A stretch of DNA of 64,000 bases from Komagataeibacter nataicola. GTDB lineage: Bacteria; Pseudomonadota; Alphaproteobacteria; Acetobacterales; Acetobacteraceae. The stretch is from contig NZ_NIRT01000014.1 of assembly GCF_003207795.1 (NCBI RefSeq), positions 1 through 64,000 on the forward strand. Direction: 5' to 3'. Below the pieces are notes generated by a model. That model was not told the DNA's origin, searched no databases, and worked only from the letters and a program-made list of their open reading frames with translations. Within the stretch, counting starts at the first letter, position 1. Each line of letters begins with the position of its first letter. This document shows positions 1 to 64,000 of this stretch, one piece after another. A program made the position numbers and the translations under genes.

Positions 1-1
1 G

Positions 2-1864
2 TATCCTTCATCTGCCGTCCTTTCGCGCAGTCGTTTCTTCCAACGACCATTCTGGCACATTGCGATGCCGTGCGGGGAGGACGGCAACCACCCCATCTCG
101 TACGGCACGAACAACATGTCGCGCGAGTTTATCCGGCTGGATTCGGGCGAGATCGGCCATACCGGCGTGCGCAGCTATTTCTCGTTCTCCAACACGCATT
201 CACGCTCATGGATGGGTTCGGGCATCAACCAGCGCAAGCATATCGATTTCGGCCTGCAGAAGGACTGGAACAACGGCTCCAACGCCAAGCTGTTCGTGTC
301 GTGGAACTCCGAGGATTTCACCATCGATGCCTACCCCGACAGCACTGCGTTTGAAAACTACAAGCGCACGGGCGAAGGTTATGGCCGCAACTCCGATCCC
401 ACCAGCGACAACTACTGGAAGAACAATAACGACCACTGGAACCAGATCTTCCTGACAGCGCCGGTCCATGTGGTGCTGCCTGCCAAATTCACGTTCGACC
501 TCCAGTCCTATTTCAGCTTTGGTCAGGGCTGGGATGCCTCACCGGGTAACAATACGGCATATGGCATGAATTATTCTCCCGCCGAAGGTCGTAACTATAC
601 GAATTTCTTCTTGGAGAACGAGGCCCGCCAGGTCGGCGTCGTTGCCAAGCTGGGCTATGATGTCGACAGGCACAACCATGTCTCGTTTGGCTACTGGTAT
701 GAAAACAACCAGACGATCCAGTCCTATCCGTTAAGCTACACCATGGCCAATGGCTCGACGCCAAGCCCCAACGCAGCCGCGTATCAGAACACCTATTCCA
801 ACGAGACCTTTGGCGTATCGGGCGTGAATGCGGGTTACGAACTGCATGCGCTTTTCATTCAGGACACCGCAAAATACTTTAATGACAAGCTGCAGATCCA
901 TGCGGGCTTCAAGTTTGTCATGTCCGATGCGTGGGACAAGGGCTGGAATTCGGCTGCCAGCAACTGGACCTATGGCAAGAACCTTTCACCCGGTGCGAGC
1001 GTGGGCCGCATGGGGGCGAACACGACCGAACCCCTGCCGCAGCTTTCCATCGGTTACACCTTCAACAACCACCACCAGATCTATGTAAATGCCGAGGGTG
1101 ACTACCGTGAGCCTTCAGCCAACGATCTCGGCTGGCTGACGCCGGGTAGTAACCAGAAGATGCTGAAGAACCAGTATTCCATCAAGGAAGAACTGGGCTA
1201 CCGGTATCACGACAAATACGTCATGTTTGACCTGTCGCTGTTCCACTACAACGTGACCAATCGTATTCTGAGCACCTATATTGGCGCCAATCAGTTCATG
1301 CCGATCGAAGGTGGCAACCAGACCATGCGCGGCTTTGACGCCATGATCGCAAGCCGCCCGATTCACGGGTTCAGCCCTTACGCGTCATTTGAATACCTGC
1401 ACGCGACGCAGGATTCCAACGTTACGGACCCCACGACTAACACCCCCTATGCCGCCAAGGGGCAGCAGGCCATCATGGCGCCGCGCATCATGGCCAATTT
1501 TGGCCTGACGTATAAGTACAAGGGCTTCTTTGCCAATGCCGCCGTGCATTACACCGGCCCGCAGTCGGTCGCACTGGATAACAGCGAGCGCATGCCGGGT
1601 TATGTGACCGACACGCTGTCGCTAGGCTATCACTTCAAGCCCTTCATGTATGCCAAGTCGCCGACCTTCAAGCTGAACTTCAGCAACCTGACTGGCTCGA
1701 TCGTGCGCACGGGTGCGATGGGTGCGATCTATCACGCAGGCACGCAGGGTGGGTATCCGGTTTACTATGGTGCCTCATCGCCACTGGGTCGTTATGCCAA
1801 TGGCAACTCCTTCATGGTCGAACCGCGCTTCACCATGACGGGCTCTGTCTCCACTTCCTTCTGA
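2..1864 (+). CDS. TonB-dependent receptor, 5' partial
   Basis: C-terminal part (about 600 residues) of an outer-membrane TonB-dependent receptor. The frame is open from the window edge, so the signal peptide, TonB box and part of the plug lie outside. What is visible is beta-barrel sequence: alternating polar and aromatic residues, many Tyr/Asn/Gly, long extracellular loops, and a terminal Phe (VSTSF), the usual outer-membrane assembly signal. These receptors import siderophores, cobalamin or sugars using TonB/ExbBD energy. The ligand cannot be read from this fragment. A strong terminator follows the stop, separating it from the permease downstream. The first in-frame ATG seen (65) is internal, not a credible start. 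Confidence 0.85.
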   Translation, partial: YPSSAVLSRSRFFQRPFWHIAMPCGEDGNHPISYGTNNMSREFIRLDSGEIGHTGVRSYFSFSNTHSRSWMGSGINQRKHIDFGLQKDWNNGSNAKLFVSWNSEDFTIDAYPDSTAFENYKRTGEGYGRNSDPTSDNYWKNNNDHWNQIFLTAPVHVVLPAKFTFDLQSYFSFGQGWDASPGNNTAYGMNYSPAEGRNYTNFFLENEARQVGVVAKLGYDVDRHNHVSFGYWYENNQTIQSYPLSYTMANGSTPSPNAAAYQNTYSNETFGVSGVNAGYELHALFIQDTAKYFNDKLQIHAGFKFVMSDAWDKGWNSAASNWTYGKNLSPGASVGRMGANTTEPLPQLSIGYTFNNHHQIYVNAEGDYREPSANDLGWLTPGSNQKMLKNQYSIKEELGYRYHDKYVMFDLSLFHYNVTNRILSTYIGANQFMPIEGGNQTMRGFDAMIASRPIHGFSPYASFEYLHATQDSNVTDPTTNTPYAAKGQQAIMAPRIMANFGLTYKYKGFFANAAVHYTGPQSVALDNSERMPGYVTDTLSLGYHFKPFMYAKSPTFKLNFSNLTGSIVRTGAMGAIYHAGTQGGYPVYYGASSPLGRYANGNSFMVEPRFTMTGSVSTSF

Positions 1865-1884
1865 TCTTCCTTACGTCTGCCGGA

Positions 1885-1918
1885 CCCCGCCTCCTTTACC
1901 AGAAGGCGGGGTTCTTCT
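1885..1918 (+). terminator. Rho-independent terminator after the TonB receptor
   Basis: Perfect 8-bp stem CCCCGCCT (1885-1892) with AGGCGGGG (1904-1911), an 11-nt loop, then TTCTTCTT. It lies 20 bases after the receptor stop. Confidence 0.85.
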
Positions 1919-1952
1919 TGTGCAGGCGTGTACCAACAAGTGGAGAGGACGT

Positions 1953-3251
1953 GTGACAGCACAGAAAACCCATCCGGTTGATGAAATGCTGCCCATGGGC
2001 ATGCTGTTTGCCTTCGGGCTGCAACATGCACTGGTCATGTACGCGGGTACCGTGGCGGTGCCGCTGGTCTTTGCCGCCGCCATGCACCTGTCTGGTCCGC
2101 AGACGGTCATGCTGATCAATTGCGGGCTGATGACATCGGGCATCGCCACGATCATACAGAGCGTGGGGGTGTGGAAATTCGGTTCGCGCCTGCCCATCGT
2201 TCAGGGGTCATCGTTTGCCATGCTGGCGTCCATGCTGCTCATCGGGCAGATCTATGGCGTGCGCTCGGTGTTTGGCGCGGTGATCGGCGCGGGGGTGGCC
2301 ATGGTGGTGCTGGCGCCGGTCATGGCGCGGCTCATGCGCTTTTTCCCGCCCGTGGTCATTGGCTGTCTCATCATCATCATCGGGCTGACGCTCATTCCCG
2401 TGGCGGGGCGGTGGATTGGCGGCGGCACGCCCGGTGCGCCGGGGTTTGGCAGCGTGGCCAACCTGCTGCTTGCTTTCACCACCATTGTCATCACGGTGGG
2501 CATTCAGGCCTGGGGCCGGGGGTTCTGGTCCAATATCAGTGTGCTGGTGGGGCTGGTGGCGGGCAGCGTGATCGCGGCCCTGTGCGGCATGGGGCATTAC
2601 GGCATGGTGGTTGATGCGCCGTGGTTCGCCATCAGCACGCCCTTTGCCTTTGGCCTGCCCGAGTTCCATGCCATGCCGGTCTTCATCATGTTGCTGAGCA
2701 TGGTCATCATCGTGGCGGAAACAACCGGCAACTGCCTGGCCATTGGCCGTGTGGTGGATGTGCCGGTCAATGACGTAACCATAGCGGGCGCGCTGCGGGC
2801 CGATGGCCTGTCCACCATGCTGGGCGGGGCGTTCAACAGCTTTCCCTACAATGCCTTTACCCAGAATACCGGGCTGATCGCCATAACCGATATCCGCAGC
2901 CGCTATGTGGTGGCGGCGGCGGGCGTGGTCATGATCGGGCTGGGGCTGTTTCCCAAGCTGGGGGCCTTGATTGCCGCCCTGCCTGCCCCCGTGCTGGGGG
3001 GCTGCGGGCTGGTCATGTTCGGCATGACCACGGTTGGGGGCATACGCGAACTGCTGCATGTGCGCTTTGAGGGCACGCGCAACGGGCTGATTGCCGCCGT
3101 ATCACTTGGTCTGGGCGTGTTGCCCATGGCCTGCCCGGACCTGTTTACCCATATGAACGGGCTGGCGCGGCTGTTGCTGGGCAACGGGGTGCTGCTGTGC
3201 ATCCTGTCCGGCGTGGCGCTCAACCTGCTGGTGGGGCGGGGTCGTAACTGA
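1953..3251 (+). CDS. NCS2-family nucleobase:cation symporter (xanthine/uracil permease type)
   Basis: Inner-membrane purine or pyrimidine permease of the nucleobase-cation symporter-2 family, about 432 residues. Multiple hydrophobic segments span nearly the whole length. The family signature around the QNTG motif (FTQNTGLIAITDIRSRYV) is present, followed by Gly/Ala-rich helices. Sequence near the signature resembles xanthine/urate-type members more than UraA, but the substrate is not settled. GTG at 1953 is preferred because AGAGGA lies 5 bases upstream; an upstream GTG at 1920 abuts the terminator and would add 11 unlikely residues. It is a single gene between a terminator and an intergenic palindrome. 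Confidence 0.85.
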   Translation: MTAQKTHPVDEMLPMGMLFAFGLQHALVMYAGTVAVPLVFAAAMHLSGPQTVMLINCGLMTSGIATIIQSVGVWKFGSRLPIVQGSSFAMLASMLLIGQIYGVRSVFGAVIGAGVAMVVLAPVMARLMRFFPPVVIGCLIIIIGLTLIPVAGRWIGGGTPGAPGFGSVANLLLAFTTIVITVGIQAWGRGFWSNISVLVGLVAGSVIAALCGMGHYGMVVDAPWFAISTPFAFGLPEFHAMPVFIMLLSMVIIVAETTGNCLAIGRVVDVPVNDVTIAGALRADGLSTMLGGAFNSFPYNAFTQNTGLIAITDIRSRYVVAAAGVVMIGLGLFPKLGALIAALPAPVLGGCGLVMFGMTTVGGIRELLHVRFEGTRNGLIAAVSLGLGVLPMACPDLFTHMNGLARLLLGNGVLLCILSGVALNLLVGRGRN

Positions 3252-3264
3252 TTGATGACAAAGT

Positions 3265-3321
3265 AATAAAAGTTTCTGGTGAAGCTTTTTTCAAAAAAGG
3301 CTTCACCCAAGAAATTTTATT
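3265..3321. repeat. Dispersed palindromic element, copy 1 (single-hairpin form)
   Basis: Near-perfect palindrome: outer arms AATAAAAGTTTCT/GAAATTTTATT and an inner TGAAGC/GCTTCA hairpin with a T6/A6 loop. It has only one inner hairpin. It follows the permease stop. See the repeat-family finding. Confidence 0.8.
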
Positions 3322-3324
3322 GTT

Positions 3325-3427
3325 AGAGCAATCTGTCATTAGACAGAATCAAATGAATTGCTCTCATCTGTTCTTTTCAGAGCGTCTTCACGTGATTAGG
3401 TGAGTCCACCTAATCACGATCTGCTCC
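3325..3427. repeat. Compound intergenic palindromes (RIME-like)
   Basis: Two adjacent inverted repeats. The first has outer arms AGAGCAAT (3325-3332) and ATTGCTCT (3357-3364) with an inner TCTGTC/GACAGA hairpin. The second is a perfect 12-bp inverted repeat, CGTGATTAGGTG (3391-3402) and CACCTAATCACG (3407-3418), with a 4-nt loop. Neither has a T-tract, so these are not simple terminators. Confidence 0.6.
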
Positions 3428-3450
3428 AGGAGCGCCAGGCCCCTGGGGTG

Positions 3451-4188
3451 TTATTCGCCGCCGTTATCAGCAGGCTGGAACGGCATGACAGGGTATTTGC
3501 CGCTCTTGGCGATTTCCTCGGGGTCTTCCGTCGGGCCAGGCAGGTACACGGTGGGCAGCGCCTGGTTAAGGTAGGTCACGACCTGGTCGCTGATATCGAG
3601 GCTGTTGTCATGCAGGGCAGCCGTGCCGGCCTGCAGCACCATGTTCATGCCACGCGCGGCGGCGATGGCGCTGACAATCTGCTGCATTTCACGCTGCACC
3701 TGATTCAGGGCGACCTGCGCGTCTTCTTCAAGAATGCGGTTGCGGTTGCCGAACTTGGTGCGGTCGGCCATCACGCGCTTCTGCAGGTCCTGCTGCTGCT
3801 CGGGCGTGGGGGCCTTGCCCGCCTTGATGATGGACTGGCGCAGCGCCTGCAGCTGCGTATCCTCGGCGCGCACGTCCTTGACCAGCGCTTCACGGCGGTT
3901 GCTCAACTCGGTCTGCAGCTTCTGCACGGCGGTGGACTGCGCCATGATCTGCTGGGTGTTGAAAATGCCGATAACAGGCGCCGCAGGCTTCGTGCCGGCA
4001 GGCAGGGGCTTGAATTCCGGCACGGGTGGCATGGGCAGAATGGGGTTCTGCTGCTGGCCGCCGGCGTCCTGCGCCATGGCAAGGGCCGGGGTCAGGGCAA
4101 TAGCCAGCCCACAAAGCGCGCCACGCAGGCGGGCGTGTCCGGTCGGGGCCATAATGCTGCTCCGCATACCTGTCATTATCCGATCCAT
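3451..4188 (-). CDS. OmpH/Skp-family periplasmic chaperone-like protein
   Basis: Exported protein of 245 residues. A basic N-terminus and hydrophobic stretch ending in ALAMAQ (about residues 21-40) form a Sec signal peptide. A Pro-rich linker follows. The OmpH/Skp core starts near residue 72 with IGIFNTQQIMAQSTAVQKL, then a long charged helical region (about 90-180) suited to the coiled-coil tentacles of Skp. Family role: holds unfolded outer-membrane proteins in the periplasm. It is longer than typical Skp (about 160) because of the Pro-rich insert and the acidic tail. It is not next to bamA/lpxD here, so a specialised paralogue is possible. The start could be the internal ATG at 4152. Confidence 0.75.
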   Translation of the reverse strand: MDRIMTGMRSSIMAPTGHARLRGALCGLAIALTPALAMAQDAGGQQQNPILPMPPVPEFKPLPAGTKPAAPVIGIFNTQQIMAQSTAVQKLQTELSNRREALVKDVRAEDTQLQALRQSIIKAGKAPTPEQQQDLQKRVMADRTKFGNRNRILEEDAQVALNQVQREMQQIVSAIAAARGMNMVLQAGTAALHDNSLDISDQVVTYLNQALPTVYLPGPTEDPEEIAKSGKYPVMPFQPADNGGE

Positions 4189-4293
4189 TATTGTTCCGCT
4201 ATCGTGGTTTCTGCGTAGCGGATCGTATGGCGAAAGAACATCCCCGCACAGGCAAAAAAAGCGCCTTTGGCACGAAATGGCGGACCGATACCC

Positions 4294-4755
4294 CTATAGC
4301 CGCCAGATCAGGGGCGTGTGTGACAGGAAAATGAGGCACAGCCCGCCAAGGAACAGCACCCGGAAGCCCCGGTTGGCTCCTTTTTCCAGCAATTCATCCC
4401 GCGTTACGATCTGCATGAAGGAATCGGACAGCCGGGCGCGTGCCTCATCGGGCAGGGCCGCGAGCCTGCCGCGCCATTCGGTGCGCTGGCGGGCCTGCTC
4501 GGTGTGGGAGATATTGGCCCGGCGGTACAGGCCATCCACGTATTCATCAAGGTCTTCGGTGCGGAACATCGCCTTGCGGCCATGACGCATGGCCGCATGC
4601 GGGCCTGCCCCCACCAGCCTGAGGCTGCGGAACCTGCGCGGCGTGATGCCAACATATTCCGCCGCCTCGCGCATCGAGAGCATGCGCTTGAGGGGAAACA
4701 TGTGGACCGTCGCCTGTTGCTCACCTATGGGACCGGACGAGGGGGGCAGGGTCAT
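4294..4755 (-). CDS. MerR/Xis-type helix-turn-helix protein with C-terminal membrane segment
   Basis: 153 residues. An N-terminal winged-helix DNA-binding module resembling MerR/excisionase domains: LSMREAAEYVGITPRRFRSL (helix-turn-helix, about 26-46), then a basic wing and FRTEDLDEYVDGL. The middle is charged and helical. The C-terminus GFRVLFLGGLCLIFLSHTPLIW is one hydrophobic span, so the protein may be membrane-anchored with the DNA-binding part in the cytosol. AGGGG lies 5 bases before ATG 4755. No partner gene is obvious and the function is unknown. Confidence 0.6.
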   Translation of the reverse strand: MTLPPSSGPIGEQQATVHMFPLKRMLSMREAAEYVGITPRRFRSLRLVGAGPHAAMRHGRKAMFRTEDLDEYVDGLYRRANISHTEQARQRTEWRGRLAALPDEARARLSDSFMQIVTRDELLEKGANRGFRVLFLGGLCLIFLSHTPLIWRL

Positions 4756-4865
4756 GATGCCCCTGAAACTCGACCATCCCTTCCGGCCGAGTCAATGGGA
4801 ATGTGGCGCGGGCCTGCCCATCCTGAACATATGACCCATGCAGCATGTTCCTGTGGATCAGTTTT

Positions 4866-4893
4866 GTGGGGCTGCCTCAAAAGTCAGCCCCAC
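4866..4893. repeat. Perfect 9-bp stem-loop
   Basis: GTGGGGCTG (4866-4874) and CAGCCCCAC (4885-4893) with a 10-nt loop. No T-run follows on either strand, so function as a terminator is doubtful. Confidence 0.5.
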
Positions 4894-4911
4894 CAGCAGG
4901 CTGAAATTATA

Positions 4912-4993
4912 GAAGTTTCTGGTGAAGCTTTTTTCAAAACGCCTTCGGAAAACGTCGCTTTTTTAGAAAAAGGCAGCACCCGGAACCTTTTCT
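4912..4993. repeat. Dispersed double-hairpin element, copy 2 (diverged)
   Basis: GAAGTTTCTGGTGAAGC at the left, diverged second hairpin and CCCGGAACCTTTTC at the right. Several mismatches in the stems. Confidence 0.7.
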
Positions 4994-5028
4994 TCTTTTT
5001 TATCAGTAACCTGCTTTCAAAGACTTCC

Positions 5029-5430
5029 TTAACGGCAGACCCGGCGGCTGCCATCGGCGGCGATGTAGGTGCCGGTCTGGGCATCGAAGCAGGCATTGGC
5101 CGCGCAGGTGCTGGCGGTGGGTGTGACCTCGGGGTGGATGGTGGCGCTCATGGCATTGGCCTCCCGGGCTGCATGGCCACATAGTGGCGTATCGGCCGGG
5201 GCGGAAGGGTCATTGGTCAGGGTGGCGCTTGCGGGTGGCGCGCTTTCCTCGCCCGTCAGGCCGGGCGCGAAGTCCTGCGGCGGGATGCGGCCCGGTGTTG
5301 CCGCGGGCCGGGCCGCTGTCCGGGGGGCGGGCGTGTGGGGCGCGTCATGCGTGCAGGCGCCGAGCAGCAGGACCGCCATCGTGGCGCAGAAGCGTGAGCG
5401 TAAGGTCATGTGATGTGCCCGTATGTGCAT
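5029..5430 (-). CDS. Small predicted lipoprotein downstream of xseA
   Basis: 133 residues. The hydrophobic leader FCATMAVLLLGAC carries an LGAC lipobox, so the mature protein should be lipid-anchored at the Cys near residue 26. The rest is Ala/Pro/Thr-rich and probably disordered. Near the end, CAANACFDAQTGTYIAADGSRRVC contains three Cys. Its ATG overlaps the xseA stop by one base (TAATG), suggesting translational coupling; an internal ATG at 5409 is an alternative start. No family recognised. Confidence 0.6.
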   Translation of the reverse strand: MHIRAHHMTLRSRFCATMAVLLLGACTHDAPHTPAPRTAARPAATPGRIPPQDFAPGLTGEESAPPASATLTNDPSAPADTPLCGHAAREANAMSATIHPEVTPTASTCAANACFDAQTGTYIAADGSRRVCR

Positions 5431-6890
5431 TACAGATCCAGCCGCCCCTGCGGGCCGGGAGAAACTTCAAGGGGGCGGGCCGCGACCTTGCCATCGGCAA
5501 AGGTCATGATGACCTCGGGCACGGCACGCGCCTGCGCCGCCTGCGCCAGAGGCCTGCCCGCGCGGTCGGTCACCAGCACGTAGCCCCGTTCCAGCACCGC
5601 CTGGGGCGAGAGGGATTCAAGCTGGCCCGCGGCGCCGGCCAGTACGCTCTTGCTGGCCCGCAACTGTGCCACCAGCACGGCGGGCGGCACACGCAGGCGG
5701 CCAAGGGTGGCAGCCTGCCGGTGCAGCAGGCTGCTCATGGCCTGCTGGCAGGCAGTGCCCACGCGGTCGAGTTCCGCGCGGCGCAGGGCAAGGATCATAT
5801 GGGGCGTGGGCAGCCGGTCAGAGGCGCCCTGCACGCGGTCACGCAGGCGGCTCAGGCGGGCGGGCAGGGCCAGGTCGAGGCGATAGGCGCGGTCATCCAG
5901 CCTGCGGCGGGCGTTTTCCACCACGGCAGGCAGATCGGGCAGGCCCGCTGCCGCCCTGTCCAGCCGGGCGCGTGCCAGTTGCAGGCCGCGTTCCAGCCCG
6001 CTGCGCAGCCGGGCCGCGCGCTGGGCCAGACCCGCCTCAAGCTCGGCGCGCACGGGCACGGCCATCTCGGCGGCCGCCGTGGGCGTGGGGGCGCGCTGGT
6101 CGGACACGAAGTCGATCAGCGTGGTGTCGGTCTCGTGCCCCACGGCGGAAATGACCGGAATGCGGCACGCGGCCACGGCGCGCAGCACCTCTTCATCATT
6201 GAAGGCCATCAGGTCTTCCAGCGAGCCACCACCACGCGCCACGATCAGCACATCGGGCCGGGGCACGCCGCTCCGGGGGCCAATGGCATCAAAGCCCGCA
6301 ATGGCCTGGGCAATGCGCTCGGCAGCGCCCTCGCCCTGCACCGGCACCGGCCAGACCAGAACCGGCAGGGGAAAGCGCCGCGCGATGGTTGTGCGGATAT
6401 CATGCAGCACAGCACCCTGCGCCGATGTCACGACCCCGATCAGGCGCGGCAGGAAGGGCAGGGCGCGCTTGCGTTCGGCGTCAAACAGTCCCTCCTGCGC
6501 CAGACGCAGGCGCAGACGTTCGATCCGGGCCAGCAGCGCGCCCTCGCCTGCATATTCCAGCCGGTCGATCACCATCTGGTACGACGAGCGCTCGCCATAG
6601 GACGAGATCTTGCCTGTGGCGATGACTTCCACCCCGTTCTCCGGCTTCAGCCCCAGCCGCGATACCGTGCCGCGCCACACCACCGAGGAAAGCTTGCCGC
6701 CCTCATCCTTGAGAGAGAAATACAGGTGGCCCGAAGGGTAGCGCTTGAATTCGGTAATTTCGCCGCGCACGCGGATGCGGCCAAACGTGCCCTCGAGCAC
6801 GCGGCGGATGGCGCCTGAAATCTCGGCCACCGAAAATTCAGGCGTATTGCCGCCCATGGCGCGGCCGGAGTCGGGAAACTGTTCAACCAT
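5430..6890 (-). CDS. xseA: Exodeoxyribonuclease VII large subunit
   Basis: Large subunit of ExoVII, which degrades single-stranded DNA to oligonucleotides with XseB. An N-terminal OB-fold (about 10-105; VRGEITEFKRYPSGHLYFSL) precedes the catalytic core (about 125-320) with GVVTSAQGAVLHDI, the GGGSLEDLMAFNDE segment and ISAVGHETDTTLIDFVSD. A long helical coiled-coil tail follows. About 486 residues from ATG 6890, normal for the family; upstream in-frame starts would run into the purD promoter region. It is divergent from purD, with 66 bases between the starts. xseB is not in the window. Confidence 0.95.
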   Translation of the reverse strand: MVEQFPDSGRAMGGNTPEFSVAEISGAIRRVLEGTFGRIRVRGEITEFKRYPSGHLYFSLKDEGGKLSSVVWRGTVSRLGLKPENGVEVIATGKISSYGERSSYQMVIDRLEYAGEGALLARIERLRLRLAQEGLFDAERKRALPFLPRLIGVVTSAQGAVLHDIRTTIARRFPLPVLVWPVPVQGEGAAERIAQAIAGFDAIGPRSGVPRPDVLIVARGGGSLEDLMAFNDEEVLRAVAACRIPVISAVGHETDTTLIDFVSDQRAPTPTAAAEMAVPVRAELEAGLAQRAARLRSGLERGLQLARARLDRAAAGLPDLPAVVENARRRLDDRAYRLDLALPARLSRLRDRVQGASDRLPTPHMILALRRAELDRVGTACQQAMSSLLHRQAATLGRLRVPPAVLVAQLRASKSVLAGAAGQLESLSPQAVLERGYVLVTDRAGRPLAQAAQARAVPEVIMTFADGKVAARPLEVSPGPQGRLDL

Positions 6891-6956
6891 CCGCACAAGG
6901 TATGATAGAGACGGCCACCCCGAAAGGGCAGAGATGAAAAACGGGAGAAACAAGTG

Positions 6957-8252
6957 ATGCGGGTGCTGCTGGTTGGATCAGGCGGACGGGAACATGCCAT
7001 GGCCGCTGCCATTGCGCGCTCGCCGCGACTTGAGGCCCTGTTCATCGCGCCGGGCAACCCCGGCACCGCGGCGCTGGGCACGAACCGCGCCGTGAAAGCC
7101 GATGACGTGGCGGGCCTGATCGCCCTGGCGCAGCAAGAGCGCATCGACCTTGTGGTGCCCGGCCCCGAAGCGCCCCTGGTGGCGGGCCTGGCCGATGCGT
7201 GCAAGGCGGCGGGCATTGCGTGTGCAGGCCCCACGCAGGCCGCCGCCGCCCTTGAAGGCAGCAAGACCTTCACCAAGGAAGTGTGTGATGCGGCAAACAT
7301 TCCCACCGCGCGGTGGGAACGCTTCGATGCTGCTGCTCCTGCGCTGGACTACGTGCGCCGCCACGGTGCGCCGGTTGTGGTCAAGGCGGATGGTCTGGCG
7401 GCTGGCAAGGGCGTGGTCGTGGCGCAGAGTGTTGCCGAGGCCGAACAGGCCATTACCGACATGATGACCGACGGCACGCTCGGCCAGGCAGGCCATAGCG
7501 TGGTGATCGAGGACTGCCTTGTGGGTGATGAGGTTTCGCTGTTCGCCTTCTGCGCGGGCGAGACGGCGGTGCTGATCGGCGCGGCACAGGACCACAAGCG
7601 CATTGGCGATGGTGATACCGGCCCCAATACCGGCGGCATGGGCGCGGTTTCGCCGCCCACCGGCTTTGGCCGCGCGGAGCAGGAAGCCGCCCTTGATGTG
7701 CTGGTGCGCCCCATGCTGCGCGAGATGGCGCGGCGCGGCACGCCGTTCACCGGCATCATCTTTGCTGGCCTGATGCTCACGGGTGATGGCCCGCAGCTGA
7801 TCGAATACAACGTCCGCTTTGGCGACCCGGAAGCCGAAGCCCTGCTGATCCGGCTGGAAAGCGACCTGCTCGCCGCCCTTGCCGCCGTGGCGAAGGGTGA
7901 TCTGGCTGGCACGGATATCCGTTTTTCCGGCCAGTCCTCCATCAGCGTCATCATGGCGGCGAAGGGTTATCCCGGCAGGCCTGTGACCGGCGGGGTGATC
8001 CGTAACCTTGCGGCGGCGCAAGCCCTGCCGGGCGTGCATGTGTTCCAGGCGGGCACGAAGGGCAATGACGCGGGCGAGATCGTGGCTGCTGGCGGGCGCG
8101 TGCTGGCCGTGTGCGCCACGGGTGATACGCTGGCGCAGGCGTGCACGCGGGCCTATGAGGCCGTGGGGCTGATCGACTGGCCCGATGGCATCTACCGCCA
8201 CGATATTGGCCAGCGTGCGCTTGCGGCGCAGGAAAAAATTGGGGAGCAATAA
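6957..8252 (+). CDS. purD: Phosphoribosylamine-glycine ligase (GAR synthetase)
   Basis: Second step of de novo purine synthesis: ATP + phosphoribosylamine + glycine to GAR. 431 residues. MRVLLVGSGGREHA is the classic N-terminus. An ATP-grasp domain follows with VVVKADGLAAGKGVVVA, GPNTGGMGAVSPP and the metal-binding EYNVRFGDPEAEALL. The start is ATG 6957, preceded by GGGAGAAACA; a GTG immediately upstream is in frame. A double-hairpin repeat overlaps the stop. purF lies about 4 kb away on the other strand, so this is not one pur operon. Confidence 0.96.
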   Translation: MRVLLVGSGGREHAMAAAIARSPRLEALFIAPGNPGTAALGTNRAVKADDVAGLIALAQQERIDLVVPGPEAPLVAGLADACKAAGIACAGPTQAAAALEGSKTFTKEVCDAANIPTARWERFDAAAPALDYVRRHGAPVVVKADGLAAGKGVVVAQSVAEAEQAITDMMTDGTLGQAGHSVVIEDCLVGDEVSLFAFCAGETAVLIGAAQDHKRIGDGDTGPNTGGMGAVSPPTGFGRAEQEAALDVLVRPMLREMARRGTPFTGIIFAGLMLTGDGPQLIEYNVRFGDPEAEALLIRLESDLLAALAAVAKGDLAGTDIRFSGQSSISVIMAAKGYPGRPVTGGVIRNLAAAQALPGVHVFQAGTKGNDAGEIVAAGGRVLAVCATGDTLAQACTRAYEAVGLIDWPDGIYRHDIGQRALAAQEKIGEQ

Positions 8253-8327
8253 AAGTTTCCGGGTGCCGTGTTTTTTCAAAAAGGCGGCATCTTTCGAAGC
8301 TTTTTGAAAAAAGCTTCGCCTCAAACG
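8248..8327. repeat. Dispersed double-hairpin element, copy 3
   Basis: Begins within the purD stop region with AATAAAAGTTTCCGGG. The GCCG...GGCGGC hairpin comes first, then CGAAGCTTTTT with AAAAAGCTTCG. Confidence 0.8.
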
Positions 8328-8463
8328 TCTCCATGATTTGCACGCTGTTGAATGGACGGGTTTTTCAGGCTGCCTTCTGCCCCAGGCGGATTGATGGACA
8401 GGGCGGATCCGGATATCGTTTACACAACAGAACATTTTCCTTTCCGCCCGAAAAGCCCCTGCC

Positions 8464-9849
8464 ATGCCCCCCCAATCAAAACCTGTCCTGACCGAAGGCG
8501 AAGGCCTGCATGGCGCAGCCCGCGTGCGTGCCGTGACCGCCATTGCCCTTGCGGTGCTGCTCGCCCTGCTGGATTACGCCATCGCCAACGTGGCGCTGCC
8601 CACGATTGCGGCGGATATTCATGTCTCGCCCGCCTCGTCGGTCTGGATCGTCAATGCCTACCAGCTGGCCAGCGTGGTCTCGCTGCTGCCCATGGCGGCC
8701 CTGGGCACGCGCATCGGCTTTGCAAGACTGTGCCAGATCGGGCTGGCGCTGCTGACCGTGGCCTCGCTGTTCTGCGCCATGTCGCACTCATTGCTCATGC
8801 TCTCGCTGGCGCGCGCGGTGCAGGGCGTGGGCGGCGCGTGCATCATGAGTGTCAGCATCGCGCTGATCCGCTTCATCTACCCGCATGCCATCATCGGGCG
8901 CGGCATTGCGCTCAACGGGCTGATGGTGGCCCTTGGCGTGGGCGGCGGCCCGACCGTGGCGTCGATCATCCTGTCATTTGCCACATGGCCGTGGCTGTTT
9001 CTCATCAACATTCCGCTCGGGGTGACGGCACTGGTGCTGGCGCTGGTGTCGCTGCCGCGCACGCCGGTCAATCCCGGCTCGTTTGATGGCGTGAGCGCCG
9101 TGCTGAACGTGGTGGCGTTTGGCGCGCTTATCATGGCCGGTGATTCCGTGGCCCATCACGCAGGGGCGGCGCAGGTGGTGGCCCTGGTGGTGGCGGGTGT
9201 TGCGGCGGGCGTGCTGCTGGTGCGCCGCCAGCGCGGGCAGACTCACCCCATGTTCCCCATCGACATGCTGCGTATTCCCGCCTTTCGCATCGGCACGCTG
9301 GTGGGGTTCGTGGCCTTTATCGCCTCCAACCTGTTCATGATCTCGTTTCCGTTCACGCTGCAGTCGATGTTCCATTATCCGCCCGCAACCGTGGGCCTGC
9401 TCATGACGCCGTGGCCGGTGGGCATCATGGCGGTCTCGCCGGTCATCAGCCGCCTGAGCGACAGGGTGCCTGCGGCCATCCTGTCCTCGGTGGGGCTGTT
9501 CATGACCTCGATGGGGTTTCTCGCCCTTTACCTGCTGCCGCCTGATCCGGGCTGGTTCAACATTGCCTGGCGCATCATGCTGGCTGGTATGGGGTTTGGC
9601 ATTTTCCAGCCGCCCAACAACCGGGTGATGATGGTGACTGCCCCGCCGGGGCGCTCGGGCGGGGCCTCGGGCATGGTGCAGATTGCGCGGCAGTGCGGGC
9701 AGGCCACCGGGGCGATGTGCGTGGCCATGGCCTTTGGCCTGATTGCGCATGACGCGGAACGGGACTGCCTGGGCTTTGGCGCGGTCGTGGCCATGATTGG
9801 CGTGCTGTGCAGCGCCAGCCGCCTGATCTGGCGGCCTGCGACGCGTTGA
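8464..9849 (+). CDS. MFS transporter, DHA2 (14-helix) drug-exporter type
   Basis: 461-residue inner-membrane proton antiporter. LLDYAIANVALPTIAADI near the first helix and WIVNAYQLASVVSLLPMAA are hallmarks of the DHA2/EmrB-QacA group, and motif C is recognisable as GVGGGPTVAS. About 14 hydrophobic segments can be counted. Typical roles are export of drugs or toxic metabolites; the substrate is unknown. No EmrA-type membrane-fusion partner is adjacent, so it may act alone. The start at 8464 follows a gap of about 130 bases after a double-hairpin repeat. Confidence 0.85.
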   Translation: MPPQSKPVLTEGEGLHGAARVRAVTAIALAVLLALLDYAIANVALPTIAADIHVSPASSVWIVNAYQLASVVSLLPMAALGTRIGFARLCQIGLALLTVASLFCAMSHSLLMLSLARAVQGVGGACIMSVSIALIRFIYPHAIIGRGIALNGLMVALGVGGGPTVASIILSFATWPWLFLINIPLGVTALVLALVSLPRTPVNPGSFDGVSAVLNVVAFGALIMAGDSVAHHAGAAQVVALVVAGVAAGVLLVRRQRGQTHPMFPIDMLRIPAFRIGTLVGFVAFIASNLFMISFPFTLQSMFHYPPATVGLLMTPWPVGIMAVSPVISRLSDRVPAAILSSVGLFMTSMGFLALYLLPPDPGWFNIAWRIMLAGMGFGIFQPPNNRVMMVTAPPGRSGGASGMVQIARQCGQATGAMCVAMAFGLIAHDAERDCLGFGAVVAMIGVLCSASRLIWRPATR

Positions 9850-9861
9850 TAAAAAAATAAG

Positions 9862-9943
9862 AACAGTTTTTGGGTGTCGCCTTTTTTCAAAAAGGCGGCG
9901 TCTTCTGAAGCTTTTTGGAAATAGCTTCAACAAAAACTTTTAT
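9862..9943. repeat. Dispersed double-hairpin element, copy 4
   Basis: Starts ACAGTTTTTGGGTGTCGCC, first hairpin GTCGCC/GGCGGC, second GAAGCTTTTT with a diverged right arm, ends CAAAAACTTTTATAA. Follows the MFS gene. Confidence 0.8.
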
Positions 9944-10017
9944 AATTTCAGGATATTATTGAGCCTGACTGTTCAAACAGCCTCTCAAAAAAAGCGGCCT
10001 CCGAAGACTTTCGGCTG

Positions 10018-10494
10018 TCAGACCAGCAGGTCGGCGGTCAGCGCATTGGTGGCGGCAATGGCATCAGCAGCGCTCAGGCGCACCAGATAGCCGCGCTTGC
10101 CACCGTTGATGATGACATAGGGCTGCGCCAGCGCCTCGCGCGCCAGGGCGGTGCGTACGCGCCTGCGCTGGCCAAACGGGCTGATGCCTCCCACCCGGAA
10201 GCCCGTGCTGCGCTCGGCGTTGGCAGGCGGCATCATTTCGGCCGATTTGCCGCCAAAGGCCGCCGCAACCTTTTTCATGCTCAGGCTGGCCGCCACCGGC
10301 ACCACCGCGCAGGCGGGCTTGCCATCCACCAGCACCATCAGCGTCTTGAACACGCGCTCGGGGTTCTCGCCTATGGCAGTGGCTGCGTGGTTGCCGGTCT
10401 GGCCGGCGGTGGGGTCGTATTCATATTCCACCACCTCGAAGGCGATGCCCGCCTTCTGCAGGGCGGCAGCGCCCGGGGTTGCCTTGCTGCTCAT
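10018..10494 (-). CDS. ybaK: YbaK/EbsC family aminoacyl-tRNA deacylase
   Basis: 158 residues. YbaK-type trans-editing enzyme that hydrolyses Cys-tRNA(Pro) after mischarging by ProRS. The core is clear: VFKTLMVLVDGKPACAVVPV carries the conserved Lys, followed by GFRVGGISPFGQRRRV and the GKRGYLVRLS strand. The length matches the family. Its ATG overlaps the stop of the upstream SDR gene by 4 bases, so it is probably the last gene of a cvpA-purF-SDR-ybaK operon. Confidence 0.9.
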   Translation of the reverse strand: MSSKATPGAAALQKAGIAFEVVEYEYDPTAGQTGNHAATAIGENPERVFKTLMVLVDGKPACAVVPVAASLSMKKVAAAFGGKSAEMMPPANAERSTGFRVGGISPFGQRRRVRTALAREALAQPYVIINGGKRGYLVRLSAADAIAATNALTADLLV

Positions 10495-11227
10495 GCCACG
10501 GGCTCCTGCAGGTTGAGCGTTATGTACCGGCCCTGCGGCTGGGGGCCAGACTGGCAGAGCCGTACGATATGGGGCGCAATGTCGTTGGGCGTGGGCAGGC
10601 TGGCCATGTCGAGCGCGGGCATGGCCAGTTTGCGCAGGCGGGTGGCGACGGGGCCGGGTTCAAACAGGTTTATGCGCAGCGGGCTGCCTGTGGGCAGTTC
10701 GCGCACCCATGTGTTTACAATGGCTTCCTGTGCCGCGCGTGTTGCCGCCACCAGCCCCCAGAAGGGCGCGGGCTGGCGGGCATGTTGGTCGGTCAGGAAC
10801 ACCGCGCGCCCGGCCGGCGCGCGCTCGAGCAGGGGGGCAAGGGTGCGGATCAGCCGCCATGTGGTGAGCGGGCCGGTTTGCAGCGCGCGTTCCCAGTCTC
10901 TGGGTTGCAGGTGCGCCAGTGGCGAGAGCACGCCCAGCGTGCCCGCGCAGTGCACCACGCAGTCCAGCCGCCCGAACTGTGCCGCAATGGAGGGGCCGAG
11001 CGTATCAAGCTTTTCGCCATCGGTCAGGTCAAGCGGCAGCAGGGTGGCGCTGCGAGCCGTGTGCTGGCGGATCTGGTCATCCGCCTGTTCCAGCCCGCCC
11101 TGCGTGCGTGCGGTCAGGATGCAGCGCATCCCCGCCTGTGCCAGGGCAATGGCCACCGCCTGCCCGATGCCCCGGCTGGCCCCGGTAACGAGCGCCACCG
11201 GGCCTTCGGTCATGGCAGTGGGGCTGG

Positions 11228-11231
<4 letters not shown>
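10491..11231 (-). CDS. SDR-family protein lacking catalytic residues
   Basis: 246-residue Rossmann protein of the short-chain dehydrogenase family. The cofactor loop TGASRGIG is intact at about residues 16-23. The usual NNAG is HCAG. At the active-site helix, where SDRs read WGAYxASKAA, this protein has WGLVAATRAA: Tyr is Val and Lys is Arg, and the preceding Ser strand reads FLTDQ. The catalytic Ser-Tyr-Lys set is therefore absent, so dehydrogenase activity is doubtful. It overlaps purF upstream and ybaK downstream by 4 bases each, implying tight co-translation. It could be a nucleotide-binding regulatory or scaffold protein. Confidence 0.8.
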
Positions 11232-12742
<1,511 letters not shown>

Positions 12743-12794
12743 GGTGGGCGATCTTTCCTTGACGGACGGGGGCGGCGGGGACCGACGATAAGGT

Positions 12795-13319
12795 TCAGAT
12801 GGGCGCGTCATGCCGCGTCCCGGCGGGTTGCGCAAGATGCGCGGGGAAGTTATCGGGCGCGTGGGCGTGAAGATATGTCACGCTGTTGCCGATAAGGGGC
12901 ATGATGCGGCTGGTGCGCATCACCTCGGGCCATTCATCCGCGGGCACGAGGGCGGTAATGCCCGCATAGATCAGCACAAGGCACACATAGCCCCGCACCA
13001 GGCCAAACAGCAGGCCAAGCACGCGGTCCAGCCCTGACAGGATGGAACCCTGCACCGCCCGACCCGATAGATGGGCAGTGGTGGTAAAAATGACAAGAAG
13101 GGCCAGGAACAGCACCGCAAACGAGGCCAGCGAGGCCAGTGTGTGGTTGCTGATCCATTGTGTGGCGTAGGGCAGCAGCGCGCCGTACCATGCCACGGCC
13201 AGTATGGTGGCCATGACCCAGGCGGCAAGGCCAAGCACCTCACGCGAGAAGCCGCGAACGATACCCACCACCCCCGACAGCGCGGCTATGGCGATGGCTG
13301 TGATGTCAATCCAGTTCAT
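12795..13319 (-). CDS. cvpA: CvpA family membrane protein
   Basis: 174 residues, four or five hydrophobic segments, beginning MNWIDITAIAIAALSGVVGI, which is typical of CvpA. CvpA is an inner-membrane protein named for colicin V production and repeatedly found before purF; its biochemical role is not established. The gene is 52 bases upstream of the chosen purF start on the same strand. The C-terminal tail is polar. Confidence 0.9.
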   Translation of the reverse strand: MNWIDITAIAIAALSGVVGIVRGFSREVLGLAAWVMATILAVAWYGALLPYATQWISNHTLASLASFAVLFLALLVIFTTTAHLSGRAVQGSILSGLDRVLGLLFGLVRGYVCLVLIYAGITALVPADEWPEVMRTSRIMPLIGNSVTYLHAHAPDNFPAHLAQPAGTRHDAPI

Positions 13320-13494
13320 GCGTGCCGGGCCGGGGCAGGCCCCGCGGGCACGTAACAGGCATGGACCCGGTCCATCTTATCGCGACATTCCCTGCTGTTC
13401 CGCCAGCGGCCAGCTTATGCCACCCGCATGGCCTACCGGCTAGGCCAAAAAACGGTTCGTTGCGATTTCATGCAATCGGGGCGGGGTGGGGTGC

Positions 13495-13902
13495 TCAGGG
13501 CAGCTTGGTGGTGCGGATCTTCCACGGCCGTTTGCGCGCGCGGGTGGGGACGGAGGTGCGCTCGGCCGTGTTGAGTGCGAGCAGCAGGTTGCCCATGCGG
13601 GTGCGGCGGTCGATCTCGGTCCAGATATCCTCGGGGTCGATGCCAGACGCCACCCAGACCTCCAGCAGGTGGGTCAGCACATCGGCGCTGTGTTCCACCA
13701 GGCCCGCGTGGTCTTCGGTCATGAGGTCCATCACGCATTGCTCGGCAGCACAGGTAAAGGCGCGACCGCCGTGGCGTGTGGCGCGGTCGGCCTGCCCTGC
13801 CTGTGGCGCGGTGCTGTGCAGCCGCGCCAGCAGGCGGCCGAGCGCGTGGTCGGCGCGTGGTGCTTCAGCAGGGTTGGATGGCGTGTGGCGGGGGCGAAAC
13901 AT
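13495..13902 (-). CDS. HisE/MazG-like phosphoribosyl-ATP pyrophosphohydrolase homologue, degenerate
   Basis: About 135 residues from ATG 13902. The central part (EDHAGLVEHSADVLTHLLEV, then GIDPEDIWTEIDRRTRMG) follows the all-helical HisE/MazG nucleotide-pyrophosphohydrolase pattern. The first metal-binding helix, normally EExxE, reads AAEQCVMD, so catalytic acids are partly lost. It is not in a his operon; it lies between cvpA and metH. Possible roles: a diverged house-cleaning hydrolase or a non-catalytic relative. Confident on the fold resemblance, not on activity. Confidence 0.6.
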   Translation of the reverse strand: MFRPRHTPSNPAEAPRADHALGRLLARLHSTAPQAGQADRATRHGGRAFTCAAEQCVMDLMTEDHAGLVEHSADVLTHLLEVWVASGIDPEDIWTEIDRRTRMGNLLLALNTAERTSVPTRARKRPWKIRTTKLP

Positions 13903-13971
13903 AATGCAATGATGGGCATCATTTTCGGCACCGGTCAACAAGTCCCGCCGGGTGGCGGAACACCGTTTTTG

Positions 13972-16900
13972 TCAGATCGAGAAATACTTCGCGTGTGGGT
14001 TGAAAATGACCAGCGCCGAGGTGGACTGCTCGGGGTGGAGCTGGAAGCCATCGGTCAGCGAGACGCCGATCTTTTCCGCATCGAGCAGTTTCAGGATTGG
14101 CTCCTGTTCCTCCAGCCGGGGGCAGGCGGGGTAGCCGAACGAATAGCGCGAGCCGCGATAGCCCTGCTGGAGCAGCTTCGCCATGTCGCGGTCATCCTCG
14201 GCGGCGAAGCCCATCTCGGCGCGGATGCGCTTGTGGGTGTATTCCGCCATGGCTTCCGCCATCTCGACCGACAGGCCATGCAGGTAGAGGTAGTCCTTGT
14301 AGCGATCCGCCTCGAACCATTCCCGCGCACGGTCGGAGGCATCCTGCCCCACGGTCACCACCTGCAGGCCGATCACGTCGCGCTGTGCATCATCGATATC
14401 GCGCACGAAGTCGGCAATGCAGGCCCCGTCCGCGCGCGGCTGGCGGGGCAGCGTGAAGCGGGCAGCCTCGGTGGTGCCGTCCTCACCAAACAGCACGAGG
14501 TCGTTGCCTTCGCCCGCCGCCTTCCAGTAACCGTAGCTGGCCTTGGGGTGCAGGATGTCCTGCTCGGCGCACAGGGCCAGCATGTGGCGCAGCACCGGGC
14601 GCAGTTCCTTGCGTGCCCAGACCATGAAGTCATCAAGCGAGCGGCCCTGTTTGCGAAAGCCCCACTGGAACTGGTACAGCGAGCGCTCATTGAGGAACGG
14701 CAGCACGGCCTCCGGCGTGGCTTCAAGCACACGCGGGCCCCAGAACGGCGGGGTCAGCACGGGTTCGTCCGCCGTCAGCTTCTCGCGCCGGGCGCGGGCG
14801 GCGGGCACATCCACCGGGCCGAAGCCACGGTTTTCTGCGGCCTCGATGTCCTGCGTGCGGTTGGTGCGCGTGGCCTTGCCCGCGCGGCGGGACTGGATGG
14901 CGGCAAGGTAGGTGTCGAACTCGCCCTGCGCCACCTTGTCCATCAGCGACAGGCCATCAAACGCATCACGCGCATAGGCCACGCGCCCGCCTTCGCCATA
15001 GGCTGCGGTGCAGTCCTCTTCCACATAGTTGCGGGTAAGGGCCGCGCCCCCGAGCATGACCGGCACGTCCACGCCCTGGCGGTTCATTTCCTCAAGGTTT
15101 TCACGCATGATGACGGTGGACTTGACCAGCAGGCCGGACATGCCGATCGCATCGGCCTTGTGCTCGCGGGCTGCCGCGATCATGTCGGCCACCGGCACCT
15201 TGATGCCGAGGTTGATGACCCGGTAGCCGTTATTGGTGAGGATGATGTCGACAAGGTTCTTGCCGATGTCATGCACGTCGCCCTTGACGGTGGCCAGCAC
15301 CATGGTGCCACGGGTCTGGCCCTCGCTGCGCTCCATATGGGGCTCGAGCCAGGCGACGGCGGCTTTCATCGTCTCGGCGGACTGCAGCACGAAGGGAAGC
15401 TGCATCTTGCCCGCGCCAAACAGTTCGCCCACCACCTTCATGCCATCGAGCAGCACGGTGTTGATGATGTCGAGCGGGGCCATGTCCTGCATGGCCTCGG
15501 CCAGATCGTCTTCCAGCCCCTTGCGGTCGCCATCGACGATGCGGTCTTTCAGCCGTTCGGGCGCGGTCTCGGCGCGGGCCTTCTTCACGGCATCGGCGGC
15601 CTTGCGGTCGGCGAAGATTTCCAGCATGCGCTGCAGCGGGTCATAGCCCTCGGCGCGGCGGTCGAAGATCAGGTCCTCGGCCACCTTTACTTCCTCGGCG
15701 GCGATGAGGTGCAGCGGGCGGATTTTCGAAACGTGCACGATCGCCGCCGTCATGCCCGCGCGCACCGCGTGGTCAAGGAACACCGAGTTCAGCACCGCGC
15801 GCGCCGCCGGGTTCAGGCCAAACGAGATGTTCGACAGCCCCAGCACGATCTGGATATCGGGGAAGCGCTCGCGGATCAGGCGGATGCCCTCCAGCGTCCA
15901 TTCGCCCAGCTTGCGGTCATCTTCCGTGCCGGTGCCGATGGTGAAGGTCAGCGGGTCGATCATCAGGTCGGATTGCGGCAGGCCATGCTTTTCGCACGCG
16001 AATTCGACCAGTCTCGTTGCGATGCGCAGCTTGTCTTCCGCCGTCTTGGCCATGCCCACTTCATCAATGGTCAGGGCAATGACCGAGGCGCCGAACTTGC
16101 GTGCGAGCAGCATGCGCTCGTTGGCGATGGCTTCCCCATCCTCGAAGTTGATGGAGTTGATGATGGGCTTGCCGCCATGCAGCTTGAGTGCGGCCTCGAT
16201 CACCGGGGTCTCGGTGGAATCAATGACCAGCGGCGCGTTGACCGAGGAGGTGAAGCGGGTAACGACCGCGTTCATCTCGCGCATTTCGTCACGGCCGACG
16301 AAGGCGGTGCAGATGTCGAGCGCGTTCGAGCCTTCGGCCACCTGCTCGCGGCCCAGCGCCACGCAGCCATCCCAGTCGCCCGCTTCCTGCAACTGCCGCC
16401 ACTTCTTGGACCCGTTGGCGTTGCAGCGCTCGCCGATCGAGAAGTAGCTGTTCTCCTGGCGCAGCGGCACCTGCGAATACAGGCTGGCAACAGACGGAAT
16501 CCACACCGGCTTGCGCGGCACGGGGGCGGGGCGGATGCGGCCCGTGCCCTCGGCGCGCTTACGCAGCATCTGGTCAAGCGCCTGCGTGTGCGGCGTGGAG
16601 GTGCCGCAGCAGCCGCCGATGAGGTTCAGGCCATCTTCGGTAATGAAGCGGTCTACCCAGCTTGCCATCTCGGCGGGAGTGAGCGGGTAGTGGGTGGTGC
16701 CGTTGACCAGTTCAGGCAGGCCGGCATTGGGCTGGACCGAGATCAGGCCGGGCCAGTTCTCGCTCAGCCAGCGCACGTGCTCGGCCATTTCCTGCGGGCC
16801 GGTGGCGCAGTTCAGGCCCATCAGCGGCACATCGAGCGCGTTGATGACCGTGGCGGCGGCGGCGATGTCGGGGCCGACGAGCAGCGTGCCCGTGGTCTCG

Positions 16901-17481
16901 ACCGTGACCTGCACGAAGATGGGGGTATCAACACCCATCTCGGCGCGTGCGATCTTGGCGGCATTGACGGCAGCCTTGATCTGTAGCGTGTCCTGACAGG
17001 TCTCGATGAGGAAGCAGTCCACGCCGCCTTCGATCAGGCCGCGGCACTGCTCGGCAAGGCCGGCTTCGAGCGTGTCGTAATCGATATTGCCCAGTGAGGG
17101 CAGCTTGGTGCCCGGCCCGATGGAGCCGACCACATAGCGGTGGCGGCCATCGGCAAAGGTCTCGGCGGCTTCACGCGCCAGATGGCCTGCGGTGCGGTTG
17201 ATCTCGCGCGCGCGGTCGGCCAGCCCGAATTCGGCCAGGGTGATGGGCGAGCCGCCAAAGCTGTTGGTTTCCACCATATCCGCCCCGGCCTCGAAGTAGC
17301 CACGGTGGATTTCACGCACCAGTTCGGGGCGCGAGAGGTTCAGGATTTCGGTGCAGTTTTCCTGCCCCCAGTAATCACGCTCGACCTCAAGGTCCAGAAG
17401 CTGTACGCGCGAACCCATCCCGCCGTCACACAGCAGGACCTGGTCGCGGAGGGCATCGAGAAGGTGGGGGCGAGTGGTCAT
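13972..17481 (-). CDS. metH: Cobalamin-dependent methionine synthase
   Basis: Transfers methyl from methyltetrahydrofolate to homocysteine through cobalamin. About 1169 residues, full length. Domains in order: homocysteine-binding barrel from residue 1 (VLLCDGGMGSRVQLLDL, GGCCGTS zinc Cys pair near 310), pterin-binding barrel (about 340-600, SIGERCNANGSKKW), cobalamin cap plus Rossmann module with GDVHDIGKNL, whose His is the lower cobalt ligand, and the C-terminal AdoMet reactivation domain ending RGSRYSFGYPACPRLEEQ. ATG 17481 has AGGA six bases upstream. No clear cobalamin riboswitch was found ahead of it. Confidence 0.97.
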   Translation of the reverse strand: MTTRPHLLDALRDQVLLCDGGMGSRVQLLDLEVERDYWGQENCTEILNLSRPELVREIHRGYFEAGADMVETNSFGGSPITLAEFGLADRAREINRTAGHLAREAAETFADGRHRYVVGSIGPGTKLPSLGNIDYDTLEAGLAEQCRGLIEGGVDCFLIETCQDTLQIKAAVNAAKIARAEMGVDTPIFVQVTVETTGTLLVGPDIAAAATVINALDVPLMGLNCATGPQEMAEHVRWLSENWPGLISVQPNAGLPELVNGTTHYPLTPAEMASWVDRFITEDGLNLIGGCCGTSTPHTQALDQMLRKRAEGTGRIRPAPVPRKPVWIPSVASLYSQVPLRQENSYFSIGERCNANGSKKWRQLQEAGDWDGCVALGREQVAEGSNALDICTAFVGRDEMREMNAVVTRFTSSVNAPLVIDSTETPVIEAALKLHGGKPIINSINFEDGEAIANERMLLARKFGASVIALTIDEVGMAKTAEDKLRIATRLVEFACEKHGLPQSDLMIDPLTFTIGTGTEDDRKLGEWTLEGIRLIRERFPDIQIVLGLSNISFGLNPAARAVLNSVFLDHAVRAGMTAAIVHVSKIRPLHLIAAEEVKVAEDLIFDRRAEGYDPLQRMLEIFADRKAADAVKKARAETAPERLKDRIVDGDRKGLEDDLAEAMQDMAPLDIINTVLLDGMKVVGELFGAGKMQLPFVLQSAETMKAAVAWLEPHMERSEGQTRGTMVLATVKGDVHDIGKNLVDIILTNNGYRVINLGIKVPVADMIAAAREHKADAIGMSGLLVKSTVIMRENLEEMNRQGVDVPVMLGGAALTRNYVEEDCTAAYGEGGRVAYARDAFDGLSLMDKVAQGEFDTYLAAIQSRRAGKATRTNRTQDIEAAENRGFGPVDVPAARARREKLTADEPVLTPPFWGPRVLEATPEAVLPFLNERSLYQFQWGFRKQGRSLDDFMVWARKELRPVLRHMLALCAEQDILHPKASYGYWKAAGEGNDLVLFGEDGTTEAARFTLPRQPRADGACIADFVRDIDDAQRDVIGLQVVTVGQDASDRAREWFEADRYKDYLYLHGLSVEMAEAMAEYTHKRIRAEMGFAAEDDRDMAKLLQQGYRGSRYSFGYPACPRLEEQEPILKLLDAEKIGVSLTDGFQLHPEQSTSALVIFNPHAKYFSI

Positions 17482-17681
17482 GGTTATCCTGAAATCCTGG
17501 TGAATGCCGGGCAACAGCCAGTGTCTGCCGCGGTTTTCCAGCGCGGTCTGTCCGGGCCGGGCTTGCATATGGATCGGTCTGGTGCCTTTTATTCCCCGAA
17601 CTTTCCGCCGGTGTCCAGCACCATTGGCTCAAATGAAAAAACGCCGCCAAGCCGGAGTGATGAGAAGTGGAGGACGCCATA

Positions 17682-18041
17682 ATGGCAGATGGGCGGATTG
17701 TGGTGGAATTCGTGGCGGCTGACGGAGCTGTAACCCCGCGTGCCGATACGCTGCTGGTGGTGGGTGATGGCAGGCAGCCCGGCCCGGCTGAAGGCTGGGC
17801 AGGCATGGTGGTGGCGCAGCCTGCTGCAACCGCCTTCACGCATGCGCTGGGTTGCCAGTGCTGCCTGCCGCGTGGCGGCCTTGCGGGGCTGATGGGCGAT
17901 CTCTTTCGCAAGCGTGCGACCGGCGGGCTGAAATGGTTTACCCGTCTGGTGGTGGTGCCGCCGCCGGGGCAGGAAGCCTTATGGCGTGCCAGCATGGAAA
18001 AGGATGTGCTGGCGCAGGCCCGGTTCCGCGTGGAAAACTGA
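17682..18041 (+). CDS. Small CobW/COG0523-like protein with CxCC motif but no P-loop
   Basis: 119 residues, divergent from metH. The segment LGCQCCLPRGGLAGLMGDLF followed by a basic-aromatic stretch and LVVVPPPG matches the part of CobW-family metallochaperones that starts at the metal-binding GCxCC motif and runs into the strand that normally reads VIETTG. The protein ends near the equivalent of LLAARFRL. The N-terminal GAGKTT P-loop is missing; about 60 unrelated-looking residues replace it, and the C-terminal CobW domain is absent. GGAGG lies 8 bases before the ATG. It could be a stand-alone metal-binding domain linked to cobalt/zinc handling near MetH. Function is inferred. Confidence 0.55.
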   Translation: MADGRIVVEFVAADGAVTPRADTLLVVGDGRQPGPAEGWAGMVVAQPAATAFTHALGCQCCLPRGGLAGLMGDLFRKRATGGLKWFTRLVVVPPPGQEALWRASMEKDVLAQARFRVEN

Positions 18042-18112
18042 CAGGGTAGCCGCAGAATATCGGTTCTGCACGCAGTTGGGCTGTGTTTGAAGCAGGTCAT
18101 TGATAAAAAAGA

Positions 18113-18193
18113 AAAGTTTTTGAATGTCGGCTTTTTCAGAAAGGCGATGTCTTTCGAAGCGTTTTGCAAAAAGCTTCACAAAAAACTTTTTGA
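18113..18193. repeat. Dispersed double-hairpin element, copy 5
   Basis: AAAGTTTTTGAATGTCGGC at the left, CGAAGCGTTTTGCAAAAAGC in the middle, ACAAAAAACTTTTTG at the right, with scattered mismatches. It lies 70 bases after the CobW-like gene. Confidence 0.75.
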
Positions 18194-18242
18194 TTTCAGT
18201 ATTTTATTTGGTATTTCTCCAAATTTCGTGTTTGGGCGTGTG

Positions 18243-18490
18243 ATGCGAAAAAGCCGCAACGGCTATGGCGAGAAGATGGTTTTGAGTGACGAGGGCCATG
18301 TCATGCTGCCCATTTCGCAAGGTCTCGCGCCACCTGCATGAACTTTATGGCGTGGATGCGTTTTCCGCCCCGAATTAGGGGCGCGTATGGAGTTATTGCG
18401 CTCTGATGGCTCCCATGGCCTCTGCCGAGAAAGCCTATGGGGCAGCAATATGCCGCTATCATCCAGTCATGGGAGGATATCATCCCCTTT
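18243..18490 (+). pseudogene. Decayed IS256-family transposase fragments
   Basis: Three short blocks in different frames match consecutive parts of mutator/IS256 transposases: RNGYGEKMVLSDEGHVMLPI (from 18243), RHLHELYGVDAF followed by a stop (about 18330-18375), and WGQQYAAIIQSWEDIIPF-like sequence (about 18434-18490). Large internal deletions and frame changes separate them. It marks the left border of the AT-rich glycosyltransferase block. Confidence 0.6.
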
Positions 18491-18686
18491 CCGCGTGCAG
18501 TCAGGGCCAGGGGAGGCCGCTTTATCCATGACAAAGCGGCTTTCTGTGGCCTGGACCGGGTAGAAAACAGAATGGATCATGCCCAAGGTCCGGTTTGCTA
18601 TTCTCTTTGGGGACGCTCCGTATGGGCAATCTGGTCATCGGGACACATAACCATGTTCCGCACACGAGATTCCTGACAGTTCCCGA

Positions 18687-20063
18687 TCATTTGCCGTAAA
18701 CAAGATATTCCTGCCGGCCTTTGCGATAGAAAGGACCATCTGGCAGCAGATCGTCTGCGGTACACTCCTCCTTGGTGCCAGCCAGAACCGATATGTCGGC
18801 AATTTTCTTCAGCGCAACCCGCAATTCGGCCCGTGCGTCATCATGTCCTGTCGAGCGGAGTGCCTCTAGTTGGCTGGGATCGCCACATACGATAACGGTT
18901 TTCTGGCCGCGCAAGAGCAGGTCTTCCGATATTCTGGTCTGATAGATCGCGACATCCCGGTTTTCCGAATGGAAAGTCAGCCACTCCTGGCAACCAACAA
19001 AGAGCATGCCTGCGGCAATACTGGCGGAGACGAGGGCAGGACTATATTTTTTTACAGGAGCCTGCCCTTGCTCAGTCCAGCCAAAATACAACGCAAGGGA
19101 AGAGCACAGGAAGGCCCATTGCCAGATATTTGCGCGGGGCGGAATGTCAACGCCTGTCGTAAAAACAAGATTGAAATCCATCAGCAGGCAATAAATAAAG
19201 GCACAGGATATGGCAATTCCCATCTTCTCTTTTCGTGAGACAGACAGAAATATGATAAGAAGAGAAAAGGCCATAATGGGCCAGTGATATTCAAATGAAG
19301 ACAGGCATGATTTCAGGGCGATGAAAAAATTTGTTATAATATCATGCAGGTTATGAATATGATGGGGATGTCGCCATCCAGCGATATGAATGCCAAAACG
19401 ATGGTGGAAGATATAGTTCAGCGAAAATATAATAAGAATGGATAGAACATAGGAAATAAAAGAGATAAATATAAATTTTATAGGATTGAAATTTTGTTTA
19501 TGCGCCAGGGTAGCGCAGGAATACACAATCATTGCCAGAGACAAGGGGGGATAACTCATCATTAGCAAGGTATTTAGTGCAAAAAACGCTTTGTATGATG
19601 TTTTCAATTCAGTATTATTTATAATAACCAAAGTAATAAATGATAATAAGCTGGAAACCGTAAGGGTCGCAGGCCATGAGGATAAGGAAGCATAGGCAGG
19701 GCAGAAAAATACAAGGAGCGCAATGACAACCCTATGCAAAGAGTTTTTGCACAGAAAATAGGCTGCGACCCAGCAGAACAGTGAGTATATGGCTATAAAA
19801 CATGTATAAACGTTTCTATAATACATATGTTTTGCCAGCAATGACCATAAGTAGTTCATCCATCGGCCATCATAGGACGTGCTGATGAAAGGTGTTATGA
19901 ACCCCGGTCGGGTATAACGATGGGATAGCATATAGTCCCAGTCATCATGACTGATGTAAAGATTTTCAAAAAAGCCATTTCCTATCAGGAATAGTAATAT
20001 AGATAGTATGAATACAGGGAATCCTGTGCCAAGAAAAAATGAAAAATTATTTTTATTAAGCAT
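18687..20063 (-). CDS. Polytopic membrane protein, probable GT-C/GtrC-like glycosyltransferase
   Basis: 458 residues from ATG 20063, with TGAGG six bases upstream. An upstream in-frame extension to 20345 looks non-coding. About ten membrane spans are visible from residue 12 onward. After the first helix the loop has ENLYISHDDWDYMLSHRY, with the acidic pair typical of GT-C enzymes' first periplasmic loop. The C-terminal 100 residues are soluble. Its codon use (many ATA, TTA, AAA) and AT-richness differ sharply from flanking genes. With the GT2 gene nearby, it may move a sugar from a polyprenyl carrier onto a surface polysaccharide. Substrate unknown. Confidence 0.6.
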   Translation of the reverse strand: MLNKNNFSFFLGTGFPVFILSILLFLIGNGFFENLYISHDDWDYMLSHRYTRPGFITPFISTSYDGRWMNYLWSLLAKHMYYRNVYTCFIAIYSLFCWVAAYFLCKNSLHRVVIALLVFFCPAYASLSSWPATLTVSSLLSFITLVIINNTELKTSYKAFFALNTLLMMSYPPLSLAMIVYSCATLAHKQNFNPIKFIFISFISYVLSILIIFSLNYIFHHRFGIHIAGWRHPHHIHNLHDIITNFFIALKSCLSSFEYHWPIMAFSLLIIFLSVSRKEKMGIAISCAFIYCLLMDFNLVFTTGVDIPPRANIWQWAFLCSSLALYFGWTEQGQAPVKKYSPALVSASIAAGMLFVGCQEWLTFHSENRDVAIYQTRISEDLLLRGQKTVIVCGDPSQLEALRSTGHDDARAELRVALKKIADISVLAGTKEECTADDLLPDGPFYRKGRQEYLVYGK

Positions 20064-20654
20064 TATTGCCTCAGAGCCTGATAGAAAGTAAATGAATTCA
20101 TTGGAGCAGCGTATGATCGCATCAGTTTGTGACAGCCTTATGCGCTCCTGATGGCCTAGCCCAAACCATCGACGTGCAGTATCCGGTGCGACCACCACCG
20201 GGGATGCGCTTGCGCGTTGCGCGGGGTAATGTGGCGTTAAGCATATCACCAATACCGTGACTGAAACAGCCAGAATATTGCCGACATATGCCGCTGAGAT
20301 GTGCTGGCGGGGCACTGTTCTTATTATTAAGATAGGAAAAGTCACGGGACAGCTTTCCCTCTAACCAAAGGGGAAGGTTATTGCTGCACCAGATGCCTGA
20401 ACGCTGGCTTTAACCGATACTTGGCCGCTCCGGGTCGTTCCTGTTGATTGATGTGCTTGTAATTTGGTATGGGCTGCCCCGTGAGGAAACCGGTTGCATG
20501 ACCCGATACGCAGGCGCGGCATGCTTTTGCATGGCGTGCATCCGGTATCGGGTCAGGACCCAGTCATCAAAGCGCTTGCCCATTTTGGCAGGTGCTGAAA
20601 CTTGTGGGGGGCCTCATGCCGCCTGACCCGCATGAGGACCAGCCCTGTCGCCAT
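20064..20654. other. Intergenic region between the two membrane glycosyltransferases
   Basis: No convincing gene. Holds two inverted repeats: TGACCCGATAC (20499-20509) with GTATCGGGTCA (20545-20555), and CCTCATGC (20612-20619) with GCATGAGG (20630-20637). Neither has a T-tract. Confidence 0.5.
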
Positions 20655-22295
20655 TCATGGCAGGGGCGGCACATCGCTCAGTTCATGGCCATGGCAATCG
20701 ATTGTAGTGTGCGCATCCTGATGGGGAGAATTCAATTTATAGGCGATGAAGCCTTCCTCGAGTAAACCGTTTGGATAGCGGGCGATCTCGGTTGAGCGTG
20801 CTTTCAGGGTCTGTTTCTGCACTTCTGAAAAGGTGAATTTCCAGTATTTGTAGGTATATTTTCTATAATTTTCAACCTGTTCCCGATCCATAAGGTTTAC
20901 AGGTGAGCCATCCATCATCTTGTCCCAATCATTTGCAATAATAATGATTGAAGGCTTATGAGTACATATTGAAATCCTGTCGGCCTCATCCATTATGTCC
21001 TGCAACGAATAATTCATATAAGCATGAGTGTTGTATATTACAACACGATCAAATTTTCTTTGTGTCATAAAGTAAAATCTATTATTAATATAATATGGCA
21101 TAGATTCAATTATATAATCGACCGATGATATTATGGTAGAATCTTTTAAATCTTCATGAGCATTTATTACTTTTGAGAATTCTCTTGCCCTGGAATTCGG
21201 TATACGAATTTCGTGATATTCCATCAGAACCGCCTGAAAAACCTGCACGGAAAGCAGGAAGTAAAGGGAATATAGCCCAAACTTATTTAAACCATTTTGC
21301 GGAAATGCATGCTCTTTACGATATATCCAGAAAAGGGTGCATATCCAGACGATCCATAGCGACTGATGGCGATAACTCCCATAATAAATGATCGAAAAAA
21401 AAGCGATAAAAACAATTTGGACCGCAATCGCAGTGAAAAAAAGAAACGTATTGCCCCAAAGAACAAATACACATGATATAACAGAAACAAATGAAGCTAT
21501 ATAAAGAAATTTATATATGGAATGAGAGAATAAATTATCACCTATTGCATCGTAAAAGAATCTTTTGAAGGGCTTTAAAGTTAAACCTTTTAGAAAGCGT
21601 ACTTTGAAGTGATGTGACTCTCCGTCTGCAGGAATAAGAGCAGCAAGATCGTCATAGCGAGGCGGGTAAATGGTTAGGATGCAAAGCACGAACCCTACAA
21701 TGCCCATGATGGCCGAAGGCAGGGTTTTTCGGACATTTTTGTTAAAGGACCAGCGGTTTGCTTGCCATGTACAGAGCGGCCACATGCCGGAAAAGACGGC
21801 GACAATCAGCGCGGAATGTATGTTCGTGTTGGCAAGCAGGAAAATTACGGGACCGGTTAATTTGTAACGATACTTCTGTGATGAGAAAACCAGTGCCAGG
21901 ATAAGCATGAGTAACATGCTTATCCCATAGTTTCGCGCCATGACGGTGTATTCATAGAGTGAAAAATACCCAAATACGAATAGCACTTTCATGCGCAGAT
22001 TGTAGGGGGATAGAAATAGGACTGTTGCGATGGCCAGAAAAGATACGAGGAAAGTGGAAACAGGAAGAACTGTATAAGTATGAAAAATCAGATAACAGGA
22101 TTTTTCAATTAGGTATGATAAAACGGGATGGGCATTGCCGATCAGATGCACGCTTGGTGTACCGCCAATCGCAATCATGAAATTACGGACTTCATCACGC
22201 CATAATGCATGAAAATGAATTGCATAACATGTAATAAATAGCCATAATATTAATATAAATGACTGAAATATATTTTTATTTTTCGTGATTAACAT
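20655..22295 (-). CDS. Polytopic membrane protein, PMT/ArnT-like GT-C glycosyltransferase
   Basis: 546 residues from ATG 22295. About eleven membrane spans in the first 370 residues, then a soluble C-terminal domain of about 150 residues. The first outward loop has HALWRDEVRNF, matching the acidic DE motif of GT39/GT83-type enzymes, and MARNYGISMLLML resembles their conserved R-x-Y helix. These use polyprenyl-phosphate sugars at the outer face of the inner membrane. AT-rich like its neighbours, with a long gap upstream and no strong ribosome site. Probably modifies a cell-surface glycan together with the GT2 at 23162. Acceptor unknown. Confidence 0.6.
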   Translation of the reverse strand: MLITKNKNIFQSFILILWLFITCYAIHFHALWRDEVRNFMIAIGGTPSVHLIGNAHPVLSYLIEKSCYLIFHTYTVLPVSTFLVSFLAIATVLFLSPYNLRMKVLFVFGYFSLYEYTVMARNYGISMLLMLILALVFSSQKYRYKLTGPVIFLLANTNIHSALIVAVFSGMWPLCTWQANRWSFNKNVRKTLPSAIMGIVGFVLCILTIYPPRYDDLAALIPADGESHHFKVRFLKGLTLKPFKRFFYDAIGDNLFSHSIYKFLYIASFVSVISCVFVLWGNTFLFFTAIAVQIVFIAFFSIIYYGSYRHQSLWIVWICTLFWIYRKEHAFPQNGLNKFGLYSLYFLLSVQVFQAVLMEYHEIRIPNSRAREFSKVINAHEDLKDSTIISSVDYIIESMPYYINNRFYFMTQRKFDRVVIYNTHAYMNYSLQDIMDEADRISICTHKPSIIIIANDWDKMMDGSPVNLMDREQVENYRKYTYKYWKFTFSEVQKQTLKARSTEIARYPNGLLEEGFIAYKLNSPHQDAHTTIDCHGHELSDVPPLP

Positions 22296-23161
22296 TTTTA
22301 TTAACAATCCATTATATTATAGCTGTCGGAAAGATAATTATTCCCTTTTGGTTTTGTTCATGAATATGCGGAAGACTGATGAAATGAGCTGTTGAGCCAA
22401 AAGTGTCCGCACTCAGTATCGCCACGATGATGAGGAATATGCAAGCAATCTGGCTGATGTAGGACGTACGGCAGATCGCCCCGAAAATGAACCGGATCAG
22501 ACGCTGGAGGCTGCCCGATGCAAGGTTCCTCTTTGTACGGAAACTGCAATGAAAATCATCCTTCTGGTGACAGGTCGGTTAAAATGCGGGAAACACCAGA
22601 CCATGAGGCCTTGATGCAGACAGGAAGAGTAGGGGCATAAACATGACATTGCTACCAATATACTGGAAGCTACATGAGGGCTATTGCATCTTTGGTCGAT
22701 ATTGACTGACGCGATGATATATCATGGGTTTTTGTTCAGATCAGATGGTTTTTTGCGTATGTGACCGCCTTGGTTTGAAACCGCAAGTCTTTTTTGTGCA
22801 AACCCGGGGGGGTAGGACCATTGAACCTGTCGGCCAATCTGACATAATGATGCACGTAGTCATCTTGTTGGCAGAAAGGGTGTGCCATACAGTCTCGTTT
22901 GTTACCGGGTAGCGTGTCGTCCATAGTCGAAGAAAATAGCCAGGAAAATTGCCTCGGGCGCTTCATTGAGGCATACTCAGAAGAGACCATTTTTTCATGG
23001 TTGCTTCAGAGCGGATGAAGAGAAAACATCAACATCTAAAAGTGAAAAAATAAATCATATGACAAGTGAATAATATGTTCGTAATTATGCCTTGATTTTT
23101 TCATAGTGCATAATATTTATTCCGTGCTAAGAAAAAATCCTTATTACTTAGAACTGAGACA
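22296..23161. other. AT-rich gap upstream of the GT2 gene
   Basis: About 870 bases with no credible gene on either strand. The last 130 bases before 23162 are very AT-rich and probably hold the promoter of the GT2 gene, but no single -35/-10 pair is convincing. No transposase match could be made in 22360-22960. Confidence 0.4.
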
Positions 23162-24094
23162 ATGAACTTGAATCCTTCTTCTCCCCTGTCATCTCGTATA
23201 GCTGTCCTGATACCCTGTTATAATGAGGAAGTATCAATCGAGAGGGTGATCGAGGATTTTAAAAAAGCCATTCCAGAAGCTGAAATTTACGTCTACGACA
23301 ATAATTCAACTGACAGGACGGCCGAGATAGCGCGCCAATGTGGGGCCTACGTTCGACAGGTAGGCCTGCAGGGCAAGGGCTACGTCGTTTGTCAGATGTT
23401 TGCCGACATAGATGCTGATTACTATGTTCTGGTCGATGGAGATGCGACCTACGAGGCTGCGGCCGCGCCGCGCATGGTCAGTCTGGCGCAGGAAAACTGC
23501 TTGGATATGGTCAATGGCGTGCGCGTAACAGACCAGCGGGATGCTTACCGGCCTGGCCATGTTCTGGGCAATATGATGCTGACGGGTTGCGTCACATTGA
23601 TTTTCGGGCACCGTATTTCTGATCTTCTGTCCGGCTATCGTGTCTTTTCCCGGCGCTATGTCCGCTCCTTTCCCATTGTGTGTTCCGGGTTTGAAATCGA
23701 AACCTTCCTTTCGGTACATGCCCTGGAAATGGCTATGCCCATAGGAGAGGTGGTCACAAAATACGTTGAAAGACCTGCGGGGTCATCCTCCAAACTCAAG
23801 ACCTATCAGGATGGCTTCCGGATTTTGCTGACCATTATAAATCTTGTAAAAATGGAGAAGCCTCTCTTTTTCTTCTCTATTGTTTCAGCTATATTATCAG
23901 TTATTGGTTTGAGTATTGGAATTCCTGTTACCGTAGAGTTTATGAATACTCATATGGTTCCTAAATTGCCCCGCACGTTATTGGCCATGGGGTTGATGAT
24001 TCTGGCTGGTTTATCGTTTGTTTGCGGGCTTATCATGGATATGATCACTTTGAGCCGCAAGGAAAATAAAAGGCTTGCTTATATACGGCGTTAG
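23162..24094 (+). CDS. GT2 family glycosyltransferase, GtrB/DPM1-like, with two C-terminal membrane helices
   Basis: 310 residues. A GT-A fold with AVLIPCYNEEVSIERVI at residues 14-30, VYDNNSTDRTAEIA, and the metal-binding VDGDATY (DxD) near 91. SDLLSGYRVFSRRYV matches dolichyl/undecaprenyl-phosphate hexosyl transferases. Two hydrophobic hairpin helices (about 238-262 and 273-297) anchor it. Expected reaction: nucleotide-sugar + undecaprenyl phosphate to Und-P-sugar at the cytosolic face. That product is what the two GT-C proteins encoded nearby could use, giving a Gtr-like surface glycosylation cassette. Codon use is intermediate between the AT-rich block and the host. Confidence 0.8.
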   Translation: MNLNPSSPLSSRIAVLIPCYNEEVSIERVIEDFKKAIPEAEIYVYDNNSTDRTAEIARQCGAYVRQVGLQGKGYVVCQMFADIDADYYVLVDGDATYEAAAAPRMVSLAQENCLDMVNGVRVTDQRDAYRPGHVLGNMMLTGCVTLIFGHRISDLLSGYRVFSRRYVRSFPIVCSGFEIETFLSVHALEMAMPIGEVVTKYVERPAGSSSKLKTYQDGFRILLTIINLVKMEKPLFFFSIVSAILSVIGLSIGIPVTVEFMNTHMVPKLPRTLLAMGLMILAGLSFVCGLIMDMITLSRKENKRLAYIRR

Positions 24095-24126
24095 AATCAG
24101 GCTGTTTCCACAAAACCCGGGGCAAT

Positions 24127-24719
24127 TCATTCCCGTCGGGCGAGTTCTTCTGGCAGGGCCTGTGGATCCGTGTCCGTTGTGTCAGCTCGCTCTGCCTGCT
24201 CCATCAGTTCCGCGATATCCGCCGCCAGCTGTTCGCGCAGGGCCCTGATCCGGTCGTAGCGCACAGAATGGTATTTTAAGGCATCGGCATCGATTTCCGT
24301 GCCGTTGATCGATGCCACGCCCAGACGCAGCAGGCCGGTCTCGCGCGCCATAAGCAGCACTTGTGCAAATGCAGCTTCAATGGCCATCCGGTTTGTCCGC
24401 CGGAAAGAGGCGATCGTGTCGTGACCCGGAGGCAGGTTCGCCGCCACGAAGCGTATGCCGATGTCGCGATATGTCGTCCGCTCGATCCGGCGTGAGGAAA
24501 AATCCCGTTTGCATGGCTGAAGATCAGAAGGGCCGGCATCAGTCGCAGATGATACTGCGCCTTGCCACCCGTGCGCACCGGCACACAAAACGCATTCATC
24601 GGAACCCGCTCAACGGCGGCAACAATGAAATGCGCCATATCATCAGCCGGAAGCCACGACTTCAGATCAGGCAGCAGAAGATACGGCTGAGGTCGGTCAA
24701 ACGGGATGAAGCTGCTCAT
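24127..24719 (-). pseudogene. IS1182-family transposase, truncated and frameshifted
   Basis: Reading from 24719 the N-terminus is clear (FIPFDRPQPYLLLPDLKSWL, then ADDMAHFIVAAVERVPMNAF and the KAQYHLRLMPALLI block). Near 24500 the frame shifts and continues as SRRIERTTYRDIGIRFVAAN, HDTIASFRRTNR and LLRLGVASINGTEIDA. The catalytic C-terminal half is missing, so it is inactive. It sits between the GT2 gene and the left end of the integrated element. Confidence 0.8.
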
Positions 24720-24793
24720 CTCACCACCTCACCCCTTCACAGGGCACCCCAACCCGACAGGCTGCTAAAATAAGTGGTGGTATTTTATTTAGG

Positions 24794-24809
24794 AATGGCG
24801 GACTCGAAA
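24794..24809. other. Left attachment site core
   Basis: AATGGCGGACTCGAAA, identical to 40227-40242. The match stops at the next base on the right (T here, G there). Confidence 0.85.
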
Positions 24810-24927
24810 TCCGCCTAACCCACGTCCCGGAGTGTTTCAGGGCGTACCAAAAACATAAGGTTTCCTAGGTATTTGCTGGCGTGAGTGTCCCAGAGCGTCC
24901 CAGAATGACCCACACAATCCCCGATTC

Positions 24928-24951
24928 TAAGGGGGGTAATAAGAGGGGTAA
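24928..24951. other. Left tandem arm-type sites of the integrase
   Basis: Two abutting 12-mers, TAAGGGGGGTAA (24928-24939) and TAAGAGGGGTAA (24940-24951). A related pair lies at 40151-40174. They end seven bases before the integrase start, so integrase binding here could also repress its own gene. Confidence 0.6.
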
Positions 24952-24957
24952 ACTGGA

Positions 24958-26169
24958 TTGAGCAGACTCGGACCCAATCAACTGACGGCCCTACAGGTGT
25001 CACGTCACAGGGATGGCAGCATATGCGACGGTGGTGGTCTGTGGCTGGTGGCCTCTGGGGGATCGCGCCTGTGGGAGATGCGCTATACGTCGCCAGCAAC
25101 CGGCAAGCGCAGGCAGATGAGCCTTGGCAGCTATCCCGGTCTTTCGTTGGCCGGTGCGCGTGACAGGGCTGTGGACCTCCGTCGCATGATTAAGGAGGGC
25201 ACTGACCCCTTGGTGGAGCGGAACAAGGAAAAAGCCGCCCGGAAGATGGAACAGGGCGGCACCTTTGCGGGGGTGGCGCAGAGATACATCACGGAGCAGG
25301 CACCGGCATGGAAGGATCGCAAGGCCGCCGCCACATGGGCCGGATCGCTTGCTAACCATGTTTTCCCTGTCTTTGGGGACAAGCCTATCAAAGACGTTGA
25401 TACCGATGATGTGTTGTCTGCCCTCCGCCCTATCTGGAAAGACAGGACAGAGACAGCCGGACGGCTGAGAGGGCGCATGGAGCGCATACTTGATTATGCG
25501 CGTGTCATGGGCTGGCGAGAGGGTGAGAATCCGGCCCGATGGCGTGGGCACCTGTCTGCATTGCTTCCTGCCCCATCCAAGGTGGCGAAGGTCCAGCATC
25601 ACAAGGCTATCCCGTGGGCGGACATTGCATCGGTCATGGCGGCTCTGAGCATGTCCGGCGGGCTGGCGGCCAAGGCTGTTCGCTTTGCCTGCCTGACAGC
25701 GGCGCGGTCTGGTGAGGTCCGGTCCTGCCTGTGGTCTGAAATTGATATGACCACCCGTGTGTGGACGATACCGGCGGAGAAGATGAAGGCAGGGCGGTTG
25801 CACCGTGTCCCTCTGTCCATGCCTGCCACGGATATTCTGGACGGCCTGTGCCAGCCGACAAATGGAACCGGCTTTGTCTTTCCCGGATACAGGCCATCAC
25901 GTCCCCTGACTGACGTGGCGCTGTCCAAGGCTTTGCATCTTGCAGCCGGGACCAAGGATGTGACCGTGCATGGCCTGCGGTCCACGTTCCGGGACTGGGC
26001 TGCGGAAGCAACCGATTATCCGAATGAGGTTGTGGAGATGGCGCTTGCCCATGCAGTCGGCAACAAGGTGGAGGCTGCTTACCGGCGGGGAGACCTGTTT
26101 GAAAAGCGTCGTGCCCTGATGGATGAATGGGCTGCTTATTGCTGCGGGTTACACAGGAACCGGCCATGA
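24958..26169 (+). CDS. P4-type tyrosine recombinase (integrase)
   Basis: 403 residues. The N-terminal DUF4102-like arm-binding domain (about 1-90; RYTSPATGKRRQMSLGSYPG) is followed by a core-binding domain (about 100-195) and the catalytic domain (about 205-390). Catalytic residues are visible: R in TAARSGEVRS, H-x-x-R in VHGLRSTFRDW, H in LAHAVGNK and Y in VEAAYRRGD. TTG 24958 has GAGGGG about 7-10 bases upstream and is preferred; no closer ATG exists. It is placed next to the left attachment site and should integrate and excise the element at tRNA-Arg. Confidence 0.93.
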   Translation: MSRLGPNQLTALQVSRHRDGSICDGGGLWLVASGGSRLWEMRYTSPATGKRRQMSLGSYPGLSLAGARDRAVDLRRMIKEGTDPLVERNKEKAARKMEQGGTFAGVAQRYITEQAPAWKDRKAAATWAGSLANHVFPVFGDKPIKDVDTDDVLSALRPIWKDRTETAGRLRGRMERILDYARVMGWREGENPARWRGHLSALLPAPSKVAKVQHHKAIPWADIASVMAALSMSGGLAAKAVRFACLTAARSGEVRSCLWSEIDMTTRVWTIPAEKMKAGRLHRVPLSMPATDILDGLCQPTNGTGFVFPGYRPSRPLTDVALSKALHLAAGTKDVTVHGLRSTFRDWAAEATDYPNEVVEMALAHAVGNKVEAAYRRGDLFEKRRALMDEWAAYCCGLHRNRP

Positions 26170-26175
26170 CGTAGC

Positions 26176-26326
26176 GGGTCACACCCTCAATTTCCATTCA
26201 GGGTCTGTGTTTTTTGGTGTGACTGGTGTGACTGGTGTGACCAAGCAAAAGAGTGGCGGAATACGGCCATTTTTATGTGGTAGGTTTCGTCACACCTGCC
26301 TGTAATGGGTGTGTGACCGGTGTGAC
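26176..26326. repeat. GGTGTGAC iteron-like array, left locus
   Basis: Three head-to-tail 9-mers GGTGTGACY at 26216-26242, inverted copies at 26176-26185 and 26288-26297, and a further pair at about 26309-26326. The same 9-mer with the same layout occurs, mirrored, at 38376-38487. Confidence 0.65.
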
Positions 26327-26441
26327 TGACAGCGGATCGGGATGCTGATAACAGCGTGTCTGAGCGGTGGCCTCGGGAAATTTCCTCGACTGCTGTAACG
26401 TCATGCTTGACAGACCGCATGTAACGTCACACTTTACACCC

Positions 26442-26732
26442 ATGCAGATCGAGAGCATTTCCCACAAGGGTCTGAGGCGTTTCTTTGAAACTGGGAACCC
26501 GAAAGGCCTGCTGGGGGATGTATCCCGCCTGCGCCGGATGTTGGCCTTCATTGATGCGGCGGCGTCACTTGATGAGCTGTCGGTGCCCCCTAACTACGGC
26601 CTGCATCCTCTTTCCGGGGATCGGGTGGGAACATGGGCAATGACTGTCACACGTAACTGGCGGCTGACATTCCGGCTGAATGACCTTGGCGCAATCGAAG
26701 ATATGGATCTGGAGGACTACCATGGCAATTAA
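26442..26732 (+). CDS. higB: HigB/RelE-family toxin
   Basis: 96-residue toxin of the HigB 'killer' branch of the RelE superfamily, a ribosome-dependent mRNA endonuclease. Key sequence: HKGLRRFFETGNPKGL at the N-terminus, LRRMLAFIDAAASLDEL in the helix, GLHPLSGDRVGTWAMTV and the final NWRLTFRL...DLEDYHG strand. The start is ATG 26442; the frame is open farther upstream but the family begins here. Its last 11 bases overlap the antitoxin gene, giving the toxin-first order usual for higBA. It probably stabilises the integrated element. Confidence 0.9.
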   Translation: MQIESISHKGLRRFFETGNPKGLLGDVSRLRRMLAFIDAAASLDELSVPPNYGLHPLSGDRVGTWAMTVTRNWRLTFRLNDLGAIEDMDLEDYHGN

Positions 26733-27054
26733 GATGCACCCCTCCTTGGCTGTCCATGCCGGGGAATGGCTCAGGACGGAAATCGTGGAGCCTGCCGGTA
26801 TTACGGTGTCTGGCCTGGCATCACACTTCGGCGTTTCCAGACAGGCCCTGAGCGCCCTGCTTAATGGTCGCGCCAGCCTGTCCGCCGATATGGCGATCCG
26901 GTTTGAAAAGGCGTTCGGCGTGAAGGCTGATACCCTCATGCGGATGCAGTCTGCCTTCGATATGGCACAGGCTCGTGCCCATGAAGGTGAGATACACGTC
27001 GGGCCACTGGCAGCCGCCATGCCGCATTCTGTCAGTGTGATGGAAGGGGCCTAA
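26722..27054 (+). CDS. higA: HigA-family antitoxin
   Basis: 110-residue XRE-type DNA-binding antitoxin that neutralises HigB and represses the operon. It begins MAIKMHPSLAVHAGEWL, then the helix-turn-helix GLASHFGVSRQALSALLNGR at about 34-53 and FEKAFGVKADTLMRMQ. The start overlaps the end of higB, so the two are translationally coupled. The C-terminal 25 residues are variable. Operator sites probably lie upstream of higB; no palindrome there is conclusive. Confidence 0.9.
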   Translation: MAIKMHPSLAVHAGEWLRTEIVEPAGITVSGLASHFGVSRQALSALLNGRASLSADMAIRFEKAFGVKADTLMRMQSAFDMAQARAHEGEIHVGPLAAAMPHSVSVMEGA

Positions 27055-27102
27055 GCGCCGTTCCCCCTGTTTTGCGGGTAAAGGGTAAACCCCCCACACT
27101 CC

Positions 27103-27212
27103 TTAACATGTCCGGTCGATGTGTTATCAAAACCCAACGTCTTTAACATGTCCCCTGACGGCATGTTCAACTTGTACACCCTCCGTCCATCCTGTAATGT
27201 TCAATTTGAACA
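27103..27212. promoter_or_regulatory. Repeat-rich upstream region with two motif families
   Basis: Two direct copies of TTAACATGTCC (27103-27113 and 27143-27153) are followed by TGTTCAACTTGTACA (27164-27178) and the near-perfect palindrome TGTTCAATTTGAACA (27198-27212), 15 bases before the next start. A matching palindrome is found after that gene. Probable operators for an element-encoded regulator. Confidence 0.6.
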
Positions 27213-27227
27213 GGGCGGGGGCGGATA

Positions 27228-28271
27228 GTGGCGCAATCCGGTATCAATCTTGAACGTCTGGCGAAGGTCTGGGCACTAGCGGAAGGCGGGAAGCAGGGCG
27301 AGGCAGATGCCGCCCGGCAACGCGCCGCTGCTATGGTTGAGCCATATGGATACGTGCTGGATGACATTCCGGGCCTGCTGGCGGATGCCGGGTTCGGTGA
27401 TGACCTGCCCCAGCCGGGACCGGGGGGTCTCAGGTTCTATAACATGGGCAACCCGGCTCATATGCGGGCTTACCAGCGGGAGCATGATGCCAGGCGGCGG
27501 CGCTGGATGCGCGACAACGCGGACCGGATTGCGGAGGTGATCGCCCGCTATGGATCAAAGGAAGCCGTGTTCGCACCCACGGCGGAAGAAAAGGCGTTGG
27601 ATGCGGCTATTGAGCCATTCCGCGAGGTCCACCCCGATAATCAGGCGGATACGTTTGACGGCGAGAACTTCAGCCCTTCCCCCCGCGTGGTAGAGGCGAT
27701 GGGTCAGGCGATCCCATGGCCCGACACCATCCCGGCGGCTCTGGCTGAATATGAGGCGTGGGACAGGCTATGTGATGACCGCAACGTGGCGGACGGGAAC
27801 AACCAATATGATTACCTGAGCAACGGCGCTGACAAACGGCGGTGGCACTTGTGCGACATGGTGGAGAAGCTCATCCCGGCCCGTGACCTGTCCGACGTGA
27901 TTGTGCGCCTGCGCTTCCAGTTGGACGGACAGGGAAGCCGCGATAACCCCCAGGCTGTTCTTGATGACCTTGAGCAGTTACAGGCAGCAGGCTTCGGGGC
28001 ATCGGAAACACGGGAATCTGCCGGTTTATCACTCGATGTCGATATTCCCGGTAATGAGGGGGATAAGGTGGGAAATCCCCATGTTTGTGCCGGTCCAAAT
28101 CTGGACGCACCTCCTCCGTCCAGATTGAACACGGCAGGGAAGCGGCGGGCGGAGGTAGAGCGGATACTTGCCACCCCGGAAGGCAGGCATATGCCGTTAC
28201 GTGAGATTGCCGCCATCGTTGGGGTATCGCCTTCAACCGTGCTGAACATCAGGCGGCGCATGGCAACATGA
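27228..28271 (+). CDS. Putative regulator with DUF2786-like N-terminus and C-terminal helix-turn-helix
   Basis: 347 residues. The N-terminus INLERLAKVWALAEGGKQGE plus the following ADAARQRAAAMVEPYGY resembles the DUF2786 helical repeat (LLaLAxs...EAxxAxxxAxxLm). The middle is acidic and unrecognised. The C-terminal 45 residues, RHMPLREIAAIVGVSPSTVL then NIRRRM, are a clear helix-turn-helix. GTG 27228 follows a purine-rich GGGGGCGG stretch. TGTTCA-type palindromes lie just upstream and just downstream, so autoregulation is plausible. It could alternatively be a replication-initiator-type protein, but no replicase motif was seen. Confidence 0.6.
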   Translation: MAQSGINLERLAKVWALAEGGKQGEADAARQRAAAMVEPYGYVLDDIPGLLADAGFGDDLPQPGPGGLRFYNMGNPAHMRAYQREHDARRRRWMRDNADRIAEVIARYGSKEAVFAPTAEEKALDAAIEPFREVHPDNQADTFDGENFSPSPRVVEAMGQAIPWPDTIPAALAEYEAWDRLCDDRNVADGNNQYDYLSNGADKRRWHLCDMVEKLIPARDLSDVIVRLRFQLDGQGSRDNPQAVLDDLEQLQAAGFGASETRESAGLSLDVDIPGNEGDKVGNPHVCAGPNLDAPPPSRLNTAGKRRAEVERILATPEGRHMPLREIAAIVGVSPSTVLNIRRRMAT

Positions 28272-28279
28272 CGGAGGTA

Positions 28280-28294
28280 TGTTCAGATTGAACA
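28280..28294. promoter_or_regulatory. Palindromic operator-like site downstream of the regulator
   Basis: TGTTCAGATTGAACA: six-base arms TGTTCA/TGAACA with a 3-base centre, nine bases after the regulator stop. Nearly the same site lies at 27198-27212. Confidence 0.55.
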
Positions 28295-28687
28295 GGGGTA
28301 GGGGCCGCTTACTGTGCGGACCCTTTGGTTTATCTCTGCGGCCCAAACCGTACGCGAGTTACACAGGTCAGGTCATGCGTCAGGGTTATTATCGGCACGA
28401 CAGAAAAGACACATCCAACGCGCATTGCGCGAGATGAGGCTGACGCGGGAGACTGGTCTACTTTCGTCTACTTTAGACGCGCATTCGCGCGAGGCCGTAG
28501 CGACGAATTTCGTCGGCACAAACCGAACGAGCCGAACACGTCCTACGCGCAATGCGCGCGAACGGGAATTAGCTGGATGGTCGGAGGTTTCCGCACCAAG
28601 TGCGCGCGCGAGGCCTGAATATCTGGTTTTGTCAGGTTTTCATGACTTAATATTATCCGTGCGCGCGCGTGCGCGAGGCTGCCCCAC

Positions 28688-28966
28688 CTACTTAGGGGGT
28701 GCAGCGTCCTTGTGGCCCAATAGCCGGTCCACGGCCTGCTGGTCCTTCTGGATCATTGACAGCAAGGTGCGGGCTGCTGGATCAGGCTTCCGGCGTCCCT
28801 GCTCCCAGTCGGCCATGGCAGAAGCGGTAAAGCCATACCGCCTGGCAAATGCGGCCTGTGACATTGGGCAGTAGCGGCTTTGTGGATTTCGTGCGCCTCG
28901 CCTGATGCTGAATACGTCCACCACCTCCGGCGGCGTCCATTCGGATATGGGTTTGATACCTGTCAT
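28688..28966 (-). CDS. XRE-family helix-turn-helix regulator (antitoxin-like)
   Basis: 92 residues. A Cro/C1-type helix-turn-helix spans about 34-75: MSQAAFARRYGFTASAMADW, EQGRRKPDPAARTLLSMIQ. The pattern matches HigA/NadS-type antitoxins and small phage repressors. No toxin-like gene lies beside it, so it is either a solitary repressor or an orphaned antitoxin. ATG 28966 is the start; a 38-bp hairpin (28982-29019) lies just upstream and could be its operator. The Shine-Dalgarno is weak. Confidence 0.75.
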   Translation of the reverse strand: MTGIKPISEWTPPEVVDVFSIRRGARNPQSRYCPMSQAAFARRYGFTASAMADWEQGRRKPDPAARTLLSMIQKDQQAVDRLLGHKDAAPPK

Positions 28967-28981
28967 GCCGCATCATATTGC

Positions 28982-29019
28982 GGGCTGAACTACCCCGGCA
29001 ATGCCGGGATTAACAGCCC
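28982..29019. promoter_or_regulatory. Nested palindrome upstream of the XRE gene
   Basis: Outer arms GGGCTG (28982-28987) and CAGCCC (29014-29019); inner arms CCCGGC and GCCGGG around AAT. It starts 15 bases upstream of the XRE start. Candidate operator or attenuator. Confidence 0.5.
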
Positions 29020-29166
29020 AGTACGCGCGCGCACGCGAGGGACTGTGTTATTTTTGGCTGTATTCCGCCATTCCTGCGCAAAGTGCCTGTTAGCAAATGT
29101 TAGCATTGATGGGCTGGAATCCGTCACTCGGGAAATACCCCGACTGGAGGCATGAAGCGGAGAATA

Positions 29167-29237
29167 TGATACACGTCGAACAGGTCAACGCGCTTGTTAG
29201 AGCACGGGCGTGATACACATGGGACAGGTCCACGCGC
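29167..29237. repeat. 27-bp direct repeat pair
   Basis: 29167-29193 and 29211-29237 share TGATACAC, then ACAGGTC and ACGCGC, differing at four positions. The start-to-start distance is 44 bp. Confidence 0.55.
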
Positions 29238-29423
29238 GCGCAATAGTGCAGCAGGGCCATGACCCGCTTCGCTACGAGATACGCGCGCGCATGCGCGAGA
29301 GAATGCGGCAGGCTGCGTTTGATTTTTTTTCAAACGGAAATCAAAGCAGTTCCCATCAACCTGCTCCAATGCGTCTCAACACCTGAAGCCATTGAGTGCG
29401 AAGCGCGAGTAAAGCCGTGACCA

Positions 29424-29583
29424 TAGGTAGGGTCACACATCTTGCCGATCCATTTTCTGTCTTGTTCGGCCTCAAATGGCCCGACTTGGCCCTAAGCCAA
29501 GAAACAGCTTGTCCGGGCCGTTTAGGGCCAGCTCGGGCCGAGTTGGAACAAATCTGGGCTGGCAAGATGTGTGTGCCTACGTA
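29424..29583. repeat. 160-bp imperfect inverted repeat, MITE-like
   Basis: The 23-base ends (29424-29446 and 29561-29583) match in inverted orientation at 20 of 23 positions, including a perfect 13-mer CACACATCTTGCC/GGCAAGATGTGTG. Interior CGGCC and TGGCCC blocks also pair in register. No coding capacity. Confidence 0.55.
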
Positions 29584-29768
29584 GGCACCGGCCTGACTTG
29601 CATTGCATGCTCGACGTTGACGCGGGTGATCTGCTGGTGTGCCGCAATGCTCCAAAGACCCCTGGAAGGGGATGGTGCCGACACAGATGGCCGCCACAGC
29701 CTGTCAGGGACGTGCTCAGGCGTGTGTAACGGAATAATCGTCTCCTGGTGACCGCATTGAGCGTTTGA

Positions 29769-29921
29769 GGCTTTCTGCGTACCTTTGTGGACGGCAGAGA
29801 AAACGACTATCCCCGAGAGATGGCTCTGGAGCACGCTATCGGGGATAAGGTTGAGGCCGCGTATCGGAGGGGTGATCTATTCGATAAGCGGCGAGAAATG
29901 ATGAGAGACTGGGGACGTTAG
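29769..29921 (+). pseudogene. C-terminal remnant of a second tyrosine integrase
   Basis: The open stretch ends with NDYPREMALEHAIG, DKVEAAYRRGDLFDKRREM and a stop, closely matching the last residues of the integrase at 24958 (MALAHAVGNKVEAAYRRGDL). It retains the final His and the catalytic Tyr but nothing upstream of the stop at 29766. A separate, decayed integrase, so an earlier element probably occupied this place. Confidence 0.8.
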
Positions 29922-30275
29922 ACCTGAATAAATCCTTTTATGTCTCTTTGGATGCATGCAGTAAATTTCCCGCCGGTATTATCTTCCCAAGTTCCTTTTT
30001 CTAAACCACGTTCTCCTTTTATTTTTTTTCATCCAAGGAATTTCATTGGAGATGCAAGGGTCATCTTAGCCATAAGATAAGCATCTCTTTTTCTATACTT
30101 ATGAATTTTTTTCATTTTACACTCACACTCGTTAAAAAATTGAAAATAGCCACAGAGCCTACCGATAACGTCACAAAGTCGTAGTGGCCCGCTGCGTGTC
30201 CGGGGGACTTTTGCCTTCTGACTTCCGTGACCGTTCCAGTGTCGTCGGGGATGGCATACGGCGGTACGTCCTTTG
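29922..30275. other. Gap after the integrase remnant
   Basis: AT-rich from about 29935 to 30150, GC-richer after that. No credible gene seen; short frames antisense to the lipoprotein are not convincing. Confidence 0.4.
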
Positions 30276-30473
30276 TCACCACGGCCGTCGAGATGCCTCG
30301 CATCGCGCCTGTAGCCGTTTCATCGCGTCCGGCGGCATGGGCGCAGTCATCATGGCCCGGTAGTTCATGCACTCAGGTGTATCGTGCTGCCTATGTGGGG
30401 GATGCTGTGTGCAGCCCGCCAGCGTGAGACCAAGCATGGCTGTAAGGCACCACCTCTTGAGCCTTTGCATCAC
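30276..30473 (-). CDS. Small predicted lipoprotein
   Basis: 65 residues. RLKRWCLTAMLGLTLAGCTQ is a lipoprotein signal with lipobox LAGC, cleaved before Cys 21. The mature part is about 45 residues with two more Cys, ending PPDAMKRLQARCEASRRPW. Phage and satellite genomes often carry such peptides (Rz1-like or entry exclusion), but no specific family could be assigned. It points the same way as the small membrane protein and nuclease upstream. Confidence 0.5.
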   Translation of the reverse strand: MMQRLKRWCLTAMLGLTLAGCTQHPPHRQHDTPECMNYRAMMTAPMPPDAMKRLQARCEASRRPW

Positions 30474-30521
30474 GCTTGTTCCTTCTTCAATCGCACCCCC
30501 ACCGCCATTCTCGGCAGGGTA

Positions 30522-30779
30522 TTAATGGAATGCTCCAAGCAGCACTGCCACAATAAACCCGATGACCACCCACCCTAGAAAGCCATTCCACAGTTTGTTT
30601 TTCTGGTAATAGACTCGGTTGTAGGCGGCTTTCCTTGGATTGGTCAGCCACCCCCAACCGCGCGGGGCCTTAAGGCCAAGATTGTGCCTTATATAGCGTT
30701 TGTAGGAGGTCCTTGCCGCAATCTTCTTTCTCAGGCTGGGAATCCTTGGCCCAAAGCCCATTCCTCTTTTACGTGCCAT
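30522..30779 (-). CDS. Small basic protein with C-terminal membrane helix
   Basis: 85 residues. The first 60 are strongly basic (MARKRGMGFGPRIPSLRKKI...) and the last 20 (NGFLGWVVIGFIVAVLLGAF) form one membrane span. Predicted topology: tail-anchored with a basic cytosolic domain. No family recognised. It lies between the nuclease gene and the small lipoprotein on the same strand, so the three may form one cargo unit. Confidence 0.5.
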   Translation of the reverse strand: MARKRGMGFGPRIPSLRKKIAARTSYKRYIRHNLGLKAPRGWGWLTNPRKAAYNRVYYQKNKLWNGFLGWVVIGFIVAVLLGAFH

Positions 30780-30809
30780 CGCAGGAATGCCGTCCTGAGT
30801 TCGACAGCA

Positions 30810-31952
30810 CTACGCATCAACCTTGGATCGCTTTCCTTTTGCACCCATGGCTTCAACGCGGGCTTTAAACACACTGAGAAGCTGATCGTCTATGCCGCCC
30901 AGTTCATCTGATTCAAACTCACCCCCAAATTCTTCACCGAAGTCGAACGTATATTTGATACCCTTATCCTCATAAAAATCGAACAGACGTCCAGCCCGCT
31001 CCTTTCGGTAGAATACTACAAATTTTCCTTTGTAATCTTTATATTCAATACTGGTTATAGCATCGAATAATTCGTCACTATCCGCCAAGAACGCGAGCCG
31101 CCGTTTGGCATACTCATAAACTTCCAACTCGGTTTCTGTCGTGATGATACCATCTGCGGGTTTTGCATCGGGATCTACCTTCGGGACATCGGCAACCAGA
31201 ACCGGCTTGTCAGCTTCCTTGTCCTTTACCGGGAGGTCTAGTCTCTGGAGAATGCGAAGGTTCACGAACTCAGCGAAGGCGCTTTTTGTCAGGTCCATAT
31301 ACTCGGCGACTGCCTTGGCGCGAATATGCTTGAGGCCAATATTTTGCAGCAAAAGGCGCACAAACGCCTCACTGGGTGATGCTGCAAGATCCTCGATCTG
31401 CTGAACGAGATTTTGGAAAACCAGCTTGCGTTTGGCTTCTGCCCCAATATTTTCAGGGTCGAAGTTGGACTTTTGAAGACTTTTCAACCCGTCGACAACG
31501 GAGTCCTCAATCTTCCCTTTTGCAATCTCCCGAAGGTCAAATGATAGAAAGGCGGTCGGGTCCATCATATTTGGCTCATCTGAGTCTGCATAGAACTCAT
31601 AAACTAGGCCATCAGTGATAACGCCCATTTTTACTGTGTGGGCTGCATTAAAATATGACTTTAACTGTCCTCGGTCATCTTTCAATGGCGCACCTAGTGC
31701 CTTACACTCGATTGCAATTACCGGCTGTCCTTCACGAAGGACAGCATAGTCCACTCTATTTTTGTATTTTTCTGAAAAATCTGCGTGATGTTCCGGGCAC
31801 ACTTCGTCCGGATTCATGATGTCATATCCCAAGAACTGCAAAAATGGCAGAACAAGGAACATTTTTGTGGCTTCTTCATTGCTGCAACGCGGAGCAAGGC
31901 CAACCATGCGTTCTGAAAATGCTTTAAACTTTTGTCGAAAATCGTCTGACAT
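30810..31952 (-). CDS. Solitary HsdR N-terminal-type (PD-(D/E)xK) nuclease, candidate defence gene
   Basis: 380 residues. The N-terminal 140 residues match the type I restriction R-subunit nuclease domain as found in stand-alone proteins: NRVDYAVLREGQPVIAIECK gives the D and E-x-K of the PD-(D/E)xK site (about residues 68-85), then QLKSYFNAAHTVKMGVITDG. The SF2 helicase domains of true HsdR are absent. The middle is helical and the C-terminus (about 290-350) is a separate alpha/beta part. No methylase or specificity gene is adjacent. It is AT-richer than the surrounding element. Probable role: anti-phage or anti-plasmid nuclease cargo; alternatively DNA processing for the element. Confidence 0.7.
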   Translation of the reverse strand: MSDDFRQKFKAFSERMVGLAPRCSNEEATKMFLVLPFLQFLGYDIMNPDEVCPEHHADFSEKYKNRVDYAVLREGQPVIAIECKALGAPLKDDRGQLKSYFNAAHTVKMGVITDGLVYEFYADSDEPNMMDPTAFLSFDLREIAKGKIEDSVVDGLKSLQKSNFDPENIGAEAKRKLVFQNLVQQIEDLAASPSEAFVRLLLQNIGLKHIRAKAVAEYMDLTKSAFAEFVNLRILQRLDLPVKDKEADKPVLVADVPKVDPDAKPADGIITTETELEVYEYAKRRLAFLADSDELFDAITSIEYKDYKGKFVVFYRKERAGRLFDFYEDKGIKYTFDFGEEFGGEFESDELGGIDDQLLSVFKARVEAMGAKGKRSKVDA

Positions 31953-32088
31953 ATTCGTCTCTCTTAGAAATTTTCTAAAAGTTACGAATTAAGGCAATTC
32001 TATGAAAATCTTTTCAGAAAATTACAGATATACGGTTTCTGAATAATATTCCCACACGCATTGAATCAAACGGAAAACTTGTTCGATT

Positions 32089-32280
32089 TTACTCTTTATC
32101 TGCCTCAAGTCCCTTCGCAATTAGGCGGCGGATGGCTTCTGCACGGGTGATGCCGTGACTGGCTGCCCATGCATCAATCAACCTCATTTCTTCATCGGTG
32201 ACGCGAGCAGCTACATGAGATCGTTCGCCTGTTTTAGGCCGACCTCTGTTTTTTTGGTTACCAGTTATTGACGCTATCAT
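32089..32280 (-). CDS. Ribbon-helix-helix (CopG-like) regulator
   Basis: 63 residues. HVAARVTDEEMRLIDAWAAS gives the strand and first helix, and HGITRAEAIRRLIAKGL the second helix of a ribbon-helix-helix fold. A basic N-terminus (NQKNRGRPKTGER) could reach the DNA minor groove. It ends 137 bases before the nuclease start on the same strand. TTGGTTACCA occurs at 32254-32263, inside its first codons, and again at 32286-32296; these may be its operators. Confidence 0.6.
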   Translation of the reverse strand: MIASITGNQKNRGRPKTGERSHVAARVTDEEMRLIDAWAASHGITRAEAIRRLIAKGLEADKE

Positions 32281-32302
32281 TTTTATTGGTTACCAAAAAA
32301 GC

Positions 32303-32336
32303 AGGCCGGAAGGAAGCGGCAACTTCCAACCGGCCT
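32303..32336. terminator. Strong stem-loop between divergent units
   Basis: AGGCCGG (32303-32309) pairs with CCGGCCT (32330-32336) and GGAAG (32312-32316) with CTTCC (32323-32327). Lies between the RHH gene and the tiny-gene operon. It may insulate the two; no long T-run. Confidence 0.4.
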
Positions 32337-32364
32337 TAACCACAACCGAACCGGAGTTTCGGCA

Positions 32365-32616
32365 ATGGCTAATCGTGCCTATAGCACGCCCAGACACACA
32401 TGGGCATGCTCCCGGCTGGGTACAAGCGTACTCGGCTCCCTTTTTCCCAAAACCGGGAAAGACCCCTTACTAACATCCGAGCATCTGGCGGCCGGGCTGA
32501 TCTTCCCCGCGCTGCTTCTGCTCGCCCTGGCCGGGTTCGCCCAACCGGAGGTTCTGCGGCACGGTGCCGCGAAACCCCACCCCACAGTGATCGCGCTGGC
32601 GGAGGTGGCCCGATGA
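32365..32616 (+). CDS. Small predicted membrane protein, first gene of the tiny-gene operon
   Basis: 83 residues with one hydrophobic segment (AAGLIFPALLLLALAGFAQ, about 42-60). GGAG lies 8 bases before ATG 32365. Its stop overlaps the next start (ATGA). No family recognised. Confidence 0.45.
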   Translation: MANRAYSTPRHTWACSRLGTSVLGSLFPKTGKDPLLTSEHLAAGLIFPALLLLALAGFAQPEVLRHGAAKPHPTVIALAEVAR

Positions 32617-32810
32617 GCGAGACACCACAGAACCGCGTGCATGCTGTTGTGTGCGATTTGCGCGCTCTGTCCGAGATACTGGACGCCCTTATCACCGCCT
32701 CGGAGCCAGTTCCGTTGGAATGGATGCACAAATGGGTAAAGCGCCTCCACACCGAACTGGATGTGGCATGGCTGGCCCTTCCCGATGAGCGCCGGGAGAG
32801 AGCCAAATGA
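32613..32810 (+). CDS. Small hypothetical protein, operon gene 2
   Basis: 65 residues from ATG 32613, mostly helical and acidic (CDLRALSEILDALITASEPV, then MHKWVKRLHTELDVAWLALP). It overlaps its neighbours by 4 bases on both sides. The longer frame upstream is a shadow of gene 1. Function unknown. Confidence 0.6.
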   Translation: MSETPQNRVHAVVCDLRALSEILDALITASEPVPLEWMHKWVKRLHTELDVAWLALPDERRERAK

Positions 32811-33067
32811 ACAGTCCCATCCGCAAGGCCACCATGGCTGCTCTTGCCGCTGATCGCCGGTGCTGGAAGGAACCCGCCACCATCGACGCGGAAACACAGA
32901 TGCGGCGTTTTGGCGCGGCCTACCGCAAGGTCATCCGCACGCCCGTCCGAACTCTTTCCGATCTACAGGACAAAGCCCGGCTGGTGATGCTGTGTAATCC
33001 GAAGCCCGACACCATAGAGGGCAGCCTTGCCCGTGACATTCTGGCGCTGAAAGGGGGCGCGAAATGA
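32807..33067 (+). CDS. Small hypothetical protein, operon gene 3
   Basis: 86 residues, helical and basic (FGAAYRKVIRTPVRTLSDLQ). ATGA overlaps at both ends show translational coupling. No family recognised. Confidence 0.6.
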   Translation: MNSPIRKATMAALAADRRCWKEPATIDAETQMRRFGAAYRKVIRTPVRTLSDLQDKARLVMLCNPKPDTIEGSLARDILALKGGAK

Positions 33068-33309
33068 GCAAGAACGATTTCAGCACGGCTATCTACGCCC
33101 TCGGCTGGCAGGAGCGATCCCTGAGCAACGTAAGCAATGTGCTGCGTGCGCTTGCGCACGATATGGAGATTACGGAAGTCCCGAACGACAGTAACAGAGA
33201 CCACTGGATGGATGTGGCTCACTGGCTGTCCGACTACACCAAAAAGATGCAGGCGAATGCCAGCGCGGACATTAACGCTGCCAAAAATGGCGGGGTGTAC
33301 CCGAAATGA
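33064..33309 (+). CDS. Small hypothetical protein, operon gene 4
   Basis: 81 residues, soluble and helical (SNVSNVLRALAHDMEITEVP, WMDVAHWLSDYTKKMQ). It starts in the stop of gene 3 and ends in the start of gene 5. Function unknown. Confidence 0.6.
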   Translation: MSKNDFSTAIYALGWQERSLSNVSNVLRALAHDMEITEVPNDSNRDHWMDVAHWLSDYTKKMQANASADINAAKNGGVYPK

Positions 33310-33533
33310 GCGACCTTCTACAAATCGACATCAAGCAGGTCAGGGCAGCCCAGAACGCTAGCCATTATCTCGCACGTCTCGCCATCCTCATGCGCTGGGC
33401 CGGAGAGGGGATGACAGCTACCGCCAGCCGGTCGGGCCTGACCCCGGCACAGGCGCAATCCTTTGGGCTGGCTATCACGTGGGCTGCTGACGAAATCGAG
33501 CGGCAATGCATCACCATTGATGAGGCGATTTGA
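33306..33533 (+). CDS. Small hypothetical protein, operon gene 5
   Basis: 75 residues, helical (ASHYLARLAILMRWAGEGM; LAITWAADEIERQCITIDEA). Composition resembles genes 2 and 4, hinting at a related family within the operon. Function unknown. Confidence 0.6.
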   Translation: MSDLLQIDIKQVRAAQNASHYLARLAILMRWAGEGMTATASRSGLTPAQAQSFGLAITWAADEIERQCITIDEAI

Positions 33534-33534
33534 G

Positions 33535-33657
33535 ATGAAACGCTTCCTCATCAACGCCGCCCTATTCTTCCTTATCCCCCTTACCGGCATCGCCGTCCGT
33601 ATCAGTGGCGCGATGCTTCGGCTGTCAAACCACATGTGGCAGGAGGTGAAGCCATGA
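33535..33657 (+). CDS. 40-residue membrane peptide, operon gene 6
   Basis: MKRFLINAALFFLIPLTGIA is a single hydrophobic span followed by a short tail (VRISGAMLRLSNHMWQEVKP). It starts one base after gene 5 ends and overlaps gene 7. Too short to assign; small holins, inhibitors or signal peptides of larger lost proteins are all possible. Confidence 0.5.
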   Translation: MKRFLINAALFFLIPLTGIAVRISGAMLRLSNHMWQEVKP

Positions 33658-33950
33658 CGTCGGATGAAGCATACGCCACGCTGTTTGGAGAACCTGACCC
33701 GATCCGGCGCGGGAAGCGATGGGCCGAGACCGTGTGGGGCGTGAATGGCCTGCCGTTACGGGAGGCGCAAAGGCTGGTGCAGGCGGAAGCCGAGGCCATG
33801 CGCAACAGGCTGAAAGACGCTCCATGCGCCAGATTTGAGCATGAAGGTATCCCGTTGGTGGATCGGCATGTGGGCTATTTCACCGTGGCGGCCAAAGCGC
33901 GTCTGTATGACCTCTATATGGCTCACCAGCATCACAGGGGGCACGCATGA
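33654..33950 (+). CDS. Small hypothetical protein, operon gene 7
   Basis: 98 residues from ATG 33654, charged and helical, with RLVQAEAEAMRNRLKDAPC and a C-terminal His-rich tail (MAHQHHRGHA). Overlaps genes 6 and 8 by 4 bases. No family recognised. Confidence 0.55.
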   Translation: MTSDEAYATLFGEPDPIRRGKRWAETVWGVNGLPLREAQRLVQAEAEAMRNRLKDAPCARFEHEGIPLVDRHVGYFTVAAKARLYDLYMAHQHHRGHA

Positions 33951-34276
33951 GCCGCCCCGCACGCATCTGGTCTGCCCGCGCCCTCCGCCGGATTGAACAC
34001 CTCCGCAAAGAGGGTCTGTCATGGCGTGAGGTAGGCGAGGCGATGGGCAGCAGTTCCGCGTCCTGCCACCGGGCATGGCGCGCGCATACCGCGCCACCCA
34101 GCCTCGCAACGCCCGATCGGCTGGCAGTCATACAGGCTGCCACTACGGAAATCAGTGTCATGGCCGGGATACTGGCCCGCATGGCGGAGGGGGACAAACA
34201 GACCGGCACTGAGTTGGCATGGCTGGCCGATGGGATCGGTCGGTATGCCCACGCCATTGAGGACTGTATTTCATGA
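33947..34276 (+). CDS. Helix-turn-helix protein, operon gene 8
   Basis: 109 residues. ALRRIEHLRKEGLSWREVGE followed by AMGSSSASCHRAWRAH is a homeodomain-like helix-turn-helix of the kind found in small phage regulators and GcrA-like proteins (about 12-48). The rest is helical. It is the last gene of the overlapping set, so it could regulate the operon. Confidence 0.65.
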   Translation: MSRPARIWSARALRRIEHLRKEGLSWREVGEAMGSSSASCHRAWRAHTAPPSLATPDRLAVIQAATTEISVMAGILARMAEGDKQTGTELAWLADGIGRYAHAIEDCIS

Positions 34277-34866
34277 GAAACGATGTAGGGCTTAACCGTG
34301 AGGTTAACCCTCCCTGCTGTTTGCCAGGCAGGGAATTGGCACTTGTGAACAAAAGCCGGATTCCCCAAGCGGTTTGTCCTCATTTCGTTCTGATGGATGC
34401 AAAGGCAGTTTCCTATGCGATCAACTACATGCCCATAAGAGGCCCATAGAAGCCCGTGCAGGGGGATCAAATATCTTTTTGTCTACCTATAGCCGTACAT
34501 TTCTAAAGCCGTTCTGTGCGGCATAGAAAGGCCTTGCGGCATTAGGTATTGGAACGGGCATGTTTTGGGGTGTATAGAGAATCAGTGGCGCGTGACTCGC
34601 TTCTTCGGGAGCGCGTCGCCAAAAGAAAAGCCGCCCGGTGCGCCAACACCGAAAGCGGCTTTTCGTTGGTAGTGTCATTGCTATCAGGACGGCGGAAAAC
34701 CGCCAATCCTGTTAGAAAAACTACAGGTTCCATTCCGTGGGTTCCTGTCGGTTTCCCTAACAGGACTTAAGTTTGGTTGACAAGGATAATCTGTGCATTT
34801 CTGCACAGGCCCTTGTGCTTCCTGACGCCCTGATAGCACCCTGAAACCCTTGGTTTGCGGTGCTTT
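34277..34866. promoter_or_regulatory. 590-bp non-coding region rich in inverted repeats
   Basis: No credible gene. Structures: CCCTGC/GCAGGG hairpin near 34310-34333; a cruciform with outer AAAAGCCGC (34626-34634) and GCGGCTTTT (34655-34663) and inner CGGTG/CACCG; GGCGGAAAACCGCC (34691-34704); TCCTGTTAG (34707-34715) with CTAACAGGA (34757-34765). It precedes the AlpA-like and primase genes, so promoter, terminator or replication-origin functions are all plausible. Confidence 0.5.
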
Positions 34867-35118
34867 ATGACCGAAGAAAACGACGACCTGATCCCTTTTG
34901 CCGATGCGATTGCGGAACTGAACAGCCAGCGTGCGACTCGGGGCGCTGGCGATAGCTTCCATGCGATGACGACGGCTTACTCCTACGCGGCAAGCGGGAT
35001 GATCCCCACAATCAAGCGGGGCCGCTTCCGCTTCGTGCGCCGGTCTGACCTGCCTGTGATTGCTGCCCGCCTGCCTGTTGGCCGGACTGGCTGCGTGACC
35101 TCCCACGCTATGGCTTGA
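34867..35118 (+). CDS. Xis/AlpA-like small DNA-binding protein
   Basis: 83 residues from ATG 34867. An N-terminal acidic segment, then DSFHAMTTAYSYAASGMIPT and KRGRFRFVRRSDLPVIAARL: helix, basic wing and recognition segment as in excisionase-type winged helices. It directly precedes a second such protein and the primase genes. A likely activator of the replication module or an excision factor; which of the two is not decidable here. Confidence 0.5.
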   Translation: MTEENDDLIPFADAIAELNSQRATRGAGDSFHAMTTAYSYAASGMIPTIKRGRFRFVRRSDLPVIAARLPVGRTGCVTSHAMA

Positions 35119-35128
35119 GGGGGTGCGC

Positions 35129-35359
35129 GTGACTGCTGGCGGCAATGAGAAGGCACCTCCGCATTACGTATCGGTGGTTGAGTGGGTGGCGCGGACGGGC
35201 ATGTCCCGCACGGAAACGTATCGCAAGTTGAATGACGGCAAGCTGATCGCAAAGAAGCTGGGACGCCGGACGGTGATTGATTTCCGGGCGGGACTGGCAT
35301 GGCTTGCGTCCCTTCCCAGCGCAACATTCATCCCAAAAAGCAACGGCCCCCGTCATTAA
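35129..35359 (+). CDS. AlpA/excisionase-like helix-turn-helix protein
   Basis: About 76 residues from GTG 35129, which has AGGGGG 6 bases upstream; an in-frame GTG at 35123 is the alternative. YVSVVEWVARTGMSRTETYR plus KLNDGKLIAKKLGRRTVIDF is a clean MerR/Xis-type winged helix. P4-like satellites encode AlpA-type proteins that control integrase or late genes. Positioned before the primase genes. Confidence 0.65.
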   Translation: MTAGGNEKAPPHYVSVVEWVARTGMSRTETYRKLNDGKLIAKKLGRRTVIDFRAGLAWLASLPSATFIPKSNGPRH

Positions 35360-35474
35360 CTGAGGGAGCCGCGCCGGTGATGTGTGCTGTTGAAGGCCAC
35401 ATACACTATACGTCACCGACGTAGGATTTCCCAGGTAAAATGACGGGCGCGCCTGAAAAGATGGCAAGCCTGAC

Positions 35475-35822
35475 ATGGCAGAAACACATGCACACCCGGA
35501 ATCCGTACGCGCGAATCCGGGGGGTAAAATAGACTTCCAGACAGTCAACCGCGCAGCCCTTGGCGTGCTGACAGCCCTGCTCCTGCGCTGGCTGCCAGAC
35601 GGTAAGCGTGAGGGGCACGAATGGGTGTCGCGGAACCCGCGCCGGGGTGATCGTAATCCGGGTTCGTTCAAAGTGAACATGAACACGGGCCGATGGTCTG
35701 ATTTCGCCACGGGCGACCGGGGCGGTGATCCCGTATCCCTTGCGGCCTATCTGTTTGGACTGTCCCAGCTTGAGGCGGCGCAACAGCTTTCCATTATGCT
35801 TGGCATGGAGGTGCGGCCATGA
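35475..35822 (+). CDS. Primase zinc-ribbon-like accessory protein
   Basis: 115 residues. GHEWVSRNPRRGDRNPGSFK then NMNTGRWSDFATGDRGGDPV and SLAAYLFGLSQLEAAQQLS follow the CHC2/DnaG N-terminal pattern (N-P-x-R-x-D...G-S-F-x-V...W-x-D...G-D-x-x-x) seen in phage primases, although the zinc-binding Cys residues are absent. It overlaps the DUF927 gene by 4 bases. Probably forms a split primase with that protein. Confidence 0.65.
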   Translation: MAETHAHPESVRANPGGKIDFQTVNRAALGVLTALLLRWLPDGKREGHEWVSRNPRRGDRNPGSFKVNMNTGRWSDFATGDRGGDPVSLAAYLFGLSQLEAAQQLSIMLGMEVRP

Positions 35823-38359
35823 CCGGCATTACCTCCGAAGCCAGCGCCCTTCCCGCAATGGCGTGCCTGTCAGGACCGGCACCCCTTGCGCCTTTGAGCG
35901 ATGAGGAAAAGGCCAGGGCAAAAGCCGCTGGTGGTCCTGCCGGTGAAGAATGGGAGCCGGTTACGCCTGCCCCTTGCGATCCTGAAAGACCGCGCGATGC
36001 GGTGGCAATGTGGGTTTACCGCGATGCGGAGGGCCGCCCCCTTTGTGCCCGTTTCCGTTTGGAGCGTGAGAACGGCAGCAAGGATATTCTGCCCCTGTCC
36101 TTTGGTCGTCGTGTGTGGACGGACAGGAAGGGCAAGCGCCACGATGCAACAGGCTGGCACTGGAAGCAGGGGCGCAAGCCGTTGCCGCTTTACGGACTGG
36201 ATCAGTTGGCGGCCTTCCCTGATGTGCCCGTGCTGCTGGTGGAAGGTGAAAAGACGGCGGACGCGGCGGCCCGTCTGTTTCCTGATTATGTGGTCATGAC
36301 CTCCCAGGGTGGCAGCAAGGCGGCGGCCAATAATGACTGGTCGCCCCTGGCGGGACGTAGCGTGACGATCTGGCCGGACAATGATGATGCTGGCAGCGGG
36401 TACGCCGATGCGGTCATTGCCGCTCTTGAGGATGTTGGGGCTGCGGTGGTGCGTAAGGTGGGGGTGCCGGAAAACCTGCCTCCCGGCTGGGATTTGGCTG
36501 ATGACGTGCCGGATGATCTGACGGGCGGAGGGGAAACGTCCGATGTGGATTTCCTGCGTCCATATCTGGATCAGGCCACGCCAGCCGTCGCAAACGTCAA
36601 GATGCCGCATGGTTACAGCATGGAGCGCGGGGGCCTGTATTTCACCCCCGAGCAGGAAGGCGACCTCCCCCCGAAGAAGGTAAAGGTCTGCATCCCCTTC
36701 AACGTGATTGCCGAGACGCGGGACGTGGACAACATGGGGTGGGGTGTCCTGATTAGCTGGCTGGACCCGGACGGAAAGCCCCACCAGTGGGCATTGCCAA
36801 AGCGTATGGTGCATGGGGACGGCAAGGATATTGCCAGTGAACTTGAGGACGCGGGTTTTGGTTGCACCGTCTCTGGCGTGCGGCTGCTGCGCCAGTTCTT
36901 TGCCTCGGTTCATACCGTGCGCCGTCTGCGCTGTGTCGATAAGTCGGGATGGTATCATGACAATGGCAACGCCACCTTTGTCCTGCCCAATGGTGTGACG
37001 GTTGGTGCGGGGCGGCGTGATGTGGTGTTCCAGACGACCCGCATGGCACGGGGCGCGGAATACGGCACAGCCGGGACTCTGGTGGACTGGCAGCATGATA
37101 TTGCCGCATACGCCGTAGGTAACAGCCGCCTTGCGTTTTCCCTGTCTGTTGCCTTTTGCGGCCCCCTGCTGGACCTGATGGGCGAACAGTCGGGTGGGTT
37201 CCACATCGTGGGCAAGAGCCAGTCCGGCAAATCCACATCCCTGTTCGCTGCGGGTTCGGTATGGGGCAAGGGCGACCGTGACGGGCAGGTGCGTTCATGG
37301 CGCGGCACGTCCAACGGGACGGAGGGCATCGCGTCCGAGACCTCCGACACCCTGCTTGTCCTTGATGAGATGGGGCAGGCCAACAGCCGCGAAGTCGGTG
37401 AAATCACCTATATGCTGGCGAACAACAGCGGCAAGCAGCGTGCCGGTCGCAATGGCGAAGCCCGTGCCCGCAAGAGCTGGCGCGTGCTGTTCCTGTCTAC
37501 CGGCGAAATCACGCTGGCAACCAAGATGGGAGAAGCAGGACAGCGCCCGATGGCAGGGCAGGAGGTCCGCCTTGTGAACGTGCAGGCCGATGCCGGGGCC
37601 GGGATGGGCCTGTTTGAAAACCTGCATGACATGGCCTCACCGGGCGACCTTGCCGATCATATCCGCCGTGCGGCCCGGACCAGCTACGGCACCGCAAGCC
37701 GCGCATGGTTGCAGGCCCTTGTGCTGGACCGCAATGAAGATGAGGCCGTCCTTACCGATACCATCAAGCAGATTGTGGCACGGTTTGAAGAACAGGCATT
37801 GCCTGATGCTGGCCCTGTCGATGGGCAGGTGCGCTCCGTAGTACGACGGTTCGGGCTGGTGGCTGCTGCGGGCGAGATGGCAACCGCGTATGGCGTTCTG
37901 CCGTGGCAGCGTGGGGAAGCAACGCGGGCCGTTCTGGTGTGCTTCCGCTCATGGCTTGATGAGCGTGGCGGCACCCAGGCGGCGGAGGACAGGACCGCAA
38001 TCGAACAGGTCCGGCTTTTCATTGAGGAACATGGAGAGAGCCGTTTCACCCCGCTGGGTGGTCCCGATGGCGACGGTGATGACAGCCGCTCCCGCACGAT
38101 CAATCGCGCCGGATACCGCCGTAAGGTGACAACAGAAGGCGGTGCGGAGAAATGGGAATACCTGATTTTCCCTGCTGTATGGCGTGAGGTCGTGTGTAAG
38201 GGGCTGGATGCCAGGCGGGCCGCGCAAAGCCTTATCGCTGCCGGGTATCTCAATTCGGGCAAGGGCGGGAAATCGGCGTCATTCCTCAAAGACCCCGAAC
38301 ACGGCAAGTCCGTGCGCGTCTACGCAATCAGTGATGACATTATGGGTGGGGACAAATGA
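35819..38359 (+). CDS. DUF927/TOPRIM primase-helicase-like replication protein
   Basis: 846 residues. The N-terminal part has TOPRIM-like strands VLLVEGEKTADAAARL (about 138-155) and VTIWPDNDDAGSGYADAVI (about 180-200). The DUF927 ATPase follows from about 300: the P-loop GKSQSGKST lies near residue 465 and the Walker B LLVLDEMGQ near 520. C-terminal helices end with a domain of unknown type. Family members act as replicative helicase-primases of phages and integrative elements. It is coupled to the upstream primase-like gene and is the largest gene of the element. It suggests the element can replicate after excision. Confidence 0.85.
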   Translation: MTGITSEASALPAMACLSGPAPLAPLSDEEKARAKAAGGPAGEEWEPVTPAPCDPERPRDAVAMWVYRDAEGRPLCARFRLERENGSKDILPLSFGRRVWTDRKGKRHDATGWHWKQGRKPLPLYGLDQLAAFPDVPVLLVEGEKTADAAARLFPDYVVMTSQGGSKAAANNDWSPLAGRSVTIWPDNDDAGSGYADAVIAALEDVGAAVVRKVGVPENLPPGWDLADDVPDDLTGGGETSDVDFLRPYLDQATPAVANVKMPHGYSMERGGLYFTPEQEGDLPPKKVKVCIPFNVIAETRDVDNMGWGVLISWLDPDGKPHQWALPKRMVHGDGKDIASELEDAGFGCTVSGVRLLRQFFASVHTVRRLRCVDKSGWYHDNGNATFVLPNGVTVGAGRRDVVFQTTRMARGAEYGTAGTLVDWQHDIAAYAVGNSRLAFSLSVAFCGPLLDLMGEQSGGFHIVGKSQSGKSTSLFAAGSVWGKGDRDGQVRSWRGTSNGTEGIASETSDTLLVLDEMGQANSREVGEITYMLANNSGKQRAGRNGEARARKSWRVLFLSTGEITLATKMGEAGQRPMAGQEVRLVNVQADAGAGMGLFENLHDMASPGDLADHIRRAARTSYGTASRAWLQALVLDRNEDEAVLTDTIKQIVARFEEQALPDAGPVDGQVRSVVRRFGLVAAAGEMATAYGVLPWQRGEATRAVLVCFRSWLDERGGTQAAEDRTAIEQVRLFIEEHGESRFTPLGGPDGDGDDSRSRTINRAGYRRKVTTEGGAEKWEYLIFPAVWREVVCKGLDARRAAQSLIAAGYLNSGKGGKSASFLKDPEHGKSVRVYAISDDIMGGDK

Positions 38360-38375
38360 TGGCCCATCTATTCCC

Positions 38376-38487
38376 GGTCACACCGGTCACACCTCGTATT
38401 TTTGGGTGTGTGACCGGAAGAACCCCAGAAAAACGACAGAAAACAGCCAATCCGAACGCTGGTCACACCGGTCACACCAGTCACACC
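38376..38487. repeat. GGTCACACC iteron-like array, right locus
   Basis: Direct 9-mers at 38376-38384, 38385-38393, 38461-38469, 38470-38478 and (one mismatch) 38479-38487, plus an inverted GGTGTGTGACC at about 38405-38415. Mirrors the array at 26176-26326. It lies just after the DUF927 gene. The overlapping frame it creates encodes PVTPVTP/HTGHTSHT repeats and is not believed to be a gene. Confidence 0.65.
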
Positions 38488-38647
38488 GCATTTTACAGAC
38501 CCCGAAACGGATTGGCTCTGTTTGCACCTGATAGCAGGCGGTCTGAGGGGCTACCCGTCGTTGAGAACAGCGGAGATAACAGTGAAGGGCAGCCGTTGAG
38601 AACAACGGGTCTGAACGGGATGCACATACACATCGGAGGTGGGCATC

Positions 38648-39148
38648 ATGGTTAGTGTCGCCCTTGCCGGACTGATGGAGTGGGCAAAGTCGGATTGCGC
38701 TCCAGAGATCCCGGACCCCTCCGCCCTGCTGGCGCAACTGGATGATCTTGGGTGCCGTGTCGTGCTGGTGGACGGGCAACCGGCCATAAGGGGCAATACC
38801 GCCGCCATCACCCCAGACCTTATCAGGATGATGAAGTACAGCCGGGACGCCATCATTCAGATACTGGAAGCAACAGGACCATCCCCAGCGCAGGCCCCGG
38901 CGCATGAAGATCGTTCGGGCATCCGGCTCGACCCAAAGACCGGCAAGCTGCACCTGTTCGGCTCACCAGACCCGCAATGGCTCAAAGAGCAGGGGTGGGC
39001 ATGGGACCAGAATCGCCACCGCTTCATGGCTCCCTATCCACGCGACCGGGATGACGCCACGCCTGAGCACATGATTGGTGGTGGCCCTCGCCTGCCTGAT
39101 GATTATCCCGAAATTACCTATGCCCCTGACAGCAGCGAGGACGCATGA
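38648..39148 (+). CDS. Hypothetical protein of the replication region
   Basis: 166 residues from ATG 38648, which has GGAGG 9 bases upstream. N-terminal helical part LLAQLDDLGCRVVLVDGQPA; C-terminal part with DPKTGKLHLFGSPDPQWLKE and many acidic residues. The pattern of a TubC-like N-terminal docking segment (VxLxLxxGxLxV type) is only a weak resemblance. Unknown function; likely co-transcribed with the gene that follows. Confidence 0.6.
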   Translation: MVSVALAGLMEWAKSDCAPEIPDPSALLAQLDDLGCRVVLVDGQPAIRGNTAAITPDLIRMMKYSRDAIIQILEATGPSPAQAPAHEDRSGIRLDPKTGKLHLFGSPDPQWLKEQGWAWDQNRHRFMAPYPRDRDDATPEHMIGGGPRLPDDYPEITYAPDSSEDA

Positions 39149-39149
39149 C

Positions 39150-39950
39150 ATGAGCAATCCCAAATATGCCACGGCCCGTGCAGTTCCGACCGTGATGGCT
39201 GATCCTGCTACGCTGGACCCCAAGGCCGTGCGGTGCCTATGGACGCGGCCTGTCCCGGCAGGGATGGGGGATGCGACCTATCTGCCATCTGTGGTGTTCG
39301 TGGACGGCACGGAATGCCCGCTTGCCTGTGCGATGGACGGGCTGGCGGCTCGCCAGTTCTGTCAGAAGATTGCCGCCGTCCATGATTGGCCCGTGAAGGA
39401 TGGGCGCGCGCTGGATGAAAGCCGGGAAGTCGCACAGACCCGTATCATGGCGTCGCTGGATGATAATGACCGCAAGGTCGTTGATGGCGTGGGCATGGTG
39501 AACATGCCTGGCACAGGCAGGATCGCGGCCATGTTCGCGCATGATGCCGGACTGCCCTACGGATTCGCTGTGGAGGCCGTAACGCGACGGCTTACGGCGC
39601 TGTTTCGCCAGATGGTCATACCAGGGCAGGACACGGACGAACACAGGCAGGCGGCAATGGATGCCGCCATGGATAAGATGGCTGAACTCTACCGGGGCGA
39701 AAAGCCTCAACCGAGCCTGTCTGAACTGGGTACGCACGGCGCTGGCGTGGTGATTGCCGATTACTGCCATGACCGGAACCGGACAGACGATGACTACCAG
39801 CGTGCCCTGACAGCAACCCTTGAGGCATTGGGGGATTTGTGGACGGAGCGCAGCATCGGGGAAGTGGAGCGGGACCGCATGACCGATGAGGTAATGGATA
39901 CCAGCCTGCGCCGCTGGTTTGCCCTGACGGGCAGGGAGGTGGCCGGGTGA
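39150..39950 (+). CDS. Hypothetical protein of the replication region
   Basis: 266 residues from ATG 39150, immediately after the previous stop. Mixed alpha/beta N-terminus (SVVFVDGTECPLACAMDGLA) and a helical acidic C-terminus with regularly spaced charges (QRALTATLEALGDLWTERSI). No catalytic motif recognised. Conserved position at the end of the replication module suggests an accessory role in the element's life cycle. Confidence 0.6.
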   Translation: MSNPKYATARAVPTVMADPATLDPKAVRCLWTRPVPAGMGDATYLPSVVFVDGTECPLACAMDGLAARQFCQKIAAVHDWPVKDGRALDESREVAQTRIMASLDDNDRKVVDGVGMVNMPGTGRIAAMFAHDAGLPYGFAVEAVTRRLTALFRQMVIPGQDTDEHRQAAMDAAMDKMAELYRGEKPQPSLSELGTHGAGVVIADYCHDRNRTDDDYQRALTATLEALGDLWTERSIGEVERDRMTDEVMDTSLRRWFALTGREVAG

Positions 39951-40153
39951 TGGCAGGCGGGCGAAAGTCAGGACGGCCCGCAAAGGAAATCAGGACAGGT
40001 AAGGGGCTTCCAGAGATGGAGGCCTTTTTTATGTGTAGGGGTAACACCCTCACACCTACATCCTCATTTTATAGGTCAACCTATTTCATTGCGTTATCAA
40101 AACAAACATGCACCCCATCCTGCCTGCTAAAGCCGTCCAAGCGACAGTTTTAA
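39950..40153 (+). CDS. Possible small protein at the right end
   Basis: 67 residues from ATG 39950, overlapping the previous stop. Only the start, MAGGRKSGRPAKEIRTGKGL, looks coding; the AT-rich tail does not. It may be a truncated gene whose end was altered near the attachment site. Confidence 0.3.
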   Translation: MAGGRKSGRPAKEIRTGKGLPEMEAFFMCRGNTLTPTSSFYRSTYFIALSKQTCTPSCLLKPSKRQF

Positions 40154-40174
40154 GAGGGGCGTTAAGGGGGGTAA
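40151..40174. other. Right tandem arm-type sites
   Basis: TAAGAGGGGCGT (40151-40162) and TAAGGGGGGTAA (40163-40174). The second is identical to 24928-24939; the first differs from 24940-24951 at two positions. 52 bases from the right core. Confidence 0.6.
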
Positions 40175-40226
40175 GCCAAACGGAAACAGCCAAAAAATGG
40201 CTATTTTCTGCTATTTTTTGGAAATT

Positions 40227-40242
40227 AATGGCGGACTCGAAA
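40227..40242. other. Right attachment site core, within the tRNA 3' end
   Basis: AATGGCGGACTCGAAA; bases 40229-40242 are the last 14 bases (including CCA) of tRNA-Arg on the minus strand. Confidence 0.88.
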
Positions 40243-40305
40243 GGATTCGAACCTTCGACCTTCGCCTTCGGAGGGCGACGCTCTATCCAGCTGAGCTACG
40301 AGTCC
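40229..40305 (-). tRNA. tRNA-Arg (anticodon CCG)
   Basis: 77 bases with encoded CCA. Acceptor stem GGACTCG/CGAGTCC, D-arm GCTC/GAGC, anticodon stem TCGCC/GGCGA with loop CTCCGAA (anticodon CCG, reading CGG), T-arm with TTCGAAT. All stems pair. Its 3' end is the insertion target of the element to the left, and the gene stays intact after insertion. Confidence 0.97.
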
Positions 40306-40360
40306 ACTCACGCCTGCATACATCGCCACAGGGCGGAACGCCAGCCCCAATCGGGAAAAA

Positions 40361-41446
40361 TCATCGCGGCGCGATCGCGTCCATCCGTCCGGGCAGGATG
40401 GGCAGCGGGGCGTCGTGGCCAGGGGGTTCGGCCATCCATGCCGCCGCCGCAGCATCCCCGCCCGAGGGCAGGAAGCGCTCGGGGTGCAGGATCCAGCCGG
40501 TTATGTCCGCCGTCACCTTCTCGCCTGCCCGTCCGCGGGTCAGCAGGTGGTAGCCGTTGGGTATGTAATCCAGCCGGGTGCGCGCTGGCATGTGTCGCCA
40601 CGCCCGCGCCATGGCGGCAGCGGGCACGATCTGGTCGCACCCGCCATATATCACCAGCACCGGTCCATGCATGTGGGCGCTGGCATGGGCGGCCTGGTGC
40701 ATGAGGTCGGTCAGCCCGGCCAGGGCGGTGGTGGATGTGTCGCGCAGGGTCAGCGGGTCGTAATACAGGCGGGCCAGAGCCAGCTGGTCGTCGGCTGCGG
40801 TCACATGCACGGGCAGTTCGCGCCCGCTCAGCCGCCAGCGCGGGGCCATGGCCGCCATAAGGTGGGTGGTCAGGCGCGCGCCCGCATCCAGATCCCACAA
40901 CGCCGGGGCCAGCAGGATCGTGCCCGCCACTGGCGGCGCGTCGGGCTGGGCCGCCTGCACGGCGGCAAGCGCGCCGCCCATGCTCTCGCCCATGATGTAA
41001 AGCGGCACGTCGGGGTGTTCGCGCCTGATGGTGGTGACCAGAGTGCTGACCGTGCGGCGCAGCATGTCGGTGCCCACCCAGCCCCCGCGCGCCTGTGTCT
41101 GGCCAAAGCCGGGCAGGTCGGGTGCGACTACGCCCAGCCCTGCGGCATTGAGTGCGGGAGCCGGGCGCTCCCACGCATCGCGGCTGTCATTGAAGCCGTG
41201 CAGCGCCAGAATTACCGCGCGCTCCGGCCCACGGGCAGGCCAGATGCGCAGGGGCACAGCACCCACGCCCGCAACATCCACCACGCGGTCAGGCGGTATG
41301 CGGCGGCTGAGTTCCGCATGGCGTGCGGGCGGGGTGGGGGCCGGGGCCTCGTGCGTGGCGCAGGCGGTCAACATCACAAAAAGCGCTGGATAAAGCAGGC
41401 GTGACAGGCGAATGTTTGAAAGCACGGCAATCCTGCGTATCATCAT
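40361..41446 (-). CDS. Alpha/beta-hydrolase lipoprotein (monoacylglycerol lipase/lysophospholipase-like)
   Basis: About 361 residues from ATG 41446. The N-terminal segment LLYPALFVMLTACATH carries a lipobox (LTAC), implying lipidation. The hydrolase core shows LALHGFNDSRDAWE (oxyanion region), the nucleophile elbow GESMGGALAA, the acid in YGGCDQIVPA and the base in PNGYHLLTRG, so the Ser-Asp-His triad is complete. It resembles monoacylglycerol lipases/lysophospholipases. Substrate unknown. The frame is open upstream to 41653, but that part is antisense to the zinc-finger gene. Divergent from that gene. Confidence 0.8.
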   Translation of the reverse strand: MMIRRIAVLSNIRLSRLLYPALFVMLTACATHEAPAPTPPARHAELSRRIPPDRVVDVAGVGAVPLRIWPARGPERAVILALHGFNDSRDAWERPAPALNAAGLGVVAPDLPGFGQTQARGGWVGTDMLRRTVSTLVTTIRREHPDVPLYIMGESMGGALAAVQAAQPDAPPVAGTILLAPALWDLDAGARLTTHLMAAMAPRWRLSGRELPVHVTAADDQLALARLYYDPLTLRDTSTTALAGLTDLMHQAAHASAHMHGPVLVIYGGCDQIVPAAAMARAWRHMPARTRLDYIPNGYHLLTRGRAGEKVTADITGWILHPERFLPSGGDAAAAAWMAEPPGHDAPLPILPGRMDAIAPR

Positions 41447-41519
41447 GGGCCAGCGCATGGTCCGCCCATCGGGCGCGCCATGCAAATCCAAGCCGGACAA
41501 CAACCCGAGGCCGATCAGA

Positions 41520-41735
41520 ATGCAAGCCCTGTCCCCCGATCCCGCACCGCACCCCCGTCTGGGCACGATTGAAACCATCGTGGTCGATTCGCGCACCCTG
41601 TCCTGTGATGGCGGCCTCGGTGCGCTCGGCCACCCGCGCGTTTTCCTGCGCATCGGCCATCACCAGACCTTCTGCCCCTACTGCTCCCGCCTGTTCGTGC
41701 TCAACCCCGATGCACCGGCGGGTGACGCGCACTGA
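41520..41735 (+). CDS. Zinc-finger domain protein (zf-CHCC family)
   Basis: 71 residues from ATG 41520; GAGG is 9 bases upstream. LSCDGGLGALGHPRVFLRIG then QTFCPYCSRLFVLN fits the short CHCC zinc-finger protein related to mitochondrial NDUFS6-like subunits, with Cys, His and the CPYC pair as ligands. In alphaproteobacteria such proteins are linked to complex I or stand alone. It ends 14 bases before polA and is probably co-transcribed with it. Confidence 0.8.
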   Translation: MQALSPDPAPHPRLGTIETIVVDSRTLSCDGGLGALGHPRVFLRIGHHQTFCPYCSRLFVLNPDAPAGDAH

Positions 41736-41749
41736 CTGCTTCTACATCC

Positions 41750-44518
41750 ATGTCCAGCGACACGCCGCTTCACCTGATCCTGGTGGATGGCTCGGGGTAT
41801 ATCTTCCGCGCCTTCCACGCCCTGCCACCCATGACCAGCCCTGATGGCACGCCCGTCAACGCGGTCTATGGTTTTACGAACATGCTGTCGCGGCTCCTGC
41901 GCGAGCATGCCGGCACGCATCTGGCCGTCATCTTCGATGCGGGCCGCCATACCTTCCGCAATGACCTGTATGGCGAATACAAGGCCCACCGCCCCGAACC
42001 ACCCGAGGAACTGCGACCGCAGTTCAGCCTCGTGCGCGACGCCACCGCAGCCTTTGGCGTGCCCGCCATCGAGGCGGCAGGGTGGGAAGCTGATGACCTG
42101 ATCGCAGCCTACGCCCGCAAGGCAACCGATGCGGGCGGGCAGTGCACCATCTATTCATCGGACAAGGATCTGATGCAGCTCATCCGCCCCGGCGTGATGA
42201 TGATGGACCCGATCAGGAACCGGCCGATCGGACCGAAGGAAGTCGAGGCAAAATTCGGCGTGACTCCCGACCGGGTGGCGCAGGTGCAGGCCCTGATCGG
42301 TGACCCGGTGGACAACGTGCCCGGCGTGCCCGGAATCGGCCCCAAGACCGCATCGGCCCTGATGGCGGAATATGGCTCGCTTGAGGCCATCCTCGCAGGG
42401 GCCGAGGGCATGAAGGCCTCCAAGCGGCGTGAGAACCTGCTGGCCCATGCCGACATGGCCCGCCTGTCCTACAAGCTGGTCACGCTGTGCGAGGATGCGC
42501 CCTGTCCCGAACCGCTGGCCGATCTGGGCTGCTGTGATGTGGACATGGAGCGGCTGGGCGCATGGCTGTCGGATATGGGTTTTTCGTCGCTGTTGCAGCG
42601 CATGGGGCTCAAGGCAAAGCCGCGCCCGCGCATCTCGGCGCATGACACGCTGGCCGCGGCTCCGGTGGCACAGCGCCCGCCCTTTCCGTCCGAGCCTTAT
42701 GGCCCGTACATCACCATAACCGACCCCGAGGCCCTGCGGGAATGGGTCAGCGAGGCCCGCACCAGCGGCGTGTGCGCGGTGGATACCGAAACCGACGGGC
42801 TTGACCCGCTCACCGCGCCGCTGGTTGGCATCTCGCTTGCGCCACGCTGCGGGCGGGCATGCTATATTCCGCTTGGCCATCAGGTGGATCTGATGGACAG
42901 CGCGGGTGCGCCCCAGATAAAGGTGGAAACCGCGCTGGAAATCCTTGAGCCGCTGTTTGCCGACCCGTCGGTGCTCAAGGTGTTTCAAAACGCCAAGTTC
43001 GACCTGCTGGTGCTGACCCAGGCGGGCAGCGTGCAGCCTGCCCCGATTGATGACACCATGCTGATCTCGTATGCGCAGTCAGCCGGGCAGCACGGGCAGG
43101 GCATGGACGAGCTTTCGCGCCTCACGCTCGATCACACGCCCATTCCCTACGATGAAGTGACCGGCACGGGCCGCAAGCGGGTCGTGTTCTCGCAGGTGGC
43201 GATTGACCGCGCCACGCCGTACGCGGCGGAAGATGCGGATGTGACGCTGCGCCTGTGGCAGGTGCTCAGGCCCCAGCTCCGCATCAACAGGGCGCTGGCG
43301 CTGTATGAGGAAATGGAGCGCCCGCTGGTGCCCATCCTGGCGGATATGGAGCGGGCGGGCATCAGGGTTGATGCCGATGACCTGCGCGCCATGTCCACCG
43401 AGTTCGCAGGCCGCATGGCAGTGATCGAGGCCGAGATTCACAAGCTGGCCGGGCGTGACTTCAATGTTGGCTCCCCCAAGCAGCTGGGCGAGATCCTGTT
43501 TGACGAGATGGGCCTGCCTGGCGGCAAGCGCACCAAGGCGGGCGCATGGGGCACGGATTCGGCAGTGTTGCAGGATCTGGCCGATCAGGGTCATGACCTG
43601 CCCGCGCGCATTCTGGCCTGGCGGCAGCTGGCCAAGCTGAAAAGCACCTATGCCGATGCGCTGCTCAACCAGATCAACCCCGCCACGGGGCGCGTGCACA
43701 CCTCCTTCCAGATGGCGGTGACGACAACGGGCCGCCTGTCATCGAACGACCCCAACCTGCAGAATATCCCCATCCGCACGGAGGAAGGCGGGCGCATCCG
43801 CCGCGCCTTTGTGGCCGCACCCGGCCATGTGCTGGTCTCGGCGGATTATTCGCAGATCGAACTGCGGCTTCTGGCCGATGTGGCGGATATTCCCGCCCTG
43901 CGCGAGGCATTCGCGCTGCGGCAGGACATCCATGCCCGCACGGCCTCCGAAGTGTTCGGAATCCCGCTTGAAGGCATGGACCCGCTCACGCGCAGGCGCG
44001 CCAAGGCCATCAATTTCGGCATCATCTACGGCATCAGCGCCTTCGGGCTGAGCCGCCAGCTTGGCATCTCCCCCGGTGAGGCACGAGGGTATATCGACGC
44101 CTATTTCGCCCGCTATCCCGGCATCCGCGATTACATGGAGCGGGTGAAGGCGGAGGCCCGCAAAAACGGCTATGTCACCACGCCATTCGGCCGCCGCTGC
44201 TATGTGCCGGGCATTGCCGAGAAGAGCGCCGTGCGCCGCAACTATGCCGAGCGCCAGGCCATCAACGCGCCGCTGCAGGGGGGAGCGGCTGACATCATCA
44301 AGCGCGCCATGGTGCGAATTCCGGCTGCCCTGTCGGATGCGGGGCTTGACGGACGCATGCTCCTTCAGGTCCATGACGAACTTGTGTTCGAGGTGCGCAA
44401 GGATGATGCCGATCGTCTGGCAGCCCTCGTCAAACAGGTCATGGAATCCGCAGCGGCCCTGTCTGTGCCTCTGGTCGTGGAAACCGGGACCGGAACGAAC
44501 TGGGCGGATGCACATTGA
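41750..44518 (+). CDS. polA: DNA polymerase I
   Basis: 922 residues. 5'-nuclease domain (1-290): LILVDGSGYIFRAFHALPP, YSSDKDLMQLI, GVPGIGPKTASALMAEYG. 3'-5' exonuclease domain (about 320-510) with intact acidic residues in AVDTETDGLDPLTAPLVGIS. Polymerase domain (about 520-922): motif A VSADYSQIELRLLADVADI, the O-helix RRRAKAINFGIIYG and motif C LLQVHDELVFEV. Works in Okazaki fragment processing and repair. All three activities look intact. The stop is followed two bases later by the SCO-like gene. Confidence 0.97.
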   Translation: MSSDTPLHLILVDGSGYIFRAFHALPPMTSPDGTPVNAVYGFTNMLSRLLREHAGTHLAVIFDAGRHTFRNDLYGEYKAHRPEPPEELRPQFSLVRDATAAFGVPAIEAAGWEADDLIAAYARKATDAGGQCTIYSSDKDLMQLIRPGVMMMDPIRNRPIGPKEVEAKFGVTPDRVAQVQALIGDPVDNVPGVPGIGPKTASALMAEYGSLEAILAGAEGMKASKRRENLLAHADMARLSYKLVTLCEDAPCPEPLADLGCCDVDMERLGAWLSDMGFSSLLQRMGLKAKPRPRISAHDTLAAAPVAQRPPFPSEPYGPYITITDPEALREWVSEARTSGVCAVDTETDGLDPLTAPLVGISLAPRCGRACYIPLGHQVDLMDSAGAPQIKVETALEILEPLFADPSVLKVFQNAKFDLLVLTQAGSVQPAPIDDTMLISYAQSAGQHGQGMDELSRLTLDHTPIPYDEVTGTGRKRVVFSQVAIDRATPYAAEDADVTLRLWQVLRPQLRINRALALYEEMERPLVPILADMERAGIRVDADDLRAMSTEFAGRMAVIEAEIHKLAGRDFNVGSPKQLGEILFDEMGLPGGKRTKAGAWGTDSAVLQDLADQGHDLPARILAWRQLAKLKSTYADALLNQINPATGRVHTSFQMAVTTTGRLSSNDPNLQNIPIRTEEGGRIRRAFVAAPGHVLVSADYSQIELRLLADVADIPALREAFALRQDIHARTASEVFGIPLEGMDPLTRRRAKAINFGIIYGISAFGLSRQLGISPGEARGYIDAYFARYPGIRDYMERVKAEARKNGYVTTPFGRRCYVPGIAEKSAVRRNYAERQAINAPLQGGAADIIKRAMVRIPAALSDAGLDGRMLLQVHDELVFEVRKDDADRLAALVKQVMESAAALSVPLVVETGTGTNWADAH

Positions 44519-44520
44519 TA

Positions 44521-45147
44521 ATGCGAAATGAACGGGACCGGTTTTTCGTGCTGGTCGGGTTGCTGATACTGGCGGTCTCCTCGGTGGCGGGGTATTTCGG
44601 CTACCGTTATTCCGATAGCGCGCCCGTGCCGCTGACCACCTATGGCAACCCGGTTGGCGGGTCGTTCAGGCTGATTAACGGAGCGGATGGTTCGGTGCTT
44701 GATACCGACTTCCGGGGCCGCTGGATGCTGATCTATTTTGGCGATACCCACTGCCCCGATGACGTATGCGGCGCCACCGTCAAGGCCATGGCCGAGGGCG
44801 TGGAAGCGCTTGGCCACGACCGCGCGCGGCTGGCGGTGCCCATCTTCATCACGCTCGACCCCATGCGTGATAACTCCGATGTGCTGCGCACCTATGCCCT
44901 GCGCTATGGCTCGCATGTCACGGTCATGACCGGCTCGCCCAAGATGATTCAGGCCGTGGCCAAGGAGTATCATGCTCCTTACGTGCGGCATGATGGCGCC
45001 AATGGGGATTACAGCATGGAGCCTGCCAGCCAGATCGTGATCATGTCGCCCACCGGGCGCTATGAGGGCAGCCTGCCCGCCACCGCCACGGCAGCCGACA
45101 TCACGGCCCGCATGACGGAGCTCATGGCGCCCCCGGCGCATAACTGA
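44521..45147 (+). CDS. SCO1/SenC-like thioredoxin-fold protein with altered copper site
   Basis: 208 residues. One N-terminal membrane anchor (about 9-28) and a periplasmic thioredoxin fold: GGSFRLINGADGSVLDTDFR, LIYFGDTHCPDDVC, IFITLDPMRD. SCO proteins bind copper by CxxxC plus a distal His. Here the motif is CPDDVC (four residues between the Cys) and the His strand, usually DHS, reads MEPASQIVIM. Copper delivery as in classical SCO is therefore uncertain; a thiol-redox role is possible. No cytochrome oxidase genes adjoin it. It follows polA by two bases and precedes a binding protein by 17. Confidence 0.8.
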   Translation: MRNERDRFFVLVGLLILAVSSVAGYFGYRYSDSAPVPLTTYGNPVGGSFRLINGADGSVLDTDFRGRWMLIYFGDTHCPDDVCGATVKAMAEGVEALGHDRARLAVPIFITLDPMRDNSDVLRTYALRYGSHVTVMTGSPKMIQAVAKEYHAPYVRHDGANGDYSMEPASQIVIMSPTGRYEGSLPATATAADITARMTELMAPPAHN

Positions 45148-45164
45148 ACCGGGCGGGCCAGCGC

Positions 45165-46850
45165 ATGCGGGCATTGTGCCACCGACTGGGCCTCATGGCG
45201 CTCATGTTTGGTGGGCTGCATGCGCTGCCTGCTGGCGGCCTGGCGCAGGGCACGCAGGGCAGCCCCCATCGTGGCGGCACCCTGCGGCTGACGGCGGCAA
45301 GCGCGTCTGGCACGCTTGACCCGCAGATCAGCTACACCAGCCAGTACATGCAGCTTGCCGCGGTCATGTATGACGGGCTGCTTACCTACCCCAAGCTGGA
45401 GGGGCCAGCAGGCAACCAGGTGGTGCCTGATCTGGCCGAGGCCATGCCCGAGCCGCGTGATGGCGGGCGCACATGGGTGTTCACCCTGCGCGAAGGCATC
45501 CGCTTTTCAGATGGCGCGCCGGTTACGGTTGAGGACGTGGCTGCCTCGCTGCGGCGCATCTTCAAGGTGGGCACGCCCACGGCAGGCTCGTTTTACGGCA
45601 CCATAGTGGGGGCGGATGCTTGCCTGCGCGATGGCGCGCACTGCACGCTGCAAGGCGGCGTGGAAACCGACCCCGCCACCCGCCGCATCACCATTAACCT
45701 GACCGGGCCGGATTCCGAATTTCCGCAAAAACTCGCCTTCGGCCACGCCTCCATCCTGCCCGCGTCAACGCCCGCGCATGATCTGGGCAATGTGGCCGCG
45801 CCCGGCACAGGGCCATACCATATCGTGTCATCCGACCCCGAGCGCGGGCTGGTGCTGGAGCGTAACCCCTATTTTCATGAATGGAGCGAGGCAGCCCAGC
45901 CCGATGGGTATGTGGACCGCATTGTCTATGATTTTGGCCTGTCGGAAGAAGATGCGGTCACTGCTGTCGAGCGCGGGCAGTATGACTGGATGGCGGGCCT
46001 CAAGCCGCTCGACCGGCTGGGCGAGATTGGCAGCCGCTATACGGCGCAGGTGCATGTATCTCCGCTTTATGGCCTGATCTTCCTGCCGATGAACGTCAAC
46101 ATCCCGCCCTTTGACCAGCTCAAGGCGCGCGAGGCCGTAAATTACGCGCTTGACCGCCGCGCCATGACCATCCTGTACGGCGGCTCGGGCATTGCCACGC
46201 CGCTATGCCGCATGGTGCCGCCGGGCCTGCTGCCCGGCGATGGCACCTGTGCCTGGACGCGCGGCGCCGACCCTGACCACCCGGCCCCTGTCTGGGTGCA
46301 CCCCGACCTGCAACGCGCCCGCGAACTCGTGCATGAAAGCGGCACGGAGGGCATGGACGTGACCCTGATCGTGCCCGCTACCGCCATGTACGTGAGCATG
46401 GGCACCTATCTGCGCGACATGCTTGAGGCGATGGGCTACCACGCGCGCCTGCACCCCCTCTCGCCCGCCATGGAGGGCAATTACGCCGCCAACACCGCCA
46501 ACCATGTGCAGATCAGCCTGCTGGGATGGTACGCGGATTACGCCTCGCCCTCCAACTTCCTTGATACGCTGTTTGGCTGTGAGAACTTCCATCCCGGTTC
46601 CGACAGTTCCATCAACATGTCCGGCCTGTGCGACCCGGTGATGCAGGGGCTTGTGGCGCGTATCCGCAGTGAACCCGACCCGCAGGCGGCGCTGGCGTTG
46701 TGGGGGCAGGTGGATGACCGCATCACCCGCCTTGCTCCCGCCGCCCCCATAATCAGCACGCGATATGTCGATCTTGTCTCGCCCCGGCTGGGCCATTATT
46801 TTTCGACCAGCCTGTATCACATGGCGTTTTCACGCGTGTGGGTGCAGTAA
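45165..46850 (+). CDS. Peptide/nickel-type ABC transporter substrate-binding protein (SBP_bac_5)
   Basis: 561 residues with a signal peptide cut after GGLAQG (about residue 27). The family 5 binding-protein fold begins RGGTLRLTAASASGTLDPQI, then YDGLLTYPKLEG, VVPDLAEAMPEP and WVFTLREGIRFSDGAPVTVE. The hinge and second lobe are complete to the end (SFLD-like NFLDTLFGCENFHPGS). Such proteins feed oligopeptides, dipeptides or nickel to Dpp/Opp-type permeases, but no permease or ATPase genes are adjacent. A double-hairpin repeat and terminator follow. Confidence 0.88.
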   Translation: MRALCHRLGLMALMFGGLHALPAGGLAQGTQGSPHRGGTLRLTAASASGTLDPQISYTSQYMQLAAVMYDGLLTYPKLEGPAGNQVVPDLAEAMPEPRDGGRTWVFTLREGIRFSDGAPVTVEDVAASLRRIFKVGTPTAGSFYGTIVGADACLRDGAHCTLQGGVETDPATRRITINLTGPDSEFPQKLAFGHASILPASTPAHDLGNVAAPGTGPYHIVSSDPERGLVLERNPYFHEWSEAAQPDGYVDRIVYDFGLSEEDAVTAVERGQYDWMAGLKPLDRLGEIGSRYTAQVHVSPLYGLIFLPMNVNIPPFDQLKAREAVNYALDRRAMTILYGGSGIATPLCRMVPPGLLPGDGTCAWTRGADPDHPAPVWVHPDLQRARELVHESGTEGMDVTLIVPATAMYVSMGTYLRDMLEAMGYHARLHPLSPAMEGNYAANTANHVQISLLGWYADYASPSNFLDTLFGCENFHPGSDSSINMSGLCDPVMQGLVARIRSEPDPQAALALWGQVDDRITRLAPAAPIISTRYVDLVSPRLGHYFSTSLYHMAFSRVWVQ

Positions 46851-46861
46851 GGAAGATACGG

Positions 46862-46943
46862 AATAAAAGTTTTTGGGTGCCGCCTTTTTTCAAAAAGGCG
46901 GCGTTCTTTGAAGCTTTTTGAAAAAAGCTTCACCAAAAACTTC
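46862..46943. repeat. Dispersed double-hairpin element, copy 6 (near-consensus)
   Basis: AATAAAAGTTTTTGGG at the left; hairpin GCCGCC/GGCGGC; hairpin GAAGCTTTTT/AAAAAGCTTC; ends CACCAAAAACTTC. One of the best-preserved copies. Confidence 0.85.
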
Positions 46944-46951
46944 TTTAAAAT

Positions 46952-46980
46952 AAAAAACCCCGCCAGCTTAACTGACGGGG
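46952..46980 (-). terminator. Rho-independent terminator of the DUF2501 gene
   Basis: On the minus strand: CCCCGTCAG, loop TTAAG, CTGGCGGGG, then TTTTTTATTTT. One mismatch in a 9-bp stem. Confidence 0.85.
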
Positions 46981-47009
46981 TCTGTAAACGAGGCGTCAGG
47001 CCACCGTCA

Positions 47010-47459
47010 TCAGAGCATGGACTTCGCGCGGGCTTCCACCTTGGCGCAGGCCTGCTTGCGGATGTCGGTCGAGGCATCCTCGAGCGAGATGGGAGCCTTG
47101 CCGCCCACTTTCAGCAGGCCGGTCGAGCCATCGGCATAGGACATGTTGCCCTTCTGGTTGGACGGCACGTCGTTGGTCTTCTTGTTGAAGGCGGCGAGCA
47201 CCGGCCAGGCTTCAGACGCGGTCAGGTAGTTGGACTGGATGCAGTAGTTCATGATGCCGCCCAGATCAGCGGGCTTGGCGGAGGCGACGGCGGAATAAAC
47301 CGTATCCGCCGAGAGCGAACCCGGCTTGATCTGCTCGACCTGGTTGGCCACACCCGCACCCGTGGGCGGCGAGACTTCAGCGGCATGGGCCGCAAGCGGT
47401 GCTGTGGCCAGCAGGGTTGCGAAGGCACTGGCGGACAGGACGCGACCGAACGACACCAT
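47010..47459 (-). CDS. DUF2501 (YjjA-like) exported protein
   Basis: 149 residues from ATG 47459, chosen because AAGGA lies 8 bases upstream; an upstream ATG at 47483 would lengthen the leader. Signal peptide ends ATAPLAAHA. The mature part has DLGGIMNYCIQSNYLTASEA and IRKQACAKVEARAKSML, with two Cys placed as in E. coli YjjA, probably a disulfide. The family has no established function. Single gene with its own terminator. Confidence 0.75.
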   Translation of the reverse strand: MVSFGRVLSASAFATLLATAPLAAHAAEVSPPTGAGVANQVEQIKPGSLSADTVYSAVASAKPADLGGIMNYCIQSNYLTASEAWPVLAAFNKKTNDVPSNQKGNMSYADGSTGLLKVGGKAPISLEDASTDIRKQACAKVEARAKSML

Positions 47460-47829
47460 ATTCGTTATTCCTTGCATGTTCATCTGGCAGGCCCGTCAGG
47501 GCCCACTCAATTGTGAATCTATGTGTCAGGCATAACACGATGCGCGCGCACCACACCCCTGCGGCGGATATGTCAGGCATTCGTCTTTTCGATATATGGC
47601 GCCCTTGTCATGCGCTTTATGCGCCATAAACCCCTGTTGTCAGCCGGTATTGCCAGCGCGGTGGCGCACGCGCGCAAATGGCGCGTATGGTCAATAAGTT
47701 GTGATAACGCTTAATGCGCCCGGCTTTTTGCGCGCAAAACGGGTCCGTGCCGCAATCATGATTGAGTCCGCCCCCACTTCGTGGGAATGCTGTGGGTTCC
47801 TGCCTTTCACCCCACTGCACGGGATCAAC
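47460..47829. promoter_or_regulatory. Divergent intergenic region with an inverted repeat
   Basis: No gene. TATGGCGC (47595-47602) and GCGCCATA (47621-47628) form an inverted repeat between the divergent DUF2501 and ABC transporter genes; a regulator site is possible. Confidence 0.4.
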
Positions 47830-49593
47830 ATGCAGCATTTGCGCCTTCTTCTGAAAGATGTCTGGTACCTGACCCGCCCCTATTTCGTGTCGGAGGACAG
47901 GAAATGGGCCTGGGGCCTGCTCGTGGCCGTTCTGGTGCTGACCTTCTCCATCGTGGGGATGGATCTGCTCCAGTCCTTCTCGCGCAATGTGTATTACACG
48001 GCGCTGCAGCAGCGTGATGCCACCACCTTCCTGCGCGGGCTGTTCTGGTATGTGCATAACGAGAGCGGGTACGTGCCCGGCTTCTTCATCATCACCATTC
48101 CGGCCATCCTGTTCAGTGTCTATGCCACTTACCTGCAGCAGATGCTGGGCCTGCGCTGGCGGCGGTGGCTGACCGCGCGCATGACGCGGCAGTGGATGGA
48201 GCACCAGACCTATTTCCGCATCGCCATCACCACGTCGGGCCTCGAGGCCGGGGCCGATAACCCCGACCAGCGCATACAGGAGGATCTGAACAGCTTTGTT
48301 ACCGATACGCTGACGCAGTTCATCAACCTGCTGTCCAATATCGTGACGCTGTTCAGCTATGTCGGGCTTTTGTGGGTGCTGTCCGGGCCGCTGGAAATAT
48401 GGGGCATGTCCATACCGGGCTACTTCTTCTGGGCTGCGCTCATCTATTCCGTGGTGGCGACGTGGGTGACGCATCTGGCGGGGCACAGACTGGCGGGGCT
48501 GCAGTTCTTCCAGCAGCGCGCCGAGGCTGATTTCCGCTACAGCCTTGTCCATGTGCGCAACAATGCCGAAGGCATCGCGCTCTATCGGGGCGAGGCGGAG
48601 GAACAGGCCGGGCTCGACCGGTCCTTCGCTTCCGTGTACGGCAATTTCCTCTCCATCATGCGCCGCACCAAATGGCTGGGGCTGCTCACCACCGGGCTTG
48701 ATGTGGTGTCGGGCAATTTTGCGCTGCTGATCGGCTCGATCCGCTATTTCGCGGGCAAGATGAGCTTTGGCACACTCATGCAGCTTGTCATGGCGTTCTC
48801 ACGCGTGCAGGGGGCTTTGGGCTGGCTGTCCAATTCCTATGCCGCGCTGACCACATGGCATGCGGAGGTGGCGCGTCTGGCCACCTTCCAGCGCGTGATG
48901 GACCGCGCGCAGGCCATGAAAAGCGAAGTCAGCCTCATTGCCGCCCCCGCCGGGGCGGGCATGCAGGTCAGCGGGCTGGACGTGTTCCGCCCTGATGGCA
49001 CGGCGCTGCTCAGGGATGTGAACCTTACGCTGGCGCCGGGGCAGATGACGGTGGTGACCGGCCCCTCTGGCACCGGCAAGTCCACGCTGTTCCGGGTGCT
49101 CGCAGGCATCTGGCCTTTTGCCAAAGGCACGATCACGCGCCCTGACGTGCCCATGATGTTCGTGCCCCAGCGCCCTTACATGCCCACCGGCACGCTGCGC
49201 CGGGCCGTGGCCTATCCGGCGGGTAGCGAGGCGTATTCCGCAACGCAGGTGGCGCAGGCGCTGCAGCAGGTGGGGCTTGGCGCGCTGGTGCCGCGTATTG
49301 AAAATGAGGAGCCGTGGGGCCAGATCCTCTCGCCCGGCGAACTCCAGCGCCTCGCCTTCGCGCGCATTGTGCTGGCGCGGCCGGGCTGGGTGTTTTTGGA
49401 TGAATCGACCTCGAACCTCGATGCGGCATCAGAGGCGGCGCTTTACGCCCTGCTGGCCCAGGCCTGCCCGGGCATGACGGTGGTGTCGATCACGCACCGG
49501 CAGTCGGTGGTGGGGATGCATGAAAACGCCATTGACCTCACCCCCTTTGCCGTGGGTACGACTGATGGGATCAGTGCGGACGCATCGCCCTGA
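47830..49593 (+). CDS. YddA/SbmA-BacA-like ABC transporter (fused membrane and ATPase domains)
   Basis: About 587 residues from ATG 47830. Membrane half (1-330) of the SbmA/BacA-ABCD type: FSRNVYYTALQQRDATTFLR and LRWRRWLTARMTRQWMEHQT followed by NPDQRIQEDLNSF are strongly typical. ATPase half: Walker A GPSGTGKST (about 416), signature LSPGELQRL, Walker B GWVFLDESTS. Relatives take up peptides, act on very-long-chain fatty acids or cobalamin. Substrate unknown. In-frame sequence upstream to 47701 has no ribosome site and is not counted. Confidence 0.88.
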   Translation: MQHLRLLLKDVWYLTRPYFVSEDRKWAWGLLVAVLVLTFSIVGMDLLQSFSRNVYYTALQQRDATTFLRGLFWYVHNESGYVPGFFIITIPAILFSVYATYLQQMLGLRWRRWLTARMTRQWMEHQTYFRIAITTSGLEAGADNPDQRIQEDLNSFVTDTLTQFINLLSNIVTLFSYVGLLWVLSGPLEIWGMSIPGYFFWAALIYSVVATWVTHLAGHRLAGLQFFQQRAEADFRYSLVHVRNNAEGIALYRGEAEEQAGLDRSFASVYGNFLSIMRRTKWLGLLTTGLDVVSGNFALLIGSIRYFAGKMSFGTLMQLVMAFSRVQGALGWLSNSYAALTTWHAEVARLATFQRVMDRAQAMKSEVSLIAAPAGAGMQVSGLDVFRPDGTALLRDVNLTLAPGQMTVVTGPSGTGKSTLFRVLAGIWPFAKGTITRPDVPMMFVPQRPYMPTGTLRRAVAYPAGSEAYSATQVAQALQQVGLGALVPRIENEEPWGQILSPGELQRLAFARIVLARPGWVFLDESTSNLDAASEAALYALLAQACPGMTVVSITHRQSVVGMHENAIDLTPFAVGTTDGISADASP

Positions 49594-50467
49594 CCATCAG
49601 GTCGGTATTGTAGCGCATCATGCTGATGTAATCGGGGGCGGGGCCGCTCGCGCTCGAGAGGGCCTCGGCATAAAGTTCGCCGCCGGGCTGCGCCCCGGTG
49701 GCGCGGGCGACCTGCTGGACAAGGCGCGGGTCGGTGGCGTTTTCAAGGAAATAGGTGGTCATGCCGGTCTCGCGGATCTGCGCGATCAGTTTGCCCACAT
49801 CGGCGGCGGAGGCTTCGGTCTCGGTAGACAGGCCCTGCGGCGCCATGAAGGTCACGCCATAGGCGCGGCCAAAATAGCCAAAGGCGTCATGGCTGGTCAG
49901 CACGCGCCGCCGCGCGGGCGGGATGGTGTCGATCGCTGTGCGGATGTCATGGTCAAGGGCGTGCAACTGCGCGGCATAGGCGGCAGCCGAGGCGCGGAAA
50001 TCATCTGCGTCCGCCGGGTCGGCTGCGATCAGCGCATCGCGGATGTTGCTGGTCCATACAATCACGTTGGGCACGCTGTTCCATACATGCGGGTCGGTTT
50101 CCACCTGCTGGCCATCGTGTTCGGTATGGATGTCGATCCCGTCTGATACGATGACCGGCCTGCCCTGATAGCCCGCCGCGTGCGCAAGGCGGCCAAACCA
50201 GCTTTCCAGTCCCTCGCCACTCATGAACACGACATCGGCCTGCCGCAGGGCGCGTGCGTCATCGGGGGCAGGCTCGAATTCATGCGGGTCGCCATCGGGC
50301 GGCACCAGCGAGGTGACGGCAACATGCGCGCCGCCCACATGCGACACCACATCGGCCAGCACGGTAAAGCTGGCAACGGCATGCACGACATGCGGCGCGG
50401 GGGCGGCACGGGCAGGCAGGATGGACAGGAAACCGCAGAAGCCCAGAAGGCAGGTGAGGCGGCGCAT
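49571..50467 (-). CDS. znuA: Zinc (metal) ABC transporter binding protein
   Basis: About 298 residues from ATG 50467. Signal peptide ends ILPARAAPA. Cluster A-I fold with three metal-binding His in GDPHEFEPAPDD, TDPHVWNSVP and LTSHDAFGYFG, then LSTETEASAADVGKLI. The His-rich loop of classical ZnuA is reduced to HTEH. Zinc is preferred over manganese because a Zur-like palindrome heads the operon. Last gene of leader-znuC-znuB-znuA, two bases after the permease's stop. Its stop overlaps the end of the convergent ABC transporter gene by 23 bases. Confidence 0.88.
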   Translation of the reverse strand: MRRLTCLLGFCGFLSILPARAAPAPHVVHAVASFTVLADVVSHVGGAHVAVTSLVPPDGDPHEFEPAPDDARALRQADVVFMSGEGLESWFGRLAHAAGYQGRPVIVSDGIDIHTEHDGQQVETDPHVWNSVPNVIVWTSNIRDALIAADPADADDFRASAAAYAAQLHALDHDIRTAIDTIPPARRRVLTSHDAFGYFGRAYGVTFMAPQGLSTETEASAADVGKLIAQIRETGMTTYFLENATDPRLVQQVARATGAQPGGELYAEALSSASGPAPDYISMMRYNTDLMVRAMRPH

Positions 50468-50468
50468 G

Positions 50469-51344
50469 TCAGTGACTCCGGAAAGGGGATGAACCACCAC
50501 CACCCGCGCGGATGCCGACGGGGGAGGCGATAAGGGAGAAAAGGTAGGCGGCCGAGCAGGTCAGGATGATGCACGGCCCCGCCGCCAGCCGGAAATGGTA
50601 GGACACGAGCAGCCCCGTAAAGCCCGCCAGCATGCCCACCATGGCCGAGAGCGCCATCATGGGCACGAGGCGGCGCGTCCACAGCCGCGCGGTGGCGGCG
50701 GGCACCATCATCATGCCGACCGACATGAGCGTGCCCAGGGCTTCAAACCCGGCCACGAGGTTGATGACCACGAGGAACAGGAACACCATGTGGTACAGCG
50801 CGCCCCGGCTGCCGGTCATGCGCATGAAGCCGGGATCGACGCATTCCATGACCAGTGGCCGCCAGATGAAGGAGAGCAGGAACAGGCTGAGCGTGGTGAT
50901 GCCCGCCATCAGGTACAGGGCAGGCCCGTCAATGGCGAGGATGGTGCCGAACAGCACGTGCAGCAGGTCGATATTCGACCCCCGCGCCGAGACGATCAGC
51001 ACGCCCAGCGCCAGTGATGTGAGGTAGAAACTGGCAAAGCTCGCATCTTCCGCCAGGTGCGTGCGGCGGCTGACCAGCCCCGCCAGCAGCGCCACCCCCA
51101 GCCCCGCCGCGATGCCGCCCAGCCCCATGGCCGTAAGTGACAGCCCGCCCGCCGCCAGAAAGCCTATGGCGGCACCGGGCAGGATGGCGTGGCTCATCGC
51201 ATCGCCAATCAGGCTCATGCGGCGCAGTTGCAGCAGCACGCCGACCGGCCCCGCCCCCATGCCCAGCGTGATGGAGGCCACCAGTGCGCGGCGCATGAAG
51301 CCAAAAGTGGCGAACGGCTCCCACAACCCGGCCAGTATGCTCAT
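50469..51344 (-). CDS. znuB: Zinc (metal) ABC transporter permease
   Basis: 291 residues from ATG 51344, which overlaps the ATPase stop (ATGA). About eight membrane spans. FMRRALVASITLGMGAGPVG then MSLIGDAMSHAILPGAAIGF is the conserved ABC-3 permease region. SYHFRLAAGPCIILTCSAAY marks the last helices. It forms the channel with ZnuC at the inner membrane. Confidence 0.92.
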   Translation of the reverse strand: MSILAGLWEPFATFGFMRRALVASITLGMGAGPVGVLLQLRRMSLIGDAMSHAILPGAAIGFLAAGGLSLTAMGLGGIAAGLGVALLAGLVSRRTHLAEDASFASFYLTSLALGVLIVSARGSNIDLLHVLFGTILAIDGPALYLMAGITTLSLFLLSFIWRPLVMECVDPGFMRMTGSRGALYHMVFLFLVVINLVAGFEALGTLMSVGMMMVPAATARLWTRRLVPMMALSAMVGMLAGFTGLLVSYHFRLAAGPCIILTCSAAYLFSLIASPVGIRAGGGGSSPFRSH

Positions 51345-52069
51345 GCCGGGCTGCCTGCCCATGTGGGCTGCGGCGTGTCATAGGCGCGTTGCAGCATGCC
51401 GGGCGTGAGGATGCGGGCGGTCTCGCCCCAGATGGCCTGCCCGCCTGACAGCAGCACCACATGCGGAAAACAGGTGCGGATCTGGTGCATGTCATGCAGC
51501 ACGGCGATGATGGTGCGGCCCTGCGCGTGCCATTCACGCACCAGTGCCAGCAGGTCCTGCGTGGTGGGGGCATCCAGCGCCGTGAACGGTTCATCGAGCA
51601 TGATGACGGTGGCATCGGTCATGAGCAGGCGCGCGAACAGAAGGCGCTGGAACTGCCCTGCCGAGAGTGCGTCGATCATGCGCCCGGCCTGTTTCTCCAG
51701 CCCCACGCGGCGCAGCGCATCGGCCGCGCGCTGGCGCACCGTGCGGCCTGCGGCACCAAAGGCCCCGGTCTGCCGCCATGCGCCACTGAGCACCATGTCC
51801 GTAACACTGATGGGAAAGGCGCGGTCAATGATGCGGGCCTGCGGCAGGTAGCCAAAATCCTGCGCGCGCAGCCCGCCAAGCGTAATCCTGCCCGCCGCAA
51901 GCGGCACCTCGCCAAGTATGGCGCGCAGCAGGGTGGACTTGCCCGCGCCATTGGCGCCCGCGATGGCGGTCATGCTGCCGGGTGGGAAGCTGCCGGTTAC
52001 ATGCTGCCATACCGGCGTGCCGTGCAGCGTGACCCCCGCATCATCCAGCCCGATGGCGCCATAGCTCAT
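51341..52069 (-). CDS. znuC: Zinc (metal) ABC transporter ATPase
   Basis: 242 residues from ATG 52069, which overlaps the stop of the small leader gene (ATGA). Walker A GANGAGKSTLLRAILG, Q-loop FGYLPQ, signature ALSAGQFQRL, Walker B ATVIMLDEPFTALDA and switch His in AVLHDMHQI are all intact. Supplies energy for zinc uptake. Confidence 0.92.
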   Translation of the reverse strand: MSYGAIGLDDAGVTLHGTPVWQHVTGSFPPGSMTAIAGANGAGKSTLLRAILGEVPLAAGRITLGGLRAQDFGYLPQARIIDRAFPISVTDMVLSGAWRQTGAFGAAGRTVRQRAADALRRVGLEKQAGRMIDALSAGQFQRLLFARLLMTDATVIMLDEPFTALDAPTTQDLLALVREWHAQGRTIIAVLHDMHQIRTCFPHVVLLSGGQAIWGETARILTPGMLQRAYDTPQPTWAGSPA

Positions 52070-52263
52070 GGCTGGGCCACGGCCCAGGCCACCAGCCCCC
52101 ATAACAGGCCGCAGGGCAGCGCCATGCACACCAGACGCTGCCACCCCGCGCGGGCCATCCATGTAAGCGGCAGGGGCGTTGGTGCTCCGGGGGCAGGGTG
52201 GGGCATTGTCGTGGTGCTGTCCTGCGGGGCATGGCGGGCGGCAGACGGGGACGGGAATGGCAT
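52066..52263 (-). CDS. Small membrane protein at the head of the znu operon
   Basis: 65 residues from ATG 52263: a Pro/Ala-rich start (MPFPSPSAARHAPQDSTTT) and one C-terminal membrane span (LVCMALPCGLLWGLVAWAV). It lies 15 bases downstream of the Zur-like palindrome and overlaps znuC. Similar unannotated small proteins head znu operons in some alphaproteobacteria, but the role is unknown; a regulator of the permease or a leader are possibilities. Confidence 0.55.
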   Translation of the reverse strand: MPFPSPSAARHAPQDSTTTMPHPAPGAPTPLPLTWMARAGWQRLVCMALPCGLLWGLVAWAVAQP

Positions 52264-52277
52264 GGGAACGCCCAAAG

Positions 52278-52292
52278 TGTTATAATATAACA
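52278..52292. promoter_or_regulatory. Zur-box-like operator of the zinc uptake operon
   Basis: TGTTATAATATAACA, a perfect 7-1-7 palindrome of the type bound by Zur in alphaproteobacteria (GTTATNNNATAAC core). 15 bases before the first gene of the operon; it probably overlaps the promoter. lysE is divergent from it. Confidence 0.75.
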
Positions 52293-52375
52293 TCCGTTTA
52301 CAGCACAGGCTTGCCATCCGTCAAGCGAAGGCTGCATTGTTACGCCATGCGCATGACACGATCGGGGTGGAACGG

Positions 52376-53005
52376 GTGAGCTTTCATACATGGCTGCTGT
52401 TTGCCGCGACCGCCTTCCTGCTCTCGGCCATGCCGGGGCCGAACATGATGCATGTCATGTCCATCAGCGTGCGCCAGGGCCTGCTGCGCAGCACGGGGGT
52501 CATGGCGGGGTGCATGCTGGCCATTGTGCTGGTGGTGTGCGCCTCACTCGCGGGCATGGCGGGCGTGCTGGCAACGTCGCCCCGGCTGTTTGCGGTGCTG
52601 CGCGTAATGGGGGCGGCGTATCTGGTGTTTCTGGGCGTGCGGGTGTGGATGGCGCGCGACACTGAAGGCGAGGGCGCGCAGGCGGCGGATGCGTGGCCGC
52701 CCGCCGCATGGCATGACCTGTTCCGTGATGGATTCCTGACCGGCATCAGCAACCCCAAGCTGCTGCTGTTTGCGGCGGCCTTCCTGCCGCAGTTCGTCAA
52801 TCCCGCCGTCCCGCACATGCCGCAATATGTGCTGCTGGTTGTGACCTTCGTGCTGGTGGAGGCGTTCTGGTACCTGGTTTATGCAGGCGGCGGGCGCATG
52901 CTGTCGGCATGGCTGCGCAGGCCGGCGGTGCGGCGGGTCTTTGGTATTGTGACCGGGCTGGTGTTCATGGGGTTCGGCGCCATGCTGCTGCTGACGCGGG
53001 TCTAG
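52376..53005 (+). CDS. LysE/RhtB family exporter
   Basis: About 209 residues from GTG 52376 (GGGGTGG upstream); a TTG start at 52337 would add 13 residues. Six hydrophobic spans. ATAFLLSAMPGPNMMHVMSI is the family motif with the PGPN kink, and GFLTGISNPKLLLFAAAFLP the second repeat. Exports amino acids or small metabolites; substrate unknown. It shares the divergent intergenic region with the znu operon. Confidence 0.88.
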   Translation: MSFHTWLLFAATAFLLSAMPGPNMMHVMSISVRQGLLRSTGVMAGCMLAIVLVVCASLAGMAGVLATSPRLFAVLRVMGAAYLVFLGVRVWMARDTEGEGAQAADAWPPAAWHDLFRDGFLTGISNPKLLLFAAAFLPQFVNPAVPHMPQYVLLVVTFVLVEAFWYLVYAGGGRMLSAWLRRPAVRRVFGIVTGLVFMGFGAMLLLTRV

Positions 53006-53400
53006 GTAGCCTGATTTTAAGACAGCTTATGGGATGAATGTTCTCGGTGGCACTTTCTGCCTGATGGAATGCGGGCAGGGTGGCTGACAGGGCCCGCGCC
53101 ATTTTGCCTTTGTCCGGTATTGCGGTGCAGCTTTGTGGAAACACTTCGGGCGGCATGTGTGTTTCAGTATCGATTCCATATAGTTGTGCAGCATCGGGCT
53201 ATGCTTTCTGCAAAAGCGGGGTCATCAGTAAAGTAGGCGCATCTATATACAGTCATATATAGACATCTGTATCTATAAGGACACAGTCATGCGCTATGTG
53301 ACGATTACGTGATTAATATATTTATGCTGATATAGACGCTGCGGCAGGTGGGTTATATACGGCCATACATGTTCAAAATGGCTAACGAAATGGAACCAGC
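53006..53400. promoter_or_regulatory. Upstream region of the second TonB receptor
   Basis: No gene. AT-rich with repeated TATATA/TCTATA words between 53230 and 53350, probably promoter DNA. No clear Fur box or riboswitch found. Confidence 0.35.
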
Positions 53401-55740
53401 ATGGCCAGAATGACCGCAGGTATGGCGTGGATGCTTTCGGCCAGTCTTGGCGCACTGCTCATCCCCTCCGCTTACGCACAGGGCACGGATGCGGACAAAG
53501 GCAAAAAAGCCCTCTCGACCGCCAAAAGCACCGCTGCCACCGATAATGCCGTAGGCTCCGCCAATGCGGAGGAAATGACCGTGATCGGCCACCACCGCAT
53601 GGTGGCGGGTGCCGCGGCCAACTATAATAAAAAGATGGCCAATCTCGGCCCGCTTGGCACGCGCCGCACGCTTGATACGCCCATGTCGATCATGACCGTG
53701 CCGCATGACGTGATCGTCAACCAGCAGGCGCGTAACATCAACGACCTGATGCAGTACATTCCGTCTGTGCAGCTTGAAACGCGCGCCGATCCCGGCACCA
53801 GCCGCCCGCAGTCACGCGGGTTCGAGGCGGATGTGATCTCCAACAGCCGCATCGACGGGCTGAACGCCTTTACGGTTACGCCCTATGCCGCCGAGCAGTT
53901 TGACAACGTGCAGGTGCTCAACGGCCTTGCCGGCGCCATGTACGGGCCCCAGAACCCGGCGGGTACGTTCGAATACGGCCTCAAGCGCCCGACCGACGAG
54001 CGCATCAACCGCCTTGTGGTGGGTGTGGATTCCGTTGGCACGCTGATGGAAAACGTCGATGCATCAGGCCGCGCGGGCAGGCATGGCTGGTTTGGCTACC
54101 GCATCAACCTGCTGCATGGCGATGGCACGTCCTATGTGCAGGACAGCTGGGTGCGCCGTAACATGGTCAGCGCCGATTTCGATATCCATTTTGATCGCGA
54201 TACCGTGCTGGAGCTTGATGCCAGCCATTACACGTTCGATGAGCGCGGCATGCCCGCGGGCGTCAACCTCAAGGGCTACCAGCTGCCCACCGCCCCTGAC
54301 CTGGGCAAGCCCCATATGGGCCAGGAATATTCGGGCTACAATTCCGAGAACAACGTCTTCCTCGCCAAGCTCAGGCACCGGATCAATGATAACTGGAGCT
54401 TCGTCATCGGCGGGCTTTACCAGGATTCCGGGCGGCAGGTGTTTGAATCAGCCGACTCGCTGATTAACAACTCCGGTGGCTATACGCAGTCCCTCTCCGC
54501 CGCCACCACGGTCAATGACTTCAAGGTCGGCAGTAACATGGCCTATATCAATGGTCATGTGCGCACGGGCTTCATCAGGCATGATCTGGTCATTGGCACC
54601 AATGGCTACATGGAAGGCGGCTACAACCCGCTGAGCGGGCAGAGCTATACGGCCGTCAAGTCGGGTTCGCTCTATAACCCCACCGTGGCGCCCAATGGTC
54701 CGCAGCCCTATTACAACGGCAAGTATGAATCGCAGTACGTGCGCTACCAGTCGATGATTCTGGGCGATACGGTGCATTTCAACAAGCACTGGTCGGTCAT
54801 GGGCACGCTGGCATGGAGCTGGCTGGATCAGGACGCCACCGGCACCACGACGGCCGAGAAGAACACTACGAGCATCGAAAACGGTTATACCGTCACCACA
54901 ACGCATCTGGCCAAGGGTGCGACCACCAACAGCCGCGCCAATGCGGCCTTCAGCCCCATGGCCAGCCTGGTTTACAAGCCGACCGACAACCAGACCGCCT
55001 ATTTCACCTATGGCCGCTCGCTGCAGGCGGGCACAACCGCCCCAGCCGACGCGCTCAACGCCAATGGCCTTACCTCCCCCGTGCATAGCGAGGAATATGA
55101 GGTGGGCTACAAGATGCAGTGGCGCCAGATGCAGTTCAACGTGGCGGGTTTCCGCGCCACGCGTAGCTATGCCTTCTATGAAGGCAGCAACACGCTGTAT
55201 GGCAATTTTGGCATGCAGCGTAATTATGGCGTGGAGTTCCAGGCCATGGGCCACATCACGCCCCGCCTGTCGGTTATTGGCGGCATGACCTGGATCGATG
55301 CCGAGGTGACCCATGCAGCCTTTGCCGCCCTCAACAACAAGGAAGTTGTGGGTGTGGCCCCGCTGCAGGCCAATGCGCTGATGGATTACCGCATTCCGTT
55401 CCCGCGTGGCTTTGCCCTCAATGGTCTGGCGGTCAATGCCAACGTGCATTACACGGGCCGCCGCGCGGCGGATATTACGAATTCGACCTATGCCGGTTCC
55501 TACGTAACGCTGGATATGGGCCTGCGTTATCCGTTCCGTGCGGCGAAGCACCCGTGGATGGCGCGCTTTGGCGTAACGAACGTGGCCAATGAGCGGTACT
55601 GGTCCTCGGTCTATAACGGCACGGTCTCGAGTGCGGGTGTTACGACCAAGGATCCGACGGCCGCGTCGCTCAACAGTGGCAGCGCCGCCTATGCCGGCAT
55701 GCCGCGCGCCTTCCACTTCACACTGGAAGCCGACTTCTGA
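53401..55740 (+). CDS. TonB-dependent siderophore-type receptor
   Basis: 779 residues, complete. Signal peptide ends SAYAQG (about 26). Low-complexity linker, then a possible TonB box EEMTVIGHH at about 59-67. Plug domain: DTPMSIMTVPHDVIVNQQAR, IPSVQLETRADPGTSRPQSR, GFEADVISNSRIDGL. Barrel from about 200 to the end, finishing FTLEADF. The plug resembles FhuA/FcuA-type ferric-siderophore receptors. Ligand unknown. No TonB/ExbBD or sigma/anti-sigma pair adjoins it. Followed by a truncated double-hairpin repeat. Confidence 0.92.
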   Translation: MARMTAGMAWMLSASLGALLIPSAYAQGTDADKGKKALSTAKSTAATDNAVGSANAEEMTVIGHHRMVAGAAANYNKKMANLGPLGTRRTLDTPMSIMTVPHDVIVNQQARNINDLMQYIPSVQLETRADPGTSRPQSRGFEADVISNSRIDGLNAFTVTPYAAEQFDNVQVLNGLAGAMYGPQNPAGTFEYGLKRPTDERINRLVVGVDSVGTLMENVDASGRAGRHGWFGYRINLLHGDGTSYVQDSWVRRNMVSADFDIHFDRDTVLELDASHYTFDERGMPAGVNLKGYQLPTAPDLGKPHMGQEYSGYNSENNVFLAKLRHRINDNWSFVIGGLYQDSGRQVFESADSLINNSGGYTQSLSAATTVNDFKVGSNMAYINGHVRTGFIRHDLVIGTNGYMEGGYNPLSGQSYTAVKSGSLYNPTVAPNGPQPYYNGKYESQYVRYQSMILGDTVHFNKHWSVMGTLAWSWLDQDATGTTTAEKNTTSIENGYTVTTTHLAKGATTNSRANAAFSPMASLVYKPTDNQTAYFTYGRSLQAGTTAPADALNANGLTSPVHSEEYEVGYKMQWRQMQFNVAGFRATRSYAFYEGSNTLYGNFGMQRNYGVEFQAMGHITPRLSVIGGMTWIDAEVTHAAFAALNNKEVVGVAPLQANALMDYRIPFPRGFALNGLAVNANVHYTGRRAADITNSTYAGSYVTLDMGLRYPFRAAKHPWMARFGVTNVANERYWSSVYNGTVSSAGVTTKDPTAASLNSGSAAYAGMPRAFHFTLEADF

Positions 55741-55760
55741 AAACGCTGCACAAAAAACAG

Positions 55761-55815
55761 TAAAAGTTTTTGGGTGCCGCCTTTTTTCAAAAAGGCGGCA
55801 TTCTTTTCAAGAAGT
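55761..55815. repeat. Dispersed element, copy 7 (half copy)
   Basis: GTAAAAGTTTTTGGG and the GCCGCC/GGCGGC hairpin are present; the second hairpin and right arm are missing after TTCTTTTCAAGAAG. Confidence 0.75.
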
Positions 55816-55905
55816 GCCGCGCACCCGCTTGTGATGGCGGGCAGGGGCGCGAAAGGCAGGTGGTGTGCCCATATTCCCTTCAACCATAAGGGAAGGAACG
55901 CCACC

Positions 55906-57360
55906 ATGACCGAACCCACGACCCCGACATTCACCGACTGCCCCATCAGGCTCGATGCCACCGGCACCCGGCGCGAGAAGGACTCGATGGGCGCGATTGA
56001 CGTGCCCGCCAGCCATTACTGGGGTGCCCAGACGCAGCGCAGCCTCGTGCATTTCTCGATCGGGCGCGATCATATGCCCATCGAGGTCTGTCATGCCTAC
56101 GGCATCGTGAAAAAGGCGGCGGCCCAGGTCAATGCCGCCGACGGGCGCATGCCGCAATGGAAGGCCGACGCCATCAGCCGCGTGGCTGATGAAGTGATTG
56201 CGGGCAAGCTCGATTCCGAATTCCCGCTCTTTGTCTGGCAGACCGGATCGGGCACCCAGACGAACATGAACGTGAACGAGGTGATCGCAAATCGCGCCAT
56301 CCAGTGCCTTGGCGGCACGGTCGGTTCCAAAAGTCCGGTTCACCCCAATGATGACGTGAACATGGGGCAGTCGAGCAATGACTCGTTTCCCACTGCCATG
56401 CATGTCGCCACCTTGCTGGAAATCGACAGCCGCCTGCTGCCGCGCGTGCGTGAACTGATTGAAAGCCTGCGCAGCAAGGCAGAGGAATGGATGCAGGTGG
56501 TCAAGATTGGCCGCACCCATTTGCAGGATGCCGTGCCGCTTACGGTGGGGCAGGAATGGTCGGGCTGGGCGCAGCAGCTTGAAGATGCGCTTGAGGCGGT
56601 CGAGGCCGCGCGGCCGGGTCTGTTGCAGCTTGCGGCGGGCGGCACGGCGGTGGGCACGGGGCTGAACGCGCCGCCGGGCTTCAGCCGCGCCATAGCAAAG
56701 CGCATCGCTACCCTGACCGATAAGCCCTTTGTCACCGCGCCCAACAAATTCGCGGCGCTTGGCGGGCTGGATGCCATGGTGCGGGCTTCCGCCGGGCTGC
56801 GCGGGGTGGCCGTAACCCTGCTCAAGATCGCCAATGACATGCGCCTGCTCGGCTCCGGCCCGCGCTGCGGGCTGGGTGAACTGCACCTGCCGGAAAACGA
56901 ACCCGGCTCCTCCATCATGCCCGGCAAGGTCAACCCGACCCAGTGCGAGGCGATGGTGATGATCTGCACGCAGGTGCTTGGCAATGACGCCACGGTGGCG
57001 TTTGCGGGCAGTCAGGGCCAGCTTGACCTGAACGTGATGCGCCCGGTGATCGTGGCCAATGTGCTGCATGCCATCCGCATCCTGGCCGATGGCTGCCACA
57101 ACTTCCGTGTGTTTTCAGTGGAGGGCACCACGCTCAACCGCAAGCGCATTGATGCTTACGTGGCGGGTTCGGTCATGCTGGTTACCGCCCTCAGCCCCGA
57201 GATCGGTTACGATCGCGCTTCCGCCATTGCGCATCAGGCCATGGAGCATGACATCAGCCTGCGTGAAGCCGCATTGGCCTCCGGCTTTGTCGATGGCGCA
57301 ACCTTTGACCGGCTGGTCCGCCCGCTCGACATGGTGGGCAAGGGCGTGGGCGGCGCCTGA
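55906..57360 (+). CDS. fumC: Fumarate hydratase, class II
   Basis: 484 residues from ATG 55906 (AAGGAA upstream). TCA cycle: fumarate to malate. The superfamily signature GSSIMPGKVNPTQCE (about 338-352) and the substrate-binding GSGTQTNMNVNEV and GRTHLQDAVPLTVGQEWSGW motifs are complete. The N-terminus is about 20 residues longer than E. coli FumC. Oxygen-stable class without iron-sulfur cluster, which fits an obligately aerobic acetic acid bacterium. Convergent with the lactonase gene across a double-hairpin repeat. Confidence 0.96.
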   Translation: MTEPTTPTFTDCPIRLDATGTRREKDSMGAIDVPASHYWGAQTQRSLVHFSIGRDHMPIEVCHAYGIVKKAAAQVNAADGRMPQWKADAISRVADEVIAGKLDSEFPLFVWQTGSGTQTNMNVNEVIANRAIQCLGGTVGSKSPVHPNDDVNMGQSSNDSFPTAMHVATLLEIDSRLLPRVRELIESLRSKAEEWMQVVKIGRTHLQDAVPLTVGQEWSGWAQQLEDALEAVEAARPGLLQLAAGGTAVGTGLNAPPGFSRAIAKRIATLTDKPFVTAPNKFAALGGLDAMVRASAGLRGVAVTLLKIANDMRLLGSGPRCGLGELHLPENEPGSSIMPGKVNPTQCEAMVMICTQVLGNDATVAFAGSQGQLDLNVMRPVIVANVLHAIRILADGCHNFRVFSVEGTTLNRKRIDAYVAGSVMLVTALSPEIGYDRASAIAHQAMEHDISLREAALASGFVDGATFDRLVRPLDMVGKGVGGA

Positions 57361-57364
57361 GCGG

Positions 57365-57450
57365 ATAAAAGTTTTTGGTGAAGCTTTTTTCAAAAAGCTT
57401 CGAAGAACGCCGCCTTTTTGAAAAAAGGCGGCACCCAAAAACTTTTATTT
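57365..57450. repeat. Dispersed double-hairpin element, copy 8 (near-consensus, inverted order)
   Basis: ATAAAAGTTTTTGGTGAAGC at the left; GAAGCTTTTT hairpin first, GCCGCC/GGCGGC second; ends CACCCAAAAACTTTTATT. It is the reverse orientation of copy 6 and sits between two convergent genes. Confidence 0.85.
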
Positions 57451-57464
57451 TTTAAGGCAGGTTT

Positions 57465-58676
57465 CTAAGAGGGCGCAGCCCCCTGCGTGTTGACCTGCAG
57501 CGTGAACAGCGTATCGCCCGCGCACATGAACACCACATCGCGCTTGGGGCCGCCAAAGGTCAGGTTCGACACCCCGCGCGGCAGGCGGATGCGCCCGATC
57601 ATGTGGCCGTGGGGGTTGTACACCACCACGCCACACAGCCCCAGCGGCCCGTTGGCCCCGCACCACAGATTGCCGAAAATGTCGGTGCGCATGCCATCGG
57701 GAACCATTGCATGCCCGTTGAGCATCATGTCAGCAAACGGGCGGAGGTTGCGCACTTCGCTGCCTGCCACGTCGGCGGCATGGATGCGCCCGTCGCCGCC
57801 ATGGCCATCCTGCCCCGGTCCCGGCCCGTCGGAAATGACATAGACAATCCGGCCATCGGGCGAGAAGGCAATGCCGTTGGGGTCGGGCAACTGCTTTTCG
57901 GTCAGCACGGCCTTCACCTCGCCCGTGGCGGGGTCGATGCGGAAGACATGGTCCTCCTGCCGCCTGCTGCCACCAAACTCGGTCATGACCTCGCCATCAA
58001 GGTTCCAGCGCTCCACGCCCTCGCGGTTGGCGGGGTTGCCCGGCGCATCGGGGTGGCCCTCCACGATCGTGTCGCCATAGCCCGGATCGGTAAACCAGAT
58101 GCTGCCATCGGGGTGGACGGCAAGGTCGTTGGGCGAGTTCAGCGGCGCGCCATTGTAGCGGTCGGCCAGCACGCGGCATGAGCCGTCATGCTCCCAGCGC
58201 ACCACGCGGCGCAGGCCGTGCTCGCAACTGACCAGGCGGCCTTCATTGTCAAAGATGTTGCCGTTGCTGTGATAGGACGGGCTGCGGAAAAGCGAGACGG
58301 CCCCGTTCTCCCACAGATAGCGGTACTGCACGGCGCGGATGGTGTCACTGAGCAGCAGGAAGCGCCCTTCGCTGCACCAGGCCGGGCCTTCCAGCCAGCC
58401 GCCGCCGCGCCATGCCAGCTTCAGGCTGGCATTGGCGTAGGCCAGATTGCCAAAGCTGGGGTCAAGCACCAGAATATCGGGGTCGGGCAGGGGCGTGACG
58501 GGGGCGTCAGTGCCCCATTGCCGGGGCGGGTTCGATACCACGCTGGGCGGCTGGGGCAGGCCGTCGGGGCTGGCGGCCCGGGCGGATTGCCCGATGCTCC
58601 ATAGTCCGCCTGCGGCCAGCCCCCCGGCAAGCATGGCCCGTCGGCCAGGATTGAACGGATGGATGACTGGCGGCAT
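57465..58676 (-). CDS. Tat-exported SMP-30/gluconolactonase-family lactonase
   Basis: About 403 residues from ATG 58676 (GGGAGG 6 bases upstream). The N-terminus FNPGRRAMLAGGLAAGGLWS is a twin-arginine signal. The six-bladed propeller shows family motifs: EGPAWCSEGRFLLLSD with the metal-binding Glu, NSPNDLAVHPDGSIWFTDPG with Asn/Asp ligands, and LPDPNGIAFSPDGRIVYV. Periplasmic sugar-lactone hydrolysis, for example glucono-lactone from periplasmic glucose oxidation, fits acetic acid bacterial metabolism. The substrate is inferred. In-frame sequence upstream crosses a repeat and is not coding. Confidence 0.88.
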   Translation of the reverse strand: MPPVIHPFNPGRRAMLAGGLAAGGLWSIGQSARAASPDGLPQPPSVVSNPPRQWGTDAPVTPLPDPDILVLDPSFGNLAYANASLKLAWRGGGWLEGPAWCSEGRFLLLSDTIRAVQYRYLWENGAVSLFRSPSYHSNGNIFDNEGRLVSCEHGLRRVVRWEHDGSCRVLADRYNGAPLNSPNDLAVHPDGSIWFTDPGYGDTIVEGHPDAPGNPANREGVERWNLDGEVMTEFGGSRRQEDHVFRIDPATGEVKAVLTEKQLPDPNGIAFSPDGRIVYVISDGPGPGQDGHGGDGRIHAADVAGSEVRNLRPFADMMLNGHAMVPDGMRTDIFGNLWCGANGPLGLCGVVVYNPHGHMIGRIRLPRGVSNLTFGGPKRDVVFMCAGDTLFTLQVNTQGAAPS

Positions 58677-58761
58677 GGCGGCCTCCCTTTGATGATGATG
58701 GATCACGACATGAAAACCCGACCCCCGAAGAGGCCGGATGACGCCGCATGAATGTCGATCC

Positions 58762-58833
58762 TGAAAGGTTGTGGTGAAGTTTTCTTCAAAAAGCTTTGGA
58801 AAAACGGGCGCTTTTTTAAAAAGGCGGTTTTCA
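58762..58833. repeat. Dispersed double-hairpin element, copy 9 (degenerate)
   Basis: AAAGGTTGTGGTGAAG... and ...AAAAAGGCGG with many stem mismatches. Lies between the lactonase start and the end of the monooxygenase gene. Confidence 0.6.
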
Positions 58834-59145
58834 GTTCTGAATATCCTGAAGCACTTCAAAGCCTTCGAACACCGGCGGCCCCGCCATGAGCGGCTTGCGG
58901 TTGCCCGCATGCGCGTGGGCGGCGCGGAACTGCTCGGACTGGGTCCAGCCTAAAAACGCCTCATAGGATTCCCACACGGTGTGCGAGGCGTAGAGGATGT
59001 AGTCCTCATGCGCGGGGCCCTTGAGGAACTGGAAGCTGACAAAACCGGGCACGGTGCGCAGGTGCACCTCGCGGCCGAGCCAGCGTTCACGGAATTCGGC
59101 CTCGTTCTCGGGCGGGATGCGGAAACGGTTCATGGCGATATACAT
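58831..59145 (-). CDS. Antibiotic biosynthesis monooxygenase (ABM) domain protein
   Basis: 104 residues, a dimeric ferredoxin-like barrel: MYIAMNRFRIPPENEAEFRE, then LRTVPGFVSFQFLKG, SHTVWESYEAFLGWTQSEQF and FRAAHAHAGNRK. The pattern and the terminal FEGFEVLQ are closest to HmoA/IsdG-like proteins, some of which degrade heme; the heme His/Asn/Trp set cannot be confirmed by eye. It may instead be a small-molecule oxygenase. Single gene; the end touches copy 9 of the repeat. Confidence 0.8.
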   Translation of the reverse strand: MYIAMNRFRIPPENEAEFRERWLGREVHLRTVPGFVSFQFLKGPAHEDYILYASHTVWESYEAFLGWTQSEQFRAAHAHAGNRKPLMAGPPVFEGFEVLQDIQN

Positions 59146-59220
59146 GTCTGGCTTCTCCTCAAAAGCTGCCCTGAAAGCCTGCCTGCGCCCTGCCCGAAAA
59201 TAAACCCTTGATAAAAAAAC

Positions 59221-59287
59221 TGATAAAAGTTTCTGGGTGCCGCCTTTTTCAAAAAGGCGGCATTTTCTGACGCTTCTCGAAAAAAAC
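59221..59287. repeat. Dispersed double-hairpin element, copy 10 (second half diverged)
   Basis: TGATAAAAGTTTCTGGG, GCCGCC/GGCGGC hairpin intact; the second hairpin is reduced to CTTCTCGAAAAAAAC. Confidence 0.7.
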
Positions 59288-59384
59288 AGCCTTGAGGAAG
59301 GGCCATGTGCCGCAGGTCAGGTGATGACATTGCGGTGTATCGAGGTGCTAGCAACCTGCCCTTTCATCAGGCGGGGGGTGCCTT

Positions 59385-59723
59385 TCAGCGGCGTTCTGAA
59401 TCCGCGCCGCTGCCTTCATCGGTAATACCGGAGCGCGATGGTGCGTCCGAGCCGGGTTCCACCATCCGGCTCATGCGGGCAACACCTGCATCATCGCCAA
59501 ACCCTTGTGCCGGAACACGGCGGCGGGGGGCGGGGTTTTCCATCAGCACGTTGGCCAGCGCCTCGGGGTCGGTGCGTTCGGCTTCATCAAACAGTTCATC
59601 GGCGCGCGTCTGGTCGCCCGCGCGTTCGGCGCGCAGGCCGGCCTCGGCCAGATGGCGGGCTGTGGCGTGCTTGTTTTCACCGGCATCACCGGGGCGGTCG
59701 TCATCATTCATCGAACGGGGCAT
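59385..59723 (-). CDS. Small disordered hypothetical protein behind the VirB-like genes
   Basis: About 112 residues from ATG 59723. Charged and Pro/Gly-rich at both ends with a helical middle (ATARHLAEAGLRAERAGDQT, RADELFDEAERTDPEALANV). No signal peptide. Same strand as the VirB10-like gene, 111 bases after it, so it could be in the same transcript. Function unknown. Confidence 0.55.
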   Translation of the reverse strand: MPRSMNDDDRPGDAGENKHATARHLAEAGLRAERAGDQTRADELFDEAERTDPEALANVLMENPAPRRRVPAQGFGDDAGVARMSRMVEPGSDAPSRSGITDEGSGADSERR

Positions 59724-59834
59724 GGGCCTGCCTTTCGTGTCATGTTGCGGGCCGGGTGGCCCATGGGCAGACAACACGCGGGGCGGGGTCATGGTTCACC
59801 AGGGCTTTCACGCACCGCCACATGGCAGCCATGG

Positions 59835-60806
59835 TTACTGCTCGGCCAATGTATAGACGCTGCTGAAGTCGAGATCGCGCGCTACATAGATCTGCACCAT
59901 GTTGCCCTGCTGCACATACAGGCTGGGCGGCACGTTGCTGGTCTGGCTGAGGATGATCTTTTCCACCTGGCTGACGACGGAGTTGGTGTCGTCGCTGCTG
60001 GTGGTGATGCTGGTGGTGCCGGGCTTGGAGGCGAGGTTGGTGATGGCCTGCACCATCATCTGCCCCACATTGGTGATGATCGACACCATGATCGCATCGC
60101 CAAAGCGCGCCCAGAAATGCGTATTGACCTTGCCCTTCACCCCGCTGCCGCCAAGCGGCGTGGTGCCGGGGCTGAGCAGGTCTATGCTCACGCCCTCGGG
60201 GTTGCGCAGGCGCAGCCAGTTCACGAAAATACGGTTCTGGCCATATTGCAGGGCGGATGTCACCTCGCCTTCCGCCACCGCTCCCTTGTCGATCAGGCGC
60301 ACCTTGCCGTTGATGGAATAGACATCATGGCTGACCCGGCAGGTGACCAGTCCGGGCAGGGTGGTGTTGATCTCGTTGATCGTGCCGCACGGGATCAGCG
60401 TGCCCTTGCCCACGATCAGGTTCTGGCCGCGCAGCAGGCTGGCATGGGCGGTGGGCGTGCTCTCGGGCAGCAGGCGGGTCAGCAGCGGGTTATCGGTCTT
60501 GGTCGCTGCCGTGGCGGCAGCGGGCGTCGCCGCCGGGGGGGTGGTGGTATCGGCCACGGGGGTTGCGAAGGTGAAATCATGGCCAAGCCTGCGCTTCATG
60601 GCGGCATCTTCAGCGCTGTCCACCGCAGGCGCGGGGGTTGCTGCGGGTGCGGGTGGCGCGGCGGGCGGGCACGAGGCCTGTCCCTGCCCGTCGACCATGA
60701 CGGTGCTGCCGGGGCATTTCAGGGTCAGGTGGGCTGCATCCTGCGCGTGGGCGGGGCTGGCCAGCGCGCACAGCGCCAGCGCACAGGCAGGGGCCACGTG
60801 CTTCAT
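59835..60806 (-). CDS. VirB10/TrbI-like protein with a cleavable signal peptide
   Basis: 323 residues. The C-terminal half is the VirB10/TrbI beta-barrel domain: SLLRGQNLIVGKGTLIPCGT, TCRVSHDVYSINGKVRLIDKG, LLSPGTTPLGGSGVKGKVNT and a terminal QQGNMVQIYVARDLDFSSVY. A Pro/Ala-rich linker precedes it. Normal VirB10 starts with a cytosolic tail and an uncleaved inner-membrane helix; this one starts MKHVAPACALALCALASPAH with an AHAQ cleavage site, so it should lie wholly in the periplasm/outer membrane. Overlaps the VirB9 gene by 4 bases. Confidence 0.85.
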   Translation of the reverse strand: MKHVAPACALALCALASPAHAQDAAHLTLKCPGSTVMVDGQGQASCPPAAPPAPAATPAPAVDSAEDAAMKRRLGHDFTFATPVADTTTPPAATPAAATAATKTDNPLLTRLLPESTPTAHASLLRGQNLIVGKGTLIPCGTINEINTTLPGLVTCRVSHDVYSINGKVRLIDKGAVAEGEVTSALQYGQNRIFVNWLRLRNPEGVSIDLLSPGTTPLGGSGVKGKVNTHFWARFGDAIMVSIITNVGQMMVQAITNLASKPGTTSITTSSDDTNSVVSQVEKIILSQTSNVPPSLYVQQGNMVQIYVARDLDFSSVYTLAEQ

Positions 60807-61696
60807 GATGCCCCATCACGCACGACCCGGCGCACCATGGGCGAGATGGTGCCGCCCGGCGCACTGCCCAGCGAGGGATTGAACCCGTCATTGACCACGC
60901 CAATCACCAGGCTTCCGTAGCGGATGCGCCATTGCCGGGCGGTCATCTGGGCGGCGAGGATATTGTGGTCACGCCCCAGCACCACGGCGTTGACCACCGT
61001 TTCCTGCCCGCTTTCGTTCATGACATACAGCGTGGGAAGCACCCCGTTTTCAGGGAAGCGGAAATAGGTGAAGCGATAGTCATCCCACACGTTCAGGGGT
61101 GCGATGGCCCGGTCCTGCGTGCCATCCGAGCGGCGATAGGCGGTATTATGCGGCCCGTCGCCATACGGGTCGGCCAGTTCGGCCTCGATGTGGCTGGCGC
61201 GCGCGGCAGCGGCCTTTTTGCCGTCATCCTCATCGGGGTAGATATAGGTCAGCTCCACCGTGGCCTGCGCCAGCGCCCACGGCGTGGAGGCGAAGACGGT
61301 GCGCATGTGGCCATCTACCCCCTTCTCCTGTCGGCCGCCCACGTAATGCAGCAGGATATGGTAGGTGTGCCGGTCGGTCACGATGGTCAGGTTGGTGTCG
61401 CTCTCCTGCGCCTTGGGGCGGATGAAGCAGTGGTTCTCGCGGCAGGCGAAGGACCAGCCGCCCTCCTCGCCAAAGGCGTGGGTGACGTAATGCTCGTCGG
61501 GGGCAAGGGTGATGTCGGTCGCAATCCCCACCACGCCGTCGACTTCCACCGTATCACGCGGGTTATAGATGACCGACTTGATGCGATAGTCATACGGCGA
61601 GGTGCTCTTGCGTCCCGTCGCTCCGGCAGGCTGGGGGCACAGGACCGGCGCCATGAGGGCCGCCACCATTGCCATGCGCCATGGGGTGGGTGTCAT
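60803..61696 (-). CDS. VirB9-like outer-membrane core protein
   Basis: 297 residues with a signal peptide (ending QPAGATG). VirB9/TrbG N-terminal domain: YDYRIKSVIYNPRDTVEVDG, TDITLAPDEHYVTHAFGEEG and HCFIRPKAQESDTNLTIVTD. C-terminal domain: DDYRFTYFRFPENGVLPTLY and IRYGSLVIGVVNDGFN. VirB9 forms the outer ring of type IV secretion systems with VirB7 and VirB10. It overlaps both neighbours by 4 bases. Confidence 0.92.
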   Translation of the reverse strand: MTPTPWRMAMVAALMAPVLCPQPAGATGRKSTSPYDYRIKSVIYNPRDTVEVDGVVGIATDITLAPDEHYVTHAFGEEGGWSFACRENHCFIRPKAQESDTNLTIVTDRHTYHILLHYVGGRQEKGVDGHMRTVFASTPWALAQATVELTYIYPDEDDGKKAAAARASHIEAELADPYGDGPHNTAYRRSDGTQDRAIAPLNVWDDYRFTYFRFPENGVLPTLYVMNESGQETVVNAVVLGRDHNILAAQMTARQWRIRYGSLVIGVVNDGFNPSLGSAPGGTISPMVRRVVRDGAS

Positions 61697-61923
61697 GGGT
61701 GGGCATCCTGTGCGGCGGGGGGAGCAGGGGTGGCAGACGTGAGCGCTGTCCGGCCCGACAGTTCAGGCGGCGGGGTACGGTTGACCTGCACCAGATGCCA
61801 CATGTTGGGCTGCCTGACATGGCCCGGTCGGGGCGTGCAGCCCGCCAGCAGCAGGCCCATCGCCACGATGCCCAGGCGCGTGCCCGCAGGCCGCAGGGAA
61901 AACGGAATGCCAGCCTGACTCAC
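61693..61923 (-). CDS. VirB7-like lipoprotein
   Basis: 76 residues from GTG 61923. The leader LGIVAMGLLLAGC has a lipobox (LAGC). The mature peptide is short and Pro-rich, as in VirB7, which stabilises VirB9 at the outer membrane. Position directly before VirB9, with a 4-base overlap, supports this. Sequence similarity alone would be too weak. Confidence 0.7.
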   Translation of the reverse strand: MSQAGIPFSLRPAGTRLGIVAMGLLLAGCTPRPGHVRQPNMWHLVQVNRTPPPELSGRTALTSATPAPPAAQDAHP

Positions 61924-62045
61924 AGACCGTATGGCCCGACCCTGTACATGCCCACTACCGATTGCTCAAATCCGTCTCTTGACACCGTTCGCATGCGAAA
62001 AGGATAAAAAAGCCCCCTGTTATTGGCAAGTCCGGGAAGGAAGAA

Positions 62046-62780
62046 ATGCACCGCCCGTTCCTTCTCGCGTTTTTTGTGTGGCTTTCGTGCGGCCTGACCG
62101 GGCCGGTAGCGGCGGCCGTGCCCGCTCTGCCTCTGGCCACGCTTGCGCAGCGCTGCGCGCCCGATACCGCGCCGCGCACGCTCATGCTGGTTGTGGCACA
62201 GGAATCAGCGGGCGTGCCGTGGGCCATTCATGTCAATGGTCCGTACCGCCTGCCCCGACCACCCGCCAGCGAGGCCGAGGCCATCGCCACCGTGCGCTGG
62301 CTGGCGGCCCACGGGCATGATTTTGATACAGGGCTGCTGCAGGTCAACAGCCGCAACGCCACGCGGCTGGGGCTGGACCCCGCCGCCCTGCTCGAGCCAT
62401 GCCGCAACCTGCGCGTGGCCAGCCTGATCCTGCATGAATGCTACCGCGCGGCCCTGCCCGATGCGGCCAGCCCGCAGGCCGCGCTGCGCCACGCGCTGAG
62501 CTGCTACAATACCGGCAGCCCCACGCGCGGGCTGCGCAATGGCTATGTTGATGGCCTGCTGGCCCGCGCGGCGCAGCCGGGTTCCCCGGCAACGCTGATG
62601 ATACCGGCCCTCGAGGCTCCGCCCGCGCCGCCCGATGGCGCACCGGCTTCCCCGCCGCCCGCGCCACCTCCGGCAGACCCGCCCGGCCACGACCCGCAGC
62701 GCGATGGCGCGCCAGGGCAGGATGCCTTCACGCATGCGCCGCGCGATGTGTTCACGCCCCCTGCCGCCGCGCAGGACTGA
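62046..62780 (+). CDS. VirB1-like lytic transglycosylase
   Basis: 244 residues. Signal peptide ends VAAAVPA. SLT-like domain with the catalytic Glu in VVAQESAGVPWAIHV and the supporting GLLQVNSRNATRLGLDP and LSCYNTGSPTRG motifs, typical of VirB1/IagB-type peptidoglycan hydrolases. The last 70 residues are a Pro-rich tail. Divergent from the VirB7-VirB9-VirB10 operon across 122 bases. It should open the cell wall for the secretion core. Confidence 0.85.
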   Translation: MHRPFLLAFFVWLSCGLTGPVAAAVPALPLATLAQRCAPDTAPRTLMLVVAQESAGVPWAIHVNGPYRLPRPPASEAEAIATVRWLAAHGHDFDTGLLQVNSRNATRLGLDPAALLEPCRNLRVASLILHECYRAALPDAASPQAALRHALSCYNTGSPTRGLRNGYVDGLLARAAQPGSPATLMIPALEAPPAPPDGAPASPPPAPPPADPPGHDPQRDGAPGQDAFTHAPRDVFTPPAAAQD

Positions 62781-62849
62781 ATGCCCGCGCATAGACCTGC
62801 ATCGTGCAGGCGGCGGCCATGCCCAAAACCACCACGGCAGATGGGCGGC

Positions 62850-62902
62850 TTGCATGTAATATCAGATCCATAATCCGCCACCACCGTGGCGGTAGCATGC
62901 AA
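62850..62902. promoter_or_regulatory. Hairpin in the leader of the DUF1269 gene
   Basis: Outer TTGCATG (62850-62856) and CATGCAA (62896-62902); inner perfect CCGCCAC (62875-62881) and GTGGCGG (62886-62892). Ends 11 bases before the start codon; may modulate translation. Confidence 0.45.
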
Positions 62903-62913
62903 CGGAGTATCCC

Positions 62914-63450
62914 ATGTCCGATCTGATCGTTATCGGCTTTGACAGCCAGGACGAAGCCACGGCCGCGCTGACCGAATGCAAGAAGCTGGAAAAGGAATAC
63001 CTGCTTGACCTTGAGGACGCGGTTGTCGTGGTCCGTGGGGCGGATGGCAAGCTGCACCTGCAGCAGAGCATCAACCTTGAAAAGGTCGGTGCCTCCTATG
63101 GCCTGTTCTCGGGCGGGTTCTGGGGCGCGCTGGTTGGCCTGCTGTGCCTGAACCCGCTGGCAGGCTTTGTCGCGGGCAGCATCGTGGGGGCTGGCGCCGG
63201 GGCGATTGCGGGCAAGATGTCCGATTACGGCATTGATGACAATTTCATCAAGTCGCTCGGCTCGACCATTCCCGCCAATACGTCTGCCCTGTTCGTGCTG
63301 GTGCGCAAGTCGCAGCCCGACAAGGTTCTGGCTGACCTGAGCCAGTTCAAGGGCCACGCCCGCGTGCTGCAGACCTCGCTTTCGCCCGCCAATGAAAGCA
63401 AGCTGCGCGCGGCCCTGGGCCAGATGGCCGCAGTCGCTCCCACCGCCTGA
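62914..63450 (+). CDS. DUF1269-family membrane-associated protein
   Basis: 178 residues. N-terminal DLIVIGFDSQDEATAALTEC, then DLEDAVVVVRGADGKLHLQQ and a Gly-rich hydrophobic stretch (GLFSGGFWGALVGLLCLNPL, AGSIVGAGAGAIAGK, about 68-108), the family hallmark. The function of the family is not established; members are often stress-linked in alphaproteobacteria. Single gene with a hairpin leader. Confidence 0.85.
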   Translation: MSDLIVIGFDSQDEATAALTECKKLEKEYLLDLEDAVVVVRGADGKLHLQQSINLEKVGASYGLFSGGFWGALVGLLCLNPLAGFVAGSIVGAGAGAIAGKMSDYGIDDNFIKSLGSTIPANTSALFVLVRKSQPDKVLADLSQFKGHARVLQTSLSPANESKLRAALGQMAAVAPTA

Positions 63451-63499
63451 AGACCCGCCCCCGCATGGCCGTGGCGCCTGCGGGGGACAGTCCCGCCAG

Positions 63500-63581
63500 A
63501 AAGTTTTTTGCTGAGGCTTTTTTCACAAAGCCTCAGATCACGCCGCTTTTTTGCGAAAGGGTGGCACCCGAAAACTTTTAT
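63500..63581. repeat. Dispersed double-hairpin element, copy 11
   Basis: AGAAAGTTTTTTGCTGAGGC, hairpin GAGGC/GCCTC, diverged GCCGC/GTGGC hairpin, ends CACCCGAAAACTTTTATCA. Compensating changes keep the first stem (GAGGC with GCCTC instead of GAAGC with GCTTC). Confidence 0.75.
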
Positions 63582-63714
63582 CAGTCAGTTGTTTTTCAAG
63601 TTGAATAATGATGCCCGCGGCCGCAAGAAAACGCCCGGTCCTGGCCTGCACGTCATGGCTTTTTCACACGTAGCCGTGAACGGCTTTTGTGGCGCAGGGT
63701 GATAGGGTGGGTGC

Positions 63715-64000
63715 ATGCGGTTCACCGGTTTTTCCCTTTCCCTGCGCGGCATGGCCGTGGCGGGTGCGTTGTTCGCCTCTGGCCTTGCGGGCCAGCCGGT
63801 GCAGGCCTGCGCGCGTGAGGCGCTGCACACGGCCTGGACCTCGCAGCGCGTGCTCAATGCCGTTGCCGTGGCGGATAACGGGCGCATGTTCGTCTCTTTC
63901 CCGTATTGGGGTGGGGGTGGCGGTGGCCCGAGTGTGGCCGAGGTCGATGCGCAGGGTGTGCCCCATGCCTTTCCCGATGCGCGCTGGAACCACGTTGATG
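63715..64000 (+). CDS. Yellow/MRJP-like (major royal jelly protein family) protein, 3' partial
   Basis: The first 95 residues; the frame runs off the window. Signal peptide MRFTGFSLSLRGMAVAGALF...GQPVQAC, with a possible lipobox-like Cys. LNAVAVADNGRMFVSFPYWG then PSVAEVDAQGVPHAFPDARW is the first blade of the MRJP/yellow propeller, related to lactonases. The role in bacteria is unclear; a periplasmic sugar-lactone or quinone-related enzyme is possible. Confidence 0.8.
   Translation, partial: MRFTGFSLSLRGMAVAGALFASGLAGQPVQACAREALHTAWTSQRVLNAVAVADNGRMFVSFPYWGGGGGGPSVAEVDAQGVPHAFPDARWNHVD

Follow-up and report, generated by a model that had tools for sequence, protein, structure and literature searches.

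A probable PICI-like phage satellite at tRNA-Arg(CCG) in Komagataeibacter nataicola

The 15.4-kb island at positions 24794-40242 of the window (the whole 64,000-nt stretch of Komagataeibacter nataicola contig NZ_NIRT01000014.1 that was analysed) is probably a phage satellite of PICI-like type whose hosts are acetic acid bacteria. Its plan of integrase, swappable cargo, repressor, AlpA-like proteins, primase, DUF927 Rep and iterons is the plan of Gram-negative PICIs and of phiAH14b (KU708005), a 16.8-kb Pseudomonas satellite that is reported, in the available part of its description (PMC4936722), to be packed in the capsid of its helper and to have an integrase, AlpA, small genes, a Toprim primase and a DUF927-like helicase, with no terminase. 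According to the available part of the account of Gram-negative PICIs (PMC6092414), the shared traits are int, a putative AlpA-like gene, primase/rep, iterons 3' of rep, gene direction mostly one way, a specific attachment site, accessory cargo and terS (the last in one sister element), whereas the window element differs in the fusion of its DUF927 Rep to a Toprim-like part, in a second iteron array, after int, that matches the one after rep, in having no terS but a terS-like array, and in its alphaproteobacterial host. The preliminary description named a phage satellite or a minimal integrative element, perhaps of a family not yet described in acetic acid bacteria, and its satellite reading gains support, at the level of sequence, from sites that stand empty in relatives, a form that is probably excised or in tandem, a PICI-type replication module, a sister terS and the terS-like units. 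If it is true, PICI-type satellites extend to industrial vinegar and cellulose bacteria.

Attachment site and mobility

Exact 16-bp copies (AATGGCGGACTCGAAA) of the 3' end of tRNA-Arg(CCG) stand at both borders of the island (attL core, 24794-24809; attR core, 40227-40242; both on the plus strand), 15,433 bp apart from start to start. An intact tRNA-Arg(CCG) gene (40229-40305, minus strand) has the right copy as its 3' end, so that the repeats of the preliminary description are confirmed, and the putatively P4-type integrase is predicted to insert the element at this 3' end while the tRNA stays intact. The 14-bp core TGGCGGACTCGAAA is single-copy, at tRNA-Arg(CCG), in 13 of 19 genus genomes, which supplies the empty sites that the earlier description proposed to look for, and is present in more than one copy in six, all with an element at tRNA-Arg(CCG) (the count of four copies in G010 includes overlapping contig ends). 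Presence of the segment varies among relatives, which removes one way in which the satellite reading could have failed, namely the same segment occurring without repeats in all of them. The tRNA-Arg 3' end, the 16-bp repeats and the unoccupied sites amount to a specific attachment site of the kind found in Gram-negative PICIs. The left flank of the insertion in G007 is about 90% identical to unoccupied G003 over about 1.5 kb, up to the core, as is that of the insertion in G006 to unoccupied G016. An Rfam scan of 18000-41000 found no family except tRNA, and promoter and terminator scans gave no signal beyond shuffle level.

The G010 contig C45 (14,748 nt) runs exactly from core to core; in that genome the contig on the side of the tRNA shares exactly 77 nt with it, the overlap ending at the core, which suggests a circular or tandem form of this sister element. 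The DNA of the two genes after rep (o38648, o39150) is 93-95% identical to the G010 and G006 copies, against 78-80% for adjoining host DNA, which argues that the element moves between species. A decayed prophage whose late genes are gone is a very improbable explanation of the island: an integrase with regulators, a second integrase tail that looks broken by eye, and a Rep relative (41% identity over 92%) encoded by a 42.7-kb phage record (MT835519) would suit it, but dN/dS shows purifying selection on the majority of the core genes, the gene order recurs in another genus (G285), a related element lies at another tRNA gene, and MT835519 is the best of 35, with no closer phage in the collection.

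Gene content and regulation

Int comes first, pri and rep follow in order, and gene direction is mostly rightward, the HSDR_N and RHH genes being leftward; this is the Gram-negative PICI arrangement, and the order is the same in G285. The tyrosine integrase (24958-26169, plus strand) is intact, as first described, with three Pfam domains (Phage_integrase, Arm-DNA-bind_3, Phage_int_M), a dN/dS of 0.10-0.15 and a match to NCBIfam PRK09692 (E 6e-49, under the family cut-off). This match and the HTH_17/AlpA matches given below, all under their cut-offs, are candidate P4-like traits of the element. P4 itself (NC_001609, by its annotation) is similar in the putatively P4-type integrase and in having type-1 repeats at two sites, with crr just after the alpha gene and ori elsewhere. 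It differs in that the second array of the window element is beside int; the Rep of P4 is of a different family, and no psu-, delta- or sid-type family was matched among the 18 window proteins scanned.

Optional cargo follows the integrase in the form of a HigB toxin (26439-26732) and HigA antitoxin (26722-27054; both plus strand, from profile matches), whose place is an alignment gap in the five close elements aligned and which have relatives in the G008 element. Beyond it, adjoining the left iterons, a 347-aa protein (27228-28271, plus strand) has a weak C-terminal helix-turn-helix and a homologue, 57.5% identical, in the same place in G285. A 224-bp segment (29392-29615, plus strand) has 96.9% identity to the plasmid-like contig C66 and K. 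nataicola pKNA06, its counterpart in both being the region just past their iterons. A degenerate second integrase tail is seen, by eye only, near 29780-29920. The endonuclease-like gene at 30810-31952 (minus strand; Pfam HSDR_N, E 1.9e-13; phrog_4225 endonuclease, E 2e-70) recurs in the G006 element at 98.9% identity, has no match in a PADLOC search, and is a candidate defence gene by family only. Sister elements carry other restriction genes as cargo, and such exchangeable cargo, here HigBA and the HSDR_N nuclease, may pay for the stay of the element.

The ribbon-helix-helix repressor gene (32089-32280, minus strand; Pfam RHH_1 above cut-off, phrog_4738 repressor) is divergent from an operon-like run of small early genes (32613-34276, plus strand), and has palindromes nearby (32254-32264, 32286-32296). 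Two early genes belong to families of unknown function (32807, phrog_36656; 33306, phrog_31590), and the rest of the run has no Pfam family at E 0.01. Between int and pri, where alpA is located in Gram-negative PICIs, two small HTH proteins (34867-35118, 35129-35359, plus strand) answer to the AlpA/Xis-like proteins of the preliminary description; their matches as excisionases or regulators are weak (HTH_17, E 0.007-0.008; Phage_AlpA, E 0.03), all under Pfam cut-offs, and the second also matches the Cox-like phrog_575 (E 4e-4). Both are 93-100% identical in G010, G006 and G005, while G003, G004, G007, G008 and G011 have a match for the second only (41-44% over 40-53 residues). The RHH repressor would hold the early genes off until derepression by a helper phage, upon which the AlpA-like proteins would turn the integrase toward excision.

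After rep, a 166-aa protein (38648-39148, plus strand; 93% identical in the G010 and G006 elements) has no family in Pfam or PHROGs, and a 266-aa protein (39150-39950, plus strand; dN/dS 0.08-0.09) has a 41% identical homologue after rep in G285 and no family in Pfam, PHROGs or NCBIfam scans. Relatives of the 266-aa and 86-aa element proteins were found neither in IMG/VR nor in the phage collection, and the 109-aa protein has none in IMG/VR.

Replication proteins and iterons

Replication may be started by a small primase N-terminal-domain protein (35475-35822, plus strand; it matches PRK07078 and DnaG N-termini only weakly, below cut-off) together with Rep (35819-38359, plus strand), which is predicted to join a Toprim-like part (DUF6371), a DUF927 MCM-like helicase (Pfam E 7.5e-75) and a C-terminal winged helix; these are the split primase and DUF927 protein noted earlier. 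A full-length relative of Rep is present in 9 of 19 genus genomes, with relatives in other genera as well, and IMG/VR has only distant ones (nine loci, 21-43% identity). The DUF927-like helicase of phiAH14b is 31.5% identical over 66%, with iterons directly after its gene; phiAH14b differs in low protein identity, in an iteron found after the helicase gene only, and in its Toprim as a separate gene. By sequence, Rep matches SCCmec Cch (5dgk) and SaPI Rep (8tch) in the PDB, so that its helicase core is homologous to those of Cch and SaPIbov1 Rep, with an NCBIfam Cch1 match under cut-off. As judged from the available part of PMC7581432, the DUF927 helicase core, the predicted C-terminal fold and the downstream iterons are shared with these proteins, and the Toprim-like fusion and the Gram-negative host are where the window element differs.

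The full-length AlphaFold model of Rep was discarded (mean pLDDT 50) and the C-terminal piece was used instead, for which one of five models is confident (means 76, 53, 53, 51 and 46). The best fit of the C-terminal model is SaPIbov1 Rep 401-556 (Z 10.4), followed by pCW3 TcpK (10.2), the next row being at 5.3; Foldseek ranks 8tch first (E 0.011, probability 1.00), with no match at E < 0.001, and a PDB sequence search with the C-terminal piece gave no match. The fold match at Z 10.4 and the covariation described below are consistent with binding of the downstream iterons by the predicted winged helix.

One iteron is common to two places, after int and directly after rep. The left array (26178-26326, plus strand) has six exact 8-mer copies of GGTGTGACY; the right array (38377-38494, minus strand) consists of two sets directly 3' of rep, as in Gram-negative PICIs, with a spacer that is not clearly AT-rich (51% AT), and is a candidate origin. 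At 23 of 33 DUF927 loci, that of phiAH14b among them, the commonest 8-mer after rep outnumbers those of every control window. In six sister elements there are two iteron versions (GGTGTGACC and GGTGTAACC, with window-type and G. entanii-type Rep), the left and right arrays switch together, and the wing of the Rep C-terminal winged helix changes in step with them; G008 is an exception to this two-site rule and G011 has the right array only. Applied to P4 as a positive control, the two-cluster test detected the ori array and missed crr. Because 60 of 62 fixed differences in the Rep tail and right iterons are within one 227-nt block, these may be one swapped cassette, kept together by linkage. 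The left array is 12 kb away, with 22 of 24 fixed differences inside the iteron stretch, and the genes compared between the two arrays group differently from the iteron alleles, so that linkage leaves the switch of the left array without explanation. In the satellite reading, the predicted C-terminal winged helix of Rep would read the iterons at both sites, the array after rep and the second array after int. The six close elements form a natural experiment, with two iteron alleles and their Rep tails and two terS alleles and their units.

Packaging and the terS-like array

The preliminary description held that structural, packaging and conjugation genes are missing, and the 18 window proteins scanned have no capsid, terminase, tail or conjugation family at cut-off in Pfam or PHROGs; the matches under cut-off of HigA to PhageMin_Tail and of the RHH protein to a NikA-like family (E 0.003) are taken as noise. 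That capsid or terminase genes of the same element might occur elsewhere was also considered there: a scan of ten proteins from the sister elements in G007 and G004 gave no capsid or large-terminase family, but G007 does have a tape-measure-like gene and terS (Terminase_2, E 8e-42). Late genes are also present in some PICIs.

An integrative element with no part in phage packaging, able to excise and replicate and carried onward by plasmids or by conjugation in trans, is an improbable reading. This copy has no packaging gene, in G. entanii a sister element lies with its ends joined in a contig that looks plasmid-like ("plasmid-like" being a reading of its gene set, with a putative mobilisation protein that has no Pfam match), G007 has a DUF5338-like protein (E 2e-4, under cut-off) with similar ORFs seen by eye in G003 and G004, and the NikA-like match could be counted in its favour; yet no relaxase or conjugation family is above cut-off among the 18 window proteins scanned, the plan is that of PICIs and phiAH14b, and the terS units and the TerS-bearing sister would be left without explanation. 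The coverage label of 712 on the G. entanii contig was dropped as a sign of high copy number, because other plasmid-like genes on the contig make it silent on the element's own replication.

The PICI-like satellite reading also has to accommodate K. maltaceti NBRC 14815 (type strain LMG 1529), whose genome has a complete sister element with no near match in the phage collection. One phage genome, phiKM1, is reported from its sequenced DNase-treated phage DNA in the available part of PMC8566455, and the result remains a negative for packaging. PhiKM1 is without the matching terS and an HNH gene adjoins its terminase, so it may not be the helper of this element.

In headful phages the pac site is often at the start of terS. 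The window element has a non-coding, pac-like array of approximately 40-nt units at 28391-28558 (plus strand; found by pattern search and terS comparison), in which the unit at 28518-28558 matches terS of a resident prophage (contig C40) in the window's own genome. In 19 genomes the pattern has 17 matches, 14 in four elements and the other 3 in prophages, where each falls in terS, at one place close to its beginning; the reversed pattern has 4 matches, and a general genomic repeat was rejected as the source on these counts. A peptide-coding array was judged unlikely since no frame of any of six stretches (330-700 nt) is free of stops and the unit spacings (42-127 nt) are not in every case divisible by three. 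The units differ in the terS allele that they match, and most have no known terS partner; G010 has an allele-A prophage, yet its element holds an allele-B unit only.

In the satellite reading, the terminase of a helper would recognise circular or multimeric DNA by the terS-start-like units, so that this copy would need no packaging gene. The array is possibly, at somewhat less than even chances, an evolving library of packaging tickets, with each unit derived from the terS start of a different helper, combined with a two-site code of Rep wing and iterons as the replication identity of the element. If true, one satellite could be packaged by several helper types with no terminase gene of its own. 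The core (at most two mismatches) is absent from the stretches of five more distant sister elements, in G003, G004, G007, G008 and G285, so that the family as a whole does not share the array, which makes the library slightly less probable. Use of the array on an ordinary satellite as a weapon, either as a decoy to titrate the TerS of helpers or as the source of an RNA against terS expression, is rather unlikely: several units per element, of two kinds resembling different terS alleles, would serve it, and helper interference is listed as a PICI feature in the available part of PMC6092414, but the matching units are in sense orientation relative to the element's reading direction, so that antisense RNA would have to come from the opposite strand. 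The island, being small and having a known tRNA site, is a possible integration vector. Among 11 IMG/VR contigs with the 17-nt core, six have it in unrelated ORFs, which is the expectation for a short core in a huge collection, and five have it at codon 19 of this terS.

Ends, occupancy and mobility of the island

The island (24794-40242) is best read, on the evidence of its sequence, as a PICI-like satellite with two testable sequence codes; among the matches listed for the open-licence literature, none dealt with satellites of acetic acid bacteria. The island is bounded by two identical 16-bp sequences, of which the right-hand copy forms the 3' end of tRNA-Arg(CCG); this confirms the exact direct repeats of the preliminary description. 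Of the 19 genus genomes, 13 have the 14-bp core at the tRNA alone, and six have it in more than one copy (G000, which is the window's own genome, G005, G006, G007, G008 and G010). The empty tRNA-Arg sites that had been proposed for comparison are found in G003 and G016, and the left flanks of G007 and G006 match these unoccupied sites (G007 that of G003, G006 that of G016) with ~90% identity over ~1.5 kb, reaching the core. For the window, the alignment of the left flank with G014 and G003 covers just 29 bp at the core (24781-24809), because further left it has other DNA. In the host DNA next to the tRNA, the window shares 78-80% identity with G006, G010 or G005, whereas int is 94-97% identical between the window and the same three genomes, and o38648 and o39150, the genes of 166-aa and 266-aa proteins, are 93-95% identical between the window and G010 and G006, the two of these three whose elements have them. 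The island has therefore travelled. By eye, attL at 24796-24816 reads GGCGGA-CTCGAAA-TCCGCC, with 6-bp inverted arms and a 7-bp spacer, and is likely to be the integrase core site. To the left of the island, 18000-24790 is AT-richer (38-56% GC) and is probably another insertion region; by eye, it has an ORF resembling a glycosyltransferase gene and the remnant of a transposase-like one. Within the island, the C-terminus that remains of another, different integrase at 29780-29920, also seen by eye, is a sign of older insertion or recombination.

The K. diospyri (G010) island forms a separate contig that extends exactly from core to core; the contig on the tRNA side shares exactly 77 nt with it, an overlap that stops at the core, and the other neighbouring contig has the core at positions 61-77. 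A purely integrated copy should give no branch at the core, and these contig ends suggest that an attP junction, circular or tandem, is present. In G. entanii (contig NODE_60, L120), the right end of the element is joined directly to its left end via the variant core GGCGGATCGAAAGTCCGCC, and the start of int, encoding the integrase N-terminus, is deleted. By eye, the contig around this sister element also has methylase-like, endonuclease-like and other genes.

Full-length relatives of the 846-aa DUF927 protein (Rep, 35819-38359) are encoded by 9 of the 19 genus genomes, counting the window's own, and, at E 1e-150, by 26 of 299 genomes sampled across the family. Named strains account for 8 of 11 loci (Novacetimonas maltaceti LMG 1529, G. 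entanii LTH 4560, K. diospyri MSKU 9, K. swingsii, K. oboediens, two strains of K. xylinus, and K. europaeus), the remaining three loci being distant. The elements of G003 and G004 sit at tRNA-Asn(GTT) with 14-31 bp repeats; an end repeat was looked for in the G011 element and none was found.

Rep and its iterons at two sites

Iterons GGTGTGACY with 9-bp spacing form a left array after int (26178-26326) and a right array directly 3' of the rep stop codon (38377-38494). The same iteron is found in both arrays of 9 out of 11 elements with both arms readable: GGTGTGACY in the window, G010 and N. maltaceti; GGTGTAACY in G. entanii, G005 and G006 (the arms of the latter two being read from different contigs) and also in G285, a genome of another genus; and TGTTCCAC in G003 and G004. 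G008 has mismatched arrays; G011 has the right array alone, and the left arm of G007 is not among the settled arms. The G008 element (L030, L039) is a mosaic: int is followed by GGTGTGAC copies, beyond which lies a cluster of GGAACACC, and rep is followed by GTCGGGCA iterons, unlike the left-side repeats.

When each sequence was searched for an 8-mer that forms clusters at two sites, with 200 block shuffles of each as the control, the window, G010, N. maltaceti, G003 and G004 passed (0 of 200 shuffles of each did so); G. entanii, G008, G011 and the one-sided pieces of G005, G006 and G007 failed, as did P4, of which ori was detected as the sole array. A second test took in 35 DUF927 loci, 33 of them distinct and with sequence past the stop codon, duplicates and Toprim-only matches being left out. 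The top repeated 8-mer in the 350 nt past the stop exceeded all control windows (8-180) of the same locus at 23 of the 33; the ten failures include the three GGTGTAACY elements of the island's family, of which the copies vary more, and N. maltaceti, where the one control window that prevailed, with 7 copies, is accounted for by its left array.

Rep has a Toprim-like part (DUF6371) and DUF927; among proteins of solved structure, SCCmec Cch and SaPIbov1 Rep (8tch) are its relatives by sequence. Of five models of its last 146 residues, the best has a pLDDT of 76 and the rest 46-53. The predicted fold is a winged helix, for which the closest structure is SaPIbov1 Rep 401-556 (Z 10.4), with pCW3 TcpK at Z 10.2 and the following row at 5.3; the best Foldseek E value was 0.011. 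The C-terminal domain of SaPI Rep is stated to act on iterons directly 3' of its own gene (PMC7581432). Comparison of the GGTGTGACY trio with the GGTGTAACY trio (G. entanii, G005, G006) yields 15 fixed differences in Rep, 14 of them in residues 818-846, a stretch that the predicted winged helix places in its wing and tail; when the six Reps are split 3+3 in the nine other ways, 0-3 fixed differences result and none is in the last 30 residues. At the DNA level, 60 of 62 fixed differences on the right side are within 38261-38487 (gapped columns left out) and 22 of 24 in the left arm are within 26175-26324, and the grouping is absent from the genes compared between the two arrays. The two arrays and the Rep tail are read as a putative single specificity system with two cis sites, by analogy with ori and crr of P4. 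Rep of G003, G004 and G007 versus that of G008 and G011 says little because these Reps differ along their entire length. Between G285 and G314, which have different iterons, Rep identity is 92-100% over residues 401-700 and falls to 67-69% over 751-846, but it is also low (46-52%) over residues 201-300.

The terS-like array and candidate helpers

BLASTN of the whole island against the two prophage contigs of G000 gave a single match, 35 nt at 94% identity to contig C40, and none to contig C3. The match lies at the start of a 153-aa terS gene of C40 (about codons 12-23), and the matching unit of the island is part of a non-coding array behind a 347-aa gene. Headful phages often have pac within or near terS. 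Six elements have such an array, with 2-6 good units each; the core (<=2 mismatches) was not found in the element stretches of G003, G004, G007, G008 and G285. A pattern search of the 19 genus genomes found 17 matches in five of them: 14 in elements (one in G000, five in G010, four each in G005 and G006) and three outside, each at the same terS codons in prophages of G000, G010 and G001. As judged by sequence comparison, the 5' half of the units is allele-specific: it differs at 1 of 20 positions between the window and G. entanii units and C40 terS, and likewise between the first units of G005, G006, G010 and N. maltaceti and G001 terS. The other units have no partner among known terS alleles, and for the alleles of two further terS loci, L205 and L207, the nearest unit is still different at 7 of 20, L207 having a 23-nt core in common with G. 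entanii. G010 has an allele-A prophage, yet its element is without an allele-A unit.

In searches that covered the first 50,000 nt of each phage, prophage C3 and the phages phiKM1 and phiKX1 gave neither a C40-type TerS by tblastn nor such a unit match. The small matches elsewhere are phiKX1 to the window (52 nt, 83%), phiKM1 to G006 (23 nt) and C70 to the window (21 nt), and longer, weaker matches of G003 and G004 to L205 and L207 are upstream of terS. The C40-type TerS is phrog_4044 and weakly resembles Sf6 TerS, under the cut-off. The single published particle study that was located for this family, of phiKM1 from the N. maltaceti type strain, a host of a sister element, reports one phage genome (PMC8566455), which counts against packaging of the element; phiKM1 may not be an expected helper, because it has no matching terS and has an HNH gene beside its terminase.

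Regulation, cargo and a related plasmid-like element

An RHH repressor gene with two palindromes is divergent and ahead of the early genes; the palindrome pattern has three matches at <=1 mismatch, and 1 of 100 shuffles has as many. Around the corresponding position, sister elements encode helix-turn-helix proteins of the Cro/C1 type, most of which score under the Pfam cut-off. Cargo varies: the window and G006 have an HSDR_N nuclease, G003 has a C5-methylase together with NgoMIV, and G005 has a PIN protein. The G007 element, one of those without the terS-like array, encodes a Terminase_2 TerS, the sole one over the cut-off in the 19 genomes, and a tape-measure-like protein; these resemble the late genes that PICIs capture (PMC10111431). 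The dN/dS of the main island genes is 0-0.24 in most comparisons, with the exceptions of the small early gene o32614 (0.54-0.76), the AlpA-like gene against G006 (0.51) and o38648 against N. maltaceti (0.31); higB and higA, having no partner for comparison, are outside the set.

A related plasmid-like element, represented by G000 contig C66 (L146; 14,004 nt), K. nataicola pKNA06 (L150) and G008:C3:1776303-1777739, has a VapE-type helicase with iterons directly 3' of it, a large terminase, a head protease and ParA, and may be a second kind of satellite with some capsid genes. It has in common with the island the small early genes o33947 (89%) and o32807 (73%) and an AlpA-like gene (38% over 50 residues). 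In G008, a terminase 100% identical to that of the C66-type element and an integrase related to the island's family are ~9 kb apart, and pKNA06 appears to be a partial head-to-tail duplication of the C66-type element.
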